Position numbers and translations under genes: made by a program | The notes under the pieces: model-generated | What the model saw: only the letters and a program-made list of their open reading frames with translations | Told to the model about the DNA's origin: nothing | Database searches by the model: none | Origin: Moraxella haemolytica | GTDB taxonomy: Bacteria > Pseudomonadota > Gammaproteobacteria > Pseudomonadales > Moraxellaceae | NCBI RefSeq assembly: GCF_030177935.1 | Contig: NZ_CP089974.1 | Coordinates: 1,736,001 to 1,800,000, forward strand | Direction: 5' to 3' | DNA length: 64,000 bases | Shown here: positions 1 through 64,000 of the stretch, piece after piece | Numbering within the stretch: position 1 is the first letter of the stretch | Layout: each line of letters opens with the position of its first letter

Positions 1-11
1 CATAGCTTAGT

Positions 12-143
12 TTATTGCTCATTTTCACGCTCCTTTTCTCTTTTCCACGCCCATAGTAGGCAAAATTCAACATAGTTTAGTGGTCTGTATCGCACCGTCA
101 TCAATATCGGCAGTTCGTACAGTCCTGTGTGTACATATTGCAT
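12..143 (-). CDS. small phage protein, 43 aa
   Basis: A short reading frame is preceded by a strong GGAGG ribosome-binding site ten bases upstream of its ATG. It lies 11 bases downstream of the small lipoprotein gene at 155-331 and is probably co-transcribed with it. The product is basic and acidic at its C-terminus (KREKERENEQ). No family is recognised. Another ATG on the same strand sits at positions 3-1, so a further gene of this cluster may run out of the window. The ribosome-binding site and cluster position are the only support. Confidence 0.5.
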   Translation of the reverse strand: MQYVHTGLYELPILMTVRYRPLNYVEFCLLWAWKREKERENEQ

Positions 144-154
144 TAGACCTCCAA

Positions 155-331
155 TCAATAATCCTCACTTTTATTATCCGCCAACGCACGATATTCAGCG
201 ATTTTGGCTCGCTCGCCCTCGTACGCCCTATCCCGAGCTTCCAAAGACATGGATACGCAGCCCTGTAATGCAACAAGTGCGACGGCAATAATAACGACGG
301 ATAATAATACTTGCTTAGTTGCTGGTTTCAT
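155..331 (-). CDS. small phage lipoprotein, 58 aa
   Basis: The product has a basic start (MKPATK), a hydrophobic segment and a lipobox (ALQGC), with the modified cysteine near residue 25. This predicts lipoprotein processing and membrane anchoring. The remaining 33 residues are charged. Its ATG overlaps the TGA of the upstream gene (ATGA at 331-328), which suggests translational coupling. Small prophage lipoproteins can act in superinfection exclusion or as Rz1-like spanins. The position next to the repressor-controlled minus-strand cluster, far from the holin, favours a lysogenic role, but that is inference. Confidence 0.6.
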   Translation of the reverse strand: MKPATKQVLLSVVIIAVALVALQGCVSMSLEARDRAYEGERAKIAEYRALADNKSEDY

Positions 332-825
332 AAAAACTTCCCATTTTGAAATATGTGAATTACGCTCAAAATCTTACCACTAACAAAAATCTCATCCGTA
401 GCGGTCTCAACACAAGCGTTGTGATGTTCATTGGCACCAAACGCACGAGCTGGCAGGGATGAATAATAGTTGCAGGGCAGACGATAAGCATTGGCTGGCA
501 TGAATTTGGCGTGTAGCCACTCTGAATATTCAATCAAGAATGACAAATCTGGCAAAATCGCATTATTTGACCACAACGAGCCGTTTGCTTTCTTAGCCAC
601 CGCCATATCGACATACACCGAATTTTGCACAAAAATAAAATCAATGCCACGAAAGCCGTTGTTTTTATACCGTCTAATAAACTCTCTCGACTTTTGTATT
701 GTGTCGCATTCGACAGTCGCACACACCGCACCACTTCGAGCAAGTGCATAAGACACACGAGCTGTAATGCTGTCCAAGCGGGCAGTTGTCGCTGTCGTCA
801 GCAAAATAATTAAAGGCTTACTCAA
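328..825 (-). CDS. phage protein of unknown function, 165 aa
   Basis: This open frame ends in ATGA overlap with the lipoprotein gene downstream and overlaps the end of the gene upstream (818-1063). All are on the minus strand, so the four genes from 1249 downwards look like one operon. The protein starts with a short hydrophobic stretch and contains several cysteines and aromatic residues. I recognise no domain. It may be one of the lysogeny-expressed accessory genes, because the promoter serving the cluster carries the repressor operator (see 1279-1307). Confidence 0.6.
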   Translation of the reverse strand: MSKPLIILLTTATTARLDSITARVSYALARSGAVCATVECDTIQKSREFIRRYKNNGFRGIDFIFVQNSVYVDMAVAKKANGSLWSNNAILPDLSFLIEYSEWLHAKFMPANAYRLPCNYYSSLPARAFGANEHHNACVETATDEIFVSGKILSVIHIFQNGKFL

Positions 826-1063
826 GGTTCATCTCCTTCACATAGACATAAAGAGTACAAAAAGGTTTCCATTGGCTTGGGTCAATCAGACATCGCCCAT
901 GTGCGATTTGGTTAAGCACGAGGCTTAGATGTCTATCGGCAAGCTCATAGTCTTCATTATCAATGGCGACTTTGGCATCTTTAAGAGCTGTCGCCGCCAC
1001 ATAATTACTCAGATTGGCTTTTTTGATTAAGCGACGAATGCTTTTTTTTGCGTTGAATGACAT
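818..1063 (-). CDS. phage protein of unknown function, 81 aa
   Basis: The chosen ATG at 1063 gives a start MSFNAKKSIRR; an upstream TTG at 1072 is possible but less likely. The N-terminus is basic (KKSIRRLIKKAN) and followed by an alanine-rich predicted helix with alternating charges, which would suit nucleic-acid or protein binding. The 3' end overlaps the next gene by eight bases, indicating co-translation in the minus-strand cluster. No family is recognised. Confidence 0.55.
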   Translation of the reverse strand: MSFNAKKSIRRLIKKANLSNYVAATALKDAKVAIDNEDYELADRHLSLVLNQIAHGRCLIDPSQWKPFCTLYVYVKEMNLE

Positions 1064-1081
1064 AAAGACCAATACCCTAAA

Positions 1082-1249
1082 CTACTGACACTTCACATCA
1101 TAGCCGTCCGCTTGCCAGCTTAGGCACTGCTCATAGTCAGCTTGAGCTTGGCGGTCTAAGCCCTCAGTACACGCCACAGGGAGCAGGGCAAGCATGGCAA
1201 CGATAATAATCAATGGCACAAGGTCAGTTGGTGTCAGTTTGGTATGCAT
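1082..1249 (-). CDS. small phage lipoprotein, 55 aa
   Basis: The frame starts seven bases after a GGAGTGA ribosome-binding sequence and is the first gene behind the minus-strand promoter at 1279-1307. A hydrophobic N-terminal segment ends in the lipobox LPVAC, cysteine near residue 27. The mature part is only about 29 residues and contains two more cysteines. It is a second tiny lipoprotein in the same operon as the one at 155-331. Role unknown; superinfection exclusion or envelope modification in the lysogen is a reasonable guess. Confidence 0.6.
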   Translation of the reverse strand: MHTKLTPTDLVPLIIIVAMLALLPVACTEGLDRQAQADYEQCLSWQADGYDVKCQ

Positions 1250-1278
1250 CGTTCACTCCGTTTGTTGTTTATGGGGTG

Positions 1279-1307
1279 ATTATAAGCAAACTAATAAAAT
1301 AATGCAA
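1279..1307 (-). promoter_or_regulatory. sigma70-type promoter with phage operator
   Basis: On the minus strand a TTGCAT -35 box and a perfect TATAAT -10 box are separated by 17 bases, upstream of the lipoprotein gene at 1249. The 18 bases 1278-1295 are the exact reverse complement of 3361-3378 in front of cro, which places the same operator over both promoters. Control by the prophage repressor or Cro is inferred from this identity. Confidence 0.7.
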
Positions 1308-1398
1308 GAAAAATATTAGTTTATTAATATAAAATTTGCAATTTGTTGAAAATATGATGATTTTTATATTAAAATATAAGTATATTTTTTATAGGCAA

Positions 1399-1428
1399 TA
1401 AAAAACCGCCCCAGTGGGACGGCTTTTT
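1399..1428. terminator. bidirectional intrinsic terminator
   Basis: A stem of CCGCCCC against GGGACGG (one mismatch) is flanked by A-runs on the left and T-runs on the right, so it can terminate either strand. It separates the promoter region at 1279-1307 from the small plus-strand gene at 1465. Confidence 0.65.
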
Positions 1429-1464
1429 AAATTTTAACAAAGTGTGTATTTTTGGAGAAATTAG

Positions 1465-1638
1465 ATGCTTGATGTGATTGTGGCAGTCATGAATGAGCCA
1501 ATACCATTTTGGCTATCTCTGCTGTCTTATTATCTTGGTGGCTGGATATTTTATCAGCTAGGCAAGTCCAAGCAGAAGCGAATATCGTCAAAACAGCAGC
1601 TTATCCATCGCCCAAATAAGCAAAGGTACAAGCAATGA
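1465..1638 (+). CDS. small membrane protein, 57 aa
   Basis: A GGAG ribosome-binding site lies nine bases ahead of the ATG. The product has one hydrophobic segment at about residues 13-33 followed by a strongly basic tail with many Lys, Arg and Gln, typical of a one-pass inner membrane protein with cytoplasmic tail. Its last 50 bases overlap the end of the opposing gene at 1588-1941. No family is recognised. Confidence 0.5.
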   Translation: MLDVIVAVMNEPIPFWLSLLSYYLGGWIFYQLGKSKQKRISSKQQLIHRPNKQRYKQ

Positions 1639-1941
1639 ACCAAGCACCCATTTGCTGTTTTCGCTGTCTTTGAGCCATTTGATGGATTTGTCCCAAATGG
1701 TGGATTGCAATGTTTTCAGATGTTCCCTGCCAGCTGGTGTAATCTCACAATATTCTAACAGCTCGCTACCGTCTGCCATGTCAGTGATGATACTATCCAC
1801 TAAGCCTTGTGCTGTCATGTCCTTAATGTACAGAATAAGTGTGTCATAAGGCATGGTGCGTAGAACATGGTCAACACCTTGTCGCCCATGCTCTGTTAGT
1901 GCCTGCAAAATAATTTTTGTCTCACTACTCATCGCTTGCAT
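1588..1941 (-). CDS. winged-helix-like protein with C-terminal membrane anchor, 117 aa
   Basis: The start at 1941 has a GGAG sequence six bases upstream. Residues about 5-75 have the pattern of a small winged-helix domain (ILQALTEHGRQGVDHVL ... ITPAGREHL), as in MarR- or PadR-like folds. The last 20 residues are hydrophobic (LGSLLVPLLIWAM), a probable tail anchor. A membrane-tethered DNA- or protein-binding role is possible. It follows the toxin-like gene at 1945-2319 on the same strand, three bases apart. Function is inferred only from fold-like pattern. Confidence 0.55.
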   Translation of the reverse strand: MQAMSSETKIILQALTEHGRQGVDHVLRTMPYDTLILYIKDMTAQGLVDSIITDMADGSELLEYCEITPAGREHLKTLQSTIWDKSIKWLKDSENSKWVLGSLLVPLLIWAMDKLLF

Positions 1942-1944
1942 TCG

Positions 1945-2319
1945 CTACTCCACAAACCCCATCCTATCCACATTCGGCAACTCAAAAGGTGGATGTGTAC
2001 CAATATCTATCAGTACAATCATATCTTGGTAATATGAGTAATGCAGCACATATTCGCTGGTCAGCTCGCCATTTGCTTGCTGTATATAGCACGGCACGCC
2101 CAGATGATAATGCCATAGACAATGCTTTTGGGCAAAGGCGTGTCGTCTTTGTTCTTTTTTGGTATGGGGACTCGGCAGGACTGATGATTTGTTTCGCCCC
2201 TTCAAACCCTTTAATCCATGGCTTTGTACATGGACGACAAAGTCCGCCACCGCAAGCTGTATCGGCTCATCAAAATCTTCAAAATGCTCATCAAGCCAAC
2301 TCCCAAAAACCACTTTCAC
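1945..2319 (-). CDS. YafO-like type II toxin candidate, 124 aa
   Basis: The protein has a HGLKGLKGRNKSS segment, a FAQKHCLWHYHLG segment and an ending with HPPFELP, a layout resembling the YafO family of ribosome-dependent mRNA interferases. YafO toxins are normally encoded after a small antitoxin, and here the 81-aa protein at 2316-2561 precedes it with a four-base overlap. The assignment to YafO is from memory of family patterns, not from alignment. It could instead be an unrelated phage protein. It sits directly behind the repressor gene, a common place for lysogeny-expressed toxin-antitoxin pairs. Confidence 0.45.
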   Translation of the reverse strand: MKVVFGSWLDEHFEDFDEPIQLAVADFVVHVQSHGLKGLKGRNKSSVLPSPHTKKEQRRHAFAQKHCLWHYHLGVPCYIQQANGELTSEYVLHYSYYQDMIVLIDIGTHPPFELPNVDRMGFVE

Positions 2320-2561
2320 GCTTGTTTGCCCCTACTGGCTCGCCACGCCAAAAAGTCTTGTGCGGTGTCGCAACGTGGTACTTCCACCCCATTTGCTAGG
2401 GCAAGTTCTCTGGTCTCACACCCTTTTATCCGCTCGGCAAATCTTGATAGCTCCATATCTTGCTCATCACACAGCCCCAAGCGTTCCACAGACACTCGCT
2501 TGGGTGCTTGCTCGCTAAGCACGGTCAGTATCTGCATCACCAATGTTTTATTTATAGACAT
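2316..2561 (-). CDS. putative antitoxin paired with 1945-2319, 81 aa
   Basis: This short acidic-basic protein overlaps the toxin-like gene by ATGA, the usual arrangement of antitoxin before toxin. Residues 1-60 look helical (ILTVLSEQAPKRVSVERL), and the C-terminus contains a segment DFLAWRASRGKQA. It lies 13 bases downstream of the repressor stop codon, so it may be transcribed with the repressor and made in lysogens. No DNA-binding motif is clear. The antitoxin role rests on gene order only. Confidence 0.4.
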   Translation of the reverse strand: MSINKTLVMQILTVLSEQAPKRVSVERLGLCDEQDMELSRFAERIKGCETRELALANGVEVPRCDTAQDFLAWRASRGKQA

Positions 2562-2574
2562 TCTTTAAACTCCT

Positions 2575-3270
2575 CTAACCACTCCGATACACCACACGCC
2601 CAATGATCACAAGACTCTCTCCATTCGTCTCATTGACGATTTTGGCAGGATAGGCGGGGTTGTCGCTAGATAGGCGTAGCACACCACCGCCTTCTTTATA
2701 GATACGCTTGATGAGTAGGTCGCCATCCCAAAACAAGGCATATACTTCGCCCTCTCTCGGCTCAATATCAGACACATCTATCCCCACCGCATCACCTTCT
2801 TGGATATAATGTGCCATGCTGTCGCCTTTGGCATAGATCATCTTAAAGTATTTTGAGTTAAGATTACGATATTTAAAAAAGCTCTGGTCAAAGGGCAAAG
2901 TTTTTTTTAACGGTTCAAATTCAGGATAGCCACCGCCGTCCCCACAGCAGAACGACACATCATAAAAATTCACCCACAACTGCTCACGCCACGGTTCCAC
3001 CTCGTCATGGGTGATACCATTTGGCATGGACGCCACCAGTTCATCAACATGATGCTGGGGCGTTTTCATTTCACCTTCGCCAGTAGCAAGCCATTTAGGA
3101 TTTACCTGCAAGATATTGGCGAGCTCAAAAATGGCGTTCGTACTTTTTGTTTTTCCGCTCTCAAGTTGGCTGTACGCAGATTGAGTTAAGTCAGCAACCT
3201 TCTCAGCTACTTCCGCTTGGGTTAATTTTGCTGCTTTTCTTGCGGCTTTAAGTCGGTCTTTTAGTTCCAT
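2575..3270 (-). CDS. phage CI-like repressor, HTH plus S24 peptidase, 231 aa
   Basis: The N-terminal 65 residues form an XRE-type helix-turn-helix (LTQAEVAEKVADLTQSAYSQ). The C-terminal half is a LexA/CI S24 domain: the catalytic serine lies in KGDSMAHYI and the general-base lysine in DLLIKRIY, residues about 145 and 188. Such repressors hold the lytic promoters off and are inactivated by RecA-stimulated self-cleavage or by antirepressor proteins. It is divergent from cro, with paired promoters and operators between them. The several antirepressor genes of this prophage are its likely partners or those of related prophages. Confidence 0.92.
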   Translation of the reverse strand: MELKDRLKAARKAAKLTQAEVAEKVADLTQSAYSQLESGKTKSTNAIFELANILQVNPKWLATGEGEMKTPQHHVDELVASMPNGITHDEVEPWREQLWVNFYDVSFCCGDGGGYPEFEPLKKTLPFDQSFFKYRNLNSKYFKMIYAKGDSMAHYIQEGDAVGIDVSDIEPREGEVYALFWDGDLLIKRIYKEGGGVLRLSSDNPAYPAKIVNETNGESLVIIGRVVYRSG

Positions 3271-3399
3271 GATGATTCTCTCAATGGGCTTTATCTATAT
3301 TATATAAGAGTGCTTATAATATAACAAATTAATTTACTTATATTTTGCTTGCTTTATTCAATTAGTTTGCTTATAATCCGCTAATATTTAGGAGTGACT
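3271..3399. promoter_or_regulatory. repressor/cro divergent promoters and operators
   Basis: Rightward: TTGCTT, 17 bases, TATAAT (3351-3379) reads into cro. Leftward: TTGTTA, 17 bases, TATAAT reads into the repressor. A dyad TATAAG-CACT-CTTATA overlaps the leftward promoter, and the related site TTATAAGCAAACTAA overlaps the rightward -10 box and recurs exactly at 1278-1295. These are the probable operators; binding itself is inferred. Confidence 0.75.
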
Positions 3400-3627
3400 A
3401 TGAATAATATTGACGCATTAATTCAACATTACGGCAGCCAAGTGCTTTTGGCAAAAGCACTTGGTGTGGCTCAAGGAGCAATCAGCCAGTGGAAGACTGG
3501 TAAGACCACTATTAGTCCTACAAATGCCTTAAAGATTGAGAAAATTACAGACGGTAAATTTAAGGCAGTGGACTTATGCCCACAACTTATTGAGATTGAA
3601 AAATTAAAAGCCCCTAGCGGTAACTAG
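3400..3627 (+). CDS. Cro-like repressor, 75 aa
   Basis: The ATG at 3400 follows TTAGGAG with good spacing; an in-frame GTG at 3394 lies inside that site and is less likely. The protein is a single Cro/YdaS-like helix-turn-helix (GSQVLLAKALGVAQGAISQW, residues about 13-32). It is divergent from the S24 repressor and the first gene of the rightward early transcript, as Cro in lambdoid phages. It should compete for the same operators and favour lytic growth. A hairpin of GCCCCTAG / CTAGGGGC overlaps its stop codon. Confidence 0.85.
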   Translation: MNNIDALIQHYGSQVLLAKALGVAQGAISQWKTGKTTISPTNALKIEKITDGKFKAVDLCPQLIEIEKLKAPSGN

Positions 3628-3685
3628 GGGCAAAAATGCTTAAACTACAGTCTAGCATTCATAACATCCGCTATATTCAAATAAC

Positions 3686-3725
3686 AAAAAACCCAGCCGT
3701 AGCGGACTGGGTTAGGCGTTTTTAA
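3686..3725 (+). terminator. intrinsic terminator after cro
   Basis: The arms AACCCAG and CTGGGTT enclose a ten-base loop and are followed after six bases by TTTTT. It resembles an early terminator between cro and the replication genes, which would need antitermination or leak for the replication genes to be expressed. Confidence 0.5.
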
Positions 3726-3806
3726 TCAAAAATTAGAAACCAAAAAATCAATAATCAAAAACGGCTTTATTATACCACCAAAGCCAAAGTAAATCAAGGC
3801 GTTATC

Positions 3807-5099
3807 ATGACCACCAAAGAGCCACCCAAAATCCACTACATCACGCACAATTTTAGTGATTTTGACAGCGAGACCAAGCACATGACACGCAATCAGCGTG
3901 CCATTTATCTTGACTTACGCACGCTGTATTTTACCACCGCCCACAAAAATAATGGGGCGATTGGCGATGATTTGGCACTGCTTTATTTTCGCCTTGACTG
4001 CCATAGCGACAGCGATAAGGCGGATGTAGATTGGCTATTAAAAGACAAATTCAAAAAGCTGGGCAAGACCTACCGTCATGCCGACTGGGATAAGCAAATC
4101 AAAGACATTCGCTTTGCTATGAGACACGCCAGTAACGCTGACACGAAAGGTAACGCTAAAAGTAACGACAGTAACGGTAGTGATGTAACGCCAAGTAACA
4201 TCAAAAGTAACGATGAGCGTAACGCCAACATCTATGACAATACGGGTGGTTTTGTCATGACAGGGGCAGAACGCACCGAAAAATCACGAAAGCTAAAAGC
4301 CCTTAAAAATAAAGGCATACAGGCGGATAAGTCCATGACACTTGATTACATTCGTGGGCTTTATGATACGCATTTTAATTCGTGTAACGCAGGCAGTAAC
4401 GCCACCGATGACACGCCATGTAACGATGACTGTAACGAAGTATGTAACGGAAGTAACGCCCAAAATGCCGAGAATAACCATAAACCAAAAACCATAAACC
4501 AAAATTTAAAAAATCATGAGTGTGTCAGCCAAACGTTACACACACCCACACACACCAATTTTTCTAAAAATTTAAAATCCATTGCCGATTGGCAAGTGCC
4601 AAGCGTGGAGATTATCAATGAGTTACTAAGTGGAGTAGGCTTTGGCAGAACATTGAGCCAAGACGAATATGGTCAGATATTTACCAAGTTTAAAAATTAC
4701 AATGTCAGCCGAGAATTACAGGGTAATTTTTTGGCAACCGAACAAGTCCGCATAGATAAGCTCGTGGACTGGATAAAACGAGAAAAGCCCATTTTTAACG
4801 CTCCCACGCCTGCCGATGATGATTTTGGTGGCGTGTGGACGGACAACAACAAATTATCCAAGCCAAAACCCAATACTTTTAATATTAGCGGAAAATGGGT
4901 TGAATGTTTTGACGGCTATAACAGCATGGAATGTATCGCAATCGTCAAAGAATACCGTTTGGCAGGCGAAACAAGTCTAGAAGCCTATAAGCGGATTAAG
5001 CGTGCAGGCGTGGCAAACTGCCAAAAACCACAGACGGCAAGCCCCGAATTTGTTAGCCACATTCTCTCAAAACACAACAGACCGCAACAAGCCAAATAG
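3807..5099 (+). CDS. phage replication initiator, DUF1376-like, 430 aa
   Basis: Residues 1-100 match the DUF1376 pattern seen in phage replication proteins (MTRNQRAIYLDLRTLYF ... LLKDKFKKLGKTYRHADWD). The middle (about residues 105-225) is low-complexity and rich in Asn, Ser, Asp and Cys. That composition results from many GTAACG repeats in the DNA (4132-4458), a probable origin inside the gene as in lambda O. The C-terminal region (about 265-400) is predicted globular and may bind a helicase or loader. It is the first replication gene after cro, and VRR-NUC follows nine bases later. Replication role: strong from context. Exact biochemical role: inferred. Confidence 0.75.
   Translation: MTTKEPPKIHYITHNFSDFDSETKHMTRNQRAIYLDLRTLYFTTAHKNNGAIGDDLALLYFRLDCHSDSDKADVDWLLKDKFKKLGKTYRHADWDKQIKDIRFAMRHASNADTKGNAKSNDSNGSDVTPSNIKSNDERNANIYDNTGGFVMTGAERTEKSRKLKALKNKGIQADKSMTLDYIRGLYDTHFNSCNAGSNATDDTPCNDDCNEVCNGSNAQNAENNHKPKTINQNLKNHECVSQTLHTPTHTNFSKNLKSIADWQVPSVEIINELLSGVGFGRTLSQDEYGQIFTKFKNYNVSRELQGNFLATEQVRIDKLVDWIKREKPIFNAPTPADDDFGGVWTDNNKLSKPKPNTFNISGKWVECFDGYNSMECIAIVKEYRLAGETSLEAYKRIKRAGVANCQKPQTASPEFVSHILSKHNRPQQAK
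4132..4458 (+). repeat. GTAACG iterons, probable replication origin
   Basis: Thirteen copies of GTAACG lie in two clusters: 4132, 4150, 4162, 4171, 4185, 4207, 4219 and 4383, 4396, 4420, 4432, 4444, 4453. There is one variant GTAACA at 4195 and a reverse copy near 4531. One copy (4185) is read in a different codon phase (Val-Thr rather than Ser/Cys-Asn), suggesting that the DNA motif rather than the protein is kept. Iterons inside the initiator gene are typical of lambdoid origins. Confidence 0.65.
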
Positions 5100-5107
5100 G
5101 TAGCAAG

Positions 5108-5515
5108 ATGAAAAAACACGAAGACAGCATACAAAGAGCTGTAATGACATGGGCAAGATGGCAGACACTTGCCCCCATTGGCATTAACGGCAAGTTATCC
5201 CATTTTATCCACCACAGCCCCAACGGTGGCTATCGGAGCAAAAGCGAAGGCAGAAATTTTAAGCTCATGGGGACAAAAGCGGGGTTTCCAGACCTGTTTT
5301 TGTTTATTCCCAAAGGTGGTTATCACGGCTTATTTATTGAGCTTAAAACCCCAAAGGGCAAGACCAAAGACGGCAAGACACGCCAAGCAGGGCAAGTGTC
5401 CGATTTGCAACAAACAATGATTAACCGCTTAAATACACAGGGATATAAGGCGGTTGTGTGCTACGGCTACGATGAAGCAGTGCAGGCGATTAAAGAGTAT
5501 TTGGGGCTAAATTGA
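5108..5515 (+). CDS. VRR-NUC domain nuclease, 135 aa
   Basis: The protein fits the VRR-NUC fold: HHSPNGGYRSKSEG near residue 37, GTKAGFPDLFLFIP near residue 58 (the acidic metal ligand in PDL) and FIELKTPKGKTK near residue 77 (Glu-x-Lys). Stand-alone VRR-NUC proteins are Holliday-junction or structure-specific nucleases common in phage replication modules. It follows the initiator gene by nine bases and overlaps the next small frame by TGATG, so it is part of the early operon. Confidence 0.88.
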   Translation: MKKHEDSIQRAVMTWARWQTLAPIGINGKLSHFIHHSPNGGYRSKSEGRNFKLMGTKAGFPDLFLFIPKGGYHGLFIELKTPKGKTKDGKTRQAGQVSDLQQTMINRLNTQGYKAVVCYGYDEAVQAIKEYLGLN

Positions 5516-5649
5516 TGTTAAAGGTTATTTTGATTTATTGCTTGGCGTACATCTTAGAGCAAAAAGCAAATGATGAGTTTAATAAAAAGCTGTTGTCATT
5601 GCGGTGTCAATGGCGTTATGAAGTGAGTATGCCAAATCGTGTTTTTTAA
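5515..5649 (+). CDS. small early phage protein, 44 aa
   Basis: The ATG overlaps the stop codon of the nuclease gene (TGATG), so it is probably translated by re-initiation. The first 14 residues are hydrophobic (MLKVILIYCLAYIL), and the rest is basic. No family is recognised. Support is the coupling to the preceding gene and the tight spacing to the next. Confidence 0.45.
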   Translation: MLKVILIYCLAYILEQKANDEFNKKLLSLRCQWRYEVSMPNRVF

Positions 5650-5668
5650 CCAAAAACGGAGAATAAAA

Positions 5669-6247
5669 ATGACAAATACAATCAATCTAAATCAGCAGGC
5701 GAGTAGATTTGGCACACACCCCATGTTTGATATTGACGGCTTAGACTGGCTTTGTCAGCACTTGACCGCCACGCCTGCCAAAGTATTTGATGATTTTAAC
5801 ACCCCTGTCAAGTCGGATAATGATTATTCGGGGTGGCAGGAGCGGTGTGCCTGTATCGGTACAATGCCCACGCCTGCCCGTGCGTTGTGCAGTCTTTTGG
5901 TGTGGGGTATGGATAAAGCCAATTATGAAACGGTGCAAGACCATTTGGCAGGCGTGGTGCTGACCGAACTTAAAAAAGCCCCACTACCCAAAAACTGCCC
6001 CCATAACCGCCAAGACCTGTCACACAAAATGGCGACAATGGTGCTAATGCTACATTTACAAAATGCGTGGGATTTATGTACAGTCAAAGGGCGATTGTAC
6101 TTTTTTAGCATTGATATTAATGAAAAAACCTACACCAACCAATTTACCAAACACCAACGCTTACTCATTGACACCTTACAGGAATTAGCGTGGGAAATTG
6201 ATGGGGCGATTGTCAAATATAGGAATGAGTTGAAAGACAGGGAATAA
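5669..6247 (+). CDS. phage protein of unknown function, 192 aa
   Basis: The start at 5669 has GGAG seven bases upstream; an upstream ATG-like start at 5639 would overlap the preceding frame. The protein is a single predicted globular domain with a WQERCACIGTMPTPARALC segment and a central helix LSHKMATMVLMLHLQNAWDL. I do not recognise the family. It is the last gene of the early rightward run and ends in a bidirectional terminator, the position where late regulators such as Q are often found, but no Q-like motif is visible. Confidence 0.65.
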   Translation: MTNTINLNQQASRFGTHPMFDIDGLDWLCQHLTATPAKVFDDFNTPVKSDNDYSGWQERCACIGTMPTPARALCSLLVWGMDKANYETVQDHLAGVVLTELKKAPLPKNCPHNRQDLSHKMATMVLMLHLQNAWDLCTVKGRLYFFSIDINEKTYTNQFTKHQRLLIDTLQELAWEIDGAIVKYRNELKDRE

Positions 6248-6251
6248 TGAC

Positions 6252-6282
6252 AAAAAAGCGGTTCAATATTGACCGCTTTTTT
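6252..6282. terminator. bidirectional intrinsic terminator
   Basis: A GCGGT / ACCGC stem flanked by six A and six T bases lies between the converging early operon and hicB and can serve both strands. Confidence 0.75.
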
Positions 6283-6302
6283 GTTTTGGTAATTGGGGTA
6301 AA

Positions 6303-6710
6303 TCAAGCCAAATCCGCCATCGCCAGTTGTGCCAAATAGTTGGAACGGCTTTTATAAAGCGATTTATGGGCATTTACTTTTTCGTCAATTTTGCTAATCA
6401 GCAGGCTTGGCAAAGTAACATTGATTTTCTCGGCTTTGCCCATAAAGGTAGACATATCCATATCCACCACCGCCCACATCATGCCTTGATAATCGGCATT
6501 GTCTTGATGATAGAAAATGGGTTTGGCGGTGGGCAAGGTGTCGCCATCTTCTGCCATACTCTCCAAATGTAGGGCGATGGCTTCATAGGCATTTTTAATG
6601 GCTTCATCGGGCGTGTTGCCTGTACTAAAACACCCCGCAATATCAGGCACAATCACACCGTAGCATTCGTGTTCATTGGCGGGTTTTTCAATGGCAATAG
6701 GGAATAACAT
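6303..6710 (-). CDS. hicB: HicB-family antitoxin, 135 aa
   Basis: The start at 6710 gives MLFPIAIEKP, the usual HicB N-terminus, with GGAGC upstream. Residues 1-70 are the HicB RNase-H-like fold (YGVIVPDIAGCFSTGNTPDEAI), and the C-terminal 40 residues form a ribbon-helix-helix (INVTLPSLLISKIDEKV). HicB neutralises HicA and represses the operon. The gene follows hicA in the same transcript. A second hicAB pair is at 31888-32516, and the two HicB proteins differ clearly. Confidence 0.92.
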   Translation of the reverse strand: MLFPIAIEKPANEHECYGVIVPDIAGCFSTGNTPDEAIKNAYEAIALHLESMAEDGDTLPTAKPIFYHQDNADYQGMMWAVVDMDMSTFMGKAEKINVTLPSLLISKIDEKVNAHKSLYKSRSNYLAQLAMADLA

Positions 6711-6759
6711 AATTTTTTGCTCCATAATTTGAGTAAATGCCGTCAAGAGTGGGGCTAGA

Positions 6760-6948
6760 TTATTCTAGCCCTGCTTGTTTGATAATGCTTTTTAGCGTTC
6801 CGATTGGTAGGCTTTCACGACCGTTTGGGATTGTTACTTTGCCTTCTTTGGTTGGGTGCTTAAAGTGCTTGTGAGAGCCTTTTTGCTTAACAAAGTACCA
6901 ACCGTCTTCGGTAATTCGCTTTATCATCTCATCGCTACTTGGGGGCAT
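6760..6948 (-). CDS. hicA: HicA-family mRNA interferase toxin, 62 aa
   Basis: This is a double-stranded RNA-binding-fold toxin with the usual HicA signature: DGWYFVKQKGSHKHFKHP with the catalytic histidine in GSHKHF, and a C-terminal GTLKSIIKQAGL. HicA cleaves mRNA when freed from HicB. It is the first gene of the pair, order hicA-hicB, and its promoter carries a perfect dyad (6973-6989). Probably a prophage-stabilising or phage-defence module. Confidence 0.93.
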   Translation of the reverse strand: MPPSSDEMIKRITEDGWYFVKQKGSHKHFKHPTKEGKVTIPNGRESLPIGTLKSIIKQAGLE

Positions 6949-6972
6949 TGTTTACTCCGATTTGCTTAATAT

Positions 6973-7007
6973 GGGGTTATTATAACCCCAAAAATAAATT
7001 AAGTCAA
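6973..7007 (-). promoter_or_regulatory. hicAB promoter and operator
   Basis: TTGACT and TATAAT are spaced by 17 bases on the minus strand. The 17-base dyad 6973-6989 (GGGGTTAT, one base, ATAACCCC) overlaps the -10 box and is the likely HicB operator. Confidence 0.8.
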
Positions 7008-7041
7008 GGGTTATTGGAGTTATTTTTTTAAATAGTTTTGC

Positions 7042-7101
7042 TTGACAAAGGGTAATAAATGCTTGCATTATTTCAATTATGCTTGCATAATATGCAAGCA
7101 T
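7042..7101 (+). promoter_or_regulatory. promoter and operators of the P63C gene
   Basis: TTGACA is followed 18 bases later by CATTAT. The ten-base site ATGCTTGCAT occurs at 7059-7068 and 7079-7088, and its reverse complement at 7092-7101, the latter two forming a 23-base dyad. A half site AGCAAGCAT precedes the ATG. This is a dense operator for an unknown regulator, possibly the gene product itself. The start TTGACAAAGGGTAAT is shared with the C4 promoter at 8092. Confidence 0.7.
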
Positions 7102-7123
7102 TGATTTTAATGGAGCAAGCATA

Positions 7124-8089
7124 ATGAATAAACAAGCAGGTGGTATCGCCCGTGCCAAATCCCTAACACCAGAGCAAAGAAGCGAAATTGCCAAGCGAGG
7201 TGCTATGGCTCGTTGGGGAAAGCTCAAAGCTACCCATACAGGCGAGCTAAACATTGGCGATATTACATTACTTTGCCATGTTTTAGAGACGGGCGAGCGG
7301 GTCATCTCTGGTAACGCTATTCAAAAATCATTAGGATTTCCCAAAAGTGCATCAGGTACCACCCTAAAAAAATTCATTGACAGTCGTCTATTGCCGTATT
7401 TGTCAGACGAAACCAAAGAGAAGCTCAGCAATCCGATGAGTTTTTCTCGTGTCGGTGTCGGTGGTGCAGTACCAGAGACACACGGCTATGATGCGTCTAT
7501 TTTGATTGATATTTGTAATGCCATTATTTTGGCAGAGCGAAATGGTGGACTTACACCAGGACAAAAACGCCAGGCACAATTCGCTGATATTATCATTCGT
7601 TCGGTTGCTAAAGTGGGTTTGGTTGCCTTGATTGATGAAGCTACAGGCTATCAAGAAATCAGGGACAAAAAAGCCCTACAAGCCATATTGGACAAGTATT
7701 TGGCAAAAGAATTGGCAGCGTGGGCAAAGCGGTTTCCTGATGAATTTTATCAGGAAATTTTTAGGCTAAAAGGGTGGGATTTTAACCCAGAGAAAGTCGC
7801 TCGTCCTGGTGTGGTCGGTCGCTATACCATTGACCTTGTTTATGAACGGCTTGCTCCTGGACTTTTGGAGGAGTTAGAACAATTAAACCCCAAAAATGAT
7901 AAAGGCTATCGTAAGCACAAACATCACCAATGGCTATCATCTGATGTTGGACACCCTGCACTATCACAGCATATTCATGCCATCATTGGGTTGATGCGTA
8001 TCAGTGATAACTGGGAGCAGCTAATCGGCTTTGTGGATAGAGCTTATCCTAAAAAGGGCACGCAAATTGAACTGATTTTTGAGGATTAG
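7124..8089 (+). CDS. P63C-domain phage protein, 321 aa
   Basis: The protein starts with a short basic segment (MNKQAGGIARAKSLTPEQRSE), and the C-terminal half matches the P63C domain (ALQAILDKYLAKELAAWAKRFPDEFYQEIFRL ... HHQWLSSDVGHPALSQH). P63C proteins are found in phages and mobile elements next to antirepressor and KilA-type genes; their biochemical role is not established. It has its own promoter with three operator copies and is followed three bases after its stop by the promoter of the first C4 module. Confidence 0.8.
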   Translation: MNKQAGGIARAKSLTPEQRSEIAKRGAMARWGKLKATHTGELNIGDITLLCHVLETGERVISGNAIQKSLGFPKSASGTTLKKFIDSRLLPYLSDETKEKLSNPMSFSRVGVGGAVPETHGYDASILIDICNAIILAERNGGLTPGQKRQAQFADIIIRSVAKVGLVALIDEATGYQEIRDKKALQAILDKYLAKELAAWAKRFPDEFYQEIFRLKGWDFNPEKVARPGVVGRYTIDLVYERLAPGLLEELEQLNPKNDKGYRKHKHHQWLSSDVGHPALSQHIHAIIGLMRISDNWEQLIGFVDRAYPKKGTQIELIFED

Positions 8090-8091
8090 GA

Positions 8092-8120
8092 TTGACAAAG
8101 GGTAATCAGTGGGGTATGAT
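8092..8120 (+). promoter_or_regulatory. promoter of C4 module 1
   Basis: TTGACA and TATGAT are separated by exactly 17 bases. GGGTA occurs at 8100, 8112 and 8124, spaced by 12 bases, across and just after the -10 box. The probable transcript start is near 8127. Confidence 0.8.
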
Positions 8121-8249
8121 ATGGGGTAAGGTCTCAAAAGCCTTACACAACGGTAATCACCCCGTCAGCGTGATATTTTTATGCTCCAAAAAAAGTTAAT
8201 CCGAAAAATTTTTTGGCATAGATTTGCATACCTTATTTGATAAGTTATG

Positions 8250-8325
8250 ACCGACGGTGCGACGAATACAATACCCGCAAGGGGAATAAGTCCGCCTAAT
8301 TGTGTATAGGTTTTGAGCCGTTGGT
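8250..8325 (+). ncRNA. c4: C4-type antisense RNA, module 1
   Basis: The 76-base core is closed by ACCGACGG (8250-8257) against CCGTTGGT (8318-8325). Inside is a CCC-GCAA-GGG hairpin with a GNRA tetraloop (8274-8283) and a second hairpin CCTA / TAGG whose loop ATTGTGTA (8299-8306) is the exact complement of TACACAAT at 8399-8406, covering the start codon of the antirepressor. TTTTGAG (8311-8317) pairs with TCAAAA at 8387-8392. Both targets also occur near the transcript start: CTCAAAA at 8133 and TACACAA at 8144. The a'/b' against a1/b1 and a2/b2 layout and the size match the C4 RNA of phages P1 and P7 (about 77 nt). An upstream hairpin ATCAC / GTGAT followed by ATTTTT lies at 8156-8180. Confidence 0.88.
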
Positions 8326-8404
8326 CTCCTAATTTAAGGGTACATCAATTTGCCGTACCCTTTCAAATTAGGAAAATTTAACCCTATCAAAAAGGTAATA
8401 CACA

Positions 8405-9175
8405 ATGCAAACTTTAACTTTCCAAAACATCACTTTAACCCCTGCCAAAGTGGATAACCAAATTTGGCTTACTTCTGCTGAGCTTGCAAAAGCGTTGGGT
8501 TATTCTCGTTCTGATGAAGTAAATAATCTTTATAATCGCAAAAAAGATGAGTTTACCGCCAATATGACCCAAACGGCTGAAATCCAAACCAAAGGCGGTT
8601 TACAGCGTGTTCGCATTTTCTCCCTGCGTGGTTGCCACCTTATCGCCATGTTTGCTCGCACCAAAGTCGCCAAAGAGTTCCGTCAATGGGTGCTAGATAT
8701 TCTTGACAAGGAAGTTGGTCAGCCTGTACAAGTCAAATCCACCGCCACCGACCGCACCCCACTTCGTCAAGCGGTAACCGCCCTAGTTGCCAAATATGGG
8801 CTAATGCACGATGAAGGCTACCGTCTGGTACATCAGTATATGGGTGTAAACAGCATTGATGAAATCCCCATAGATGATTTGCCAGAGGCGGTTGCCTATG
8901 TGCATCGCTTAATGCTTGGGACGATAAATGACCGTGAATTGTATGATGTGTTGGTAAGTTGTGCCATACATCTAAAACAGTTTGGTACCATGCTATCAAG
9001 TTTGCACGCTCATGGTTATTATGCCGATGATGATAACCCCATTGACCCTGCGACTCGTTGTTATAACTACCTTGTGCGTGTGGTGGATAAGATGAACTTG
9101 CGTAATATACATGGTGTGCCAATGTTTGCAAATAATAAAATAAATTTTTACAATGGCTTTTCAAGACCGATTTAG
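8405..9175 (+). CDS. phage antirepressor, Bro-N type, 256 aa
   Basis: Residues 1-105 form a Bro-N / antirepressor N-terminal domain (IWLTSAELAKALGYSRSDEV ... FSLRGCHLIAMFARTKVAKE). Residues about 118-180 are a domain shared with the antirepressors at 11413 and 23493 (PLRQAVTALVAKYGL ... AVAYVHRLML), resembling ORF6C. Antirepressors of this type inactivate CI/C2-like repressors. Translation should be blocked by the C4 RNA upstream, since the antisense target includes its start codon. A large hairpin (8329-8372) lies between C4 and the gene. Confidence 0.85.
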   Translation: MQTLTFQNITLTPAKVDNQIWLTSAELAKALGYSRSDEVNNLYNRKKDEFTANMTQTAEIQTKGGLQRVRIFSLRGCHLIAMFARTKVAKEFRQWVLDILDKEVGQPVQVKSTATDRTPLRQAVTALVAKYGLMHDEGYRLVHQYMGVNSIDEIPIDDLPEAVAYVHRLMLGTINDRELYDVLVSCAIHLKQFGTMLSSLHAHGYYADDDNPIDPATRCYNYLVRVVDKMNLRNIHGVPMFANNKINFYNGFSRPI

Positions 9176-9219
9176 GTTGGTTGGATTTGAAATTTATTTA
9201 TAATCCCCAAAATACCTCC

Positions 9220-9311
9220 TTGACACCACGATACCCTGTGGGGTATGATAATGCTAGTATGGCATTAAGTGTCAATAAGGCGATTATCCGTTTTGGGTAG
9301 TTGCCTTTTTT
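9220..9311 (+). ncRNA. small RNA gene, copy A
   Basis: TTGACA and TATGAT are spaced by 18 bases, with the dyad ATACCC / GGGTAT lying over the -10 box. A small hairpin AATGC / GCATT follows, and only about 50 bases after the probable start comes an 11-base-pair stem (9279-9289 with 9295-9305) with T6: a strong terminator. The predicted RNA is about 55-60 bases. A copy with three differences over 97 bases is at 15383. No coding frame is visible. The role is unknown; a C4-related leftover, decoy or independent small RNA are all possible. Confidence 0.7.
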
Positions 9312-9342
9312 GTTGCCTCAAACACTGCCAACACACAAAGCA

Positions 9343-9376
9343 AAACCCCAACTGACGGCAATCGGTTGGGGTTTTT
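9343..9376 (+). terminator. intrinsic terminator
   Basis: ACCCCAAC pairs with GTTGGGG across a 12-base loop and is followed by TTTTT. It isolates the antirepressor / small RNA unit from the frameshifted membrane gene and HNH gene downstream. Confidence 0.75.
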
Positions 9377-9413
9377 AATTCAACCCTTTTAATGCAGAAA
9401 AGGATTAAATCTT

Positions 9414-9588
9414 GTGAGTAATTATAGCAAGTTTTTGATAAAAATACTAGGATTTACAATGCAATCCATCAATTTCAAACCTGAAAATTTCATCAGATTT
9501 TTTTTGGCATATTTGTTTTATGATTGCGTTTTTAATGGTGGTGTCGTTGGCTATTACGATTGTTAAGTTTTATCTCGGTATTCAATAG
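9414..9588 (+). pseudogene. small membrane protein, frameshifted in a T8 tract
   Basis: Starting at GTG 9414, the first 30 residues (FLIKILGF ... ENFIRFF) parallel the intact 57-aa protein at 10615-10788. At a run of eight T bases (9498-9505) the frame breaks into an unrelated ending. Removing one T restores a transmembrane segment (MIAFLMVVSLAITIV) and a length of about 57 residues ending at TAG 9586. It may be a decayed paralogue, a phase-variable gene or a sequencing error in the homopolymer. It lies just ahead of the HNH gene. Confidence 0.55.
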
Positions 9589-9600
9589 GGAATTGTAACA

Positions 9601-9963
9601 ATGCCAAAGACACCTTGCCGAGCCATTGGTTGCCCCGCCCTTGTCAGCCGTGCGGACAAAGGTTTTTGTAGCGACCACGCCCACCACAGGCACGGTTGGC
9701 ACAAGAGCCATCAAGGTCGCACCAATAAAGAGCGTGGCTACGGGCAGGCGTGGCGGAAACTAAGAACACAAGTGCTGGTGCGAGACCGACACTTGTGCCA
9801 AGTCTGCTTGGCTGACGGCAGGTACACGCCTGCCACCGAAGTGGATCATATCATCAATAAGGCAAGCGGTGGCACAGATGAGCTGACGAACTTACAAGCA
9901 ATCTGCCACGCCTGCCACAAGACCAAGACACAAGCCGAGAGCCACAGGGGTGGGGGTGGGTAA
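9601..9963 (+). CDS. phage HNH endonuclease, 120 aa
   Basis: The N-terminus has paired cysteines (CRAIGCPAL ... CSDHAH). The HNH core is at residues 60-105: LCQVCLADG, TEVDHIINKASGG and LQAICHACHK, giving the zinc-binding CxxC pairs and catalytic histidine. HNH nucleases next to terminase genes are required, with terminase, for cutting at cos in HK97-type phages. It lies 83 bases ahead of the small terminase, and the intergenic stretch 9964-10046 may hold cos. Confidence 0.92.
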   Translation: MPKTPCRAIGCPALVSRADKGFCSDHAHHRHGWHKSHQGRTNKERGYGQAWRKLRTQVLVRDRHLCQVCLADGRYTPATEVDHIINKASGGTDELTNLQAICHACHKTKTQAESHRGGGG

Positions 9964-10046
9964 AAAGTTCCGAGCCTTTCGCCGTAGAACCTACCTCCTA
10001 GCCAAATTTTTACAACCGCGAAATTAAAAGTTTAGGGAGTTGGAGA

Positions 10047-10532
10047 ATGGGTGGAATTGCGACAGTTGCAGGGCGTGGGCGAAAACCTAAGCCAACCAAA
10101 TTAAAAGAGCTGAACGGCAACGCTGGCAAGCGTGCTTTAAATAAAAATGAGCCACAATTTGACAAGATTATGAACATTGAACCGCCAGAATGGTTAGAGC
10201 CGTTGGCGGTGGAAATGTGGCAAAGGGTCGTTCCCCAGTTGTGTGCCAATGACTTGCTTACGGTTGGGGATTTGCACAATGTGGAAGCCTTTTGCACGGC
10301 GTATGCACGGTGGCGACAATCGCAAATTGAAATCAATAATTATGGCGTGGTTGTGCCACACCCAGAGACTGGGGTTTTACAAAAAAATCCTGCCGTTACG
10401 GTGATGAATGAAACCGCCCGACAACTGGTAACTTTTGGGTCGCTTTTGGGGCTTGACCCTGCTAGTCGCACACGGCTGACAGGTGGGACAAAGAATGAAA
10501 CGATGGGCAATCCGTTTGCAGAGTTTTTATAA
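10047..10532 (+). CDS. terS: terminase small subunit, P27 family, 161 aa
   Basis: The protein has the P27-family pattern: GRGRKPKPTKLKELNGNAGKR near the start, then PPEWLEPLAVEMWQRVVPQL and the C-terminal GLDPASRTRLTGG. The small subunit recognises phage DNA at cos and directs the large subunit. The ATG follows GGAG by six bases. Unusually, two C4-antirepressor modules (10792-12393) separate it from the large subunit gene, so the two subunits are not directly coupled. Confidence 0.93.
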   Translation: MGGIATVAGRGRKPKPTKLKELNGNAGKRALNKNEPQFDKIMNIEPPEWLEPLAVEMWQRVVPQLCANDLLTVGDLHNVEAFCTAYARWRQSQIEINNYGVVVPHPETGVLQKNPAVTVMNETARQLVTFGSLLGLDPASRTRLTGGTKNETMGNPFAEFL

Positions 10533-10544
10533 AGTGTAAAAAGC

Positions 10545-10577
10545 AAAACCCCAACGCTGGCAGGCATTGGGGTTTTT
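10545..10577 (+). terminator. intrinsic terminator after terS
   Basis: CCCCAA pairs with TTGGGG over a 12-base loop, followed by TTTTT. It would end late transcription before terL unless antiterminated. Confidence 0.75.
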
Positions 10578-10614
10578 ATTATCCAATTAACCACGACTTA
10601 ATGGGACAATATTT

Positions 10615-10788
10615 ATGTCTAATAATAAACGATTTTTGATAAAATTGCTAGGGGTTTTTATGATAGAAATTACCAATGTAACACCTGAAAAGATTGGAAA
10701 GTTGCTTTGGAAAATTACAGCAATGATTTGTATCATTATTATGTTTGTTAAATTGCCTGATTATATCAATGCCGTTAAATGGTGGTAG
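10615..10788 (+). CDS. small membrane protein, 57 aa
   Basis: The frame begins MSNNKRFLIKLLGVF and has one hydrophobic segment near residues 32-47 (ITAMICIIIMFV). It is the intact paralogue of the frameshifted gene at 9414-9588. It lies between the small terminase terminator and the promoter of C4 module 2, three bases upstream of it. No family is recognised. Possibly an accessory gene brought in with the antirepressor module. Confidence 0.5.
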   Translation: MSNNKRFLIKLLGVFMIEITNVTPEKIGKLLWKITAMICIIIMFVKLPDYINAVKWW

Positions 10789-10791
10789 GGA

Positions 10792-10820
10792 TTGACAAAG
10801 GGCAATTAGTGGGGTATGAT
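10792..10820 (+). promoter_or_regulatory. promoter of C4 module 2
   Basis: TTGACA and TATGAT are spaced by 17 bases, with 13 of those spacer positions plus both boxes matching the module 1 promoter. GTGGGGTATGAT is common to both. It should drive the C4 leader into the truncated antirepressor at 11073. Confidence 0.8.
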
Positions 10821-10951
10821 GTGCCTACTACTAAATTCCAAAGCGGTATCAAATCTCGCCCCGAAAGAGCGTTATTTTTATGCCTGTAATTTGTGAACTG
10901 TGGTCATATGAACACAGTTGAGCAAAAACGCATAGCCACATTCGTCTTATG

Positions 10952-11027
10952 ACGGGTTGAGAGGCGTAATACAACACCCGCAAGGGAAATATGCCCGCCG
11001 TACTTTGGAACGGTAGTTGAGACCCGT
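10952..11027 (+). ncRNA. c4: C4-type antisense RNA, module 2
   Basis: The 76-base core is closed by ACGGGT / ACCCGT. It holds a GGCG / CGCC arm with CCC-GCAA-GGG (10977-10986) and the hairpin CCGT / ACGG. The loop of that hairpin, CTTTGGA (11003-11009), is the exact complement of TCCAAAG at 11056-11062, the ribosome-binding site of the gene at 11073, and of the same seven bases at 10837-10843 near the transcript start. TAGTTG (11014-11019) can pair with TAACTA at 11047-11052. An upstream hairpin AACTGTG / CACAGTT is present. Module 4 shows compensating changes at the stems and at loop plus target. Confidence 0.88.
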
Positions 11028-11181
11028 TGCCCTATCTGGGTAATACTAACTAAAATCCAAAGGAGACATTTTATGTCAAACCAAGTCCAAACCGTCAAAT
11101 TCTATGACGATGTCTTGATTACCATTGAGCAAGACAATATACAATATGTTGCCGTTCGCCCTATCGTAGAGAATATGGGGC

Positions 11182-11210
11182 TTGACAAAGTGGGTTTTTT
11201 ATTTTATAGT
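11182..11210 (+). promoter_or_regulatory. promoter of C4 module 3
   Basis: TTGACA and TATAGT are spaced by 17 bases. The -35 box lies exactly at the point where the reading frame of the upstream antirepressor loses similarity. A hairpin ATCGCT / AGCGAT with T6 follows at 11253-11276, an attenuator-like element. Confidence 0.8.
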
Positions 11211-11297
11211 ATTTGGCAAGGTGTTTCAAAACCATCGATTTTACACAGCGTGATCGCTACGCCTAGCGATTTTTTGTTGCCTATTACTTTCTGTTAT

Positions 11298-11363
11298 GGG
11301 CAAGATGGTGCATATCGTGAGAATGCACAGCCGACTGTGTACGGTGTTTTGAACATCTTGTCC
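11298..11363 (+). ncRNA. c4: C4-type antisense RNA, module 3
   Basis: The core is 66 bases, closed by GGGCAAGATG / CATCTTGTCC (one wobble). The GNRA arm of the other modules is replaced by a shorter hairpin GTGCAT / ATGCAC. The antisense hairpin CCG / CGG carries CTGTGTA (11335-11341), complementary to TACACAG at 11394-11400, overlapping the AGGAG site of the antirepressor, and to TACACAG at 11242-11248. GTTTTGAA (11346-11353) complements TTCAAAAC at 11225-11232 and TTCAAA near 11371. This is the most divergent module, but it keeps the full a'/b' logic. Confidence 0.82.
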
Positions 11364-11412
11364 ACCCTATTTCAAACTAGGGTTAAATCTCAATACACAG
11401 GAGTATTAGCCA

Positions 11413-12393
11413 ATGTCTAATCAACTTACTTCCATTGACTTTCACGGTCAAACTTTACTGGCAACCATTCAAGATAATGTGGTTTATACCGCACTTAAAC
11501 CAATTTGTGAAAATATTGGTTTATCTTGGAACGCCCAATTTGAGCGTATCAAGCGTGATGAAGTGCTTGCCGAAGGTATTCGTATGATACGAACACCTAC
11601 AAAAGGTGGTTTTCAAGATGTGGTTTGTTTGCCATTAACACTTTTGAACGGCTGGCTATTTGGTGTAGATACAAACCGTGTCAAAGCCGAAGTCAAAGAA
11701 ACGCTCATCACTTACAAAAAAGAGTGCTATCAAGCCTTACACGACTACTGGAACAATGGCATAGCCGTCAATCCACGCCTTACCAGTGCCGACACCCTAC
11801 CACTCCGCAACGCCATCAATATGGCAACAGGGATTTTAAAACTGGACTATGCCACGATTTATAAAATGGTACATCAAAGATTTGGCATTACCGACCACAA
11901 AGGCTCAAAGATTAAAATCTTGACCAAAGAACAAATTGGGCAAGCAGTGGAGTATGTGCATAGTTTAATCCTATCTGCCCCAAAACAAGACGAACTGGAT
12001 TTGGCAAACATCTTAAATAGTGAAACCAAACGCTTTGCCGAACATTATAACCGTATGACTTGGTTGGCTCGCTGTGCTGACGGTGTGAGTGATAAAACAT
12101 TCTTTGATAACCGTGATGATGGCGAACATATCGCAGGGTTATTTGTGAAAAATCTGCTCACACAATATCGCTTTGAAGTTGAGTTTGATGAAGGGCATCA
12201 CGATAACGGTTCATTAAAACTCAAACCCATCAGTAAACAAGCCTTTTACAGCGATTTGCCCAGTCTACCCAATGTGCTACAACAACAAATCAATTCAAAA
12301 CTTGCGTATCGCTCCAAACTTAGCGAAACCGATGTTGATACGCTGTGTCAAGTGATAGATGTGTGTAGATTGGCAGTTAAGCACAGTTTATAG
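11413..12393 (+). CDS. phage antirepressor, P22_AR_N type, 326 aa
   Basis: Residues 1-115 are a P22 antirepressor N-terminal domain (VVYTALKPICENIGLSWNAQ ... LPLTLLNGWLFGV). Residues about 132-195 are the ORF6C-like segment shared with the other two antirepressors. The C-terminal third (FLDN-type region, residues 205-326) is unlike theirs and may give repressor specificity. It is controlled by C4 module 3: its AGGAG site lies in the antisense target. Located between the terminase genes. Confidence 0.87.
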   Translation: MSNQLTSIDFHGQTLLATIQDNVVYTALKPICENIGLSWNAQFERIKRDEVLAEGIRMIRTPTKGGFQDVVCLPLTLLNGWLFGVDTNRVKAEVKETLITYKKECYQALHDYWNNGIAVNPRLTSADTLPLRNAINMATGILKLDYATIYKMVHQRFGITDHKGSKIKILTKEQIGQAVEYVHSLILSAPKQDELDLANILNSETKRFAEHYNRMTWLARCADGVSDKTFFDNRDDGEHIAGLFVKNLLTQYRFEVEFDEGHHDNGSLKLKPISKQAFYSDLPSLPNVLQQQINSKLAYRSKLSETDVDTLCQVIDVCRLAVKHSL

Positions 12394-12470
12394 GTCAATC
12401 ATATCCAAAAATACCAAACGCCCTACACGGTTTGACTGTGCGGGGTGTTTGGCGTACAAAAAATTTGATT

Positions 12471-14165
12471 ATGAGTTTTCCAAATGTTGAACGAGCGGAA
12501 AAGTACGCCAAAGATGTCGTGGGTGGCAAAATCATCACAAACAAATGGATAAAATTGGCGTGCCAACGCCATTTTGACGACAAAAAGAAAAGCAAAAACA
12601 AGGATTATCCCTACAAGTTTGACCCCGCCAAAGCTGAACGAGTGGCAAAGTTTATCCAGCTTTTGCCCCATACCAAAGGCGAATGGGCAAGGCGTGGCGA
12701 AAAAATCCACCTTGAACCGTGGCAAGTGTTTGCTTGTTGTGTGCCGTTTGGCTGGGTCAAGAAGTCGGATAATTTACGCCGTTTTCGCACCATTTTTATT
12801 TTTGTTTGTCGTAAAAATGGCAAATCAGCCATCGCAGCGGGGGTGGCAAATTATATGTTTTGTGCCGATGGCGAGTTTGGGGCGGAAGTGTATAGCGGGG
12901 CAACCACTGAAAAGCAAGCGTGGGAAGTGTTTCGCCCTGCCAAACAGATGGTGGAACGCACACCACAGCTCAAAGAATATTTTGGCGTGGAAGTGAACGC
13001 CTCTAATATGAACCGCGTGGCAGACGGCTCACGCTTTGAACCTGTCATCGGCAAACCAGGGGACGGGTCAAGCCCCAGTTGTGCGGTCATTGACGAATAC
13101 CACGAACACAAAGACGATACCCTGTACGACACGATGGAAACGGGTATGGGGGCGAGAAATCAGCCGATTATGCTCATCATCACAACCGCAGGAGCAACCA
13201 TTGGCGGAGCGTGTCATCTGCTCTATCAAGATGCTCAAAAAATGCTTGATGGCGTGCTAGATATTGATGATATGTGGGCGATACTGTACGGTAAAGATAC
13301 AGACGATGCGTGGGATAGCGATGTTGCTTTGATAAAGGCAAATCCAAATTATAACATATCGGTATCGGGGGAATTTTTGCAAGCTCGCCAAAGAGACGCA
13401 AAAACTTCGGCACGCAAACAGTCGGTATTTCGCACCAAGCACCTAAATGAGTGGGTCGGAGCAAAAAATGCGTGGCTGAACATGGCAAAATGGCAACAAG
13501 CCCACGAGCGTAAACCCTTATGTGAGCTTGAAAACCGCCCCTGTTACATTGGGCTTGATTTGGCGACAAAGATTGACTTAAACGCCCTTATTTTGCTATT
13601 CCCACCAACTGCTGATGACCCTTATTATCACATACACGGGCGTTATTATCTGCCAGACGCTAGGGTGCTAGAAAGTATGGACGGCAACGCTGATCGCTAC
13701 CGTGCGTGGGATAATATGGGGCTAATGACCTTGACAATGGGCGAAGTGGTGGATTTTGAAGTCATCAAAGATGATTTAAGAGAATTTATGGGGCGGTTTG
13801 ATGTCCGTCAAATCGCCTATGACCCGTGGCAAGCCACACCGCTCGCCCAAGAAATGGAAAAAGAAGGGGCAACGATGGTGGAGCTACGCCATACTGTAAA
13901 AAATATGAGTGAGCCAATGAAAGAGCTAGAAGCCCTAATTTTGCAGGGTAAAATCGCCCACGGAGATTGTCCTGTGCTAACTTGGCAGGCGAGCAATGTC
14001 GTGGCGGTGGTGGATAAAAAAGACAATATCTATCCAGACAAAGAGCGAGCCGAAAACAAGATTGATGGCATTGTGGCTTTGATAATGGCTCTTGGGCGTG
14101 CCAAATTACACGCCCAAAGTGGGGGGAATATTGATGAGTATTTAGACAATATGGTGATTGCTTGA
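12471..14165 (+). CDS. terL: terminase large subunit, 564 aa
   Basis: The ATG at 12471 gives the usual start MSFPNVERAEKYAKDV; an earlier in-frame TTG at 12432 is less likely. The ATPase domain has a Walker A-like VCRKNGKSAIAAG (residues about 115-127) and a Walker B ending in CAVIDEYHEH. The nuclease domain has GLDLATKIDLNALILL (Asp) and a C-terminal ENKIDGIVALIMALGRA. It packages DNA into the prohead with HK97-like head proteins. Separated from terS by two regulatory modules. Confidence 0.96.
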   Translation: MSFPNVERAEKYAKDVVGGKIITNKWIKLACQRHFDDKKKSKNKDYPYKFDPAKAERVAKFIQLLPHTKGEWARRGEKIHLEPWQVFACCVPFGWVKKSDNLRRFRTIFIFVCRKNGKSAIAAGVANYMFCADGEFGAEVYSGATTEKQAWEVFRPAKQMVERTPQLKEYFGVEVNASNMNRVADGSRFEPVIGKPGDGSSPSCAVIDEYHEHKDDTLYDTMETGMGARNQPIMLIITTAGATIGGACHLLYQDAQKMLDGVLDIDDMWAILYGKDTDDAWDSDVALIKANPNYNISVSGEFLQARQRDAKTSARKQSVFRTKHLNEWVGAKNAWLNMAKWQQAHERKPLCELENRPCYIGLDLATKIDLNALILLFPPTADDPYYHIHGRYYLPDARVLESMDGNADRYRAWDNMGLMTLTMGEVVDFEVIKDDLREFMGRFDVRQIAYDPWQATPLAQEMEKEGATMVELRHTVKNMSEPMKELEALILQGKIAHGDCPVLTWQASNVVAVVDKKDNIYPDKERAENKIDGIVALIMALGRAKLHAQSGGNIDEYLDNMVIA

Positions 14166-14197
14166 ATTGACCGCCCTTTATGCAAAGTGGCGGTTTT

Positions 14198-14422
14198 TTA
14201 TTGGAGTTTTTTTAATGATTTGATTTCTTTCATAATGTCCGTTAATGCGTCTGTAATATCTATGTATTGGGTTGGTGGTTTTTGTTGTTGTTCTAAGCCA
14301 ACTTGCAACAAATGAACCGCCTGTGCATTAACAGAGCGTCCGTCATCTTTGGCTGACTTTTCTATTTGGTCTTTTAATTCTTGGGGAATGCGTAAGTTAA
14401 ATTGGGGGTCTGAACGAGCCAT
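14198..14422 (-). CDS. Arc/Mnt-like ribbon-helix-helix repressor, 74 aa
   Basis: Residues 1-50 form an Arc-type ribbon-helix-helix (PQFNLRIPQELKDQIEKSA ... RSVNAQAVHLLQ). In P22, Arc and Mnt control antirepressor synthesis from the immI region. Here the gene is divergent from the KilA-N gene at 14596, and a TAGTAC ... GTACTA dyad lies over the promoter of the latter. It therefore probably represses that gene and itself. The C-terminus is short and Gln-rich. Confidence 0.88.
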   Translation of the reverse strand: MARSDPQFNLRIPQELKDQIEKSAKDDGRSVNAQAVHLLQVGLEQQQKPPTQYIDITDALTDIMKEIKSLKKLQ

Positions 14423-14467
14423 AAAAGCACCTTTTGAAAAAATTTAAAAATATTTTAACAAAAATAC

Positions 14468-14563
14468 TTGACTTAATCAATAGTACAGTGCTATCATTAT
14501 CACCGTACTAACACGGTACGCAATAAAAAGCCCCTTGCAGACCGTCAAATCAAACAAGGGGCT
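14468..14563 (+). promoter_or_regulatory. promoter, operator and structured leader of the KilA-N gene
   Basis: TTGACT and TATCAT are spaced by 18 bases, with inverted half sites TAGTAC (14481) and GTACTA (14505). In the transcript, ACCGT / ACGGT (14502, 14513) can form a small hairpin. A perfect nine-pair stem AGCCCCTTG / CAAGGGGCT (14529-14563) carries another ACCGT in its loop that can pair with ACGGT, giving a possible pseudoknot switch. AGGA / TCCT at the ribosome-binding site may also fold. Confidence 0.65.
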
Positions 14564-14595
14564 AGAATACTAACCACTGATAAGGAAAATATCCT

Positions 14596-15180
14596 ATGAG
14601 TAATTTACCACAAAAGCTAAAAACTGTCAATTTTGACGGTTTGCCAGTCGCTTTTACCGAAAACGGCTATCTTAATGCTACAATGATTGCAAAACATTAT
14701 GGCAAGCGTGTGCAGAATTATCTAAAATCTGAACGCACACAGGATTATATCCGTGCCTTAGATGAGCATTTGAGTGAAGCCGTTTTTACGGCTTCGGTAG
14801 AAAATAGTGAAGCTCCAAAAAGAGCTTCACAAAATGACCTTGTGATTGTGCAAAAAGGCAATTCACAAGAATTTGAACAAGGCACTTGGTTACACCCAAA
14901 ACTTGCGATTGATTTTGCTCGTTGGCTTAATCCAAGATTTGCGGTTTGGTGTGATATGCAGATTGAACAAATGACGACAGGTTCTTTACAATCTTTAACT
15001 GCCCAAATCACCGAAACCAGTATCACGCTACAACATTTTGATGAAAATCTATCAAAAGCAGGTTGGTATCTGGCAACACACGGCAAACAGACTAAGCCAC
15101 AACTCAAAGCAAAACTTACCGAGCTTTTGCAAAAAGCTCAACCCTATTTGCCCTTTATCGGATTTGGAGGTGCAAAATGA
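14596..15180 (+). CDS. KilA-N domain protein, 194 aa
   Basis: Residues about 10-120 are a KilA-N domain (FDGLPVAFTENGYLNATMIAKHYGK ... TWLHPKLAIDFARWLNPRFAVWCDMQIE). KilA-N proteins bind DNA and occur as phage antirepressors or growth inhibitors. It is divergent from the Arc-like gene and overlaps the following small gene by ATGA. Unlike the other antirepressors it has no C4 RNA but a different folded leader and probably Arc control. Confidence 0.9.
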   Translation: MSNLPQKLKTVNFDGLPVAFTENGYLNATMIAKHYGKRVQNYLKSERTQDYIRALDEHLSEAVFTASVENSEAPKRASQNDLVIVQKGNSQEFEQGTWLHPKLAIDFARWLNPRFAVWCDMQIEQMTTGSLQSLTAQITETSITLQHFDENLSKAGWYLATHGKQTKPQLKAKLTELLQKAQPYLPFIGFGGAK

Positions 15181-15380
15181 CAAAGGTCATCAATCACATC
15201 GACAAAACAGATTTAGCAGACACTCATTATTTGGCAAGTGGCTATTTTGAATGGATTGCCAAACTTATCCGTCAAGCCAAGCAAGACGGCGATCAAATCT
15301 TTTTAGACATTGCTGAATATTTGGCAGAAGGTCAATCTGATGATTTTTTGCAAAAAGGCAAAGATATTGAGCTGTCTTGA
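15177..15380 (+). CDS. small acidic phage protein, 67 aa
   Basis: The ATG overlaps the KilA-N stop codon (ATGA), so synthesis is probably coupled. The protein is mostly helical and acidic with a segment YFEWIAKLIRQAKQDGDQIF. No family is recognised. A modulator of the KilA-N protein is a reasonable guess from the coupling only. Confidence 0.6.
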   Translation: MTKVINHIDKTDLADTHYLASGYFEWIAKLIRQAKQDGDQIFLDIAEYLAEGQSDDFLQKGKDIELS

Positions 15381-15382
15381 TA

Positions 15383-15474
15383 TTGACACCACGATACCCT
15401 GTGGGATATCATAATGCTATTATGGCATTAAGTGTCAATAAGGCGATTATCCGTTTTGGGTAGTTGCCTTTTTT
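15383..15474 (+). ncRNA. small RNA gene, copy B
   Basis: This copy matches the element at 9220 with three differences over 97 bases: promoter TTGACA-18-TATCAT, AATGC / GCATT hairpin and the same 11-pair terminator stem (15442-15452 with 15458-15468) with T6. It begins three bases after the stop codon of the small gene and ends ten bases before the converging antitoxin gene. The -10 box is weaker than in copy A. Function unknown. Confidence 0.7.
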
Positions 15475-15484
15475 GTTGCCCAAA

Positions 15485-15802
15485 TTACGCCGTAGCAAGC
15501 TCGCCAATGAGTTCTGGGCGTTTGGCAAGCAAATCTAAAAGCACACGAGCCGAACCGCTTGGCTGTCTTTGTCCCTGCTCCCACGATTTTAGGGTATTGA
15601 CCGAAATGCCAATGGCTTTTGCAAATTGGCTTTGAGATAGGTTGTTTTGTTGTCTGATGGTGGCAGGGTTAATGAGATATTGTCCTTTATTAAACTGTTC
15701 AATAGAACGAGTTAGGCTCTCACGCACAACTTCGGCATCTGGGTCATCGTCAATAATGGCTTGGACGATTGCGTCCATGTTGTCAAACTTTGGTAGGGTC
15801 AT
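15485..15802 (-). CDS. higA: HigA-like XRE antitoxin, 105 aa
   Basis: The C-terminal half is a helix-turn-helix (LSQSQFAKAIGISVNTLKSWEQGQRQPSG), typical of HigA / DUF-type antitoxins that follow their toxin gene. The N-terminus is an acidic tail (DDDPDAEVVRES) expected to bind the toxin. It overlaps the toxin gene by four bases. It probably represses the pair at the palindrome 16118-16145. Confidence 0.88.
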   Translation of the reverse strand: MTLPKFDNMDAIVQAIIDDDPDAEVVRESLTRSIEQFNKGQYLINPATIRQQNNLSQSQFAKAIGISVNTLKSWEQGQRQPSGSARVLLDLLAKRPELIGELATA

Positions 15803-16098
15803 TGTTTCTTTCCTTTTAAGGTATTAGGGGAGATGTTTTCTTGTTGGTTTTTGGCATAGACCGAAAAGCAAACAATCATACCATTTTCTAAAAAGTTGTA
15901 GTAAATCACACGCACACCGCCTTGTTTGCCCTTGCCTTTGGCAGACCAACGCAGTTTGCGAAATCCGCCTGTTTTTGGGATAACATCGCCTGCCAAAGGG
16001 TTGGTGGACAAAAAAGTAATGAAATCGCTTTTTTCGTCATCACTCCAAACAGCTTTGGATTGGGCGATAAAATCATCGGTTTCGGCAATCGTGTACAT
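15799..16098 (-). CDS. higB: RelE/HigB-like toxin, 99 aa
   Basis: The protein has the RelE/ParE fold pattern: a helical start (DDFIAQSKAVWSDDEKSDFI), then GDVIPKTGGFRKLRWSAKGKGKQGGVRVIYY, and a C-terminal strand with basic residues. The order toxin before antitoxin is that of HigBA. RelE-type toxins cut mRNA on the ribosome; the many lysines near residue 60 fit RNA contact. The pair sits between the KilA-N module and the portal gene. Confidence 0.87.
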   Translation of the reverse strand: MYTIAETDDFIAQSKAVWSDDEKSDFITFLSTNPLAGDVIPKTGGFRKLRWSAKGKGKQGGVRVIYYNFLENGMIVCFSVYAKNQQENISPNTLKGKKQ

Positions 16099-16117
16099 GG
16101 CGGTTTATCTCTGATTT

Positions 16118-16145
16118 AATACAATGTATTATAATACATTGTATT
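16118..16145. promoter_or_regulatory. 28-base perfect palindrome, higBA operator
   Basis: The 28 bases are fully self-complementary (half site AATACAATGTATTA) and lie 20 bases ahead of the toxin start, over the TATTAT-type -10 region of the minus strand. It is the expected site for the HigA-like repressor. Confidence 0.8.
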
Positions 16146-16172
16146 ATAATTACAAGTGATTTTTTTGATTTT

Positions 16173-16197
16173 AACCGCTTTTTGAGCGGTTTTTTTT
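16173..16197 (+). terminator. terminator-like hairpin before portal gene
   Basis: AACCGCT pairs with AGCGGTT and is followed by T8. It lies just upstream of the portal ribosome-binding site, the first of a series of such hairpins in front of late genes. Confidence 0.75.
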
Positions 16198-16217
16198 ATC
16201 GCAAAAAGGAAAATAAA

Positions 16218-17423
16218 ATGAATTTTTTTGGTTGGCTCGGCTCACTTTTCGGGCGTTCACGCCTTGATAAAGGGCAACAGTCCGACCCCTTTATCGGCAC
16301 AACATCGGCAAGTGGCAACGCCATCAATGCCGAAACTGCCCTTAAACTGTCTGCGGTGTGGGCGTGTGTACGCCTAAGAAGTCAAGTCATCGGCTCTTTA
16401 CCCCTACATCTATATGGCAAAGACAAAAAGACAGCCGACCAGCACCTTTTGTATCGGCTACTACACGACAGCCCCAATGCCGATATGACGGCAAGCGAGT
16501 TTTGGGAAAGTATGGTGGCAAGTCTTGATTTGTGGGGCAATGCCTATGCACTCATTATCCGCCATAAAAAAACCAATCACATCATCGCCCTAGATGTGCT
16601 AAATCCCGAACAAATGAGCGTATCACGAGGCAAAGACGGCTTGATTACCTACATTTATCAAGAAAATGGCAAATATACCCGTTATGTGGCTGATGAGATT
16701 TTGCACATTAAGGGGTTTAGTTTGGACGGCTTGGTGGGGTTGTCGCCCATTAGCTACCAATCATCGGTGATTGGACTGCAAACGGACGCCAACAACGCCA
16801 CCGCCCACGAATTTAGAAACTCGCTCAAAGCAGGCGGATTTTTGAAAGTTGGTGAAAACACACTTACTGATGAACAGCGAGAACGCCTAAGAAAGCATTT
16901 GACCGAATTTGGCAAGCCCGAAAACGCAGGTAAATACATGGTTTTGGAGGCGGGTATGGATGTGGCGGGCGGGCATAGCCTAAGAATGAACCCACAGGAC
17001 GCACAGCTTTTGGAAAGTCGTTATTTTGGCATTGAAGAAATATGCCGTATCTTTGGCGTGCCACCACAGCTTATTTACCATACCGACAAGGCAAGCAGTT
17101 GGGCAAGTAGCTTGGAAAATATGAATTTGGGCTTTTTGATGTATTCGCTCCGCCCTATTTTAGTCAAAATTGAACAGGCAATTGTCAAAAAACTGCTCAC
17201 CCCTGCCGAGCGTGGACAATATAAACCCAGATGGAGCGTGGAAGGACTGCTACGGGCGGATAGTAATGGGCGGTCGGCATTTTATACTTCGGCATTGCAA
17301 AACGGCTGGCTGACAAGAAACGAAGTGCGAGAATTGGAAGACCTACCGCCTTTGGACGGGGGCGACACGCTAACCGTACAGACGAATTTAACGCATTTAC
17401 AAGATTTGGGGAGAAATGAATGA
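16218..17423 (+). CDS. portal protein, HK97 family, 401 aa
   Basis: The start MNFFGWLGSLFGRS follows AAAGGAAAATAAA. The HK97-type portal pattern is clear: LKLSAVWACVRLRSQVIGSLPLHLY near residue 40, SFWE-like and WGNAYALIIR near residue 105, then ILHIKGFSLDGLVGLSP and FGVPPQLI. The portal is the DNA entry vertex of the capsid. The gene overlaps the protease start by ATGA, and the following genes run in the standard HK97 order. Confidence 0.96.
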   Translation: MNFFGWLGSLFGRSRLDKGQQSDPFIGTTSASGNAINAETALKLSAVWACVRLRSQVIGSLPLHLYGKDKKTADQHLLYRLLHDSPNADMTASEFWESMVASLDLWGNAYALIIRHKKTNHIIALDVLNPEQMSVSRGKDGLITYIYQENGKYTRYVADEILHIKGFSLDGLVGLSPISYQSSVIGLQTDANNATAHEFRNSLKAGGFLKVGENTLTDEQRERLRKHLTEFGKPENAGKYMVLEAGMDVAGGHSLRMNPQDAQLLESRYFGIEEICRIFGVPPQLIYHTDKASSWASSLENMNLGFLMYSLRPILVKIEQAIVKKLLTPAERGQYKPRWSVEGLLRADSNGRSAFYTSALQNGWLTRNEVRELEDLPPLDGGDTLTVQTNLTHLQDLGRNE

Positions 17424-17959
17424 CTTTACAAACAAAATCACTCTCATTTAAAGCCGAAAACCTACAAGATGACGGCACATTTAGCGGATATTGTAGCGTC
17501 TTTGATGTCAAAGACAGTTATGGCGATATTGTCAAGAAGGGTGCTTTTGTCAATTCTTTGAACGAATGGCAAGCCAAAGGCAAGATGCCCCCAATCCTAT
17601 GGCAACACAGCAGAAATGAAGTCATTGGCGTGTGGACAAAACTGTATGAAGACGATAAGGGGCTATTTGGCGAAGGTAAATTACTCATTGACGATGTCGC
17701 CAAAGCAAAAGAAGCCTACGCCCTCATCAAAAATGGGGCGATTGACGGACTGTCTATCGGCTATCGTAACGACAAGTGGGCGTGGAATGATGATGATAAT
17801 GTGCTTGAACTGTTGGAAATTGACTTAAAAGAAGTGTCAATCGTAACCTTCCCTGCCAATGAAGACAGTACCGTATCAAGTGTCAAAGCCGAAGCGATAA
17901 AAGCCAAAGATGCACAAAACGCCTTAAAAATTCTTGCCAATATTAACCAATCATTTTAA
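17420..17959 (+). CDS. prohead protease, HK97 family, 179 aa
   Basis: The pattern of the U35 family is present: FSGYCSVFDVKDSYGDIVKKGAF, PPILWQHSRNEVIGVW with the catalytic histidine, and IDGLSIGY with the catalytic serine near residue 113. It cleaves scaffold segments from the capsid protein during maturation. Its ATG overlaps the portal stop codon and the capsid gene follows after a terminator-like hairpin. Confidence 0.95.
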   Translation: MTLQTKSLSFKAENLQDDGTFSGYCSVFDVKDSYGDIVKKGAFVNSLNEWQAKGKMPPILWQHSRNEVIGVWTKLYEDDKGLFGEGKLLIDDVAKAKEAYALIKNGAIDGLSIGYRNDKWAWNDDDNVLELLEIDLKEVSIVTFPANEDSTVSSVKAEAIKAKDAQNALKILANINQSF

Positions 17960-17977
17960 ATTTTAAATCAACCCAAC

Positions 17978-18004
17978 GCCCTACTAACCGCTAGGGCTTT
18001 TTTA
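17978..18004 (+). terminator. terminator-like hairpin before capsid gene
   Basis: GCCCTA pairs with TAGGGC, followed by T6, immediately ahead of the AGGAAACATC ribosome-binding region of the capsid gene. Confidence 0.7.
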
Positions 18005-18017
18005 ATAGGAAACATCT

Positions 18018-19208
18018 ATGACCGACCAAACCACCAATTACACCGAACTTGCCAAAGAGTTTGCCCGTGCTACTGACAATGTCAAAGAAGTGGCGGAAGA
18101 TATTAAGGGCAAAATGGCAAATAATGAAAAGCTGTCCCAATACGCCATTGACAAGGCTGATGAAGCCCTAGTGTCAATGAATGATATTAAATTGCGACTT
18201 GATGAACTGGAACAAAAAGACGCACGCCGTGGCTCTGATGATACCGATTTTTGTACACTTGGCGAGAAGTTTGCCGATTCTGAAGCCTTAAAACAGCTAC
18301 AGGCTGACCCACGCGGTGTCAAGCAAGCCAAACTTGAAGTCAAAGCCAACATCACATCAGCCACGGCTGACGCCAATGGTTCAGCAGGCGTGCTAATCAG
18401 TGACCACCGAGTACCAGGTCTTGTTGTGCCACCTAATCGCCGAATGACGGTACGCGACTTGTTGATGGCGGGTTCAACTTCAAGCAACGCCATCACTTAT
18501 ATGCGTGAGACTGGGTTCACTAATGGTGCAGCCATTCAGCAAAACGAAGGTGACAAAAAAGCACAATCTGACATTAAGTTTGATGAGCAGACAGTCAATG
18601 TGGCAACCTTGGCACACTTTTTTAAAGCATCTCGCCAAATCTTGGATGACGCACCACAACTGGCAAGCCACATCAATGGTCGCTTAATCTATGGCCTAAA
18701 ACTGGTGGAAGAACAGCAGCTGCTCAATGGCGATGGACTATCAGGCAATCTAAAAGGTATCATCACTCAAGCAACAGCGTTCAACGATAAGGCAACACTG
18801 GCGAAATATACCATCATCGACCAGCTACGCCTTGCTATGTTGCAAGCGGTGTTGGCTGAATACCCTGCAAGTGGTCATGTACTAAACCCGATTGATTGGG
18901 CGAAGATTGAGCTTGCCAAAGATGACAATGGTCGCTACATCATCGGCAATCCACAAGGCACAGCAACGCCAACGCTGTGGGGCTTGCCTGTGGTAGCAAC
19001 CCAAGCAATGCAAGCGGGCAAATTCTTGACAGGTGCGTTTGACCTTGGCGCACAAATCTTTGACCGTCAAGATTCGACCGTGATGGTTGGTTTTGAAAAT
19101 GATGATTTTACGCGTAACTTGGTGACTATCCTAGCTGAAGAGCGTTTGGCGTTGGCGGTGTATCGCCCCGAAGCCTTTATTCATGGCACTTTGGCTGATA
19201 AAGTTTAA
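18018..19208 (+). CDS. major capsid protein, HK97 family, 396 aa
   Basis: Residues 1-95 form a coiled delta-like scaffold (NVKEVAEDIKGKMANNEKL ... RLDELEQKDARRG). The mature HK97 fold follows, with the family segments VPPNRRMTVRDLL, FTNGAAIQQNEGDKK, LAHFFKASRQILDDAPQL and EEQQLLNGDG near residue 235. It assembles the icosahedral head after cleavage by the protease upstream. Confidence 0.96.
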   Translation: MTDQTTNYTELAKEFARATDNVKEVAEDIKGKMANNEKLSQYAIDKADEALVSMNDIKLRLDELEQKDARRGSDDTDFCTLGEKFADSEALKQLQADPRGVKQAKLEVKANITSATADANGSAGVLISDHRVPGLVVPPNRRMTVRDLLMAGSTSSNAITYMRETGFTNGAAIQQNEGDKKAQSDIKFDEQTVNVATLAHFFKASRQILDDAPQLASHINGRLIYGLKLVEEQQLLNGDGLSGNLKGIITQATAFNDKATLAKYTIIDQLRLAMLQAVLAEYPASGHVLNPIDWAKIELAKDDNGRYIIGNPQGTATPTLWGLPVVATQAMQAGKFLTGAFDLGAQIFDRQDSTVMVGFENDDFTRNLVTILAEERLALAVYRPEAFIHGTLADKV

Positions 19209-19220
19209 CTCAACCAAAAG

Positions 19221-19250
19221 CCCTAGAAGTGGTTATTTCTAGGGTTTTTT
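19221..19250 (+). terminator. terminator-like hairpin after capsid gene
   Basis: CCCTAGAA pairs with TTCTAGGG, followed by T6, between capsid gene and the small head gene. Confidence 0.75.
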
Positions 19251-19264
19251 ACTAGGGGTTTTTG

Positions 19265-19492
19265 ATGAAATATAAAGTTATCCGCCAACATTATGGCGAT
19301 AAACAATACTTTGCAGGCGAGAGCCGAGAAGTTACCAACGAACACGATGCCAAGATTCTGATTAGCATGGGATTAATTGAACCAATCGCAGGCGAGAAAG
19401 CCAAGGCAGCACCAAAGAACAAGGCTGAGCCGAAGGTACAAAATAAAGCTGAGAGCGACTTGGATAATAAAGATGAACAAAATCACCCTTGA
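19265..19492 (+). CDS. small head-associated protein, 75 aa
   Basis: The protein begins MKYKVIRQHYGDKQYFAGES, a short beta-rich segment followed by a Lys/Ala/Asp-rich tail. Similar small proteins lie between capsid and connector genes in many HK97-type phages, but their role is not known to me. Its 3' end overlaps the next gene by 20 bases, which supports translation of both. Confidence 0.65.
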   Translation: MKYKVIRQHYGDKQYFAGESREVTNEHDAKILISMGLIEPIAGEKAKAAPKNKAEPKVQNKAESDLDNKDEQNHP

Positions 19493-19799
19493 ACAAGTCA
19501 AACATCAATGCCGAATTGAACACGATGACGAAGACCCTTTATTAACGCTTTACATCAATTCGGCATATCGGGCGGTGGAAAAATTTACCGACAAGACACT
19601 GTTTTTTGATGACATACCGATAGATAGCGACAAAGAGCGTTGTATTTTGCTTAGTGATGACATCAACCAAGCCTGCCTAATGCTCATCGCCCACTGGTAT
19701 GCCAACCGTGAAACGGTGGGGGCAAATATGGTAAACATTGCCAAAATGCCCTATGCGGTGGATTTTTTGTTAAGTCCATACCGATTTATGGGGGTGTAA
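19473..19799 (+). CDS. head-tail connector, gp6-like, 108 aa
   Basis: The start at 19473 (MNKITLEQVKHQCRIEHDDED) matches the usual start of HK97 gp6-type connectors; a longer upstream frame is an artefact of the overlap. The protein is mostly helical with LLTLYINSAYRAVEKFTDK and a C-terminal helix ACLMLIAHWYANRE. It forms the first ring under the portal. The order capsid, connector, head closure, gp10-like is conserved. Confidence 0.88.
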   Translation: MNKITLEQVKHQCRIEHDDEDPLLTLYINSAYRAVEKFTDKTLFFDDIPIDSDKERCILLSDDINQACLMLIAHWYANRETVGANMVNIAKMPYAVDFLLSPYRFMGV

Positions 19800-19800
19800 A

Positions 19801-20142
19801 ATGGCAATCGGTGCAGGACAGCTTCGCCACCGTGTGCAATTTTACCGCCAATCTACCACTCGCTCCGCCACAGGAGCGGTCAAAGTGGGACAATGGGAAC
19901 ACACCTTGACCCTTTGGGGGCAGTTTACGCCCCTATCGGTCAAAGACATCATCAAAGGGCAAGCCGAGCAAGTCAACATCACCGCACGAGCCACCATTCG
20001 CCACCGCACCGACATTGATGGCACCATGCGTGTGCAATATGCAGGGCGAATGTATGAGATTGTCGGTGAGCCTTTGGCGGATAATGGCAGTGGGCGTGAA
20101 TATCTCACATTAGTGCTAAAAGGGGTTGCCGATGAAGATTAA
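19801..20142 (+). CDS. head-tail adaptor, SPP1 gp16-like, 113 aa
   Basis: A short beta-barrel protein of the head-tail joining family: MAIGAGQLRHRVQFYRQS at the start, WGQFTPLSVKDII in the middle and RTDIDGTMRVQYAGRMYEIVGEPL near the end. It is expected to close the head exit channel. It starts one base after the upstream stop codon and overlaps the next gene by 11 bases. Confidence 0.9.
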   Translation: MAIGAGQLRHRVQFYRQSTTRSATGAVKVGQWEHTLTLWGQFTPLSVKDIIKGQAEQVNITARATIRHRTDIDGTMRVQYAGRMYEIVGEPLADNGSGREYLTLVLKGVADED

Positions 20143-20671
20143 GGGGATTGATGAGCTTAATAAAAAACTACACCAACTGCGTGATGAGGTGGGCAATAAA
20201 GATGCTGGCGGTGTGCTGTATTCGTCTTTGATGTTCGCCAGTACGCCGATGTACAAAACCATTAGAGCCAAAGCCCCTGTTAGTCCTGGCCCTTATCGTC
20301 GCTATATGTCAGGTGGTCAAGGCGATGGCTATTATTTTGATAAAAACGGCAAAAAACGCAGACGACGAGCCAAACGGGGAACGGGCAAATACCAAATGCA
20401 AAATCCCGAACTTTATAAAAAGTCTATCAAACGCAGACGGCTAACCAAAGGGGTTAGTGCCAACATAGACGGAGCAGCCATTGCCATTTATGTGGCGAAA
20501 AATACAGGCAAGACTTTTGGTGATGCGTATTATTGGTTTTTTAATGAATATGGCACAGCTTACCAAGCCCCACGCCCCATTTTTCGTCCGACATTTGATG
20601 GTGGCTATGCCAATGCAGAAGTCCGCTTTGCTAAAAAGCTCGGTGAGCGAATTGATAAGATTATGGGCTAA
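20132..20671 (+). CDS. HK97 gp10-like neck/tail protein, 179 aa
   Basis: The start at 20132 (MKIKGIDELNKKLHQLRDEV) is typical of the HK97 gp10 family; an in-frame TTG at 20126 is less likely. The middle is very basic (KNGKKRRRRAKRGTGKYQ), and the end has EYGTAYQAPRPIFRPTFD, a family hallmark. It is thought to act in tail completion or neck assembly. Overlaps the adaptor gene. Confidence 0.9.
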   Translation: MKIKGIDELNKKLHQLRDEVGNKDAGGVLYSSLMFASTPMYKTIRAKAPVSPGPYRRYMSGGQGDGYYFDKNGKKRRRRAKRGTGKYQMQNPELYKKSIKRRRLTKGVSANIDGAAIAIYVAKNTGKTFGDAYYWFFNEYGTAYQAPRPIFRPTFDGGYANAEVRFAKKLGERIDKIMG

Positions 20672-20674
20672 TCA

Positions 20675-20703
20675 TTGCTATTTTGTTTCTGATTGTGTAT
20701 GAT
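20675..20703 (+). promoter_or_regulatory. promoter of the membrane-protein moron
   Basis: TTGCTA and TATGAT are spaced by 17 bases, starting four bases after the preceding stop codon and leading into the gene at 20728. Confidence 0.65.
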
Positions 20704-20727
20704 GTTAAACACAATAGGAGTAAAATC

Positions 20728-21423
20728 ATGAAAAAAATCTTTAAAATCATCGCTATCATCATTGGCATTCTATTTGTGATTGGTGTGATTGGAGCAATCC
20801 TAGAGACTCCAGAACAAAAAGCAGAACGAGAAGCTAAGGCTGCCACCGAAAAGGCAGAAAAAGAAGCTCAACACGCCATCAAGCAGGCAGAAGCTGACGC
20901 AAAAGCCAAAGCTGAGACAGAAAAAGCCGCCAAAGAACAAGCAGAAAAAGAAGCTGAACTGGTTGCTGACTTTGGTATGACCCCGCAAGAACTTGGCAGA
21001 GGCATCGATCAAAGAATCAAAGATGTCATGAATGTTGAGACAACGCTTGCTAATGTAAAAAGTGGCAGTATTTCTTTTGATATGGACTTAGGCGAAGGTA
21101 TCATCTGGAGTGGTAATGTCAATGAGCAAGGCAAAGCGTCTGCAACGAGCCTGCAAATGAAAATCAGAGAAGGCGATGAACAAGGGCGTGTGATGAGCTT
21201 GCTGTTACTGGTGGGTGCGACCGTGCAAGTGTTACACCCAGATTTACCGAACGAGCAAGCATCACAAAAAGTGGGTGAGATGACCGAAAAAGCCATTAAT
21301 AAAGCCCTAAAAACACAAGAAGCAGTAACAGAGAGCATTATGATTGGTGATATCAAGCACTTTATTGAAGTGTATCCGTCATCTGGTGTTATTAAGATTG
21401 GTGCTGCTCATAAAGACCAGTAA
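20728..21423 (+). CDS. membrane-anchored coiled-coil protein (moron), 231 aa
   Basis: The start at 20728 has AGGAG ahead. A transmembrane segment at residues 5-24 (IIAIIIGILFVIGVIGAIL) is followed by a charged coiled coil of about 60 residues (repeats of KAEKEAQ type), then a globular domain (residues 90-231). It interrupts the connector genes, has its own promoter and ends at a terminator, so it is probably expressed in the lysogen. Possible roles are envelope alteration or phage exclusion; no family is recognised. Confidence 0.7.
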   Translation: MKKIFKIIAIIIGILFVIGVIGAILETPEQKAEREAKAATEKAEKEAQHAIKQAEADAKAKAETEKAAKEQAEKEAELVADFGMTPQELGRGIDQRIKDVMNVETTLANVKSGSISFDMDLGEGIIWSGNVNEQGKASATSLQMKIREGDEQGRVMSLLLLVGATVQVLHPDLPNEQASQKVGEMTEKAINKALKTQEAVTESIMIGDIKHFIEVYPSSGVIKIGAAHKDQ

Positions 21424-21440
21424 TTAATTCATTTTCAATT

Positions 21441-21468
21441 AAAACCGTTCCCTGTGAGCGGTTTTTTT
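21441..21468 (+). terminator. terminator-like hairpin before tail completion gene
   Basis: AACCG pairs with CGGTT over an 11-base loop, with T7. It ends the moron transcript and sits before the next late gene. Confidence 0.7.
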
Positions 21469-21486
21469 ATTGCCAAAGGAAATCTC

Positions 21487-21837
21487 ATGACCGCAAGCGA
21501 ACGCATATACAGCCTATTAGCCGATCTGGTCGCTGGGCGGTGTTATCCGCTGTTCGTGCCAGAGAGCGAAAACAAGCCCCCGCCTTATGTCGTGTATAGC
21601 ATCATCTCCAATCTACCAGACAACACCCTAGACGGCATCACAGGTCATGAGTGGGTGCGGGTGCAGATTGATGTTTATACCAATGACTATGACAGCACCC
21701 TTGAGCTTTCCGCCAAAGCCGTGCGAAAACTGGATACCATACAGCCGTCCGTCTATGGCGGTACGACCTATTTGCACGATGATGGGCTATGGCGTGGGCT
21801 GATTGAATACGAATTTTGGCAAACTTTGCCAGATTGA
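21487..21837 (+). CDS. tail completion protein, DUF3168, 116 aa
   Basis: The start at 21487 has AAAGGAAATCTC upstream. The protein matches DUF3168 / HK97 gp11-like pattern: ASERIYSLLADLV, RCYPLFVPESENKPPPYVVY and HEWVRVQIDVYTNDYDSTLEL. Such proteins cap the tail tube end that joins the head. The upstream in-frame codons derive from the terminator hairpin and are not part of the gene. Confidence 0.88.
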   Translation: MTASERIYSLLADLVAGRCYPLFVPESENKPPPYVVYSIISNLPDNTLDGITGHEWVRVQIDVYTNDYDSTLELSAKAVRKLDTIQPSVYGGTTYLHDDGLWRGLIEYEFWQTLPD

Positions 21838-21958
21838 TTTTTTTACCACCAACCAACTGACAGGAGAATAATATGTCAGATCTACAGTAGTAGAAATTTA
21901 AAGACAGTCGTTAGACTTATCCACCATTTTACCACAATCAAGCAATAGGAGTAAAAAA

Positions 21959-22393
21959 ATGTCAGCAGAAAATACCAAAGACAGCTTTTATCAGCTGTGG
22001 GTGTCTGAGACGGGCGCGTCAGGCACCTTTAAAAAAATCAACCGCCTAACCAAGGCGGCACCGCCCAACGAAGCCAAAGTGCTGGACGAAATCACCGCCA
22101 CCGATGATCGTCGTACAGTCAAGGCAGCGGTGGATTTTAAAGAAGAGTCTGAGGTTGAGTTTGAATATGTACTACTGCCTGATGACGAGACACATCAGCT
22201 GCTACAGACGGGCTTTGATACGGGTAAAGAGCTGTATTTTCAGTATAAATTCGTAGAAGCGCCAGCAGAAAGCCGTGAATTTAAAGGTATGATTGCTGAG
22301 CTGACCACCGATGGCGAAGACACCAAAAAGAAACTTCGCAAAAAAGGCAAAATCACCATCACGGGTGAAGTTAAAAAAGAACTCACCGTCTAA
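21959..22393 (+). CDS. major tail tube protein, 144 aa
   Basis: The protein is the right size and position for the siphophage tail tube subunit; segments such as DEITATDDRRTVKAAVDFKEESEVEFEYVLLPDD and FKGMIAELTTDGEDTKKKLRKKGKITITGE fit the beta-rich lambda V / gpV-like fold. AGGAG lies nine bases upstream. Ahead of it, at 21865-21890, a second ribosome-binding site leads to a five-codon frame starting ATGTCAG, perhaps a leftover of a rearranged start. Confidence 0.88.
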   Translation: MSAENTKDSFYQLWVSETGASGTFKKINRLTKAAPPNEAKVLDEITATDDRRTVKAAVDFKEESEVEFEYVLLPDDETHQLLQTGFDTGKELYFQYKFVEAPAESREFKGMIAELTTDGEDTKKKLRKKGKITITGEVKKELTV

Positions 22394-22407
22394 ATCAACT
22401 TACCACC

Positions 22408-22432
22408 AAGCCCATCCTATTGATGGGCTTTT
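22408..22432 (+). terminator. terminator-like hairpin after tail tube gene
   Basis: AAGCCCATC pairs with GATGGGCTT, followed by TT and a T-rich stretch. Confidence 0.6.
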
Positions 22433-22454
22433 GTTCTAAAAAAAGGAAAAAAAT

Positions 22455-22787
22455 ATGACCGCATTAACTAAAGCTGCTATTTTAGCTGCCATCGCAACAA
22501 CACCCATCCTAAAAGAGATTAATGGCTTTGGCGAAGTTTACTTGAAAAAATTGACAGTCGCTGAACAAGGCGAGCTTGCCAAACAGGGTGAGAAAACTGA
22601 CAATGTTACCGCCAGTCTGTACATGGTGGCATATTCGCTGTGCGATGAAAATGGCAAACGCCTATTTAATGATAACGATGTCAAAGAACTAGGCAATCTA
22701 ACCGCTGAACAGATGACCGCCATTGTCGGTGCAATTAGTGAAATCAATGGCTTTGACGCCAAACTTGATGACATTAAAAAAAACTAA
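22455..22787 (+). CDS. tail assembly chaperone, G-like, 110 aa
   Basis: The product is an acidic helical protein in the place of lambda gpG (FGEVYLKKLTVAEQGELAKQG ... TAIVGAISEINGFDAKL). Its last codons are AAA AAA AAC TAA, which form a canonical slippery heptamer. A share of ribosomes should slip -1 there and make the longer G-T product that recruits tail tube subunits to the tape measure. It has AAAGGAAAAAAAT upstream. Confidence 0.9.
   Translation: MTALTKAAILAAIATTPILKEINGFGEVYLKKLTVAEQGELAKQGEKTDNVTASLYMVAYSLCDENGKRLFNDNDVKELGNLTAEQMTAIVGAISEINGFDAKLDDIKKN
22778..22784 (+). promoter_or_regulatory. programmed -1 frameshift site, A AAA AAC
   Basis: In the G frame the codons are AAA (22779) and AAC (22782) just before TAA. 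A -1 slip lets both tRNAs re-pair with AAA and reading continues CTA ATC AGC. The -1 frame is open from 22778 to 23128, with no stop between the slip and the T part. Confidence 0.88.
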
Positions 22788-23128
22788 TCAGCGATAAAGA
22801 CCGCCGTTTTTTGTTCAAGCTTGCCGCCCATCTTGGTAAGACGGTGGGCGAGCTTGAACGCACACTCACGGTGGTCGAGCTTGTCGAATGGCAAGCGTAT
22901 GATGCCATTGATCCTATTGGAGGTTATCGCACCGATTTAGGCTTTGCTTTGCTTGCCTATCTGCAAGCTGGCGACAAGAACAAATCCGTGCATGATTTTT
23001 TGATCATTGATCCAAATCCAATGACCGATGAGATGCGTGAAGTCTTTGAGAAAGAGCAAGAAAAAATCAAGGTGCGACAAGAAGTGGCGGCAATGATTGC
23101 GATGTTTAATCGGCTTGAAAAAGGGTAA
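22778..23128 (+). CDS. T part of the G-T frameshift tail chaperone
   Basis: This frame has no good start codon and ribosome-binding site of its own (only TTG at 22811) and is expected as the C-terminal part of a 224-residue G-T protein joined at 22784. It begins LISDKDRRFLFKLAAHLGK and contains LVEWQAYDAIDPIGGYRTDLGFALLAYL, a pattern of minor tail T proteins. In lambda-like phages gpG and gpGT in set ratio are needed for tail assembly. Confidence 0.88.
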   Translation, partial: KKLISDKDRRFLFKLAAHLGKTVGELERTLTVVELVEWQAYDAIDPIGGYRTDLGFALLAYLQAGDKNKSVHDFLIIDPNPMTDEMREVFEKEQEKIKVRQEVAAMIAMFNRLEKG

Positions 23129-23191
23129 GAAATTCAGGTGCGGTTATGATGACCATACCTGCCTGTATGATAAAGGCAACTACCTATAGCC

Positions 23192-23217
23192 AGCAAGCAA
23201 AAACGCTTGCTTTTTTT
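23192..23217 (+). terminator. intrinsic terminator after chaperone genes
   Basis: AGCAAGC pairs with GCTTGCT over a six-base loop, followed by T7. It precedes C4 module 4. The TATAAT at 23233-23238 that drives this module lies directly downstream. Confidence 0.8.
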
Positions 23218-23367
23218 ATCAACCTAAGTTAGTATAATCTTACTACTAAAAACTCAAAGCGGTATCAAATCTCGCCCCGTCAGAGCGTTATTTTTATGCC
23301 TGTAATTTGTAAACTGTGGTCATATCACCACAGTTGAACAAAAACGCATAGCCACATTCGTCTTATG

Positions 23368-23445
23368 ACGGGTTGAGAGGCGTAATACAACACCCGTAAG
23401 GGAAATATGCCCGCTGTGTCTTTGAGTACAGTAGTTGAGACCCGT
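23368..23445 (+). ncRNA. c4: C4-type antisense RNA, module 4
   Basis: The 78-base core is closed by ACGGGT / ACCCGT and has CCC-GTAA-GGG (23393-23402) and the hairpin CTGT / ACAG. Its loop CTTTGAGT (23420-23427) is the exact complement of ACTCAAAG at 23475-23482 (ribosome-binding region) and at 23252-23259 (5' end). TAGTTG pairs with TAACTA upstream of the target. Compared with module 2, stem CCGT/ACGG became CTGT/ACAG, and loop and target changed together. The promoter has TATAAT (23233) but only a weak -35 in the terminator T-run. Confidence 0.88.
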
Positions 23446-23492
23446 TACCCTATTTTGGGTAATACTAACTAAAAACTCAAAGGAGACATTTT

Positions 23493-24311
23493 ATGTCAAA
23501 TCAAGTCCAAGCCGTCAAATTCTATGACGACACCCTTATCACCCTAGAAAAAGATGGCGAGCATTATGTCGCTGTCCGTCCCATTGTAGAAAATATGGGA
23601 TTGGATTGGAAAAGCCAATCAGCTAAGCTAAACAATCCAAAATTCAACTGTGGTGTTATCGCCACAGTTGCCAAAGATGGAAAAATCCGTGAAGTGCTAT
23701 GTATGCCAATCAAAAAATTAAACGGCTGGCTATTTAGCATCAATCCACAAAAAGTGCGTGCCGACATTCGTCATATCGTCGAGCAGTATCAAGAAGAGTG
23801 CTTTACCGTCCTACACGACTACTGGAACGAAGGTGTTGCCATCAATCCACGCTTTTCATCGGTAGATGACAGACGACCATTGATACAGGCGGTGAATAAA
23901 TTTGTCAAACAGACCAATCTTAGCCATAAAGATGTCTGGGGAATGTTGCATGACCAGTTTAACATCAAAAGTGCCGACGAACTTGACATCAATGACATCA
24001 GACCCGCCATCGCCTATCTGCACGGCTTATTGATGACAGCGGGGAAATCTGACACCGCCGATTACAATGCCTTTTGGCGGACGGTGGGCTTGATGGAGTA
24101 TGACCGAGTTACCACAGAAATCAGGGAGCTACAAAGATGCCTTGATGTACTGAGTCAAAAATTCTTTAAGCTATCCAAAAGCACAGGGCTAATCTTTGAT
24201 GCATTAAACGAACAGGCGACAGGTAGTCTCATGCCTTTTGCCGAAAGGCGTAAGCAAGCCCAAGATTTCCTTGATAAGCATCGTGCCAAAAAACAGCATT
24301 ATTTGCATTAG
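23493..24311 (+). CDS. phage antirepressor, P22_AR_N type, 272 aa
   Basis: Residues 1-115 are a P22 antirepressor N-terminal domain (HYVAVRPIVENMGLDWKSQ ... MPIKKLNGWLFSI). Residues about 128-190 are the shared ORF6C-like domain (LIQAVNKFVKQTNLSHKDVW), and the end is a coiled segment (EIRELQRCLDVLSQKFF). The first 38 residues are nearly those of the broken gene at 11073. Expression should depend on C4 module 4. It lies between the chaperone and tape-measure genes. Confidence 0.88.
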   Translation: MSNQVQAVKFYDDTLITLEKDGEHYVAVRPIVENMGLDWKSQSAKLNNPKFNCGVIATVAKDGKIREVLCMPIKKLNGWLFSINPQKVRADIRHIVEQYQEECFTVLHDYWNEGVAINPRFSSVDDRRPLIQAVNKFVKQTNLSHKDVWGMLHDQFNIKSADELDINDIRPAIAYLHGLLMTAGKSDTADYNAFWRTVGLMEYDRVTTEIRELQRCLDVLSQKFFKLSKSTGLIFDALNEQATGSLMPFAERRKQAQDFLDKHRAKKQHYLH

Positions 24312-24352
24312 ATATTTACTTAATATGGTTGAATAACTGGTTAATTTCAGCT

Positions 24353-24583
24353 ATGATTCGGCATGACGATTCGTTGTCTGTTTTGGAACGTGAAATGCTA
24401 TTCTTGCTTTCTTTGCTTTTTGTTTTTGCGATGGTGTTGATTTTTTTGATGCCAATCGCTGGCGTTTCTTTACTTATCATTGGTGTGGTGCTGTATCATT
24501 TCACCATAGGTTATTATATTGAGTTTTGCAAAGCCTACAAAGAATTACAAAATCAACACAAGCAAGAGAATCAACCAAAGTAA
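24353..24583 (+). CDS. small two-pass membrane protein, 76 aa
   Basis: An ATG at 24353 (MIRHDDSLSVLERE) is chosen over an in-frame TTG at 24329; neither has a clear ribosome-binding site. Two hydrophobic segments occupy residues about 16-36 and 40-58, and the tail is charged (QNQHKQENQPK). It follows the antirepressor by about 40 bases and may belong to the same module, as do small membrane proteins next to the other modules. No family recognised. Confidence 0.55.
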   Translation: MIRHDDSLSVLEREMLFLLSLLFVFAMVLIFLMPIAGVSLLIIGVVLYHFTIGYYIEFCKAYKELQNQHKQENQPK

Positions 24584-24645
24584 TAGATTGTGAATACCTA
24601 CTTTTTTGTTAGATCAAGTCCACCTTTGTGGACTGTTTGGAATTA

Positions 24646-24670
24646 AACCGCTCTGTTGAGCGGTTTTTTA
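24646..24670 (+). terminator. terminator-like hairpin before tape measure gene
   Basis: AACCGCTC pairs perfectly with GAGCGGTT over four bases, followed by T6, just ahead of the tape-measure start. A second hairpin GTCCAC / GTGGAC lies at 24618-24633. Confidence 0.8.
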
Positions 24671-24682
24671 TTGGAAAAAACA

Positions 24683-27600
24683 ATGTCCGTCATTTCAAAA
24701 TTACAAATCGTCCTAGAAGCCAATACCACCGCTTTTGACCGCAATCTTAGCAAGGTTAATGACCAGCTTGGCAAGTTTTCAAAATCCGTGCAAGACATGC
24801 ACGCCAAAATGGACAAATTTGAGCGAAAAAACCGTGAAGCCTTGCAAGGCTTGCAGACCGCAGGAAAAGTAGCAGCGGTAGGCTTAGGCGTGATGGCGGT
24901 TGGTATTAAGGGTGCTGTAACAGCGGCTGTAGATTTTGAAAAATCTATGGCAGGCGTCAAAAAAGTCATTGATTTTGAGACGCCTGAGCAGTTTAGGCAG
25001 ATGGAGCAAGACATCATCGCTTTATCGCAGCGCCTACCGATGGCAGCGACCGACATTGCCGCCATCATGGAGGCAGCAGGTCAATCTGGCATCGCACGAG
25101 ATGAGCTGACACGCTTTGCCGAGTCTGCGGTTAAGATGGGCGTGGCGTTTGACATCACGGCTGAAGAAGCAGGCAAAGCAATGGCAGAAATGCGTGCGTC
25201 TTTTGGCATGACACAGACAGAAGTGGAGACGCTTGCCGACCAGATTAACTACCTTGGCAACAATTCCACCAACTCAGCACCGCACATCATGGAAGTGGTG
25301 CAACGCATCGGCTCATTGGCTGAGATGGCGAACATTTCTTCATCTACCATTGCCGCCTTAACTGCGTCTATGGTCGGTATCGCCCCTGAAGTGGCGGCGA
25401 CCAGCCTAAAAAACTTCTCGCTACAGCTCGTCAAAGGCGAGAGCTTATCAAAGTCTGCTAAGGCAGCATTCGTTCAGATGGGGCTTGATTACAACCAAGT
25501 CGCCAAAGACATGCAGACTGACAGCGAAGGCACCATCAGAAAAGTACTAGAAGCTGTCCAAAAAGTCCCAGAGCATATGCGTGCGGCGGTGCTAAACGAC
25601 GCCTTCGGCTCAGAATCCATTGCTGCCATCTCACAGCTGGTTACTAACATCGATACGGTGGATAAGAACTTAAAAGCGATGGGCGACTCTGCTACTTATG
25701 CAGGCTCCATGCTTGAGGAATTTGAATCCATGGCAGGCACATCAGCAGCACAAATGCAGCTGTTTGACAACAACATGCAAGCCATGAAAATCGCCTTTGG
25801 TACGGCGTTTTTACCCGTGCTTAATCAAGCGATGGAGGCAATCACACCAGTGATAAAAAGCATCACCGACTGGGCACAAAAAAATCCAGAGCTGGTTACG
25901 ACCATCACCGCCATTGTAGGCGGTGTGCTGGGTGCGATTGCGGCACTGGGTGGTCTTGCGTTGGCGTTCACGGCGGTAACAGGCGGTATCGGTGCGATGG
26001 TGTCAATCGGCAAAATGATTGCCGTGATTATCAGCCCCATCTTTAATGTGTTCAGTGCTGTCAAAATGTTTGGGGCGGCATTGGCGGCACTTGGATTCCC
26101 TGTGACCGCTGTGGTTTTGGGGATTGCCGCCCTAGTCGCCGCAGGTGTCGCCCTGTACATGAATTGGGACACTGTCAAAGCCAAAGCCATTGAAGTATGG
26201 AACGCCATACCGCAGTATGCAGACCAAGCATGGCAATGGATTCAAGGCGTATGGGGTGGTATTGGTGCGTGGTTTAGTGGTATTTGGGATAGCGTTGTTA
26301 GCAGTGTCAATACCGCATGGGTCGCCATCAAACAAGCCTTTGCAAATTGGCTTGCCGGTATGCCAGCACCAGTACAAGAGATGGTCGCTAATATTGGCAG
26401 CATCTTTAGCGGTATTGCCAGCATTGCAAGTGCGGCATGGTCTGGCATCACCGCTGTTGCTCAGACGGTATTTAGCGCCGTTGTAGCGGCATGGCAAGGC
26501 TTGTCATCTGCTGTATCATCAGCGTGGCAAGGCATTGTCAGTGTCGCAACGAGTGTTTGGGATAGCGTTAAGTCTGCCGTGCAATCAGCCATCAATGCGA
26601 TTAAGCCAATTATCACAAGCGTTGCAAGCTTTTTTTCAAGTGCTTGGAATGGCTTGGTAAGCGTGGCTCAAAGCGTGTGGAATGGCGTAAAAGCGGCCGT
26701 ATCAGCGGCGATGACAGCAATTAAAGCCATTTTTACCGCAGGCTTAACCGTATTTGCCAGCGTGTTTAATGCAGGATTTGCCCTCGTTAAAAATATCTTT
26801 ACCACTACCTTTAATGTGATTAAATCGCTTGTGCGTGGCGATATGAATGGTGTGCGTCAGGCGTTTAAAGACGGCTTCGATAGAGCGGTGCAAATTGCTA
26901 AAAAAGCCAAAGATGACATCGTAGGTGCGTTAAGAGACTTGGGTAAGCGACTCATTCAGATGGGTCGTGATGCCATTCAAGGCTTGATTAACGGCATGAG
27001 CGAGAAAATCACTGCTGCTGTTAATAAAGCCCAAGAAATCGCTGGCAAGGTTATTGGGGCGGTCAAAAGTGCGTTTGACATTCACTCGCCATCTCGGGTG
27101 ATGCAATCGTTGGGCGAATGGGTATCAGAAGGCTTGGCGTTGGGCATTGATCATAAAGCCCCAATGGTGGAAAAATCCGCCAAAAAGCTTGCTAAGACAA
27201 CCAAAGACGCACTGACAAGCGAGCTCCAAAGATTAAGCCGTGAGCTGTTTATTGGCAAGCTAAAACTGCAACAAAACCCCTTTGCCGAGCTGACCGCTGA
27301 CATTGCCTTTGGCAAATATGGCAAGCATGACACCGCCCAACTGTTACTTTTGGCTGAGCAAAATGACAGAATGCAAAAGGCGGTGGAATTTAGCGAACGC
27401 CTGCAAAAAGTGCGTCAAGAGATTGCTGAGATTGGGCTTGATGAGATTGGCTTGCTTGAATTACAGCGTAGCAACTACGCCATGATCAACGATGAAAATT
27501 TTAATCGGTTAAAAACACTGATTGAGCAAAGAAATGCCAAGCAAAACACCCATAATCTGACACAAAAAATCGCAGAGCTTGATGAAAAAATTCTACTGGT

Positions 27601-28735
27601 TGGCAAAAGTGAACTTGAAGTATTGCAACATCAGTTAAACACCGCCAAAGAGTATGAAGGTGTATCTGATGATATTAAGCAAAGCTATCTTGACCGCACC
27701 AAAGCCCTGCAAGATGAGTTAAAAGCCGCTGAACGCTTAGCAAAAGTCAAATCTGCCACCGACGACATCGCCAAGCATAAACATATTTTGGCAAATTGGC
27801 AAGACAAACACGCCGCCTTAGTATATGACTTGGCAAAAGACGGCTACGATGCCAGTCAGATTGACAAGATTGTCGGTGCTGAAAAAGTCAAAGAGCAGGT
27901 GTCTGAGCTGACCAAGCTGTTTGATGATTTAAAGCACAAAAAAGTGTTTGGCGATGCCATCAATACCGCCAACCTCACAAGCTTTGGTGGTGGTATTGAT
28001 TTTGTCAGTCAAATGTATCAAAAAAAGGCTGTATTAGATAAGGTGCTTGAAGAACAGCAGGCAAAGCTTGAAGAAGCCCGTGAGCAAGGTTTGATTGACC
28101 TTGCCACTTACCAAAGCCAAGAAAGGGCACTGATTGAACAGCACGAAGCCAAGAAGCGACAACTTGCTGAATCCAGCAACCAAGCCTTATTGGCTGGCAC
28201 AACAGACCTTATGAAAATGATGTACGGTGAGAAAAGCAAACAATACAAATGGGCGTTTGGTCTTGAAAAAGCCTATGCCATCAGCCGCATCTTGATGCAA
28301 AACAAAGTGGCACTGGCGAATGCTTGGGCGTCAGCCCCTTTTCCTGCCAATCTGGGAGCTGTTGCTAAGACGCTGGCTGAGACAGGCTCTTTGGTGCCTA
28401 TGGTCAATGCCATCAAGCCCATCGGACAAGCCCACGACGGCATCATGTCCGTGCCAAAATCAGGCACTTGGAACTTAGAAAAAGGCGAGCGTGTTTTGCC
28501 TAAGCACACCGCCAAAGCCTTAGATGATAAATTGAACAGCTTGCAGGGTCGAGGTGAAACGAAGGTCATCATTAACAATTACACCAGCGAAAAAGCCGAA
28601 GTGCAAAAAATGCCAAATGGTGATATGATGGTTACTATCGGCAAGATGATGAGACAGATTGGGCGTGCCGAAGCTCAACAGGTTGTCCGAGAAGAACTCG
28701 GGCAAAATGGTTTAATTTCTAGGAGACTATCATGA
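24683..28735 (+). CDS. tail tape measure protein, 1350 aa
   Basis: The start at 24683 gives MSVISKLQIVLEANTTAFDRN, as in many tape measures. Residues 80-400 are a TP901-type core (ITAEEAGKAMAEMRASFGMT ... STIAALTASMVGIAPE). Residues about 400-500 contain hydrophobic helices, residues 500-720 have many Trp-containing repeats (AWQGL, VWDSV, AWNGL), and the C-terminal third is coiled coil. It sets tail length and is ejected during infection. The last codons overlap the next gene by ATGA. Confidence 0.96.
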   Translation: MSVISKLQIVLEANTTAFDRNLSKVNDQLGKFSKSVQDMHAKMDKFERKNREALQGLQTAGKVAAVGLGVMAVGIKGAVTAAVDFEKSMAGVKKVIDFETPEQFRQMEQDIIALSQRLPMAATDIAAIMEAAGQSGIARDELTRFAESAVKMGVAFDITAEEAGKAMAEMRASFGMTQTEVETLADQINYLGNNSTNSAPHIMEVVQRIGSLAEMANISSSTIAALTASMVGIAPEVAATSLKNFSLQLVKGESLSKSAKAAFVQMGLDYNQVAKDMQTDSEGTIRKVLEAVQKVPEHMRAAVLNDAFGSESIAAISQLVTNIDTVDKNLKAMGDSATYAGSMLEEFESMAGTSAAQMQLFDNNMQAMKIAFGTAFLPVLNQAMEAITPVIKSITDWAQKNPELVTTITAIVGGVLGAIAALGGLALAFTAVTGGIGAMVSIGKMIAVIISPIFNVFSAVKMFGAALAALGFPVTAVVLGIAALVAAGVALYMNWDTVKAKAIEVWNAIPQYADQAWQWIQGVWGGIGAWFSGIWDSVVSSVNTAWVAIKQAFANWLAGMPAPVQEMVANIGSIFSGIASIASAAWSGITAVAQTVFSAVVAAWQGLSSAVSSAWQGIVSVATSVWDSVKSAVQSAINAIKPIITSVASFFSSAWNGLVSVAQSVWNGVKAAVSAAMTAIKAIFTAGLTVFASVFNAGFALVKNIFTTTFNVIKSLVRGDMNGVRQAFKDGFDRAVQIAKKAKDDIVGALRDLGKRLIQMGRDAIQGLINGMSEKITAAVNKAQEIAGKVIGAVKSAFDIHSPSRVMQSLGEWVSEGLALGIDHKAPMVEKSAKKLAKTTKDALTSELQRLSRELFIGKLKLQQNPFAELTADIAFGKYGKHDTAQLLLLAEQNDRMQKAVEFSERLQKVRQEIAEIGLDEIGLLELQRSNYAMINDENFNRLKTLIEQRNAKQNTHNLTQKIAELDEKILLVGKSELEVLQHQLNTAKEYEGVSDDIKQSYLDRTKALQDELKAAERLAKVKSATDDIAKHKHILANWQDKHAALVYDLAKDGYDASQIDKIVGAEKVKEQVSELTKLFDDLKHKKVFGDAINTANLTSFGGGIDFVSQMYQKKAVLDKVLEEQQAKLEEAREQGLIDLATYQSQERALIEQHEAKKRQLAESSNQALLAGTTDLMKMMYGEKSKQYKWAFGLEKAYAISRILMQNKVALANAWASAPFPANLGAVAKTLAETGSLVPMVNAIKPIGQAHDGIMSVPKSGTWNLEKGERVLPKHTAKALDDKLNSLQGRGETKVIINNYTSEKAEVQKMPNGDMMVTIGKMMRQIGRAEAQQVVREELGQNGLISRRLS

Positions 28736-28995
28736 ATATTGATGAAGTGTCAGCAGTAGCTGAAGGGCTAACAGGCGTATCTTTGGATGTCTGCCAAGCT
28801 AATAGATTATTGGTTTCTAGTCTTGTGAAGTATTTAGCGAACAAGAATGTAATTGATTTAGATGATTATCTCGATTACAGTCAACAAGTGAAAGAGCTTC
28901 TAATAAATAATACTGATTCAGAAAGTGGACTTAACAGCACAATTATTGATTTTGTCTTTGAGCTGCATCAAAACGATTTTAGAAAACCTGAATAA
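28732..28995 (+). CDS. small phage tail-region protein, 87 aa
   Basis: The ATG overlaps the tape-measure stop codon. The protein is acidic with a helical pattern (ANRLLVSSLVKYLANKNVIDLDDYLDY). No family is recognised. Base use is more AT-rich than in the neighbouring tail genes, so it may be a late addition. The tight coupling supports expression. Confidence 0.6.
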   Translation: MNIDEVSAVAEGLTGVSLDVCQANRLLVSSLVKYLANKNVIDLDDYLDYSQQVKELLINNTDSESGLNSTIIDFVFELHQNDFRKPE

Positions 28996-29002
28996 TCAAT
29001 AG

Positions 29003-29027
29003 AACCCGCAATTTAGCGGGTTTTTTT
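29003..29027 (+). terminator. terminator-like hairpin before M gene
   Basis: AACCCGC pairs with GCGGGTT, followed by T7, 15 bases before the minor tail gene. Confidence 0.75.
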
Positions 29028-29041
29028 AAATGAGGTATGCA

Positions 29042-29371
29042 ATGAAAACCTTCACTTGGAAAATGAACATGGGAGCGTCTGCCAGCACTCGCCATGCGGT
29101 CAGTAAGACGCAGTTTGGTGATGGCTATGCCCAACGGGTCAGCTTTGGCATTAACAACAAAGCGACCGACTGGACTGGCACAATCCGAGGCGATCTTGCC
29201 ACCATCATCAAGCCTGTGATGGCGTTTTTGGACGAACACAAAGGCATTCTGCCTTTTCTTTGGGCGAATCCGCACGGCGAAACCAAAAAATACATTTGCC
29301 AAGATTATGATGTTAAACAACGCAAAGGCAACTTTTGGGAAATTAGCCTAAAATTCGAGCAAACCTTTTAA
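29042..29371 (+). CDS. minor tail protein, lambda M family, 109 aa
   Basis: The start at 29042 gives MKTFTWKMNMGASASTRHAV. The pattern KTQFGDGYAQRVSFGINNKATDW, followed by AFLDEHKGILPFLWANPHGE, matches the phage minor tail protein M family. It takes part in the tail tip. The order tape measure, M, L, K, I, J is that of lambda, here interrupted by extra genes. Confidence 0.92.
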   Translation: MKTFTWKMNMGASASTRHAVSKTQFGDGYAQRVSFGINNKATDWTGTIRGDLATIIKPVMAFLDEHKGILPFLWANPHGETKKYICQDYDVKQRKGNFWEISLKFEQTF

Positions 29372-29401
29372 GTTGTTAAGTAAAATTTGACAACTCAAGC
29401 C

Positions 29402-29435
29402 AAAACCCATTGATTTTAATGGGTTTTATTTTTTG
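29402..29435 (+). terminator. terminator-like hairpin after M gene
   Basis: AACCCATT pairs with AATGGGTT over a six-base loop, with a T-rich stretch after it. Confidence 0.65.
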
Positions 29436-29474
29436 CCACCTGGCAAGGTGGTATTTTTTTAACGGAGATAAACC

Positions 29475-29855
29475 ATGACCCAAACCCTAACCACCCTAAA
29501 CCGCACCGAAGCCCAAATCCTACAAGCATTTATCTGGCAGGTAGACACTTGGCAAAGTCAATATGGCGACAAAGCCAACAAGGTAGAAATCGTCTATTAT
29601 CCTGAAGATGACGGCTTTGAAGTCGTCAATGGAGAAAAAGACAATGGCGTATTAAAGCGTAACCGCACCACCGCCTTTCGTGCCGAGATTCTAGCATGGG
29701 CAACGGCTCAGCTCAATCAACTTAAAGGGTGGAATAACGACAAAACCATCACCGCCTTTGCCTGTGTGTATCAAAATGGCGAATTTGGCGTGGCGGTGGA
29801 AGTTACCGACAAGACTGCCGAAAATGTCAGCGATGAAGCGGCAGACAGCGAGTAA
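29475..29855 (+). CDS. phage tail-region protein, 126 aa
   Basis: The frame starts 12 bases after a GGAG site. The product is acidic with an internal WQVDTWQSQYGDKANKV segment. I recognise no family. It lies five bases ahead of the L gene and ends with a Glu/Asp-rich tail. A tail-tip accessory or a moron protein are both possible. Confidence 0.65.
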   Translation: MTQTLTTLNRTEAQILQAFIWQVDTWQSQYGDKANKVEIVYYPEDDGFEVVNGEKDNGVLKRNRTTAFRAEILAWATAQLNQLKGWNNDKTITAFACVYQNGEFGVAVEVTDKTAENVSDEAADSE

Positions 29856-29860
29856 CGCTT

Positions 29861-30538
29861 ATGAGCTTTAATGCAGACATACAACAAAGCACCGTACAAG
29901 GTTTGATCACCTTGTACGAGCTGGACGCCAGACGACTTGGCGGCGATGTGTACCGCTTTCATGGGCATAACCATTTAGACAATGGGGGTGTTATCACTTG
30001 GCAAAATCAAGAGTTTATCGCTGTTGCCGTCAAAGCTGATGGATTAGAAGTGCGTTCTGACGGTCGTGCTTCTGCTCCTACTTTGACAATCCACAACGAC
30101 ATTGGTGGCATACCCCAAGCCTTACGCTTTTTATGCCTTAGATATGGCGATTTTGTAGGGGCTAAATTAAAAGTCATTCACACATTAGCAGAATATCTGA
30201 CCAGTGCTGATGAACAAAATTATAAAATCCAAAACTGGTACATTGAACAAAAAACATCAGAAACCAATGCCACCACCACCTTTGAGCTGTCAAACCCTGT
30301 GGACTTTGAGGGCTTAAAAATCCCAGTGCGTCAAATCACCAGCTACTGCCATTGGGCGGTGTGTGGTCGTTATCGTGGCGAAGAATGTGGCTATATCGGC
30401 ACCAACCGCTTTACCACAGATGGCAAGCCCACCGACAACCCAGAACTAGACAGGTGTGGTGGGCGTTTATCTGATTGTAAATTAAGAGACAATGAACAAC
30501 GATTTGGCGGTTTTCCTGCCAGTAGTTTGGTGGGTTAG
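29861..30538 (+). CDS. minor tail protein, lambda L family, 225 aa
   Basis: The N-terminus (ADIQQSTVQGLITLYELDARRLGGDVYRFHGH) and the segment GDFVGAKLKVIHTLAEYL match lambda L. The C-terminal part has four conserved cysteines (SYCHWAVCGRYRGEECGY ... DRCGGRLSDCKLR), known in this family to hold an iron-sulphur cluster in the tail tip. It ends on an oppositely oriented small gene with a four-base overlap. Confidence 0.94.
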   Translation: MSFNADIQQSTVQGLITLYELDARRLGGDVYRFHGHNHLDNGGVITWQNQEFIAVAVKADGLEVRSDGRASAPTLTIHNDIGGIPQALRFLCLRYGDFVGAKLKVIHTLAEYLTSADEQNYKIQNWYIEQKTSETNATTTFELSNPVDFEGLKIPVRQITSYCHWAVCGRYRGEECGYIGTNRFTTDGKPTDNPELDRCGGRLSDCKLRDNEQRFGGFPASSLVG

Positions 30539-30729
30539 TCAAGCGTTTTGGCATACTCAACCAAAGCGGTTTTGATTGCCATTGCCTTGCTACAATCTTT
30601 ATGAGCCATAATCTTATTTAAGGCATCTAAAATATCAGGTTCGGTGTGGCTAATCACAAGAGCGATGTTGGCAAGTGCCTTTTGGCGGTAGGTGTTGGTA
30701 GCTCTTTTGTGGGATTGACTGACGGACAT
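30535..30729 (-). CDS. small helical protein, 64 aa
   Basis: The protein is mostly helical and basic at its N-terminus (SQSHKRATNTYRQKALANIALV), with a ribbon-helix-like C-terminal part (SKAMAIKTALVEYAKTL). AGGAAAAAG lies upstream of the ATG. It converges on the L gene and lies downstream of the Ibs-like peptide on the same strand. No family is recognised; a small regulator is possible. Confidence 0.55.
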   Translation of the reverse strand: MSVSQSHKRATNTYRQKALANIALVISHTEPDILDALNKIMAHKDCSKAMAIKTALVEYAKTLD

Positions 30730-30764
30730 TTGACTTTTTCCTAAAATATGTTAGTATAAGAATT

Positions 30765-30930
30765 AGGAGATGGGGCTAGTTTCCATCGCCCCCACCGTAG
30801 GTCTCACTTATGGCGTTACCCTTAGGTGCTGTCATTAGTAGGCTGGTAAGCTAACTAACAGCAGAGTTACAATGATAAATACTTTAACGAGCGTATTCAT
30901 TGCTATCTCCAAGTTAGCCACCACTCAATC
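30765..30930 (+). ncRNA. possible Sib-like antisense RNA
   Basis: A plus-strand promoter-like sequence (TTGACT at about 30729, TAGTAT/TATAAG near 30751-30758) would produce an RNA running antisense over the whole 21-codon peptide gene. Its start folds as GGGGC / GCCCC (30774-30794), and a later GCCACC / GGTGGC hairpin could end it. The arrangement is that of Ibs/Sib. Ends are estimates. Confidence 0.4.
30835..30900 (-). CDS. Ibs-like hydrophobic toxic peptide, 21 aa
   Basis: The frame encodes a very hydrophobic peptide with the ending LLLVSLPAY, close to the LLLISFSAY-type ending of E. coli Ibs toxins (18-19 residues). TTGGAG lies eight bases upstream. It has its own strong promoter (30991-31019) and a folded leader (30950-30983). 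Ibs peptides insert into the inner membrane and are kept silent by an antisense RNA on the other strand. The resemblance is by eye and the peptide is very short, so this is a candidate only. Confidence 0.5.
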   Translation of the reverse strand: MNTLVKVFIIVTLLLVSLPAY

Positions 30931-30990
30931 AGGTCGGTGGCGGTAACCTATCAAGGCTTGGTATGCCAGTACCTTGCCTTGATGTTGCTT

Positions 30991-31019
30991 ATTATATACT
31001 AGTATTTAAATAAGGTCAA
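30991..31019 (-). promoter_or_regulatory. promoter of the Ibs-like peptide
   Basis: TTGACC and TATAAT are spaced by 17 bases on the minus strand. The transcript would begin near 30984 with a stem of TCAAGGCA (minus) against TGCCTTGA over about 17 bases, a stable leader. Confidence 0.7.
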
Positions 31020-31083
31020 GTAATTTTATTAAATTATTTGGCTTTTTTATTTTATAAGCCATTGAATTATAAACACATATTCA

Positions 31084-31114
31084 GCCGTCCAAGTACAACT
31101 TGGGCGGTTTTTTA
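31084..31114 (+). terminator. terminator-like hairpin before K gene
   Basis: CCGTCCAAG pairs with CTTGGGCGG (one wobble), followed by T6, 12 bases before the K gene. Confidence 0.75.
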
Positions 31115-31125
31115 TTGGATAAACT

Positions 31126-31920
31126 ATGCGACTAACCAAACCCCTTAAAGACCAAATCATAACCCACGCTTGGGACGACTACCCCAACGAGTGCTGTGGT
31201 GTGATTATTGATGGTCAATACCACCCTTGTACCAACATCGCCCCCAATCCTGCCAATGCGTTTGAGATTGACCCTGATCAATTTATTAACTTATCCAAGC
31301 TTGGCGAAATACAGGCAATTGTCCACAGCCACCCTGATGGCGAACCGTTGCCATCTGAAGTGGATAAGGTGCAAATGGGACTACATGACATAGATTGGGT
31401 AATTGTCGGACTTGGCACAACACCTACAGGGGCAACATACTGCGACATCAAACGCCATAAGCCCACCACTTATCAAAGCCCACTTTTGGGGCGTGAATAT
31501 CATCATGGCGTACAAGATTGCTACAGCTTAGTGCGTGATTATTACAAGCGAGAACTATCCATTGAACTGCCCGACTTTGATCGAGTGGATGAATGGTGGG
31601 AAAATGCCGACCATGAACCCTTGTATGAAGCCAATTTTGCAAAAGCAGGGTTTGCACAGGTGGATGATTTGCAAAAACATGATGTCATTTTATGCCGTGT
31701 CGGTCGCACCCACCACATCAATCACGCCTTAATCTTTGTCGGTAATGGCAAATTGCAATCAGAAAATACCCCCGATTGTGTGGGTGATTGCCTAGTATTG
31801 CATCACCCACATTCGGCATTATCCAAGCGTGAGATTTATGGCGAGAGTTGGCAAAAACGCACCGCTCTAATTGTACGACATCAAAGTCTATGCCAAATCA
31901 CGACTGGCAAGCTGTGCTAG
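31126..31920 (+). CDS. tail tip protein K, JAMM plus NlpC/P60, 264 aa
   Basis: The N-terminal half is a Mov34/JAMM peptidase-like domain with HSHPDGEPLPSEVD near residue 65 (metal-binding HxH, Ser and Asp). The C-terminal half is NlpC/P60 with the catalytic cysteine in QDCYSLVRDYY near residue 127 and histidine in HHINHALIFVG near residue 200. Lambda K has the same two domains and cuts peptidoglycan or processes the tail tip. The gene end overlaps the opposing hicB by 33 bases. Confidence 0.94.
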   Translation: MRLTKPLKDQIITHAWDDYPNECCGVIIDGQYHPCTNIAPNPANAFEIDPDQFINLSKLGEIQAIVHSHPDGEPLPSEVDKVQMGLHDIDWVIVGLGTTPTGATYCDIKRHKPTTYQSPLLGREYHHGVQDCYSLVRDYYKRELSIELPDFDRVDEWWENADHEPLYEANFAKAGFAQVDDLQKHDVILCRVGRTHHINHALIFVGNGKLQSENTPDCVGDCLVLHHPHSALSKREIYGESWQKRTALIVRHQSLCQITTGKLC

Positions 31921-32292
31921 ATAGTTGCTGCGGCTTTTATATAAATGTTTATGACTTGCTACTTTTTCATCAATTTGATTGATTAAAAATTGTGGCAAAG
32001 TGATATTGATTTTATGGGTTTTAGTATTGTACTTGGCTAGGTCAATATCAACCCATGCCCACATATAGCCTGTATATTTGGGGTTTTGTTGATGCGTGCT
32101 AAATTTTGTGGGCAAAGGAATATCCTCGCCATCTTCTGCCAATCCACTAAAATGCAAATCAATACATTCGATTGCACAATGCAACAAGTCATCAAGCTCA
32201 TCACAGGCAGATACCAAATGCGGAATGTCTGGAAAAAAAATGGCGTGAGCGGTTTGTTCATTGCCTAGTTTTACAGCGATGGGATATAACAT
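31888..32292 (-). CDS. hicB: HicB-family antitoxin, second copy, 134 aa
   Basis: The start at 32292 (MLYPIAVKLGNEQ) follows GGAG by seven bases. The HicB fold covers residues 1-75 (FFPDIPHLVSACDELDDLLHCAIE), and the ribbon-helix-helix the last 45 (INITLPQFLINQIDEKV). It resembles the first HicB (6303-6710) most strongly at the C-terminus (SHKHLYKSRSNYLAQLA against AHKSLYKSRSNYLAQLA), while the N-terminal domain differs more, suggesting different toxin specificity. Confidence 0.92.
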   Translation of the reverse strand: MLYPIAVKLGNEQTAHAIFFPDIPHLVSACDELDDLLHCAIECIDLHFSGLAEDGEDIPLPTKFSTHQQNPKYTGYMWAWVDIDLAKYNTKTHKINITLPQFLINQIDEKVASHKHLYKSRSNYLAQLASRDLA

Positions 32293-32324
32293 AAAAGACT
32301 CCTTAAAGGTCGGCAAGTTGAGGG

Positions 32325-32516
32325 CTAATCGCTTAGCCCTGCTTGTATCATAATGCTTTTGACGGTTTCTTTATCAAGGTCTTTTTTAGGGTCTGGTACA
32401 GTTACTCGTCCTTTTTTGGTTGGGTGCTTGAACTGCTTATGACTGCCAGCATTTGCCTTAATTTGAAACCAACCATCAGCTTTGATGATTTTAATGACTT
32501 CTCTACTACTTGCCAT
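32325..32516 (-). CDS. hicA: HicA-family mRNA interferase toxin, second copy, 63 aa
   Basis: The start at 32516 (MASSREVIKIIKADGWFQI) is the normal HicA length. The motif AGSHKQFKHPTKKG carries the catalytic histidine. The toxin precedes its antitoxin by 32 bases. The pair lies between the K and I tail genes on the opposite strand, with its own promoter and operator-like dyad. Confidence 0.93.
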   Translation of the reverse strand: MASSREVIKIIKADGWFQIKANAGSHKQFKHPTKKGRVTVPDPKKDLDKETVKSIMIQAGLSD

Positions 32517-32547
32517 TTTTAAACCTCTTTGCGTTGTTGGTGTGCTT

Positions 32548-32576
32548 ATTATACTTCTAGAGTTATAATTTGTCAA
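32548..32576 (-). promoter_or_regulatory. promoter of the second hicAB pair
   Basis: TTGACA and TATAAT are spaced by 17 bases on the minus strand. An imperfect dyad around CTAG (ATTATAACT / AAGTATAAT) spans the spacer and -10 box and is the likely HicB site. Confidence 0.78.
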
Positions 32577-32595
32577 GTAAAAAAAGGTAAAAAAT

Positions 32596-33162
32596 ATGAA
32601 AACAATCCAACTACACGGCATCCTTGCCAAAAAATTCGGCAGATTTTTTAAATTAGATGTCAAAAGTGCCAAAGAAGCCTGCCATGCGATTGCTTGTCAA
32701 ATCCCTGCTTTTAAAGCATTTATGATGCGTGCTGAGCAAGACGGCATCCGCTTTGCCGTGTTTAACGGTAAAAAACGCAACGAGCGTACCAACATCGGTG
32801 AAAATCAGCTTAACGACATCACCACTGCTAACCACATTCACATCGTTCCCAAAGTCATGGGTAGTGGCGGCAAAGCAATGGGCTGGCTACAAGTGGTGGC
32901 TGGGGCGGCGTTGGTGGCGGTCGGTGTGCTTGTGCCAGGAGCACAAGCATTGATTGGTGCTGGTGTGGGTCTGATGATTGGCGGTGTTGCCAGTCTACTG
33001 ATGCCCACCCCCAAACTAGACCCTGCTAATGAAGACGGCAACAAGCCAAATAACGGCTTTGGTGGTGCGGTAACGACTGTAGCACAAGGCAATCCTGTAC
33101 CCATTTTGTACGGTGAGCGAGAAGTGGGTGGGTTTATTGTGTCGGCAGGTATTAGAGTTTAA
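32596..33162 (+). CDS. tail assembly protein I, 188 aa
   Basis: The N-terminal 80 residues form a ubiquitin-like beta-grasp (IQLHGILAKKFGRFFKLDVKSAKEA), and the middle has two glycine-rich hydrophobic helices (LQVVAGAALVAVGVLVPGAQALIGAGVGLMIGG, residues about 97-135), typical of lambda I. It acts with K and J in tail-tip assembly. The gene ends 10 bases before J. Confidence 0.93.
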   Translation: MKTIQLHGILAKKFGRFFKLDVKSAKEACHAIACQIPAFKAFMMRAEQDGIRFAVFNGKKRNERTNIGENQLNDITTANHIHIVPKVMGSGGKAMGWLQVVAGAALVAVGVLVPGAQALIGAGVGLMIGGVASLLMPTPKLDPANEDGNKPNNGFGGAVTTVAQGNPVPILYGEREVGGFIVSAGIRV

Positions 33163-33172
33163 GAGTAAAGAT

Positions 33173-36100
33173 ATGAACATACACGGCTCAAAAAAACAAA
33201 AAGGTCAAGCAAGAAAACCAACCATCGCCACCGATGATTTGGTTTCTACTGGCTATGCACAAATCTTATACGGTCTTTGTGAAGGCGAGATTGCAGGCTT
33301 AGCAGACGACGGCAAATCCATTCTTCTTGAGAACACACCACTCATCAATGACAACGGACAGCCAAACTTTGATGGCGTGTCTTGGGAGTTTCGCACAGGC
33401 ACGCTTGACCAAACCCACATTGCAGGCTTTCCAGCTGTTGAAAACGAACACAACATCGGTGTTGAGTTACGACACGACAGAGACTGGACAAGACAAATCA
33501 ATAACCGTGAATTGTCAGCGGTGCGTGTGCGTCTAAACTTTAATGCTCTTAGAGAGCAAAAAGAAAATGGCGACATTACAGGTTATGCCATTTCTTATGC
33601 TATTGATGTACAAACAGATGGCGGCAGCTTTGTTGAAGTCTTGACCGATACCGTGCGTGGTAAAGCATCACAGGGCTATAAAAAAGCCCACCGCATTGAT
33701 TTGCCCAACTCTGGCACAGCCAAACGCTGGACAATTCGTGTTCGTCGTATCACACCTAATCGTGATAGCGAACTGGTCGCTGATACGATGAGCATTGACG
33801 CACTGACTGAGATTATCGACGCCAAACTGTCTTATCCTTGCACGGCACTGCTTGGCATCTCTTATGACGCCAAAACCTTTAATAACATTGCTAAAATTGC
33901 GGTACGCTTAAAAGGCAAGATTATCCAAGTGCCCAGTAACTACAACCCAGAGACACGCACCTATAACGGCTTATGGGACGGCACTTTTAAGCCTGCTTAT
34001 AGCAACAATCCAGCTTGGGTGTATTATGACTTATGCACGCATCACCGATATGGACTGGGTGAACGCTTAAGCGGTATGGTGGATAAATGGCGACTGTATC
34101 AGATTGGGCAATATTGTGATGAACTTGTTGATGATGGCAAAGGCGGAAAAGAGCCAAGATTTACCTGCAATGTCTATATCCAAAAAGCAGACGATGCATA
34201 TCGTGTCTTACAAAACTTGGCAAGCGTGTTTCGTGGACTATCATTTTGGGACGGACAAAATATCGTCGTTGATAGCGATACGCCCAAAGAGCCCGTTTAC
34301 ACTTTTAGCCCTGCCAATGTGGTGGGTGGCGAATTTAGCTATACAGGCACACGAGCAAGGGATAGACACACTTTGGCAAAAGTGGCGTGGGACAATCCAG
34401 AGAATAACTTTACCACAGAATACGAGCTAATCCCTGATGAGGGGGCAATCGCCAAATATGGCGTGCGTACGCTAGATATTTCAGCTTTTGGCTGTACATC
34501 ACAAGGACAAGCACAAAGAGCAGGACTGTGGGCGTTAAAAGCCGAGCAGTTAGAGACACAAACGGTGAGCTTTAAAACAGGTTTGATGGGCTTTATCCCC
34601 CAAGTTGGGCAAGTGATTAACATTGCCGATAATGTGTTTGCAGGGCGTGCCATCTCTGGCAAAATCGTGGCGGTGGCTGATAATCAAAAAATCATCACGC
34701 TTGATAGGGCGGCAGGAAAAGTGGGCGATATCATTACCTTAAATACGCTTGGACAAATCGCCACCGCCACCATTACCGCCGTGCATGGCGAGACACTCAC
34801 GCTTGACAAGGCAATGGGCGAAATAGGCGATGTGTGGGCGATTATCAGTGATGACTTAAAACTTATGCAGTTTAGAGTGCTGACCATTGCCCAAAACGAT
34901 GATGCCACCTTTGACATCACTGCCTTAGAGTACAACCGCCAAAAATATCAAGCGGTGGACAATGGAGCTATTGTAACTCAAGAGCCATTTACCGTGCTCA
35001 AAGTCGCCACAATATCCGCCCCCAAATCAGTGAGCTTGACCGCAAGCACTCGCACGGTGCAAGGACAAGCCATTACCACGCTGTCTATCAACTGGGAGCA
35101 GGTGGCAGGTGCGGTGGCGTACATTGTGGAGTGGCGAAAAGACGACAACGCATGGCAATCTCAAAAAATCGCCAGCCAAAGCCTTGATATTGATGGCGTA
35201 TATGCTGGCAACTATCAAGCACGAGTGCGTGCGGTGGATGCCTTTGATAATGAAAGCCTAGCCACCACAAGCCAATTAACCAATATCACAGGCAAAACAG
35301 GCAAACCGCCAAAACTGTATTTATTTAAAGTAAAAGGCGGTCTGTTTAGTATGTACCTTGACTGGATATTTAACCACGGCTCAGAAGACACCAATTATAC
35401 AGAGATTCAAATAAGCCCTGACGGACAAGCAAACATTGCTACGCTGGCGGTATTTAGTTATCCGACCAACAGCCACACGATTACAGGCTTACAAGGCAAC
35501 TTAACCCAGTTTTACCGTGCCAGAATTGTAGATAAACTCGGCAATACATCAGATTGGACAGACTGGATAAGTGGCACGACATCATCAGATGCCGCCAAAG
35601 TGCTGGACTTAATCAGTGGTCAGATCAGTGAGAGTCATCTAGACCGTACACTCAGGGAGCCGATTGCTAAGATTGATGCGTTTGATGGCAAGATCAATCT
35701 GTTCAACGCCAAAATCCCTAGCATTGAGCAAGCGGTGCAACAAGCCAACGCACGATTGCCCCAGTTAAACCGCAGCATTGATGAGCTCATGCGTGATAAA
35801 AATGCCAAAAGTCAAGAAATCGCTAACATCAGGCAAAATTTGGGCAACACCACCACCCAAATCCGAGATGTTGCCACCAGCACAAGCAACCTGACAAGGC
35901 GATTGGGCGAGATGATGGTCAACCAGCAGCATAACAATGACACGCTGAACGCAAGAATTCAAACTGTTCAAGACAGCATTGTTGGCACAGAACAAGCCAT
36001 CAATCAGATGCGTGAGACGATGAATGCCAAGTTCACCAGTCTAAGCGACAACCTGCTTGTTGGTGGCGATGAGACGAAAGTATCAACCGATTGGGGTATC

Positions 36101-37426
36101 AGATACCCAATCAAAGAGCAATTGTCAGCAAGACAAAGGGTAAAAATCAGCTTAAAAAATGCCCAAAACCTCACCTCCGTGGCTGTCTATAATTCAGGCA
36201 CATCAGGTTCAGCTAAAATCGGAGACTTACGCAAGGTGGGCGATGAATGGGTAGGCGAATTCGCTTGGAGGATTTACGGCTCTAACAATGAGCTGATACT
36301 CTACCGCCAGCCACGACGCTCAAGGCAGTCTGTCCAAGCCGTACTCGCCAAGCATACCGACACCACGGCATTGATTGATGAGGTAAAACGAACACTTGCT
36401 GAAAAAGAGCGTGCATTGTCAGAGCGTATCGGACAATTAGATACCACCCTAAACGGTCAGACCACAAGCATTAGAAATGTACAGCGGTCAGTCGATGGCG
36501 TGCGTGCGATTAAAGCAGTGACTGTTGATAACAATGGGGTCATCAGCGGTTATGGTCTTATGAGTGAACTGCAAAACGGTCGTGTGAATAGCCAGTTTGG
36601 CATTAACGCTGATAGCTTCTACATTGGCAACCCAAGAGATAACAAAAAGCCGTTTGTTGTCTACTCTCGTCCGACCGTAGTTAACGGTGTGCGACTGCCA
36701 GCAGGAGCGTATTTACACGGTGATTTTATTGCCACAGGTTCAATCAGCGGCGATAAAATCACAGCAAACACATCAATCACAGCACCCACCATCAATGGTG
36801 GACAAATCAACATTAACAATCGCTTCTTAGTTGATAGACACGGCAACATGACAGCAAAATCAGGGGTGTTCGAGGGTGAAGTACGAGCAGATAAAATAAC
36901 AGGTAAAATCGGAATCGAAAATGTAAGCACCAATGTATTCGTTCCTCACTATGCTTGTTATCATCTTAATAGGTCATATTATTTTAATCCTGTCTTAAGT
37001 ACAAATAAAATTTCTCATTCATTCTTGGGTGTCCCTGATGTTTTTGCTTTAGATAATTATGTTGATGCTGATATGAGTTATTCACGCATCTTAGCATCGT
37101 GGGGCGGTATATCTGACCATGTGTCATCTCCACATGCGACATCCTCTTTTGGCGTACTATATCAGATGAGAGTAGAGGTTAACAGAGAGACGACAATCAA
37201 GCAAAAGCTGATTTTTTGCGATGACCAATTCGGCTGTTGGGTCGATGGGGAATGCAAATGGTATAGCGGTATTGTACACAGCTCTTCAGTCATTAAAAGT
37301 TTTTCTTTAAGTGCTGGTCGTCATACTATTAACTATGTGTTATCTAATAATAGGGGTGGCTTATCAGGAGTAATATTATTGGGTGATTTTATCGATAATG
37401 ACAACATTAAATTTGTTTATGATTAG
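33173..37426 (+). CDS. central tail fibre, lambda J family, 1417 aa
   Basis: The N-terminal part has the J hallmarks (KKQKGQARKPTIATDDLVSTGYAQILYGLCEGEI, and PAWVYYDLCTHHRYGLG near residue 275). Two fibronectin-type domains follow (residues about 610-800), then a coiled coil (about 835-960) and a beta-rich stalk (GISSITANTSIT-like region near 1190). The last 165 residues (from about 36,930) have a different, AT-richer codon use and many aromatic residues, and probably form the receptor-binding tip. It determines host adsorption. Confidence 0.95.
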   Translation: MNIHGSKKQKGQARKPTIATDDLVSTGYAQILYGLCEGEIAGLADDGKSILLENTPLINDNGQPNFDGVSWEFRTGTLDQTHIAGFPAVENEHNIGVELRHDRDWTRQINNRELSAVRVRLNFNALREQKENGDITGYAISYAIDVQTDGGSFVEVLTDTVRGKASQGYKKAHRIDLPNSGTAKRWTIRVRRITPNRDSELVADTMSIDALTEIIDAKLSYPCTALLGISYDAKTFNNIAKIAVRLKGKIIQVPSNYNPETRTYNGLWDGTFKPAYSNNPAWVYYDLCTHHRYGLGERLSGMVDKWRLYQIGQYCDELVDDGKGGKEPRFTCNVYIQKADDAYRVLQNLASVFRGLSFWDGQNIVVDSDTPKEPVYTFSPANVVGGEFSYTGTRARDRHTLAKVAWDNPENNFTTEYELIPDEGAIAKYGVRTLDISAFGCTSQGQAQRAGLWALKAEQLETQTVSFKTGLMGFIPQVGQVINIADNVFAGRAISGKIVAVADNQKIITLDRAAGKVGDIITLNTLGQIATATITAVHGETLTLDKAMGEIGDVWAIISDDLKLMQFRVLTIAQNDDATFDITALEYNRQKYQAVDNGAIVTQEPFTVLKVATISAPKSVSLTASTRTVQGQAITTLSINWEQVAGAVAYIVEWRKDDNAWQSQKIASQSLDIDGVYAGNYQARVRAVDAFDNESLATTSQLTNITGKTGKPPKLYLFKVKGGLFSMYLDWIFNHGSEDTNYTEIQISPDGQANIATLAVFSYPTNSHTITGLQGNLTQFYRARIVDKLGNTSDWTDWISGTTSSDAAKVLDLISGQISESHLDRTLREPIAKIDAFDGKINLFNAKIPSIEQAVQQANARLPQLNRSIDELMRDKNAKSQEIANIRQNLGNTTTQIRDVATSTSNLTRRLGEMMVNQQHNNDTLNARIQTVQDSIVGTEQAINQMRETMNAKFTSLSDNLLVGGDETKVSTDWGIRYPIKEQLSARQRVKISLKNAQNLTSVAVYNSGTSGSAKIGDLRKVGDEWVGEFAWRIYGSNNELILYRQPRRSRQSVQAVLAKHTDTTALIDEVKRTLAEKERALSERIGQLDTTLNGQTTSIRNVQRSVDGVRAIKAVTVDNNGVISGYGLMSELQNGRVNSQFGINADSFYIGNPRDNKKPFVVYSRPTVVNGVRLPAGAYLHGDFIATGSISGDKITANTSITAPTINGGQININNRFLVDRHGNMTAKSGVFEGEVRADKITGKIGIENVSTNVFVPHYACYHLNRSYYFNPVLSTNKISHSFLGVPDVFALDNYVDADMSYSRILASWGGISDHVSSPHATSSFGVLYQMRVEVNRETTIKQKLIFCDDQFGCWVDGECKWYSGIVHSSSVIKSFSLSAGRHTINYVLSNNRGGLSGVILLGDFIDNDNIKFVYD

Positions 37427-37457
37427 GAGTAAGCCTAAAAATCTAACCGCAATCACC

Positions 37458-37480
37458 GCCCATCACTGATGGGCTTTTTA
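37458..37480 (+). terminator. intrinsic terminator after J
   Basis: GCCCATC pairs with GATGGGC, followed by TTTTT, upstream of the lysis genes. Confidence 0.75.
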
Positions 37481-37497
37481 TTATCAGGAGAAAACAA

Positions 37498-37548
37498 ATG
37501 AAACACAACATCAAGCTCAACATCACAGTGGACGGAACAGAGGAATAA
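37498..37548 (+). CDS. tiny frame before holin, 16 aa
   Basis: A GGAG site lies six bases ahead of the ATG, and the 16-codon frame (MKHNIKLNITVDGTEE) ends two bases before the holin ATG. It may be a leader peptide coupling holin translation. It is too short to judge further. Confidence 0.3.
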   Translation: MKHNIKLNITVDGTEE

Positions 37549-37550
37549 TT

Positions 37551-37868
37551 ATGATCGAAAAAGACCCAACCACCTACACCATCATCACCTATCTATGGGT
37601 GGGACTGCTGGCGATGGCAGGTGGCTTGGTGGCGTTCATTAGGCGACTTAACAAGCAAAGAAAGCCTGAGAAGCTTACAGTAGTGTTCATTAAGCTCGTT
37701 GGGGAATTGATGGTGTCAGCATTCGCTGGCGTCGTCACATTCTACCTCTGCGAATACCTAGAGACCGAGCCGCTATTGACAGCGGTGGCGGTCGCCATCA
37801 GCGGTCACTTGGGCGGTAACGCCATCGATGCCATCGGCAAAAAAATCAATCATCTATTTAGCCCCTAA
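37551..37868 (+). CDS. holin, LydA-like, 105 aa
   Basis: The protein has hydrophobic segments at about residues 14-30 and 55-72 and a weaker one near 77-92, separated by a basic loop (RRLNKQRKPEKL). The pattern ITYLWVGLLAMAGGLVAFIRR is typical of the LydA / phage_holin_3_3 group. It should permeabilise the inner membrane and release the endolysin encoded next. Confidence 0.85.
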   Translation: MIEKDPTTYTIITYLWVGLLAMAGGLVAFIRRLNKQRKPEKLTVVFIKLVGELMVSAFAGVVTFYLCEYLETEPLLTAVAVAISGHLGGNAIDAIGKKINHLFSP

Positions 37869-37880
37869 TGGGGCTTTTTA
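37860..37880 (+). terminator. terminator-like hairpin between holin and endolysin
   Basis: AGCCCC pairs with GGGGCT, followed by T5, overlapping the holin stop codon and close to the endolysin ribosome-binding site. Confidence 0.65.
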
Positions 37881-37893
37881 TTGGAGCACAAAA

Positions 37894-38430
37894 ATGAAAA
37901 ATGAATTAAAATGGGTGCAAATCGCCCGCCAGTACATCGGACAACAAGAAATCAAGGGGGTCAAGCACAACCCATTGGTGGTGGAGATGTGGACAACAGG
38001 CTTTACTGCCACAAATCAAGCCCACCGCCTAAAAGAAAAAGTACGGCAAAATGACGAAACACCATGGTGCGGTGCATTTGTCGCATTTGTCATGGCAAAG
38101 GCAGGATTGTCGCATCACATTCCAAAATCTTTCCCATTGGCTCGTTCATGGGTGACGGCAGGCAGTAAGCTCAATAACCCCGCTTATGGCTGCGTGGTGG
38201 TGTTTAGTCGCAATGGTGGTGGTCATGTAGGGTTTTGTGTTGGTAGAGACAAGCATGGTAATATTATGGTGCTTGGCGGCAATAAAGGCGATGCGGTCAA
38301 TATCAAGCCATTTAGCCCATCTCGTGTGCTGGGCTATCGCTGGTGTGGTACACAGTCTATGCCTGCGACACATCGGTTTGCGTTGCCTGTGTTGGCGAGT
38401 GATGGGAGAGTGAGTAGGAATGAGGCTTGA
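37894..38430 (+). CDS. endolysin, TIGR02594 NlpC/P60-like, 178 aa
   Basis: The start at 37894 (MKNELKWVQIARQYIGQQEIKG) follows GGAGCAC; upstream in-frame codons lie in the holin gene. Catalytic cysteine is in TPWCGAFVAFVMAKAG near residue 57 and histidine in NGGGHVGFCVGRD near residue 111, the layout of the TIGR02594 family of phage peptidoglycan hydrolases. It is the last recognisable phage gene. Confidence 0.92.
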   Translation: MKNELKWVQIARQYIGQQEIKGVKHNPLVVEMWTTGFTATNQAHRLKEKVRQNDETPWCGAFVAFVMAKAGLSHHIPKSFPLARSWVTAGSKLNNPAYGCVVVFSRNGGGHVGFCVGRDKHGNIMVLGGNKGDAVNIKPFSPSRVLGYRWCGTQSMPATHRFALPVLASDGRVSRNEA

Positions 38431-38667
38431 AATATTTGTCAATCTCCGTTTTACTTGCTATAATAGCAGGCATATAGTTTAGTGATTGATAGCAACACAC
38501 ACCAATCCACACAAAAATCAGATGATTTTTAAAAATATCTATAAAAATCAATGATTTATGTAAAATAATCGGTGGTCGCCATCTCCACCAAATTTCTATA
38601 TTTTTATATATTTTTAATAAAATCAATCACTCAAGTGGTTGATTTTTATTATTATCGGTGATAAATA
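38431..38667. other. prophage right boundary region
   Basis: No gene is visible in these 237 bases. The endolysin stop is at 38430 and the host DedA start at 38668. The stretch is AT-rich, contains a GGTGG / CCACC hairpin near 38569-38587 and a terminator at 38622-38648. The right attachment site probably lies here, but the left end of the prophage is outside the window, so the core repeat cannot be identified. Confidence 0.5.
38622..38648 (+). terminator. intrinsic terminator at prophage-host boundary
   Basis: ATCAATCACT pairs with AGTGGTTGAT (one wobble) over two to four bases and is followed by T5. It would stop phage late transcription before dedA. Confidence 0.7.
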
Positions 38668-39291
38668 ATGCAGTTCATCAGTGATTGGGTACTTGAGATA
38701 ATGGACAAATTAGGTCTATTTAGTGTTACTCTCATGATGTTTTTAGAAAATGTTTTCCCTCCCATTCCCAGTGAGCTTATCATGCCTGCTGCAGGCTTTG
38801 CTGCCGCCATGGGACAGATGAATATTATTGCTGTCATCATGGCTGGCACGCTAGGCTCGGTACTTGGTGCATTGCCTTTATACTACTTTGGTACAATGCT
38901 TGATGAGCATAGATTACACCGACTCACCAAAAAATACGGCAAATACTTTCTTCTTAAGCCCAGTGACATCGTTGACGCACAGGCTTGGTTTGATAAGTAT
39001 GGCAAATCTGTTATCTTTTTTGGACGAATGATTCCTGCCATTCGCTCACTGATTTCCATTCCCGCAGGCATGGCTCGTATGCCATTACTACCATTTTTGA
39101 TACTGACTACATTTGGCTCTGCCATTTGGAGTGCTATCTTGGCTTATGCAGGCTATGCACTTGGGGCAAATTACGAATTGGTTGAAGAGTTCATCGCTCC
39201 TATCAGCACAGCTGTCATCTCTGTTCTGCTCATCGCCTTTGTTATTATCGTCATCAGACGAGTCAGAAGTGTATTTTTTGATCATAAATGA
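38668..39291 (+). CDS. DedA family membrane protein, 207 aa
   Basis: The protein has five or so hydrophobic segments and the DedA/VTT signatures: FLENVFPPIPSELIMPAAGF near residue 25 and FGRMIPAIRSLISIPAGMARM near residue 117 (conserved Glu and Arg). DedA proteins are inner membrane lipid carriers or flippases important for envelope potential; bacterial members flip undecaprenyl phosphate or phosphatidylethanolamine. It is the first host gene next to the prophage, suggesting integration just upstream. Confidence 0.93.
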   Translation: MQFISDWVLEIMDKLGLFSVTLMMFLENVFPPIPSELIMPAAGFAAAMGQMNIIAVIMAGTLGSVLGALPLYYFGTMLDEHRLHRLTKKYGKYFLLKPSDIVDAQAWFDKYGKSVIFFGRMIPAIRSLISIPAGMARMPLLPFLILTTFGSAIWSAILAYAGYALGANYELVEEFIAPISTAVISVLLIAFVIIVIRRVRSVFFDHK

Positions 39292-39339
39292 TGAATTTTT
39301 TACGACAAATGAGAAAAAATTTGTTATAATAGATGAATT

Positions 39340-39430
39340 GGAGACGTGGCTGAGTGGTCGAAAGCGCACGCCTGGAAAGTGTGTATACGTTAATAGCGTA
39401 TCGAGGGTTCGAATCCCTCCGTCTCCGCCA
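39340..39430 (+). tRNA. tRNA-Ser(GGA)
   Basis: The 91-base gene folds as a class II tRNA with acceptor GGAGACG / CGTCTCC, a long variable arm, GGTTCGAATCC T-arm and encoded CCA. The anticodon GGA reads serine UCC/UCU codons. Confidence 0.96.
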
Positions 39431-39475
39431 GACTACATTTTACGGTAAAACCAATCAATAGCAAGCCGTATCAAA

Positions 39476-39510
39476 AAACCCCTGTAGAATAAGAGCTACA
39501 AGGGTTTTAT
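39476..39510 (+). terminator. intrinsic terminator after tRNA-Ser
   Basis: AACCCCTGTAG pairs with CTACAAGGGTT (one mismatch) and is followed by TT-rich sequence. Confidence 0.7.
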
Positions 39511-39596
39511 GTTTGATGAATCAACAAGGGTAATTCGCAAGTATAGGCACAGCTTGTATTGACTAAGCAGGCTTAGATTAAGTAGTGAATGACTGG

Positions 39597-40724
39597 TTAA
39601 TCAAACACCTTATCTGCTGCTGCCTTAAATCGTGCCACAGTTCCTTCGATGTCCGTCAGCTTATCAAGCCCAAACAGCCCAATGCGAAAACTCTGATAAC
39701 CCTCGGGTTCACCAACCTGTAGCGGTGTGCCTGCTGCAATCTGCAAACCCTGTTCGGCAAATGCCACGCCTTTATGCACCGCTTCACTTGGTGCATGGCA
39801 GACGACCACACCTCGTGCTTGATACTCAGGATGAGCAACACTGCAAATACCTTTATCATTGAGTACTTTTAAGATATCCTTACCCAATTTGATTTGAGCG
39901 GATTTTAGGACATCATAACCAACCGCTTTCGCCTCAAAAAGTGCCTCTCTTAACTGTTTAAGTCCATCAGTTGGCATGGTGGCATGATAGGCATGACCCC
40001 CATTTTCATAAGCTGTTATGATATTAATCCACGCCTTTAAATCAAGAGAGAAACTGCTTGGTGTGCTATTTAGTGCCATCTCTTTTGCTTGCTTATTCAT
40101 CATCACAAGTCCGGCACAGGGCGTGCTAGATAAGCCTTTTTGTGGTGCACTGATTAGCACATCAATACCAAGTGCTTTCATGTCAAGCCAAATACAGCCA
40201 GAAGCAATGCAGTCAATCACCAAGATACCACCCACCTCATGCACCGCTTCACCTAATGCCTTAATGTACGCATCGGTCAGCATCATGCCAGAGGCCGTCT
40301 CAACATGCGGTGCAAACACAACCTGAGGTCTGTTCTCACGAACAAAGGCGGTTACCTCATCAATATTGGCAGGGAAAAATACTGCCTGTGTTGCTTCTGC
40401 ATGATTGGCACAAAACACCTTGCTTGACTTTGCTACATCCGTCGCCTCCAAAATCTGCGTCCAACGATAGCTAAACCAGCCATTACGGATAATCATGACC
40501 TCTTTGTCCTTAGCAAAGGCACGCACCACCGCCTCCATGCCAGAAGTCCCAGAACCTGGCACGATGGCGACCGCATCAGCTTGGTATAGCGATTTTAATT
40601 CTGCGGACAAATCTCGCATAACCCCCTGAAATTCCTTAGACATATGATTTAAGGCTCGGTCAGTATAGACTACCGAATACTCCAGCAATCCATCAGGGTC
40701 AATATCATTTCTTAAAGCGGGCAT
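39597..40724 (-). CDS. class V aminotransferase (serine-pyruvate / alanine-glyoxylate type), 375 aa
   Basis: A PLP-dependent fold-type I enzyme: AIVPGSGTSGMEAVVRAF near residue 53, HVETASGMMLTDAY near 138, LVIDCIASGC (Asp binding the PLP ring) near 168 and SAPQKGLSSTPC with the Schiff-base lysine near 196. This is the pattern of serine-pyruvate / alanine-glyoxylate aminotransferases. Substrate cannot be fixed from sequence; 2-aminoethylphosphonate transaminases are related. It stands alone between tRNA-Ser and hemA. Confidence 0.9.
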   Translation of the reverse strand: MPALRNDIDPDGLLEYSVVYTDRALNHMSKEFQGVMRDLSAELKSLYQADAVAIVPGSGTSGMEAVVRAFAKDKEVMIIRNGWFSYRWTQILEATDVAKSSKVFCANHAEATQAVFFPANIDEVTAFVRENRPQVVFAPHVETASGMMLTDAYIKALGEAVHEVGGILVIDCIASGCIWLDMKALGIDVLISAPQKGLSSTPCAGLVMMNKQAKEMALNSTPSSFSLDLKAWINIITAYENGGHAYHATMPTDGLKQLREALFEAKAVGYDVLKSAQIKLGKDILKVLNDKGICSVAHPEYQARGVVVCHAPSEAVHKGVAFAEQGLQIAAGTPLQVGEPEGYQSFRIGLFGLDKLTDIEGTVARFKAAADKVFD

Positions 40725-40855
40725 CTTGTTCTCCTTGTCAAGAATTTGGACAATCCAATCTTCATCAATGTATCAAGCTTAATCAAAAAAATCAACCACT
40801 TGTTTTTACAAATGGTTGAGATTGACCAGTCCAAATTTTCCAATAAGATAGAGTC

Positions 40856-42187
40856 TCACTCACGATAGGCATGATTTAAGGTATCTGTTATCATCTCTAG
40901 CACATCAGGGTCACTGTTTTGAGCAGTATCACGGATTAGTCTTGATGGGGCGTGTGTCAGTGTCTGCGTAAGTGCGTGGGCAAATTGCGTCATCACCTGA
41001 TGAGCATCATCTCCATCATCTAGGCGAGCTAAGGCGATTTTTAGCAATCTGTCTTTATGTGATTGGGCAATCTGCCGATAATGGGTGATTTGCGTGCGTG
41101 CCACCTGCACTTGCATCTGATGTTCAATATCCAGCACCAGCTGACTGACCATCAGCTCAGCCTCTACCGCCGCTTGTTTTCGCTCTTCCAAATTCCCTGC
41201 GATGACATGTTGCAAATCATCTACAGAATACAGATAGACATCATCAAGACTGCCCACTTTTGGCTCAATATCACGAGGTACTGCCAAATCCACCATCAAC
41301 ATTGGACGATGACGGCGAGTTTTTAAGGCAACCTTCACCATCTCATGACTGATGAGCGTATCCATACTACCACTACAGCTACTCATCACATCAGCGTGAT
41401 GTAGATACTCACCGATCTCATTGATGGATACAAGCTGAATCTCTACCGTGCGGCCTGCCGTCCGTGCCATTTCATGTAGCTCATCTGCTAGATTCTTGGC
41501 TCGCTCATGGCTACGATTGGCAATAATAATTTTTGCCATGCCTAAAGATGCCACATTGTGTGCCACCAAACGATTCATCTCGCCTGCCGCCACCAGCATA
41601 AAGGTTAATTGGTTTGGCTGATCAAAAACCTGCGTTACTAACTTAGCGGTAGCAAAACCAAGCGTAACCGCCTGTGCACCCACTTTTGTATCACGACGCA
41701 CCGCTCGTGCCGCAGCAAAGACCTGTTGGGTTAGCCAATCAAAACCCTGCCCCATGCCACCATACTCACGAGATAAGGCGACCGCCTGTCTAATTTGCCC
41801 CAAAATCTGCGGTTCGCCCAAGATCATCGAGTCTAGCCCTGCTGCCACCCTCAGCCAATGATTTAATGCTCTATTATTTTCATAAACATATAAAAACGGA
41901 CTGATGTGTTCAAGTGGCAAACCCTTAAAATCTGCCAACCAAGCCTTGATTTTTTGGGTCGCCTCACTGATGGGTGCATCTTCATCATCTATCACCTCTG
42001 CACACAGGGCATCACTGGGTAATTTGACATAGATTTCACTGCGATTGCAGGTAGAAACAATCACCGAACCATCGGTCAATGCTCGTAATTCGGCAATGGC
42101 GTGCGACAAATCACGCCCAAACGACAACTTCTCACGAAGTGCCACAGGGGCGGTTTTATGATTGACTCCGATGACGGCTAATTTCAT
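40856..42187 (-). CDS. hemA: glutamyl-tRNA reductase, 443 aa
   Basis: The first enzyme of C5 heme synthesis, reducing Glu-tRNA to glutamate-1-semialdehyde with NADPH. The N-terminus GVNHKTAPVALREKL and the catalytic cysteine in VIVSTCNRSEIYV (about residue 49) are diagnostic; AAGLDSMILGEPQILGQIRQA and the nucleotide-binding region LVAAGEMNRLVAHN follow. Length is slightly over the usual 420, with the extra residues at the C-terminus. It is divergent from the TPR-lolB-ispE run. Confidence 0.97.
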   Translation of the reverse strand: MKLAVIGVNHKTAPVALREKLSFGRDLSHAIAELRALTDGSVIVSTCNRSEIYVKLPSDALCAEVIDDEDAPISEATQKIKAWLADFKGLPLEHISPFLYVYENNRALNHWLRVAAGLDSMILGEPQILGQIRQAVALSREYGGMGQGFDWLTQQVFAAARAVRRDTKVGAQAVTLGFATAKLVTQVFDQPNQLTFMLVAAGEMNRLVAHNVASLGMAKIIIANRSHERAKNLADELHEMARTAGRTVEIQLVSINEIGEYLHHADVMSSCSGSMDTLISHEMVKVALKTRRHRPMLMVDLAVPRDIEPKVGSLDDVYLYSVDDLQHVIAGNLEERKQAAVEAELMVSQLVLDIEHQMQVQVARTQITHYRQIAQSHKDRLLKIALARLDDGDDAHQVMTQFAHALTQTLTHAPSRLIRDTAQNSDPDVLEMITDTLNHAYRE

Positions 42188-42337
42188 TTTGCTAACTTAA
42201 GTTATTGATGGCAATCAAAATGAGGCTAAATTATTTATTATAACAGCTTTTTAAGAATTTGTAACAAGATTGCCTATAATTAAGCACAAAAGCATAAAAT
42301 TGATCAATTTAAACTTAAATATCGTTCACGCTTGACA

Positions 42338-42385
42338 TATCTCTTGCACTTATTCAAAATCCTTTTATAATAAGTGCAAGAGATA
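42338..42385 (+). promoter_or_regulatory. promoter within a 16-base inverted repeat
   Basis: TTGCAC and TATAAT (42366-42371) are spaced by 16 bases ahead of the TPR gene. The arms 42338-42353 and 42370-42385 are perfect inverted repeats of 16 bases with a 16-base spacer and cover the -35 box and start site. The arrangement suggests an operator. No other gene is in 42188-42415. Confidence 0.65.
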
Positions 42386-42415
42386 GATAGGCAGTCAGCC
42401 TATGATGAAGTGGTT

Positions 42416-44377
42416 ATGAAGCAAAAATTTTGGCAAATTACTTACCCCACCCAACACGGCGGCATTAGGTTGCCTATACCTCGTTTTGGCAAAAAAATTA
42501 CTCGCCAAAAAACGGTAGCAATAGTCATTTGTCTAAGTCTTGTTGTTTGTGTTGCCAGACCTGCTCAAGCAGGGGTATTTGACCCCCTACTAAAAGTACT
42601 ACTGCCTTTTTATAAAAAGAACAAAGAACAACAACCACTGCCAAATGACGACGCCCTAGATGAGATGAATGTTGATGTCGGCGATGAGCAGTTCATTGAC
42701 GATGGCGATGACAGTCATTATCCGCTTATCAATGATGGTTTTTCAGAAATTTTACTAAGCGATGGCTTAACCAACGATTTAAATGTACCTGATTTGCAGG
42801 CATTATTAACAGCAGAGTTTGCCGCTGATCGTGGTGATGTGGCAACAGCCCTTGCCATCTACAAGGTGGAGTCTTTTAAACAAAATGCCACCGCCATTTT
42901 TGAGCGTGCCTTAAGTCTATCCATTGAATATGAACAGCCTGAAGAGTCGCTCGCCTTTGCCGCCGCTTGGCAATCCCAAAATCCTGACCACATTCCTGCT
43001 TGGTTCTATGTAACGCACCTTGCCCTAAAAGCCAAAGCCTACAACCAAGCGGTACAGATGCTTGCAGCAGTACTACAATACGACCCCAGAACAGACTTAT
43101 CTCAAATCTTTATCAGCATTTTTCCTAACAACCCTACCGACCAAAGAGAGTTGTTTGATGCATTACAATACATTCAAAGCAACAACAGCTCTGTTGCGGC
43201 TTTGCGTGCAGGTCTGTTAATGCGTCTTAATGAACACGATGCTGCATTGCTACATATCAACGAATCCCTAAAAAGTGAACCAAACAATCTGGCTTTTATC
43301 AATCTAAAACTTGATATTCTAAATACCGCAGGTCGCCTAGACGAACTATGGTCATTCCTACACACCAAGCGACGCACCCTACCCCAAGAAACCTCGCTAT
43401 ATCTATATGAGATCCGCCATCTCATCAATCAAGGCGACCTAAGCAATGCTTGGCGGTTACTGCTTGAAGCCAACAAACACACCCAAAACCCTGATGTCAT
43501 ACTGTTGGCAGGTTTGGTTGGTCTTGATATTGGCGAGTATCGTCATGCCATTGAGATTTTGATACCACTGGTCAAAAATCCTATCTTTTCTAGTCAAGCT
43601 CACTATTATCTAGGCATCGGTCATGAGCGACTGGGTGATTTTGTACAAGCCAGACATCATTACGAACGAGTCAAAAATGATGATAATGTACTAGATGCTC
43701 GCACCAAAGTGGTTGGCTTTTATCTGCTTGAAAACAATGTCAATGCAGCCATATCAACCTTGATACGCTTAAGAGATGAGTATCAGATGTACGCAGCCGA
43801 CAGCTACATCCTGCAAGCAGAAATTTACCTAAGGCAAGGCAATATCGACACCGCCAAAGACCTACTAAGCACCGCCAATCGTCAATATCCTGATGACGAC
43901 CGCCTACTTTTTGCCAGTTATCAGCTACTTGAAAATGAGCTTAGCGATGAAGAAAAACGCTTGGCGATGGATAAGTTGGTGCAACTCGATGGCTTTAATC
44001 CAAATTATCAACTAGAACAAGCCAAACTCATCTTAAAACAAAATCCTGACGACCAGCAAGCACTCACGACCGTCAAGGCGATTATAGACATTCGTGCCAA
44101 TGACCCACTATACGATAAAGAATTGCAGTTACAAGCCTTGATTTTATTAAGTGAAAACGCCTTAATTAAGGGTAACTACCATGCCGTCATTGACCATCTG
44201 CAAGCACCGTATGAGGTCTCACTTGACCTAAATGCAGGCATATTGCTACTCAGAGCCTATCAGGGGCTTGGCGATGACAACATGGTACAAAAGCTACTCG
44301 CCGAACTACAGAATACATACGGCTTCAACCAAGAGTCTGGTACGCCAACCAGTGAACCTGCCATACAAAGCTACTAA
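42416..44377 (+). CDS. exported tetratricopeptide repeat protein, 653 aa
   Basis: The ATG at 42416 lies downstream of the promoter; an in-frame GTG at 42374 falls on the transcript start. A signal sequence ends at about residue 40 (SLVVCVARPAQAG). An acidic linker (DDALDEMNVDVGDEQFIDDGDD) and many TPR-like helical pairs follow to the end (HYYLGIGHERLGDFVQARHHYERV). Homologous TPR proteins precede lolB in related genera. It is probably a periplasmic or outer-membrane scaffold linked to lipoprotein or envelope assembly; exact role unknown. Confidence 0.85.
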   Translation: MKQKFWQITYPTQHGGIRLPIPRFGKKITRQKTVAIVICLSLVVCVARPAQAGVFDPLLKVLLPFYKKNKEQQPLPNDDALDEMNVDVGDEQFIDDGDDSHYPLINDGFSEILLSDGLTNDLNVPDLQALLTAEFAADRGDVATALAIYKVESFKQNATAIFERALSLSIEYEQPEESLAFAAAWQSQNPDHIPAWFYVTHLALKAKAYNQAVQMLAAVLQYDPRTDLSQIFISIFPNNPTDQRELFDALQYIQSNNSSVAALRAGLLMRLNEHDAALLHINESLKSEPNNLAFINLKLDILNTAGRLDELWSFLHTKRRTLPQETSLYLYEIRHLINQGDLSNAWRLLLEANKHTQNPDVILLAGLVGLDIGEYRHAIEILIPLVKNPIFSSQAHYYLGIGHERLGDFVQARHHYERVKNDDNVLDARTKVVGFYLLENNVNAAISTLIRLRDEYQMYAADSYILQAEIYLRQGNIDTAKDLLSTANRQYPDDDRLLFASYQLLENELSDEEKRLAMDKLVQLDGFNPNYQLEQAKLILKQNPDDQQALTTVKAIIDIRANDPLYDKELQLQALILLSENALIKGNYHAVIDHLQAPYEVSLDLNAGILLLRAYQGLGDDNMVQKLLAELQNTYGFNQESGTPTSEPAIQSY

Positions 44378-44450
44378 CCCTAAAACTCATTCATCAAAAC
44401 ACGCCCATCAGCTTTTATCTATTATTTGCCGACTGATTATAGGAATATTC

Positions 44451-45038
44451 ATGCTCTTAACAAAAACAACACTAAAGACAGCCCAAATGGTTATGGCATC
44501 ATGCCTTCTGACTGTGATGGCAGGCTGTCAAACATTACCAAAAAACACACCAACAACCACAGCCACCATCAACGCCCCCATACAGTTTAATATTACTGGC
44601 AAAATTGGTATGATTACCATCTCGGCTGACAACAGCCAGTCGGGCACTGCCTTTTATGCATGGGTACAAGAAGGCGAGCGTTTCGCCATTGATTTGACAG
44701 GGGCACTTGGCATTGGTGCAACCACCATCAGCTTTGATGGCAAAACCGCCACATTGCACAACCAACGCATAAGAAGCGTTCATGCAGATTCACCAGAAGA
44801 ACTGCTAACTCAAGTTACAGGCTGGCAAGCCCCCATCAGTCAGCTCCCCTATTGGATAATTGGCAAAACTGCCCCAAGCGATAGCGATCATCAGTACGAT
44901 GATAAGGGACGGCTTGCTCAAGCAGTCAATAGCGATTGGATAGCAACATTTGAATACAAAGGCAATCTGCCAAATCGTCTGCGTATCACGCACACAGACG
45001 GTCATCGCATCATCATGAGTATCATTCATGGCAACTGA
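44451..45038 (+). CDS. lolB: outer membrane lipoprotein receptor LolB, 195 aa
   Basis: The start at 44451 follows GGAAT; the lipobox is LTVMAGC, cysteine near residue 25. The mature part has the LolB pattern FNITGKIGMITISADNSQSGTAFYAW, then DLTGALGIGATTISFDG and a C-terminal PNRLRITHTDGHRIIMSI. LolB accepts lipoproteins from LolA and inserts them in the outer membrane. It overlaps ispE by 11 bases. Confidence 0.92.
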   Translation: MLLTKTTLKTAQMVMASCLLTVMAGCQTLPKNTPTTTATINAPIQFNITGKIGMITISADNSQSGTAFYAWVQEGERFAIDLTGALGIGATTISFDGKTATLHNQRIRSVHADSPEELLTQVTGWQAPISQLPYWIIGKTAPSDSDHQYDDKGRLAQAVNSDWIATFEYKGNLPNRLRITHTDGHRIIMSIIHGN

Positions 45039-45921
45039 CATGACCACATTAACTCTATTCTCCCCTGCCAAGATTAACCTTTTTTTACACATCACAGGTC
45101 AAAGAGCAGACAGCTATCACAATCTACAAAGCGTGTTTCGCACGCTAGATTTTGGCGATGAGCTGACCTTTCGGCTACACGATGATGACAAACTTGTTCA
45201 GCTCATTGGTGGCGAGCATCTGACAGAACGCCTTGATGACAATCTCATAGTCAAGGCAGTACACACATTGGCACAATCCTACCCAAGCCACGCCAAAGCC
45301 GTACACATCACACTCAGCAAGCATATCCCCACAGGGGCAGGTCTTGGCGGTGGGTCATCAAACTGTGCAACCACGCTCATCGCCATCAACCAACTTTGGC
45401 AACTCAATCTTGACTGCCAAACCCTCATTGATATCGCTGCTACGCTTGGTGCTGATGTGCCATTTTTTATTTTTGCTCATTTTCATCGGACAGATGCCAT
45501 CGCCACAGGCATTGGCGAACTACTTTCGCCGATTAGCTTACCGACTCGTCAATACCTATTGCTCATGCCTAACATACACCTAGCAACGGCACATTTTTTT
45601 AGACACCCTCACCTCATCAAAGATACGCCAATCATGGACGACCTACAACGCCGATACGAACAATTTGATGGACGACTGTCTGACGGTTTTTATAACTGCT
45701 TTGAATCCATCGCCATCAATCACAGCCAAACCATCAAACAGGCGATGGACTATCTGCACGCCATCAAAGATATAGATGATGACAAATTTTGTGCCCGCAT
45801 GACAGGCACGGGCAGTGCGGTATTTTTACCCTTATCCAAGCAGCTGCAATCACAAGCACAACACTTAGTCAGCAACGCCCCCTGTCGTGCCATCATCTGC
45901 CAAAGTTTGTACGGCTACTAA
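45028..45921 (+). CDS. ispE: 4-diphosphocytidyl-2-C-methyl-D-erythritol kinase, 297 aa
   Basis: A GHMP kinase of the MEP isoprenoid pathway. The start MATDMTTLTLFSPAKINLFLHITGQR has the conserved lysine and Asn; the ATP loop is HIPTGAGLGGGSSNCATTL near residue 96 and the third motif is ARMTGTGSAVFLP near residue 255. lolB-ispE-tRNA-prs is a common gammaproteobacterial order, and this window keeps it. Confidence 0.97.
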   Translation: MATDMTTLTLFSPAKINLFLHITGQRADSYHNLQSVFRTLDFGDELTFRLHDDDKLVQLIGGEHLTERLDDNLIVKAVHTLAQSYPSHAKAVHITLSKHIPTGAGLGGGSSNCATTLIAINQLWQLNLDCQTLIDIAATLGADVPFFIFAHFHRTDAIATGIGELLSPISLPTRQYLLLMPNIHLATAHFFRHPHLIKDTPIMDDLQRRYEQFDGRLSDGFYNCFESIAINHSQTIKQAMDYLHAIKDIDDDKFCARMTGTGSAVFLPLSKQLQSQAQHLVSNAPCRAIICQSLYGY

Positions 45922-46001
45922 ACCAAAACACATAAAAAAAGCCAACAAGACCACAAACCTAAAAAAATTTTAAAAAAATTTAAATTTTTTTAAAAAAACA
46001 C

Positions 46002-46029
46002 TTGCATAATATAAATTATTCGGTATAAT
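46002..46029 (+). promoter_or_regulatory. promoter of the tRNA-Gln genes
   Basis: TTGCAT and TATAAT are spaced by 16 bases, 14 bases ahead of the first tRNA. The sequence upstream (45960-45995) is almost pure A and T and may serve as an UP element. Confidence 0.7.
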
Positions 46030-46042
46030 TATCCGCCTATAT

Positions 46043-46118
46043 AGGGGCGTCGCCAAGTTGGTAAGGCATCAGGTTTTGATCCTGACATTCGTTGGTTCGA
46101 GTCCAGCCGCCTCTGCCA
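46043..46118 (+). tRNA. tRNA-Gln(TTG), copy 1
   Basis: The 76-base gene has acceptor AGGGGCG / CGCCTCT, the TTG anticodon in GGTTTTGATCC, GGTTCGAGTCC T-arm and encoded CCA. Confidence 0.95.
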
Positions 46119-46148
46119 TTTTTTAAAAGTTTTTAAAAAACTTTTTCT

Positions 46149-46224
46149 AGGGGTATCGCCAAGTTGGTAAGGCATCAGGTTTTGATCCTGACATTCGTTG
46201 GTTCGAGTCCAGCTACCTCTGCCA
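46149..46224 (+). tRNA. tRNA-Gln(TTG), copy 2
   Basis: Identical to copy 1 except in the acceptor stem (AGGGGTA / TACCTCT instead of AGGGGCG / CGCCTCT), where the changed bases on both sides keep pairing. It lies 30 bases after copy 1 in the same transcript. Confidence 0.95.
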
Positions 46225-46247
46225 TATTCAGGCCTAGCTTGAGCAAT

Positions 46248-46276
46248 AAAGCCAATTCTTCGGAGTTGGCTTTTTT
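46248..46276 (+). terminator. intrinsic terminator of the tRNA-Gln operon
   Basis: AAGCCAA pairs with TTGGCTT over a ten-base loop and is followed by T6. Confidence 0.8.
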
Positions 46277-46411
46277 GTTTATCATCTCAATAATCACACC
46301 AAAAAAACCTTTCATTGTTACAAGAAAAATTTAGCAAAACTCTGCAAAATTACCGTAAAAAATGCTAAAATAGACAGCAATCATTCTTTTAGCCTTTTAC
46401 AGGATTATCAT

Positions 46412-47365
46412 ATGTCATATATGGCCATCTTTACAGGTAATGCCAACCCACAGCTTGCCCAGACTGTTGCTGACCACCTACATATCCCTTTGAACAAAGC
46501 GGACATTACTCGCTTTTCTGATGGAGAAATCGCCATCGAAATCAAGGAAAATGTTCGTGGCAAAGATGTTTTTATTCTACAGCCGACCTGCGTCCCAACC
46601 AATGACAACCTGATGGAAGTGGTTTTGCTTGCCGATGCCCTTCGCCGTTCTAGTGCAGGTCGTATCACTGCCGTGATTCCTTATTTTGGTTATGCACGCC
46701 AAGACCGCCGACCTCGTTCAGCTCGTGTGCCAATTTCTGCTAAGGTTGTGGCGGATATGCTATCCATCTCTGGCATTGACCGTGTGATGGTTGTTGATTT
46801 GCACGCCGACCAAATCCAAGGCTTCTTTGACATTCCTGTTGATAATCTGTACGGCACTCCTGTTCTATTAAGCGACCTAAAACAACAAAACTACGACAAC
46901 CTAATGGTTGTCTCACCTGATGTAGGTGGTGTGGTGCGTGCTCGTGCTATGGCAAAACTGCTAGGCGATGCCGACCTTGCTATTATTGACAAACGCCGTG
47001 CTCGTGCCAACGAATCCCAAGTCATGCACATCATCGGCGATGTCAGTGGTCGTGATTGTGTCATTATTGATGACATCGTTGATACCGCAGGCACACTGTG
47101 CAAAGCAGCCCAAGCCCTAAAAGACAATGGTGCTCGCCGTGTGGTTGGCTACATCACCCACCCTGTACTATCAGGCAAAGCGATTGATAATATTAGCAAC
47201 TCTGCTCTTGATGAGATTGTTGTTACCGACACCATTCCTCTGTCAGAGTCAGCCAAAGCCTGTTCAAAAATTCGTCAAGTCAGTATCGCCTCGTTACTGG
47301 CTGAAAGTCTACGCCGTATCAATAACGAAGAGTCTATCAGTGCATTGTTTGATTACAACGCTTAA
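46412..47365 (+). CDS. prs: ribose-phosphate pyrophosphokinase, 317 aa
   Basis: It makes PRPP from ribose 5-phosphate and ATP for nucleotide, His and Trp synthesis. Diagnostic segments are [63 protein letters not shown] and the PRPP loop [14 protein letters not shown]. Length is normal. It is probably transcribed from its own promoter after the tRNA terminator, and ends at a terminator. Confidence 0.98.
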
Positions 47366-47385
47366 TCCATCAGACTTTCTATCAA

Positions 47386-47410
47386 AAACCCATCTGATGA
47401 TGGGTTTTTT
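47386..47410 (+). terminator. intrinsic terminator of prs
   Basis: AACCCATC pairs with GATGGGTT over three bases and is followed by T6. Confidence 0.8.
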
Positions 47411-47480
47411 AGTCTCTTGTTTTGATGATTGTTTCGCACGCATCAGCTTCTAACTGACCTAGCATGAATCTAGCGACCAT

Positions 47481-47514
47481 AAAAAATACCGCAATGACAA
47501 CTGCGGTATTTTTT
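47481..47514. terminator. bidirectional terminator prs/putP
   Basis: AAAAAATACCGCA pairs with TGCGGTATTTTTT over a seven-base loop; it can serve both strands between the converging prs and putP. Confidence 0.85.
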
Positions 47515-47529
47515 AACGGCTTGCTTAGA

Positions 47530-49026
47530 TTATTTTAGCATTCTTTGCATTTGCTCAAAACGAGAAGTGATTTCAGCTTTTGGTGGAGCAGTCATCAGAC
47601 TAACTACCACAGTCGCAATCGCACTAAACACAAAGCCTGGCATGATAGAGTAGATGGCATCATTGGCAGGCTTACCACCAATCTCAAAGCCACCATACAC
47701 CCATACAATCACGGTCAAAGCACCGACTATCATGCCTGCCAATGCACCATGACGGTTCATGCGTTTCCACATCAAGCTAAACAACACCAACGGACCAAAT
47801 GCCGCACCAAAGCCCGCCCAAGCGTGTGATACCAACTCAAGCACCGAGCTGTTCTTATCACCTGCAATGAAAATAGCCACCAATGCCACGATGACGACTG
47901 ACAGACGACCAATCATCACTTGGTTGGCTTCTGACGCTTCTTTATTTAAGAATAGCTTATACACATCACGAGTCAAAGAGCTAGATACCACAAGCAACTG
48001 ACTTGAGATAGTACTCATAATAGCGGCCAAAATCGCTGCCATCAGAAAGCCTGAAATAAGGGGGTGAAATAAGATTTGTGAGAACACAAGGAAAATAGTC
48101 TCTGCGTCGTCCAACTGCATACCTTTATTATGAACATATACCATGCCAGACAAACCAACCATCAACGCCCCCATCAGGCTTAGAATCATCCAACCCATGC
48201 CAATGGTGCACGCCACAGGCACATCTTTATGTGAGCGAAGTGCCATAAAACGCACAATGATGTGTGGCTGACCAAAATAGCCCAAACCCCAAGCCGCTAA
48301 CGAAATCGCACCCATGACCGTAACACCACTCATGATATTAAAAAGCTCAGGGTTTATTGATTGTGCCACGCTGACGCTGTTTGAGATACCACCCACTTCA
48401 TTAAATGCCACAAAAGGCACAAGCAACATGGCAATTAGCATGATGACACCTTGCACAAAGTCTGTCAAAGAGACTGCCAAGAAACCACCAAATAGTGTAT
48501 AAGCCACAACCACGCCTGCCGTTACCCACAGACCCAATTCATACGACAGACCCAGTGAGTTCTCAAACAGCTTGCCACCACCAACCAAGCTCGCCGCTGT
48601 ATAGACAGTAAAAAACAAAATTACCACCAATGCCGACATTAGACGCAGTGCGTGCGATGAATCCTCAAAACGATTGGCAAAAAAATCAGGTAGAGTAATC
48701 GCATTGTCCGCAAGCTCAGTATAAACACGCAAGCGTGGAGCAACAAGCAGATAATTGACAAATGCACCGATGGTCAAACCACCTGCAATCCAAAAACTAA
48801 CAATACCTGACGCATACATATATCCTGGTAAACCAAGCAACAGCCAACCTGACATATCAGAAGCACCTGCTGATAGTGCCGCCACAGCAGGACTTAGGTT
48901 ACGACCGCCAAGCATATAGCCTTCAACATCGTTTCTTTGTTTAAAATAGGCATAAACTCCAATGGCTATCATCAAAATGAAATAAGCCGCCAATGAAATC
49001 CACATACCAGTAGCCACATGAGCCAT
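47530..49026 (-). CDS. putP: sodium/proline symporter, 498 aa
   Basis: A solute:sodium symporter with 12-13 membrane segments. PutP-specific segments include YMLGGRNLSPAVAALSAGASDMSGWLLLGLPG near residue 35, NYLLVAPRLRVYTE near 90 and MRSHKDVP-like cytoplasmic loops; ISSQLLVVSSSLTRD near 340 is the sodium-site helix. It takes up proline as nutrient or osmoprotectant. The start follows AGGAGTGTGCC. Upstream 49027-49425 contains only the rplY promoter region and AT-rich sequence. Confidence 0.95.
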   Translation of the reverse strand: MAHVATGMWISLAAYFILMIAIGVYAYFKQRNDVEGYMLGGRNLSPAVAALSAGASDMSGWLLLGLPGYMYASGIVSFWIAGGLTIGAFVNYLLVAPRLRVYTELADNAITLPDFFANRFEDSSHALRLMSALVVILFFTVYTAASLVGGGKLFENSLGLSYELGLWVTAGVVVAYTLFGGFLAVSLTDFVQGVIMLIAMLLVPFVAFNEVGGISNSVSVAQSINPELFNIMSGVTVMGAISLAAWGLGYFGQPHIIVRFMALRSHKDVPVACTIGMGWMILSLMGALMVGLSGMVYVHNKGMQLDDAETIFLVFSQILFHPLISGFLMAAILAAIMSTISSQLLVVSSSLTRDVYKLFLNKEASEANQVMIGRLSVVIVALVAIFIAGDKNSSVLELVSHAWAGFGAAFGPLVLFSLMWKRMNRHGALAGMIVGALTVIVWVYGGFEIGGKPANDAIYSIMPGFVFSAIATVVVSLMTAPPKAEITSRFEQMQRMLK

Positions 49027-49292
49027 GGCACACTCCTTTTATATATAAAGCAAGAATTAAATAAATTAATGAATAATAAAACAGTTTTTACACATCATTG
49101 TCAGCCATTATGAGATTAACAATCAAACAGATGAACAATTTGACAACAATGCCATTGTAACAAACCAGCATATTATATAACAAAAAACCATCAAAGTTAT
49201 TACTTTAAATGAGATATTTTCTCAATAATCCTAAGTAATCATCAAAATATTGCACTTTTTATCATCAAACTATCAATCAAGCACAATTTTCT

Positions 49293-49321
49293 TTGCCAAT
49301 GAAGTAATTTTTTAGTATAAT
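49293..49321 (+). promoter_or_regulatory. promoter of rplY
   Basis: TTGCCA and TATAAT are spaced by 17 bases. The leader holds a small hairpin TGGACT / AGTCCA (49372-49391) before the ribosome-binding site. No gene is seen elsewhere in 49027-49425. Confidence 0.7.
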
Positions 49322-49425
49322 ATTTTGCTAATTTTCAAGACCTGCCAAATGATTGGCTCTTTTGAGAATGGCTGGACTGGTCGCAAGTCCAATTTTATTC
49401 ATCTATTTCCCATTAAGGAATCATC

Positions 49426-50058
49426 ATGAGCTATACTCTAAACGCCATCGTGCGTTCTGACGAACAGCAGGGTAAAGGTGCGAGCCGCCGCCTGCGTAAA
49501 ACAAACCTTATTCCTGCCATCATCTATGGCGGTGAAGGCGAGCCAGTTTCTATCTGTGTAAAAAACAACGAATTGGTAAAAGCACTATCAGAAGAAGCAT
49601 TCTTCTCAAGCATCATCAGCATCAATCTAGATGGTGCTAAACAAGAAGTAATCATCAAAGCACTACAACGCCATCCATCAAAAGGCTTCCCACTACACGC
49701 TGACTTCCAACGCATCGTTCGTGGTCAAGAAATGAACTTTAGCGTTCCTATGCGTGTTATCAACGAAGAGACTTCAGTGGGCAAAAAAGCAGGTGGCGTA
49801 CTAACCCAAATCGCAACCGACATTCAAATCGCTTGCCTACCACGCAACCTACCAGAATTCATCGAAGTTGATGTGGCAGCACTAGAAGTTGGTGACAACA
49901 TTCGCCTAGGTGATGTAAAACTTCCAGAAGGTGCAACCCTAGTCGTTAACGATGACAGCGAACTAGAAAACACCATCATCAGTATGCAAGCACCAACTGT
50001 AGAAACAACTGAAGCTACAGAAGCACCTGTTGCTGACGAGGCAATCTCTGAAGAATAA
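49426..50058 (+). CDS. rplY: 50S ribosomal protein L25, CTC type, 210 aa
   Basis: The L25 domain (residues 1-95) binds 5S rRNA: RSDEQQGKGASRRLRKTNLIPAIIYGG and QRHPSKGFPLHADFQRI. The second CTC/TL5-type domain continues to residue 190 (VGKKAGGVLTQIATDIQIACLPRNLPEFIEVDV), and an acidic tail ends the protein. The gene precedes pth, a common pairing. Confidence 0.97.
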   Translation: MSYTLNAIVRSDEQQGKGASRRLRKTNLIPAIIYGGEGEPVSICVKNNELVKALSEEAFFSSIISINLDGAKQEVIIKALQRHPSKGFPLHADFQRIVRGQEMNFSVPMRVINEETSVGKKAGGVLTQIATDIQIACLPRNLPEFIEVDVAALEVGDNIRLGDVKLPEGATLVVNDDSELENTIISMQAPTVETTEATEAPVADEAISEE

Positions 50059-50071
50059 TCATTATTTTTCT

Positions 50072-50101
50072 AAAAAACCAGCAACAATTGCTGGTTTTTT
50101 T
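50072..50101 (+). terminator. intrinsic terminator after rplY
   Basis: AACCAGCA pairs with TGCTGGTT (loop ACAAT) and is followed by T6. pth then needs its own promoter or read-through. Confidence 0.8.
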
Positions 50102-50174
50102 ATATGGAAGATAGATTTATATTCTAAGAAAAATTGACTATAATAACCGCTTATTTTTTATTTACAGCCAACTT

Positions 50175-50753
50175 ATGACCATCAAACTTATCGTAGGGCT
50201 AGGAAATCCTGGCAACGAATATAAAGACACCCGCCACAACACAGGCTTTTGGCTTGTGGATAGAATATCAGATGCTTTTAATATCAGTCTAAGCCATGAC
50301 AAAAAATTCCACGGAGATGTCGGTCGTGGCATGATTTTTGGGCAAGAGATACGCCTACTAAAGCCAAGTACTTTCATGAACCGTTCAGGTCTTGCGGTCG
50401 CAACTTTGGCAAAATTTTATAACATTCATGCTAGCGAGATTCTCATCGCTCATGACGAGCTTGATATTCAAGCAGGTGCGATTCGCCTAAAGACTGGCGG
50501 TGGTCATGGTGGGCACAACGGTCTAAAAGATATCTTGCCACACATCGGCACTGATTGCCACCGCCTACGCATTGGTATCGGACACCCAGGTCATGCCAGT
50601 AAAGTCAGTGGCTGGGTACTATCCAAGCCAAGTGCTGATGATTTTATCGCCATTGATAAAGCACTTGACTGCGTCATGTCAAACTTAGCTTTGATTATGT
50701 CAGGTGAGCTAGATAAAGCCAGAAACACCATCAACGGATTTAAACTTGGCTAG
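50175..50753 (+). CDS. pth: peptidyl-tRNA hydrolase, 192 aa
   Basis: Releases peptides from peptidyl-tRNA that dropped off ribosomes. The N-terminus LIVGLGNPGNEYKDTRHNTG contains the catalytic His and Asn; LLKPSTFMNRSG and DELDIQAGAIRLKTGGGHGGHNGLKD follow. Normal length. It follows rplY. Confidence 0.97.
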   Translation: MTIKLIVGLGNPGNEYKDTRHNTGFWLVDRISDAFNISLSHDKKFHGDVGRGMIFGQEIRLLKPSTFMNRSGLAVATLAKFYNIHASEILIAHDELDIQAGAIRLKTGGGHGGHNGLKDILPHIGTDCHRLRIGIGHPGHASKVSGWVLSKPSADDFIAIDKALDCVMSNLALIMSGELDKARNTINGFKLG

Positions 50754-50806
50754 TTTTTTGCCTGCTGTATCATTGGTTGATATTTTTATTAATTATCGGA
50801 ATCTTT

Positions 50807-51814
50807 ATGTTGCTCTTTTTATCAGCGGTTGCTGTTGGTTTGGTATTACTCGTATTTAGTGCTGATGCGTTTATTGACGGTGCTGTTGGTATTGCCACCA
50901 AATACCATGTACCCAAAATACTCATTGGTACTCTTATCATCGGTGTGGGTACATCAGCCCCTGAGATGGTCGTATCGGCATTGTCGGCACTGGCAGGCAG
51001 TCCTGGTATTGCTTTGGGCAATGCCTACGGTTCAAATATCGTCAACATCACCCTTGTACTTGGCATAACCGCACTCATCGCCCCCATCGTCATTCAAAAA
51101 GACGCCTTAAAAGCTGACTTTCCTTGGCTCATCGGCGTAACCGCGCTGACCGTCATACTCATGATAGATGGACATCTTGGCAGGCTAGACGCCATCATCT
51201 TACTGATGGTACTACTCGCCAATATCGCCACCCAAATCCATCTCACCAAAACGCATACCAAAGCCATCACAGAAAACTCATTACCAACCACCCATAAAGA
51301 GATAGAACCAAAAGAAGATGACGAGCTACCAAGTCCAGACGAGATACACATCGGCAAATCACTTATTGGACTCATCATTGGTTTGGTTGTGATGATTGCA
51401 AGCTCACGCTTGGTTGTCTGGGGGTCGGTAGAGTTGGCAAGACTTTGGGGCTTATCAGATCTCATCATTGGACTGACCATTGTCGCTATTGGCACTAGCC
51501 TGCCTGAGCTTGTCTCATCTGTCATCGCTGCTCGCCGTGACGAATTTGATTTGGCATTCGGTAATGTACTTGGCTCAAACATCTTTAATACCCTTGCGGT
51601 CGTGGGCATTGCTGCCGCCATTGAACCGATGGCAGTGAATGCCGAGATTCTAAACCGTGATATTTTGGTCATGTCCGCATTGACAATCGCTTTATTTTTA
51701 CTAAGCGTCCTTGCTCTAAAAGGCAATGGCAAAATCGGTCGTGGTGTTGGAATCGGCTTTATTACCTGTTTTATTGGTTATAGCGTATGGCTTGTCATTA
51801 GTGCAACCGCTTAG
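50807..51814 (+). CDS. calcium/sodium antiporter, CaCA family, 335 aa
   Basis: The start at 50807 gives MLLFLSAVAVGLVLLVFSADAFIDGA, the usual YrbG-type N-terminus; an in-frame TTG at 50777 is less likely. Two homologous halves each have an alpha repeat: GVGTSAPEMVVSALSALAGSP near residue 45 and AIGTSLPELVSSVIAARRDEFDLAFGNVLGSN near 230. A charged loop (about residues 150-180) lies between. It exchanges calcium and sodium or protons across the inner membrane. Confidence 0.94.
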   Translation: MLLFLSAVAVGLVLLVFSADAFIDGAVGIATKYHVPKILIGTLIIGVGTSAPEMVVSALSALAGSPGIALGNAYGSNIVNITLVLGITALIAPIVIQKDALKADFPWLIGVTALTVILMIDGHLGRLDAIILLMVLLANIATQIHLTKTHTKAITENSLPTTHKEIEPKEDDELPSPDEIHIGKSLIGLIIGLVVMIASSRLVVWGSVELARLWGLSDLIIGLTIVAIGTSLPELVSSVIAARRDEFDLAFGNVLGSNIFNTLAVVGIAAAIEPMAVNAEILNRDILVMSALTIALFLLSVLALKGNGKIGRGVGIGFITCFIGYSVWLVISATA

Positions 51815-51911
51815 TCTAATCTGCACATCAATCCAATCAAAAACTATAAGCAAAGTCGCCCCAATTCTTTAGCAAGAATGGCGCACCCATTAGTCCCAAG
51901 CATCTCATAAT

Positions 51912-51948
51912 AAAGCCAGTTTTTCACGCCAGAAATCTGGCTTATTTT
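51912..51948 (+). terminator. intrinsic terminator after the antiporter gene
   Basis: AAGCCAG pairs with CTGGCTT over a 17-base loop, with a T-rich end. Confidence 0.6.
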
Positions 51949-52128
51949 GTGTCAGCTCATCAAAAAACACCACCATCAACAAAAATGGGTAAAACTTCGC
52001 CATTACCTACAGTAAAGTTACTCAATGTTATTTAGTATTAAAAAAACAGATTTTTATTATCAATTATTTAAATTTATTGCTTGATTTTTGAATTTTGTCA
52101 TGCTAACCTAGCCAAACCAAACATTCTT

Positions 52129-52154
52129 GTATCAATTGATTGCAAAATTGATAC
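52129..52154. promoter_or_regulatory. dyad upstream of the porin genes
   Basis: GTATCAATT and AATTGATAC are separated by eight bases, about 100 bases ahead of the first porin start. It may be an operator. Apart from it and the terminator at 51912 the stretch 51815-52255 shows nothing recognisable. Confidence 0.5.
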
Positions 52155-52255
52155 CATTGGTAATATTGTCTTAAAGTCTTTCTTCTGCCATGCCTATTGA
52201 GTATCAAATAGACACCGCCAAGATTGATTTATTTGTTAAGGAGAACTGCATTCTT

Positions 52256-53449
52256 ATGCTTAAGATGACCCCCCCCTCTAGGTTTAAATCTACCATCAAA
52301 TTCTTACCTCTTTCCATGTTGGCAGCATTAGCAATGCCCGCTCATAGTTTATGGGTTAGTACACCCAATGTTAGAGATGGCTTAAAGTTATATGTCGGTG
52401 GTAATGTCAGTCCTACAATCGGCACCACTTCTAATAAATTCCGCTACACCATGGCAAACCCTGCTATTTATGGTCCTGAAGGCACACTAGAACAAGTGCT
52501 GGCAGACCAAGACCGTCAAGACGCTGACCGACGCCTAAGAGCAGAAGGCACAGACGATGCAGCTATCGAACTATATGTCAACCAAGTGCTTACCAAAGGA
52601 CTGTCTCTAAATGGTTCTACATACCTAAGCTACAACAAAAATTCCAGCACTAACTATGGTGCTCTATGGGGTTTATCACTTGACTTTGGTTCTTCTGGTG
52701 ATCTTGGTCGTGTTACCGTTGGTGATGGTTGGACACGCCTACCCGTTAAACAAACAGATGTGGACAACATTATCCAAAATAGAGGTAAAAATATCTTTGT
52801 ACGCTATACCGGTATTCCTGACTTGACGCTAGCTGGTTATCATATGTTTTCTGCATCAAACGATGTGAATGACCCTGCTGCATACGGTCTGCACAAAAGC
52901 AATGGTGTTTCGGCAGATTACCAATTTGATTTTGGTGCCAGAAAAAACCTAACTCTTGCAGCAGGCTATACCAGAAGCGAAGGGAACAAGAACCCTCGCT
53001 ATGTTGATGATGTCGCCAAAGGCAAGTCTTATCTTGTGGGCGCCAATCTACAACATAACAACCTAAAACTTGGTTTAGACTACGGTCAAAGAGAAAACAC
53101 CTATAACGGTGCATGGTGGGATACACTAAAGACTGAAGTTTATGGTATAAAAGCAACTTATGAGATCACTCCACGCCTAACAGGTACACTAAGTTATGCT
53201 CATAAGACAGACAGCAACAGTAAGCCTGTTAGTCTTCAGACATTAGTTGCCCAAAGAAGTGTTGAATCTTCTTTCTTTGAGAAAGTAAAACAAGATCGCT
53301 ATCTTGCCAAACTTAATTACCAACTTTACAAAAATATCAGTCTAAATGGTGAGATTTCAAACACTCGAACCAAAAATTATGTAACAGAGGGCGAATTTAG
53401 CAGACGCGACAGATTATCCGCCTCTCTTGGTGCTTCTTTTTCATTTTAA
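52256..53449 (+). CDS. outer membrane porin, 397 aa
   Basis: The start at 52256 (MLKMTPPSRFKSTIK) follows AAGGAGAA. A signal peptide ends near residue 32 (LAALAMPAHS). The mature protein has alternating beta-strand pattern throughout and ends in aromatic SLGASFSF, the outer membrane assembly signal. It resembles Gram-negative porins and the M35 group of Moraxella. Within the first codons is a run of eight C bases (52269-52276), a possible phase-variation site. It forms a pair with the next porin, 19 bases apart. Confidence 0.85.
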   Translation: MLKMTPPSRFKSTIKFLPLSMLAALAMPAHSLWVSTPNVRDGLKLYVGGNVSPTIGTTSNKFRYTMANPAIYGPEGTLEQVLADQDRQDADRRLRAEGTDDAAIELYVNQVLTKGLSLNGSTYLSYNKNSSTNYGALWGLSLDFGSSGDLGRVTVGDGWTRLPVKQTDVDNIIQNRGKNIFVRYTGIPDLTLAGYHMFSASNDVNDPAAYGLHKSNGVSADYQFDFGARKNLTLAAGYTRSEGNKNPRYVDDVAKGKSYLVGANLQHNNLKLGLDYGQRENTYNGAWWDTLKTEVYGIKATYEITPRLTGTLSYAHKTDSNSKPVSLQTLVAQRSVESSFFEKVKQDRYLAKLNYQLYKNISLNGEISNTRTKNYVTEGEFSRRDRLSASLGASFSF

Positions 53450-53468
53450 TTTTTAAAGGATTTTTTAT

Positions 53469-54725
53469 ATGAATACTCAAGCCACTTTTCGTTTAACCAA
53501 ACTTGCTCTTATGGTGAGTGTTGTTGGTATCAGTATGAGCAGCCAAGCAGTCTACAACCTATACACTAAAGACGGTCTTAGCCTAGACATCAATGGTCAG
53601 GTTGACATGCAAGCCACCAAAAAAGACGCCAAACACAAAATTTTAAAAGATGATGGCACCGATTGGATTACTAATGGCACCCGTCCTGATGCAAACCCAA
53701 TTTCAGTACCTAGCGAAAAAGATGCAACAGATAGAAAAACTCGCTTAGGACAAAATCACGGTGTGTCTTATGTTGAGTTCCGTGCTTCTCAACAGCTACC
53801 AAATGACTGGCGTGCAACTGCCAACATCGGCTTAGGTTATAGCGATGCTCGCAACATGTACTTATCTAACTCAAGCCTGTCAATAGACAAAAAAAGCATC
53901 GGTGCCATCAGTCTGGGTCGTCAGTATCTACACACCAACTATGTCAACCGCACTGGTACTGACACTCCACTGGATATTTTTAGCAGTTCAGCACTTCGCC
54001 TAGACTACTATGGTCAAAAAGGATTGCACACCAGTGCTTATTATAGCTTCACCGGCATCAATGATGTGCGTAAAGATGACAACTCTGGCATCAAATCAGG
54101 CTATGGTGCCTCTTTAAGCTATCGTTTACCTGTTGATGCTGGTCAAAGCGTTCGCTTCGGTCTGGGCTATAGCCAAAATACAGCCAACCCAGCAATCGTT
54201 AATACCACTCTCGATAACATCGATTATCGTTGGGTGCACAATTCTCTTAATCAGTATGCCGCCAAAACTCAAGGTATTGCTGGTTCTATTGAGTATCAAG
54301 CAGGCAAATTCTTGGTTGCTGCCGATGTTGGTCGCAAAGAAGAAAAATATTCAAAAGATACAAGAGCAACTCTTGACACCAAAACTACTGATTATTTGGG
54401 TGCAAAAATTGCTTATGACATCAACCCTGTCTTCCAAGTCAGCGGTGGCTATGGCATCAAAAAAGCCAGTACTAATCTGAAAAAAGGTGCTGAGCCTCTT
54501 TCAACCACTGAGCTTGGATATTCTTATGTAGATGGCGATGAAATACACCTATTTGATACAGCAAGAGCCAAAGAAGGCTATGTTCAATTAGACTACCGTA
54601 TTCGTCCAAATGTGCGTCTATACACTCGCTATGATGTAGAAGAAACTACTTATAAAGTAGCAAAAGAAGACATCAGCAAGCTTTCTGATAAGAATGTTCG
54701 TGCAGGTCTTGTTTTCACATTCTAA
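53469..54725 (+). CDS. outer membrane porin, 418 aa
   Basis: The signal peptide ends near residue 27 (GISMSSQAVYN). The start of the mature part, NLYTKDGLSLDINGQVDMQ, is the classical first strand of general porins, VSYVEFRASQQLPNDWRA and GAISLGRQYLHTNYVN are typical inner segments, and the end VRAGLVFTF is the C-terminal aromatic signal. It probably forms a trimeric 16-stranded diffusion pore, like M35. It has AAAGGATTTTTT upstream and may be co-transcribed with the first porin. Confidence 0.9.
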   Translation: MNTQATFRLTKLALMVSVVGISMSSQAVYNLYTKDGLSLDINGQVDMQATKKDAKHKILKDDGTDWITNGTRPDANPISVPSEKDATDRKTRLGQNHGVSYVEFRASQQLPNDWRATANIGLGYSDARNMYLSNSSLSIDKKSIGAISLGRQYLHTNYVNRTGTDTPLDIFSSSALRLDYYGQKGLHTSAYYSFTGINDVRKDDNSGIKSGYGASLSYRLPVDAGQSVRFGLGYSQNTANPAIVNTTLDNIDYRWVHNSLNQYAAKTQGIAGSIEYQAGKFLVAADVGRKEEKYSKDTRATLDTKTTDYLGAKIAYDINPVFQVSGGYGIKKASTNLKKGAEPLSTTELGYSYVDGDEIHLFDTARAKEGYVQLDYRIRPNVRLYTRYDVEETTYKVAKEDISKLSDKNVRAGLVFTF

Positions 54726-54807
54726 CCAAGGCAAAGGACATGATCATCTGGCATATCCAATATGTCTGATGATCATTTTAAGGAACTTATTTATAGGAAT
54801 ATCTTGA

Positions 54808-57408
54808 ATGAAACCAACCCAATTAAGCGCTCTTTCCCTTGCTCTCACTGCCTGCCTATCTTCAGGCATGGCTTATGCAGATGACGATCAGAATCAATCA
54901 AAAAAACTAAATTATCCGCATACACCTATTCATCAAGACAATCTAGACCCATTTTTGCATGGCGAATTTGGTATGTCATCAAATACAGCCGGTATAAAAA
55001 ATGCGGTGCATAGCTCCAACCCTCATGCTCCTGATGATGGTATCGATCACTATGCGTCAGGCACTCAAGTTGATAAATATCGTTGGCTTGAAGATTATGA
55101 TAATATCGATCCTCGCATCAGCAAAGAAACCAGCGAAGATAGAGAAAGAAATTTTATCGGTACTCGCCAAGAAGACGATAAACCCTTAGCACAAGAAACC
55201 ATCAAGCACCTGCAAACTGTACCACCAAAAACCTCAAGTAAGGTGAATGATTGGGTCAATGCACAAAATGCTGTTACTGAAGATTACATCTATCAACTGC
55301 CCATCTACGAACAGCTCAAAAAAAATACCGATGCGATAAAGAATGTTGAAAGTACAATCAGCAGAGTCTATCGCAAAGATTTAGGTGAAATTCGTACTTA
55401 TCGCCACGCCGATGGTTTTCGTCGCATTGAGCTGATCGGTCTAGATGGCAGACGCACCGAGATTGTCAATGAAGCAAATCTGTCTGCTGATGGCAAAAAA
55501 GCTCCTGATGGCAAAGCAGCGATGCGTGGGACTAAAGTAAGTAAAGATGGCACTTATGTTTCTTTCTTTGTTCGTCAAGGTAGTGCCGACTCTGACCCTT
55601 GGTTCTTGCATGTTGTTAATACCAAAACAGGGAAACTTGCCACACCGATTATTGGTCGTATCAGTCGTACTAACCCAGCCATGAAATGGTTTGACGACAA
55701 CACCATCTACTATACAGCGGCCGAGCAGTATCGTTCACTTGTATTCTATCGTGAGATTGGTAAAGAAAAATTCAATGATCCGATCGCCGTTCCTTTGTCT
55801 TATGTTGATGGTGCTAGCATTAACAGCATTGACTTTGATGGTGAAGATAAACGCTACATCATCATGGACACTTGGGACAGTGCTGACTCTGTCTATATCA
55901 TCGACAGAAAGACAAATACCTCCTATCGTCTGCACGACAAGAAATTCTTTGATGAAGTTTTTAAATACGACTCATCTTTTAACAACAACATCTTGGCAAA
56001 ACTTGTACATTTTGACCCAGAAACTCGTGATGTTTGGATCATCAGTGGTGAGAACAACCGCAAAGGCGAAATCATCAAAACCAATCTGGATAATCTAAAA
56101 AGACGAGAAGTGGTACTAACCACACCAGATGAATTTGACATCATGCGTGAGGCTTATTATCACGAAGAAGGTGATGGTTATTTCTTGGTGAGCTACCTAC
56201 AACATGGTGTTAGCCGTCTTTTATTGGTTAACATGAAGACAGCCGAAACCAAAGAATTAACCCCAGTACAAGGTGCAGGTTACATCTCAAACTTATCAGG
56301 TAATGTCGTCGGTCAAGACGAAGATGATGAGGAAGATAAAGAGGCTAAAAAGCACGACCCTGAGGCTTCTGAGAACTATGTCAAGTTCCGTTTTAGCAAC
56401 CCTACTTTCCCATCGACTGATTATAAATACAGCATCAGTAAAGATAAGTTTTTAGATATCCGTCGTTATGACCTTACACCATTTGATGATTCTCAGTTTG
56501 AGACTAAGCTAGTATTTTATACCGCCAATGACGGCACAAAAATACCGATGAACATCAGCTACAAAAAAGGCATTAAACTTGATGGCAACAACCCAACATT
56601 GCTATATGGCTATGGTGGTTATGGTGTCATTTATGACCAACGGTTTGGTTTTCCAGCCAACCCAATGTGGCTAGAAAATGGTGGTGTATGGGCTCACGCT
56701 TTCATTCGTGGTGGTGGTGAGTACGGCGAAGCATGGCAAAAAGCTGCTGAACACGATAAACGCTTGGTGGGTTATGATGACTTCGCCTCAGCTGCTGATT
56801 ATCTAAACAGTGCAGGTTACGCCAACCCTGATCATCTTGGTATCATTGGTGGTTCTAATGGTGGTCTATTGGTTGGTGCAGCAATGGTTCGCCACCCTGA
56901 GAAGTATCGTGTGGCATTCCCACAAGTTGCTGTATTTGACCAATTCCGCCATGAAAAAGCAGGTATTACTCAATACTGGATGAAAGAATACGGTACGCCT
57001 GAAGAAGGTCGTCATGTATATAATGTTTTGATGAGCTACTCACCTTATCAAAAACTGACTGCCGGCACATGCTATCCTTCAACATTGATTCAAACCTCAA
57101 AACGAGATGACCGTGTTGTACCATCTCACTCATATCGTTTTACTGCCAAATTGCAAGAGGTTCAAAGCTGTGATAGACCTACCCTACTGCACGCTGCAGA
57201 AGATCAAGGTCATAGCCCTAACACCTATGCTGAACGCATAGAAGATGAATTGATGACCATCACTTTTGCGTTCAACGAAATGGGCGTTACAACTGTGCCA
57301 AATCTTGAGGTCAGACCAAGTGCTGATGACTTGAAGACCGAAAAATGGCGTGCTGAAGATGCTCGAAAAGAACAAGAGTATCTCAAGTACAAAGAACAGA
57401 TGAAATAA
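54808..57408 (+). CDS. exported prolyl oligopeptidase family peptidase, 866 aa
   Basis: A signal peptide ends near residue 25 (SSGMAYADDD). After about 85 extra residues the beta-propeller (residues 90-570) begins with YRWLEDYDNIDPRISKET. The S9A catalytic domain has the nucleophile in IIGGSNGGLLVGAAM (about residue 691), Asp in SKRDDRVVPSHSYR and His in AEDQGHSPNTYAERIEDE. It is longer than the usual 680-720 residues because of the N-terminal extension and an acidic insert near residue 510 (DEDDEEDKEAKKHD). It may trim peptides entering through the porins encoded next to it. Confidence 0.9.
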   Translation: MKPTQLSALSLALTACLSSGMAYADDDQNQSKKLNYPHTPIHQDNLDPFLHGEFGMSSNTAGIKNAVHSSNPHAPDDGIDHYASGTQVDKYRWLEDYDNIDPRISKETSEDRERNFIGTRQEDDKPLAQETIKHLQTVPPKTSSKVNDWVNAQNAVTEDYIYQLPIYEQLKKNTDAIKNVESTISRVYRKDLGEIRTYRHADGFRRIELIGLDGRRTEIVNEANLSADGKKAPDGKAAMRGTKVSKDGTYVSFFVRQGSADSDPWFLHVVNTKTGKLATPIIGRISRTNPAMKWFDDNTIYYTAAEQYRSLVFYREIGKEKFNDPIAVPLSYVDGASINSIDFDGEDKRYIIMDTWDSADSVYIIDRKTNTSYRLHDKKFFDEVFKYDSSFNNNILAKLVHFDPETRDVWIISGENNRKGEIIKTNLDNLKRREVVLTTPDEFDIMREAYYHEEGDGYFLVSYLQHGVSRLLLVNMKTAETKELTPVQGAGYISNLSGNVVGQDEDDEEDKEAKKHDPEASENYVKFRFSNPTFPSTDYKYSISKDKFLDIRRYDLTPFDDSQFETKLVFYTANDGTKIPMNISYKKGIKLDGNNPTLLYGYGGYGVIYDQRFGFPANPMWLENGGVWAHAFIRGGGEYGEAWQKAAEHDKRLVGYDDFASAADYLNSAGYANPDHLGIIGGSNGGLLVGAAMVRHPEKYRVAFPQVAVFDQFRHEKAGITQYWMKEYGTPEEGRHVYNVLMSYSPYQKLTAGTCYPSTLIQTSKRDDRVVPSHSYRFTAKLQEVQSCDRPTLLHAAEDQGHSPNTYAERIEDELMTITFAFNEMGVTTVPNLEVRPSADDLKTEKWRAEDARKEQEYLKYKEQMK

Positions 57409-57417
57409 CCCCAAACA

Positions 57418-57448
57418 AAAACCGCTCAAACAGTTGAGCGGTTTTTTA
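57418..57448 (+). terminator. intrinsic terminator after the peptidase gene
   Basis: ACCGCTCAA pairs with TTGAGCGGT over four bases, with flanking A and T runs. Confidence 0.85.
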
Positions 57449-57543
57449 ATACCTCCATCAAGAGGTGATGATTGATAAATCAAATCTAGAAAAGGTATAA
57501 TAATCCCAAAATCAGCCGATAGCCAATGCCAAAGGGGTAAACC

Positions 57544-58944
57544 ATGAATCCTTATGCCAATCAAGAACCTTTACATTTTTCTGAGGTTCACTTCGATGAA
57601 ACACTCATTGAGAAATACAACCGCCAAGGTCCACGCTACACCTCCTACCCCACCGCCCTTGAATTTACCCCCATCGCTGATGGCATGGAGCAATCCATCC
57701 TAACAAACAAGAATGAACAAACAGCCATATCACTGTATTTTCACATTCCGTTTTGTCGCCATCTGTGCTACTACTGTGGTTGTAACAAAATCATCACCAA
57801 GAAAAACAGCGATGCAGGCGACTACCTAGAGTATCTTATCAAAGAAGTCAAACATAAAAAATCCCTACTCACCCACAAACCAATCGTCAAACAGCTTCAT
57901 CTAGGTGGCGGTACACCGACTTTTTTTAGTGATGATGAACTGGTGCAGTTGTGGCATTTTTTGCAGGCGGATTTTAGCTTCGCTGATGATGGTGATTACT
58001 CCATTGAGATAGACCCAAGAGAGCTTGGCGAGCATACATTACGCACGCTACGCAACTTGGGTTTTAATCGCCTAAGCTTTGGCGTACAAGATCTAGAAGA
58101 GCAGGTACAAATCGCCGTCAACCGCATACAGCCAGAAGCAATGGTACGGCAGGTCATGAATGAAGCAAGAGAGCTTGGTTTTGAGTCAATCAATATTGAT
58201 TTGATTTATGGGCTACCACATCAGACAATCGAGAGTATGGCAAGCACAGTGGCACGCATCATTGATATTGCCCCAGATAGACTATCGGTATTCAACTACG
58301 CCCACCTGCCCAATCGCTTTGCACCACAGCGCCGCATCAAAGAAGAGCATCTGCCAAGCCCTGCTGATAAACTCACCATGTTTGGCAACACCATCAACGC
58401 CCTAACCGATGCAGGCTATCAATACATCGGCATTGACCATTTCGCCAAACCCACTGACACCATGGCAATCGCCCAAAGACAAGGCGAGCTACACCGCAAT
58501 TTTCAAGGTTATGCCATACTGGGCGAATGCGACCTACTGGGCTTTGGTGTGTCGTCCATCAGTCAGATTGGTCGCCATATCCTACAAAACCACACCGGTT
58601 TAAACGAATACAAACGCATGATTGATGCCAATCTACTGCCTGCCATTAAGCACATAGAATCCAACCCAAAAGACGAACTGCGTCGTCATGTCATCATGAA
58701 TCTGCTTTGTCATGATCGTTTAGACTTTGCTGAAGTGAGCGACCGCTTTCATATTGATGCCAAGAGTTATTTTGATAACGAACTTGCTCAGCTAAGCGAT
58801 ATGCAAGCCGATGGCTTGGTGAATATCACATCAAAAGGCGTGGATATTTTACCAAAAGGTCGTATCCTAGGGCGTAGCATCGCCATGGTGTTTGATGAAT
58901 ATCTAGAAACAAAGCACGCCAACCGCTTCTCCAAAGTGATTTAA
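57544..58944 (+). CDS. hemN: oxygen-independent coproporphyrinogen III oxidase, 466 aa
   Basis: A radical SAM enzyme of heme synthesis. The 4Fe-4S cluster motif is IPFCRHLCYYCGCNK near residue 60 (CxxxCxxC). GPRYTSYPTALEF at the start, GGGTPTFFSDDEL, SFGVQDLEEQVQIAVNR and INIDLIYGLPHQT are specific for true HemN rather than HemW. Length is normal. It works in oxygen-poor conditions. Confidence 0.96.
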   Translation: MNPYANQEPLHFSEVHFDETLIEKYNRQGPRYTSYPTALEFTPIADGMEQSILTNKNEQTAISLYFHIPFCRHLCYYCGCNKIITKKNSDAGDYLEYLIKEVKHKKSLLTHKPIVKQLHLGGGTPTFFSDDELVQLWHFLQADFSFADDGDYSIEIDPRELGEHTLRTLRNLGFNRLSFGVQDLEEQVQIAVNRIQPEAMVRQVMNEARELGFESINIDLIYGLPHQTIESMASTVARIIDIAPDRLSVFNYAHLPNRFAPQRRIKEEHLPSPADKLTMFGNTINALTDAGYQYIGIDHFAKPTDTMAIAQRQGELHRNFQGYAILGECDLLGFGVSSISQIGRHILQNHTGLNEYKRMIDANLLPAIKHIESNPKDELRRHVIMNLLCHDRLDFAEVSDRFHIDAKSYFDNELAQLSDMQADGLVNITSKGVDILPKGRILGRSIAMVFDEYLETKHANRFSKVI

Positions 58945-59001
58945 ATCTATATAAATCAAGCTCAACACCAAAAATAACCCAATCACCCCAAAACAACACC
59001 C

Positions 59002-59040
59002 AAAAAAACCGCTCACGACATAAATGTGGAGCGGTTTTTT
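59002..59040. terminator. bidirectional terminator hemN / RDD gene
   Basis: AAAAACCGCTC pairs with GAGCGGTTTTT over about 16 bases; it separates the converging genes. Confidence 0.75.
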
Positions 59041-59075
59041 AGATGGGTTTATTCATACAAATAGTATTAAGCAAG

Positions 59076-59729
59076 TTATTTATCTGTTTTGGGTTTTTTC
59101 TTTCGCAAAGACGCAAAAATCCCTTCGTGTTCAAACTTTGGCACTCTTAGCGTCATGGTGTTAGATAAGATATCATGCACCGCCAACCCACGGCGATTAA
59201 ACCAACAAAAGATATAGTTAAACAACAAGCCAAAAAACGCACTCAATAAAATCGCTAATCGAGAACCGTGCATCAACGCACCAACCACCACAAATACAAT
59301 AGGTAGCACGCAAGCACTAATGATTCGCTTAAAGCTATCACCCCAAGTCAGTAGCTTTCCTTCACTCGTTACCGTCTTTAATCGCCAAGTCTGCATACCT
59401 AAAGTTTGTCCAGATTTTCGCCAAAACACCCCATAAAACCCCACCAAAGTCAGCACAAACGCTGGTGTCATCACACCATTTTGATACCACTCTGGCAACG
59501 CCTTGGCGTCCTCAATCGTTGTGCCGACATCTACAAAAATCAATGTGCCAATCACCGACAGCACCGTTCCTGTCAAAAACAGCATCGCCAAAATCAACAT
59601 ACCATCATACAGCATGGTAAATAGACGAGTGATGGGCGTAGCGATGACAATCGGCTCATCACGAGCAGTGGCGATTGTTGGGGTTGTATGAGCTTGGGTG
59701 GTCTTGGTCATATTTTTTTGATACATCAT
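59076..59729 (-). CDS. RDD family membrane protein, 217 aa
   Basis: Three to four membrane segments and the RDD pattern: IVIATPITRLFTMLYDGMLILAMLFL (Arg and Asp), then WRKSGQTLGMQTWRLKTVT and DSFKRIISACVL. The C-terminus is basic. RDD proteins have been linked to ion or salt tolerance, but most are of unknown role. An internal start at 59711 is possible. Confidence 0.87.
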   Translation of the reverse strand: MMYQKNMTKTTQAHTTPTIATARDEPIVIATPITRLFTMLYDGMLILAMLFLTGTVLSVIGTLIFVDVGTTIEDAKALPEWYQNGVMTPAFVLTLVGFYGVFWRKSGQTLGMQTWRLKTVTSEGKLLTWGDSFKRIISACVLPIVFVVVGALMHGSRLAILLSAFFGLLFNYIFCWFNRRGLAVHDILSNTMTLRVPKFEHEGIFASLRKKKPKTDK

Positions 59730-59845
59730 CTGTTGATTCGTATTGCGTATTTTAACACGAAATCAGCAAATTTACCCATTGGACAAATAAAATACAAAAT
59801 AAAAAAACCACCAAAACTATTTAGCTTTGGTGATTCTCTATAATA

Positions 59846-59922
59846 TGGCACACCCGGAGAGATTCGAACTCCCGACCCCTTAGTTCGTAGCCAAGTGCTC
59901 TATCCAACTGAGCTACGGGTGC
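59846..59922 (-). tRNA. tRNA-Arg(ACG)
   Basis: The 77-base gene on the minus strand has acceptor GCACCCG / CGGGTGT, anticodon ACG in TTGGCTACGAACT, GTTCGAATC T-arm and encoded CCA. Confidence 0.95.
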
Positions 59923-60047
59923 GTGATTTATCAAGATATTCAACTCAGTGTTGTCGTCTTGATGGTGGGCTATTATACTATAATTTTTTAGTATGTCAAG
60001 CCTTTTTTTAATTTATTTTTAAAATCTTTATGGACTAGAAAAATAAA

Positions 60048-60137
60048 TGGCGGTGACGGAGGGATTCGAACCCTCGATACAGTTTCCCGTATGCATCCTT
60101 AGCAGGGATGTGGTTTCAGCCACTCACCCACGTCACC
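60048..60137 (-). tRNA. tRNA-Ser(GCT)
   Basis: The 90-base gene on the minus strand has acceptor GGTGACG / CGTCACC, a long variable arm, anticodon GCT in CCCTGCTAAGG and encoded CCA. Confidence 0.95.
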
Positions 60138-60376
60138 GTTTTACAAAATCCTGTGATAAATCACAGTATGTTGTGGGCGATAATTATAGCAAAATTTTCA
60201 TGATTTGCAAGTAGTTTTTTCAAAAATTTCTGACAAATTTCTATATTTATTGTCATTTTATTGCTTGGCGATTTAATTTTTATCACCCACCGCCCACTCA
60301 TCGCTTTTTTTGGTGAAAAATATTCACTTAGGTAGATTTTTTGTTATGATATGATTTAGTTTAATAGAACTCTTAA

Positions 60377-61219
<843 letters not shown>

Positions 61220-61380
61220 TATGGCTGTTTGCGTTGATAAATAATTATATGCAAAAAAATTATCGGTAAAATTTTTAATCAATCAAAATACCTTGATTTT
61301 TATTCAAAAATACATTATATTAAATTTGAACGCAAGGGCGTCGGAGTTCTAAGTTAACCGAGATTGCGTTTTATAGTACC

Positions 61381-61419
61381 AAAATCCGCTTGTATGGTAG
61401 CATATAGGCGGATTTTATT
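61381..61419. terminator. intrinsic terminator after thiD
   Basis: AAAATCCGC pairs with GCGGATTTT over about 20 bases. It lies at the converging ends of thiD and the decayed minus-strand gene. The bases 61220-61380 otherwise show nothing recognisable. Confidence 0.6.
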
Positions 61420-61849
61420 TTGGTGGCTTGTTGTCATCACCTTTAGGAATGACTGAAAATAGCTCTATTTTCGGTTGTTTTGCCGTCATCTCAAAAATCG
61501 CCCAATCCCAAACCATATTTCCATAGCCATCATCTCTTAAAATAGTACTTTTTAGCACCTTGTTGTTTTCAACAATACTGCTCTTTGCCATCGCACTTTC
61601 AATCTGTTTTATTAGATCGGATATTTTATAGCCATCTTGGATAACTCAGCTATTATAGTGATGCCTCCCCATGTATAAAATCTCATTGCATTGAACAATG
61701 GGCAAATCTTTTTCGGTTTGTTTTTGATTGATTGTGGTTAATTGTTCATCAGTTAATTTACCTATTGCGACAAATTTAGGGCGTTCACCATTTTGCAGTT
61801 ATTCCAAATTGGTACGGATAATATCTAAGGCATTTTTATACAGTGGCAT
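61415..61849 (-). pseudogene. decayed gene with two in-frame stops, 144 codons
   Basis: From an ATG with AGGAATGG upstream the frame stays open for the full length except for TAA at codon 17 and TGA near codon 70, and ends with a normal TAA. Readable parts include ERPKFVAIGKLTDEQLTTIN, DGYKISDLIKQIESAM and FEMTAKQPKIELFSVIPKGDD. I do not recognise the family. The steady frame between the stops suggests recent decay. Composition is more AT-rich than the neighbours, which fits an acquired gene. Confidence 0.65.
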
Positions 61850-62012
61850 CGATCACCATTCCTAAATTTAAATAATAACATAATAAATCAAAAAAAAATA
61901 AGAATTACAAATTTAGTTTGCATCAATAAGTCCATACGCCACTAGGGATATCAGCTCTACTTATATATTTGGGAATTGAAAGTTAAGCCATCAAGAAAAA
62001 AGAAATCAACCC

Positions 62013-62111
62013 ATGAGTCAAAAATGTGTTGAGATAACACAAGATGAACTTAATACTTTGATTATTAAAAATTTAGCTAACTTTGAGTATGATAATAAAT
62101 ATAAAACTTAA
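62013..62111 (+). CDS. short frame, 32 aa, probably a gene remnant
   Basis: A 32-codon frame (MSQKCVEITQDELNTLIIKN ...) ends at a bidirectional terminator. It may be the start of a lost gene. No ribosome-binding site is convincing. The region 61850-62012 is AT-rich with nothing recognisable. Confidence 0.25.
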   Translation: MSQKCVEITQDELNTLIIKNLANFEYDNKYKT

Positions 62112-62114
62112 GCA

Positions 62115-62148
62115 CAAAAAAACACAACTGCTTCGTTGTGTTTTTTTG
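62115..62148. terminator. bidirectional terminator before the corC-like gene end
   Basis: AAAAAACACAAC pairs with GTTGTGTTTTTT over six bases. Confidence 0.85.
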
Positions 62149-62169
62149 TGCTTAATACCACTACGCCGT

Positions 62170-63024
62170 CTATGGCAAATAAGCCATCTCAAGCAAGCGG
62201 ATAAATCGCCCTTCAACATCAATAACGGTAATATACCAATCATTAATCTGCACCTGCTCACCCTCTAGATGACCAACTGAGCCTAATGCCTGCATGACAA
62301 TCCCACCCATCGTATCAACATCTTCATCATTAAAACAAGAACCCAAAATTTCATTACAATCGCTAATCGGGGTAGATGCCTGTACTAGCCATACACCCTC
62401 TTTGGTGGGGTGGGCTATGATGTTGTTAATGGTACTGTCTTCATCAATATCATCATGCTCATCAACGATGTCACCAACAATTTCTTCAAGCAAATCTTCC
62501 ATCGTTGCAATACCTGAAACCGAACCAAAATCATCTAAGACAACCGCCATATGCACTTGTGCTTTTTGTAGCAATCTTAAAAGCGTATCCGAACGAGCGT
62601 TTTCGTTGATATACAAAGGCTTTCTGACAATATCTTTTAGGATAAAAGGGGAATCATCGCCCTTGGCACGCTTTGCAAAAATCGGAATCAAATCTTTAGC
62701 CAACAAAATACCAATAACTGCATTGTCATCATGGCTATCAAAGACAGGATAGCGAGAATGCTCTGTCTCAAGTAGCACCGACAGCACATCAGCAATATCA
62801 TCATCGCTACTGATGGTAGATAACTGTGGGCGTGGCGTCATGATTTCACGCACTTGAGTGGCAGGCAGGTCAAGTACACCCTCAAGCATATCAACCGTAT
62901 CAGGCTCCAAAAATTGGCGAGAATCCTGCACTAATTTTAATAAATCATCACGAGTTTCAGGGGCAGTGGATAGCCAGCGTTTAAGCCCACGAGTCCAACT
63001 GCCCGAATGACTGTCATCAGACAT
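62170..63024 (-). CDS. corC: CorC/HlyC-type CBS protein, 284 aa
   Basis: A CBS pair (residues about 65-190: VREIMTPRPQLSTISSDDDIADVL and AQVHMAVVLDDFGSVSGIATMEDLLEEIVGDI) is followed by a CorC_HlyC domain to the end. Proteins of this type are linked to magnesium and cobalt efflux, with CorA, or to acid and ion homeostasis; direct transport is not shown because it lacks membrane segments. It is the usual cytosolic form. Confidence 0.92.
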   Translation of the reverse strand: MSDDSHSGSWTRGLKRWLSTAPETRDDLLKLVQDSRQFLEPDTVDMLEGVLDLPATQVREIMTPRPQLSTISSDDDIADVLSVLLETEHSRYPVFDSHDDNAVIGILLAKDLIPIFAKRAKGDDSPFILKDIVRKPLYINENARSDTLLRLLQKAQVHMAVVLDDFGSVSGIATMEDLLEEIVGDIVDEHDDIDEDSTINNIIAHPTKEGVWLVQASTPISDCNEILGSCFNDEDVDTMGGIVMQALGSVGHLEGEQVQINDWYITVIDVEGRFIRLLEMAYLP

Positions 63025-63156
63025 AAAAAGCCTCTTAATCCTTAAAAATCTGCCAAGAAATCAGCAGAAAAATCATGTTTAATGTAGCGGATTTATCAAG
63101 ATTATTCAAGCGTTATTTTGTAGCAGTTATCTGTATGGTCAAACGCCCACCAACCA

Positions 63157-63681
63157 TCAGACTTTAACCCAGCGAATAATCCGCTCTTCTATCTCATCTT
63201 CATCAAAAGCCGTCTCAGGCACGCAGCGACCACGCACCCCCACTTTATTCATGGCAAGCTCGTGCCTTTGCTGACCTGCTAACAAATAATGCCAATGTGG
63301 TAAATTTTGCCCTAGATGCAATCGCTTATACGCACAATGTCTAGGTAACCACATCATATCTGCCACCATGTCGGCAGTCAGACGAATGCAGTCAGGAACT
63401 TGTGCTTTGCGATTGGCATAATCTGAACAATGCCCTGTCTGGCAGTTTAAAAGCTGGCACGCAACATCTGTGTACTCAGTAAAGCGAGGATCATCATCGT
63501 CCAAGAACTTCACCAGACAACACACCCCACAGCCATCACAAAGTGCTTCCCATTCTGCATCGTTCATCTCATGTAGCGTATAACGCTCCCAAAAACACTC
63601 TCTAAGCCCATCTGTTGCATCAATATCTCGCCCATAAATCAAGTCAGACATCAAAGCCATCTCATCATCTTTTTGGGGCAT
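63157..63681 (-). CDS. YcgN-family cysteine cluster protein, 174 aa
   Basis: Cysteine motifs LCDGCGVCCLVKF near residue 47 and CQLLNCQTGHCSDYANR near 80, followed by VPDCIRL and CAYKRLH, are those of the YcgN / YkgJ cluster family, which probably bind zinc or an iron-sulphur centre. Function is not established. The start at 63681 overlaps the pepD end by 17 bases; a later ATG would give the usual shorter N-terminus. Confidence 0.85.
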   Translation of the reverse strand: MPQKDDEMALMSDLIYGRDIDATDGLRECFWERYTLHEMNDAEWEALCDGCGVCCLVKFLDDDDPRFTEYTDVACQLLNCQTGHCSDYANRKAQVPDCIRLTADMVADMMWLPRHCAYKRLHLGQNLPHWHYLLAGQQRHELAMNKVGVRGRCVPETAFDEDEIEERIIRWVKV

Positions 63682-64000
63682 TTGCCAAAATTGTTGTCAG
63701 TAACTGCCAATAAACATTCACACTGTCTATATGCACCATCTCTTGAGGTGAGTGGGCATTTTTAATGGTAGGTCCAATAGAGACAATATCCATCTTAGGA
63801 TAGCTTTGCTTAATCAGACCACATTCAAGCCCTGCGTGAATCACTTTAACAGCAGGCTCATGCCCTAAAATCTGGGCGTACAATTCATTAGTCAACGGCG
63901 TAATTTTAGAATGTTGGTCAGGATTCCAACCCACATAACTGCCTGTAAACTCAGCTGAAGCCCCCACCAAAGCAGCCAAACTTGCCAAAACCGAACAGAT
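63665..64000 (-). CDS. pepD: cytosol non-specific dipeptidase PepD, 3' part
   Basis: The frame is open to the window edge, so only the C-terminal 111 residues are present. Segments SLAALVGASAEFTGSYVGWNPD, VKVIHAGLECGLIK with the metal-binding region, MDIVSIGPTIKNAHSPQEMVHI and a final helix match the end of PepD (aminoacyl-histidine dipeptidase, M20). It hydrolyses dipeptides in the cytoplasm. The start lies beyond 64,000. Confidence 0.92.
   Translation of the reverse strand: MCSVLASLAALVGASAEFTGSYVGWNPDQHSKITPLTNELYAQILGHEPAVKVIHAGLECGLIKQSYPKMDIVSIGPTIKNAHSPQEMVHIDSVNVYWQLLTTILANAPKR

Follow-up and report, generated by a model that had tools for sequence, protein, structure and literature searches.

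Four Probable Antisense-RNA Switch Modules with Matched Loops and Targets in a Prophage of Moraxella haemolytica

A prophage of Moraxella haemolytica carries four antisense-RNA switch modules, and a complete antirepressor gene lies downstream of three of the four. Each RNA has a P3 loop complementary over 7-8 nt to two sites, one where its leader begins and one at its own ribosome-binding site (RBS) or start region, and this holds for all eight such sites in the window, that is, the whole 64,000-nt stretch of DNA analysed. Each module is taken, with a probability of about 0.85, to be a self-regulating antisense-RNA immunity switch working like C4 of phage P1 and CI of P4.

Organization and Family Membership of the Modules

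The features of modules 1 to 3 all lie on the + strand. Module 1 begins with a promoter-like site (TTGACA, 17 nt, TATGAT; 8092..8120) that agrees with the consensus in 11 of 12 letters. Its 5' target (8133..8150) comprises a linker target, CTCAAAA (8133-8139), and a 7-nt loop target, TACACAA (8144-8150). A terminator-like hairpin, ATCAC...GTGAT ATTTTT (8156..8180), follows and is overlapped by ACGG/CCGT. The antisense RNA core (8249..8334; RF02221, 68.3 bits) bears the loop ATTGTGTA (8299-8306), and the 3' target TACACAAT (8399..8406), an 8-nt exact match, extends into the start codon of a gene for a Bro-N antirepressor-family protein of 256 aa (8405..9175). Module 2 has a promoter-like site (10792..10820), the 5' target TTCCAAAG (10836..10843, 8-nt exact match), a core (10950..11037; RF02221, 59.6 bits) with the loop ACTTTGGAA (11002-11010), and the 3' target TCCAAAG at the RBS (11056..11062, 7-nt exact match). 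The promoter-like site of module 3 (11182..11210) is situated within the module 2 reading frame. It is followed by the 5' target TACACAG (11242..11248), a terminator-like hairpin with a T run (11252..11278), a divergent core (11299..11370; RF02221, 26.1 bits) with the loop ACTGTGTA (11334-11341), and a second TACACAG at the RBS (11394..11400), both targets being 7-nt exact matches. The gene downstream encodes a P22_AR_N antirepressor of 326 aa (11413..12393). In module 4, a TATAAT without a good -35 was read from the sequence at 23233-23238. The remaining features are on the + strand and include ACTCAAAG both as the 5' target (23252..23259) and as the 3' target at the RBS (23475..23482), each an 8-nt exact match, the core (23366..23455; RF02221, 54.9 bits) with the loop TCTTTGAGTA (23419-23428), and a P22_AR_N antirepressor gene of 272 aa (23493..24311). 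Since promoter-like site, core, and gene succeed each other on one strand in modules 1-3, they are probably cotranscribed.

The covariance-model scores of modules 1, 2, and 4 exceed the gathering cut-off of RF02221 (sRNA-Xcc1), set at 53 bits, and that of module 3 falls below it. The Rfam C4 family, RF01695 (cut-off, 45 bits), gave no match at E<=5 between 7900 and 24400 of the window. Three RF01695 matches above the cut-off are present in the same genome, all outside the window, and the positive controls P1 and P4 both scored as matches. RF01695 was thus ruled out as the family name for the modules, the cores of which match RF02221 instead. Weak matches to PK-repBA and other families were also seen in the window stretch, and none to RF01394 was among the Rfam matches listed for it. 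An earlier note on this DNA had placed the four core starts within at most 2 nt of the Rfam-based ones. Its term "C4 switches" remains apt as to the type of switch, with loops and targets that change together and adjoin antirepressor-family genes, but not as to Rfam family.

Specificity of Loops and Targets

The same note had claimed two sites for each loop in its own transcript, and exact matches of 7-8 nt were confirmed at 8/8 sites. Among the 24 possible assignments of loops to target pairs, the true one ranked first by exact match, with 60 compared to 55 for the next. The change from CCGT/ACGG to CTGT/ACAG between modules 2 and 4, accompanied by changes in the loop and both targets, can be read directly from the sequence. 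When every loop was compared with every target, pairing was unequal, and the own loop had the best loop-only energy in all eight target columns. The four specificities are nevertheless not fully separate. With the antisense extended by stem and linker, the own RNA was best in only six of eight columns, module 3 equalling module 1 on the module 1 5' site and module 4 surpassing module 3 on the module 3 3' site. Modules 1 and 3 share a cross-match over 6 nt, with energies of -6.0 to -6.3 kcal/mol versus -6.5 to -9.3 for own targets, and the loops of modules 2 and 4 match each other's targets over 5 nt.

Selection for differing loops within one genome was not supported by permutation of genome labels. 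Cross-matches in the source genus numbered 0/51 within genomes versus 9/384 between genomes (P 0.31), and in a second genus 6/139 versus 44/1346 (P 0.84), these counts including 7 loci otherwise dropped as duplicates.

Co-Variation among Related Loci

The survey of RF02221 comprised 170 loci, reduced to 163 by removing those identical in the loop and the first 45 letters of the core. Sufficient flank was available on a given side in 160 loci and on both sides in 157. The position-constrained loop picker errs in a few rows, all of which were retained in the counts. A match of at least 7 nt linked the loop to its own 5' flank in 109/160 loci and to its own 3' flank in 78/160, compared with 4.3% and 3.2%, respectively, for loops from other genomes (9600 trials each). 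Both flanks were matched in 66 of the 157 loci and at least one in 118. The 51/160 loci without a 7-nt 5' match include some with wrongly picked loops; 82/160 have no 7-nt 3' match in the tested stretch. The linker after P3 behaves as a second antisense segment, matching its own 5' flank in 84/160 loci (9.1% in cross-comparisons) and its own 3' flank in 39/160 (5.0%). A looser test, in which the whole antisense stretch was allowed to match over at least 7 nt, yielded 154/167 upstream and 113/167 downstream, but linkers common to many loci raised the cross rates to 29% and 17%.

A constant-core test was made in Pseudoxanthomonas, where 29 of 72 loci share a fixed P3 frame and are at least 90% alike before P3. 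These 29 near-identical cores, from 11 genomes, carry 17 loops, and 27 of the 29 loci have a loop match to their own 5' site, located at -77 to -88, compared with 3.2% of 464 pairings with other loops. None of the 29 has a 3' match, which, together with the 82/160 above, implies that RBS block is not general. The module 1 core type was present in 17 viral contigs with five loop types. Their own 5' flank was matched over at least 7 nt in 15, the exceptions being one cut off (L299) and one with 6 nt (L300), and the 3' stretch in 8. The expectation that loops and targets vary together across relatives was borne out by the own-flank matches in the full survey and, for the 5' site, in Pseudoxanthomonas.

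These data also bear on the proposal that the main targets of such RNAs are host or chromosomal genes, regulated in trans. Regulation of this kind has been put forward for sRNA-Xcc1 homologues and for the Group 1 RNAs of Acinetobacter (PMC12189769, PMC5320573), and it would suit the many such RNAs found per genome. A general host target, however, would not tie loop changes to a site about 80-100 nt upstream, and the own-flank matches in 118/157 loci and in 27/29 near-constant cores make it very improbable as the main function.

Attenuation and Translational Block

The hairpin count was based on the 109 loci with a 5' match, 108 of which have it at least 45 nt from the core. A terminator-like hairpin is located 3' of the 5' site in 75/108 of these leaders versus 5.3% of shuffles. 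Within the window, the rule detected it in modules 1 and 3 and not in modules 2 and 4. Folding was carried out for 93 non-redundant leaders with a hairpin by the rule, some of them from an added genus. With the target plus 3 nt blocked, the terminator probability averaged 0.85, up from 0.54, and a control block gave 0.56. The window leaders folded differently: the module 3 hairpin was always formed, and that of module 1 dropped from 0.63 to 0.01 on target block, opposite to the model. An antiterminator half was sought in three tests, namely a loose rule (96/108 leaders versus 39% of shuffles), a 4-bp complement (64/136 non-redundant leaders versus 23% of shuffled windows), and an arm swap (50/136 non-redundant leaders versus 27%). 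The support was modest in all three, and the antiterminator was dropped as a strict rule.

Given the terminator-like hairpins found downstream of the 5' site in most surveyed leaders, antisense-controlled attenuation combined with RBS block is the favoured mode of control. An alternative, held to be unlikely, is that control is translational only, in the manner of P1, and acts through the 3' RBS site, the 5' copy being a decoy or by-product of duplication. All four window modules have a 7-8 nt match at the RBS or start, two of their four leaders are without a hairpin by the rule, and the P1 annotation ties repression to a2/b2 and marks a1/b1 as putative. Yet the 5' match is the commoner one (109 versus 78 of 160), the constant-core loci retain it in 27/29 cases and the 3' match in none, and in 75/108 leaders a terminator-like hairpin lies just beyond it.

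Cargo Genes and Tandem Modules

The cargo in the window belongs to antirepressor families, Bro-N in module 1 and P22_AR_N in modules 3 and 4. The idea that each switch guards a different antirepressor is not supported for module 2, which precedes only a remnant. Its reading frame (11073..11420, + strand) encodes ~38 aa from the N terminus of a P22_AR_N antirepressor, covering only profile positions 2-33 of 115, and then runs through the module 3 leader.

The downstream reading frame at each surveyed locus was picked mechanically as the first long one. Of 153, 134 were scanned and 19 were excluded by hand for a late start, lack of an RBS, or running off the stretch. The scan identified Bro-N (16), KilA-N (11), P22_AR_N (8), pRha (5), AntA (2), and SymE (6), and one frame may match more than one family. 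Near-identical RNAs precede SymE in 5/9 genes scanned and Bro-N in 4/9. One X. hortorum locus (L278) has CTCGAAG, a match to its loop TCTTCGAG, at the RBS of a gene that is symE by Pfam; this stretch begins too late to include the 5' side. On a reading that is new here, RF02221 seems to be a C4/CI-type cassette whose cargo, SymE included, can be swapped.

Nested or orphan modules such as module 2 and tandem arrays might be functionless, decaying leftovers of recombination, a possibility rated slightly short of even. The ~38-aa remnant is consistent with this, as is comparable tandem spacing elsewhere, with 349 nt in a viral contig (L290) and three modules within 1.05 kb in another genome (G009). 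On the other side, the RNA of module 2 is intact, including its loop and both targets with their 7-8 nt matches. More tentatively, and on balance doubtfully, the RF02221 RNAs of Pseudomonadota could form a general specificity cassette with exchangeable cargo. A constant scaffold with a hypervariable loop, inherited together with its own 5' attenuator site, would protect any gene downstream, be it for an antirepressor, a SymE toxin, or an XAC0095 protein. Gene-less tandem modules like module 2 would then persist as stored antisense specificities against the matching antirepressors of incoming relatives, giving the prophage a small immunity repertoire encoded in RNA.

Proposed Mechanism and Significance

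The immunity-switch reading assumes a single promoter and a single transcript, which would contain, in order, the 5'-end target copy, the three-stem antisense RNA, the RBS or start target copy, and the antirepressor gene, with a terminator-like hairpin between the 5' copy and the RNA in most relatives. By analogy to P1 C4, the RNA core would be excised, perhaps by RNase P, and accumulate. In a lysogen, the P3 loop, aided by the linker after P3, would pair in trans with the 5' copy of new transcripts and promote early termination; on the 3' copy, it would block translation, and the antirepressor, with its presumed effect on the phage repressor, would be kept off. A relative with a differing target would experience less silencing or none, so that its antirepressor could act. 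Competition between prophages, as the earlier note had proposed, is a fair inference by analogy, since it would fit P1/P7 heteroimmunity.

This reading offers a testable cis function for an Rfam family so far described as a trans-acting virulence sRNA, ties RF02221 to the classical P1/P4 immunity RNAs, and suggests a possible mode of regulation for the Xanthomonas symE/sRNA-Xcc1 cassette. It also points to natural series of near-identical RNAs, distinguished chiefly by the loop and the matching site, with which recognition rules, cross-talk, and prophage competition become directly measurable.

Comparison with Known Systems

The C4 RNA of P1 and P7 is a three-stem RNA of ~77 nt in the leader of an antirepressor operon (immI: c4-icd-ant), as proposed here. 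The P1 record AF234172 annotates target copies upstream (a1/b1, putative) and at the RBS (a2/b2), and the a2/b2 pairing as repressing translation. A hairpin with a T run after the 5' site is visible by eye in the P1 sequence. P1 C4 differs from the window cores in matching RF01695 (68.8 bits) and not RF02221, in having icd between the RNA and ant where the window antirepressor directly follows the RNA, and in being a single module in its record as opposed to four in this prophage. The specificities of P1 and P7 C4 are described as different (PMC5320573).

In P4, the CI antisense segment is likewise flanked by upstream and downstream target copies, and both matches were seen in the P4 record. 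The terminator of P4 is located beside seqA. P4 CI differs in family, with 74.9 bits for RF01695 and no RF02221 match. According to PMC4825925, it acts by premature transcription termination via seqA and seqC and controls replication genes rather than an antirepressor. The same source describes isrK - STnc1160 - orf45 - anrP of Gifsy-1 in Salmonella, where a short leader RNA ends at a terminator and a read-through transcript is processed to an RNA sharing complementarity with the leader, anrP being next, an order resembling that proposed for the modules. The short leader RNA, IsrK, is described there as activating anrP translation instead of repressing it (PMC4825925), which indicates that the switch logic can differ between systems.

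The Acinetobacter baumannii Group 1 RNAs, with 21 C4-like copies in one genome and a variable a' loop, are apparently processed from longer transcripts; phage or host targets are proposed for them, and matched cis targets are not described in the portion of PMC5320573 used here. They belong to RF01695, unlike the window modules. At 29 RF01695 loci of the family, the antisense part matched its own flank over at least 7 nt upstream in 29/29 and downstream in 26/29, which supports cis targets only weakly because the cross rates were 47% and 39%. The Xanthomonas sRNA-Xcc1, found with symE in integron cassettes, belongs to the same Rfam family as the modules. PMC12444791 and PMC2996969 treat it as an sRNA that acts in trans, is linked to virulence, and has symE for a neighbour, and no report of it together with an antirepressor was found in the openly licensed PMC literature. 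The kind of switch is already known from P1 C4 and P4 CI, and what is described here is a widespread hypervariable form of it, which also precedes SymE toxin genes.

Antisense modules in the prophage

Four antisense RNA modules (M1-M4) are embedded among the late genes of a single prophage. The cores of M1 (8249-8334), M2 (10950-11037) and M4 (23366-23455) are matched by cmscan to the Rfam family sRNA-Xcc1 (RF02221) above the gathering score, and M3 (11299-11370) has a divergent core scoring 26.1 bits, so that the four modules described in the earlier note are real. As had been claimed, each of the four P3 loops is exactly complementary over 7-8 nt to two sites, one early in its leader and one at the ribosome-binding site (RBS) or start codon. 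When exact matches are scored across the four modules, the true pairing of loops and targets scores above all 23 other permutations. The reported covariation was also borne out: between M2 and M4, with cores otherwise alike in sequence, the stem, the loop and both targets have changed jointly.

The specificity of the loops for their own targets holds in part. By loop energy, own targets are preferred in 8/8 columns of the matrix of all loops against all targets, but with the stem and the linker (the second antisense segment after P3) added, own RNA is best in 6/8, and M1 and M3, like M2 and M4, are related. Cross-matches of at least 7 nt occur in 0/51 within-genome pairs of the genus versus 9/384 between genomes, and in 6/139 versus 44/1346 in a second genus. 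Neither genus departs from label shuffling with respect to a within-genome pressure for different loops; the differences therefore reflect general hypervariability.

The genes downstream agree with a set of guarded antirepressors at three modules. The cargo of M1 belongs to the Bro-N family and that of M3 and M4 to P22_AR_N, but M2 holds just the N-terminal end of P22_AR_N, in an ORF that crosses the M3 leader and overlaps the M3 start. M2 and M3 lie upstream of the large terminase gene (12474-14165, TerL domains). By eye, the gene downstream of M1 looks like an HNH endonuclease and the 1359-aa ORF after M4 like a tape-measure gene. At M1-M3, promoter-like sites, which are consensus matches only, have their -10 end 16-32 nt before the loop target; such matches number 20 in the stretch scanned versus 7.7 in shuffles.

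Two further elements were observed in the window. A fifth antirepressor-like gene, with KilA-N and ORF11CD3 domains, lies at 14596-15180 (+), facing a small gene at 14198-14422 (-) that by eye resembles an Arc-type ribbon-helix-helix repressor, an arrangement that recalls the P22 immI region. Its leader contains a GC hairpin, which gives a weak PK-repBA match (E 0.0097, below cut-off). At 9220-9310, a promoter-like site (TTGACA-18-TATGAT) and a terminator-like hairpin resemble those of the modules. No RF02221 match follows them, and the element is perhaps a decayed leader.

Loop and target matching across genomes

RF02221 is present in 13/22 genomes of the genus (E<=0.01), 44/199 of the family (E<=0.001) and 55/398 sampled from the phylum (E<=0.0001). 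A total of 170 loci were oriented, with the P3 loop picked by structure alone, and 160 non-redundant loci had sufficient flank for counting. The loop matched its own upstream flank over at least 7 nt in 109/160 and its own downstream flank in 78/160, versus 4.3% and 3.2%, respectively, in 9600 trials each with non-identical loops taken from other genomes. In this survey, the linker showed the same excess, more weakly.

The sharpest test of the match between loop and 5' site is a set of 29 loci from 11 genomes of one genus (probably Pseudoxanthomonas), with at least 90% similarity of the core up to P3. They carry 17 different loops, and the own 5' site was matched in 27/29 at a near-fixed distance, versus 3.2% for other loops; a 3' match of even 6 nt was found in 0/29. 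Among viral contigs, 17 carry the M1 core type and form an allelic series with five kinds of loop. In 15 of these, the loop and its own 5' flank match for 7 nt or more. The M3 loop recurs in two loci (L309 and L310) ahead of a gene with a different start sequence.

Several side observations emerged from the survey. Genus g77 (L065, L106, L111, L115-L118, L152 and others) has dispersed RF02221 modules, most with a matched 5' site and few with a 3' match. XAC0095-family proteins account for 9/134 downstream ORFs scanned, all genera pooled. Tandem modules 350-600 nt apart occur at L290 (9066, 9415), at G009:C1:1557338-1558377 and in the window (10950-11370); in L290 and the window the first lacks a complete gene of its own. 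The loci L156, L160 and L164-L167 share the core A(A/G)CCGGGG(C/G)TTG..., with RF02221 scores below cut-off. A loop match of 7 nt is absent from both their flanks, and this group may be a different RNA.

Probable attenuation and RBS blocking

The 5' site lies a median of 91 nt upstream of the core across the survey. A terminator-like hairpin follows it in 75/108 leaders versus 5.3% of shuffles, and the letters directly past the site can pair with the 5' arm of the hairpin as a putative antiterminator. The antiterminator tests were only moderately positive: 96/108 leaders versus 39% of shuffles under a loose rule, and 64/136 versus 23% and 50/136 versus 27% in others. In folding of 93 leaders, the terminator probability averaged 0.54 with the target free and 0.85 with the target plus 3 nt blocked (43 up by more than 0.2, 3 down), versus 0.56 with a control block (11 rising). 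The picture in the window is mixed. Folding with the target blocked lowers the terminator probability of M1 from 0.63 to 0.01, the M3 hairpin is always formed, and M2 and M4 have no terminator-like hairpin by the hairpin rule of the survey. On these grounds, attenuation is likely the general mode, and RBS blocking is likely an added one in modules having a 3' site.

Relation to sRNA-Xcc1 and symE

No paper treating sRNA-Xcc1 and an antirepressor together was found among openly licensed PMC papers. One paper, PMC12444791, places sRNA-Xcc1 upstream of symE and leaves the mechanism open there. The downstream gene in X. hortorum is SymE by Pfam, and the sequence CTCGAAG at its RBS is the complement of the loop TCTTCGAG; the 5' side falls beyond the end of that contig stretch. 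Near-identical RNAs stand ahead of Bro-N genes in contigs named Pseudomonas putida, Thauera and Delftia. In Xylella, seven sRNA-Xcc1 homologues, five in a tandem cluster, were read as vesicle-linked sRNAs in PMC12189769. On the evidence above, they could be antisense cassettes of this kind.

Comparison with C4 and CI RNAs

The window's own genome has three RNAs of the Rfam C4 family (RF01695) above cut-off. Only at 2045474 does the loop match both sides, as in P1; those at 845122-845209 and 832247-832333 show a linker match only. Each of the latter two has an RF02221 match no more than 0.6 kb away. The presence in one genome of many C4-type RNA copies that vary in their loops was already described in Acinetobacter (PMC5320573). 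Nine genomes of genus g15 (G082, G085, G110, G122, G124, G130, G132, G138, G142) have 19-25 RF01695 matches each, numbers that agree with the Acinetobacter Group 1 RNAs; we infer that g15 is Acinetobacter.

P1 C4 gives a match to RF01695 but none to RF02221, and the same is true of P4 CI. Their antisense parts match both own flanks, and in each of them a hairpin and T run can be seen by eye after the 5' site. PMC4825925 describes premature termination by P4 CI through pairing with seqA and seqC, and also a related Salmonella locus. The annotation of the P1 record gives upstream a1/b1 targets (putative) and downstream a2/b2 targets of C4, and 'c4-a1b1' is a separate motif in a table of Weinberg 2010. 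Because P1 a1/b1, P4 seqA/seqC and this motif are on record, the 5' target copy was already known.
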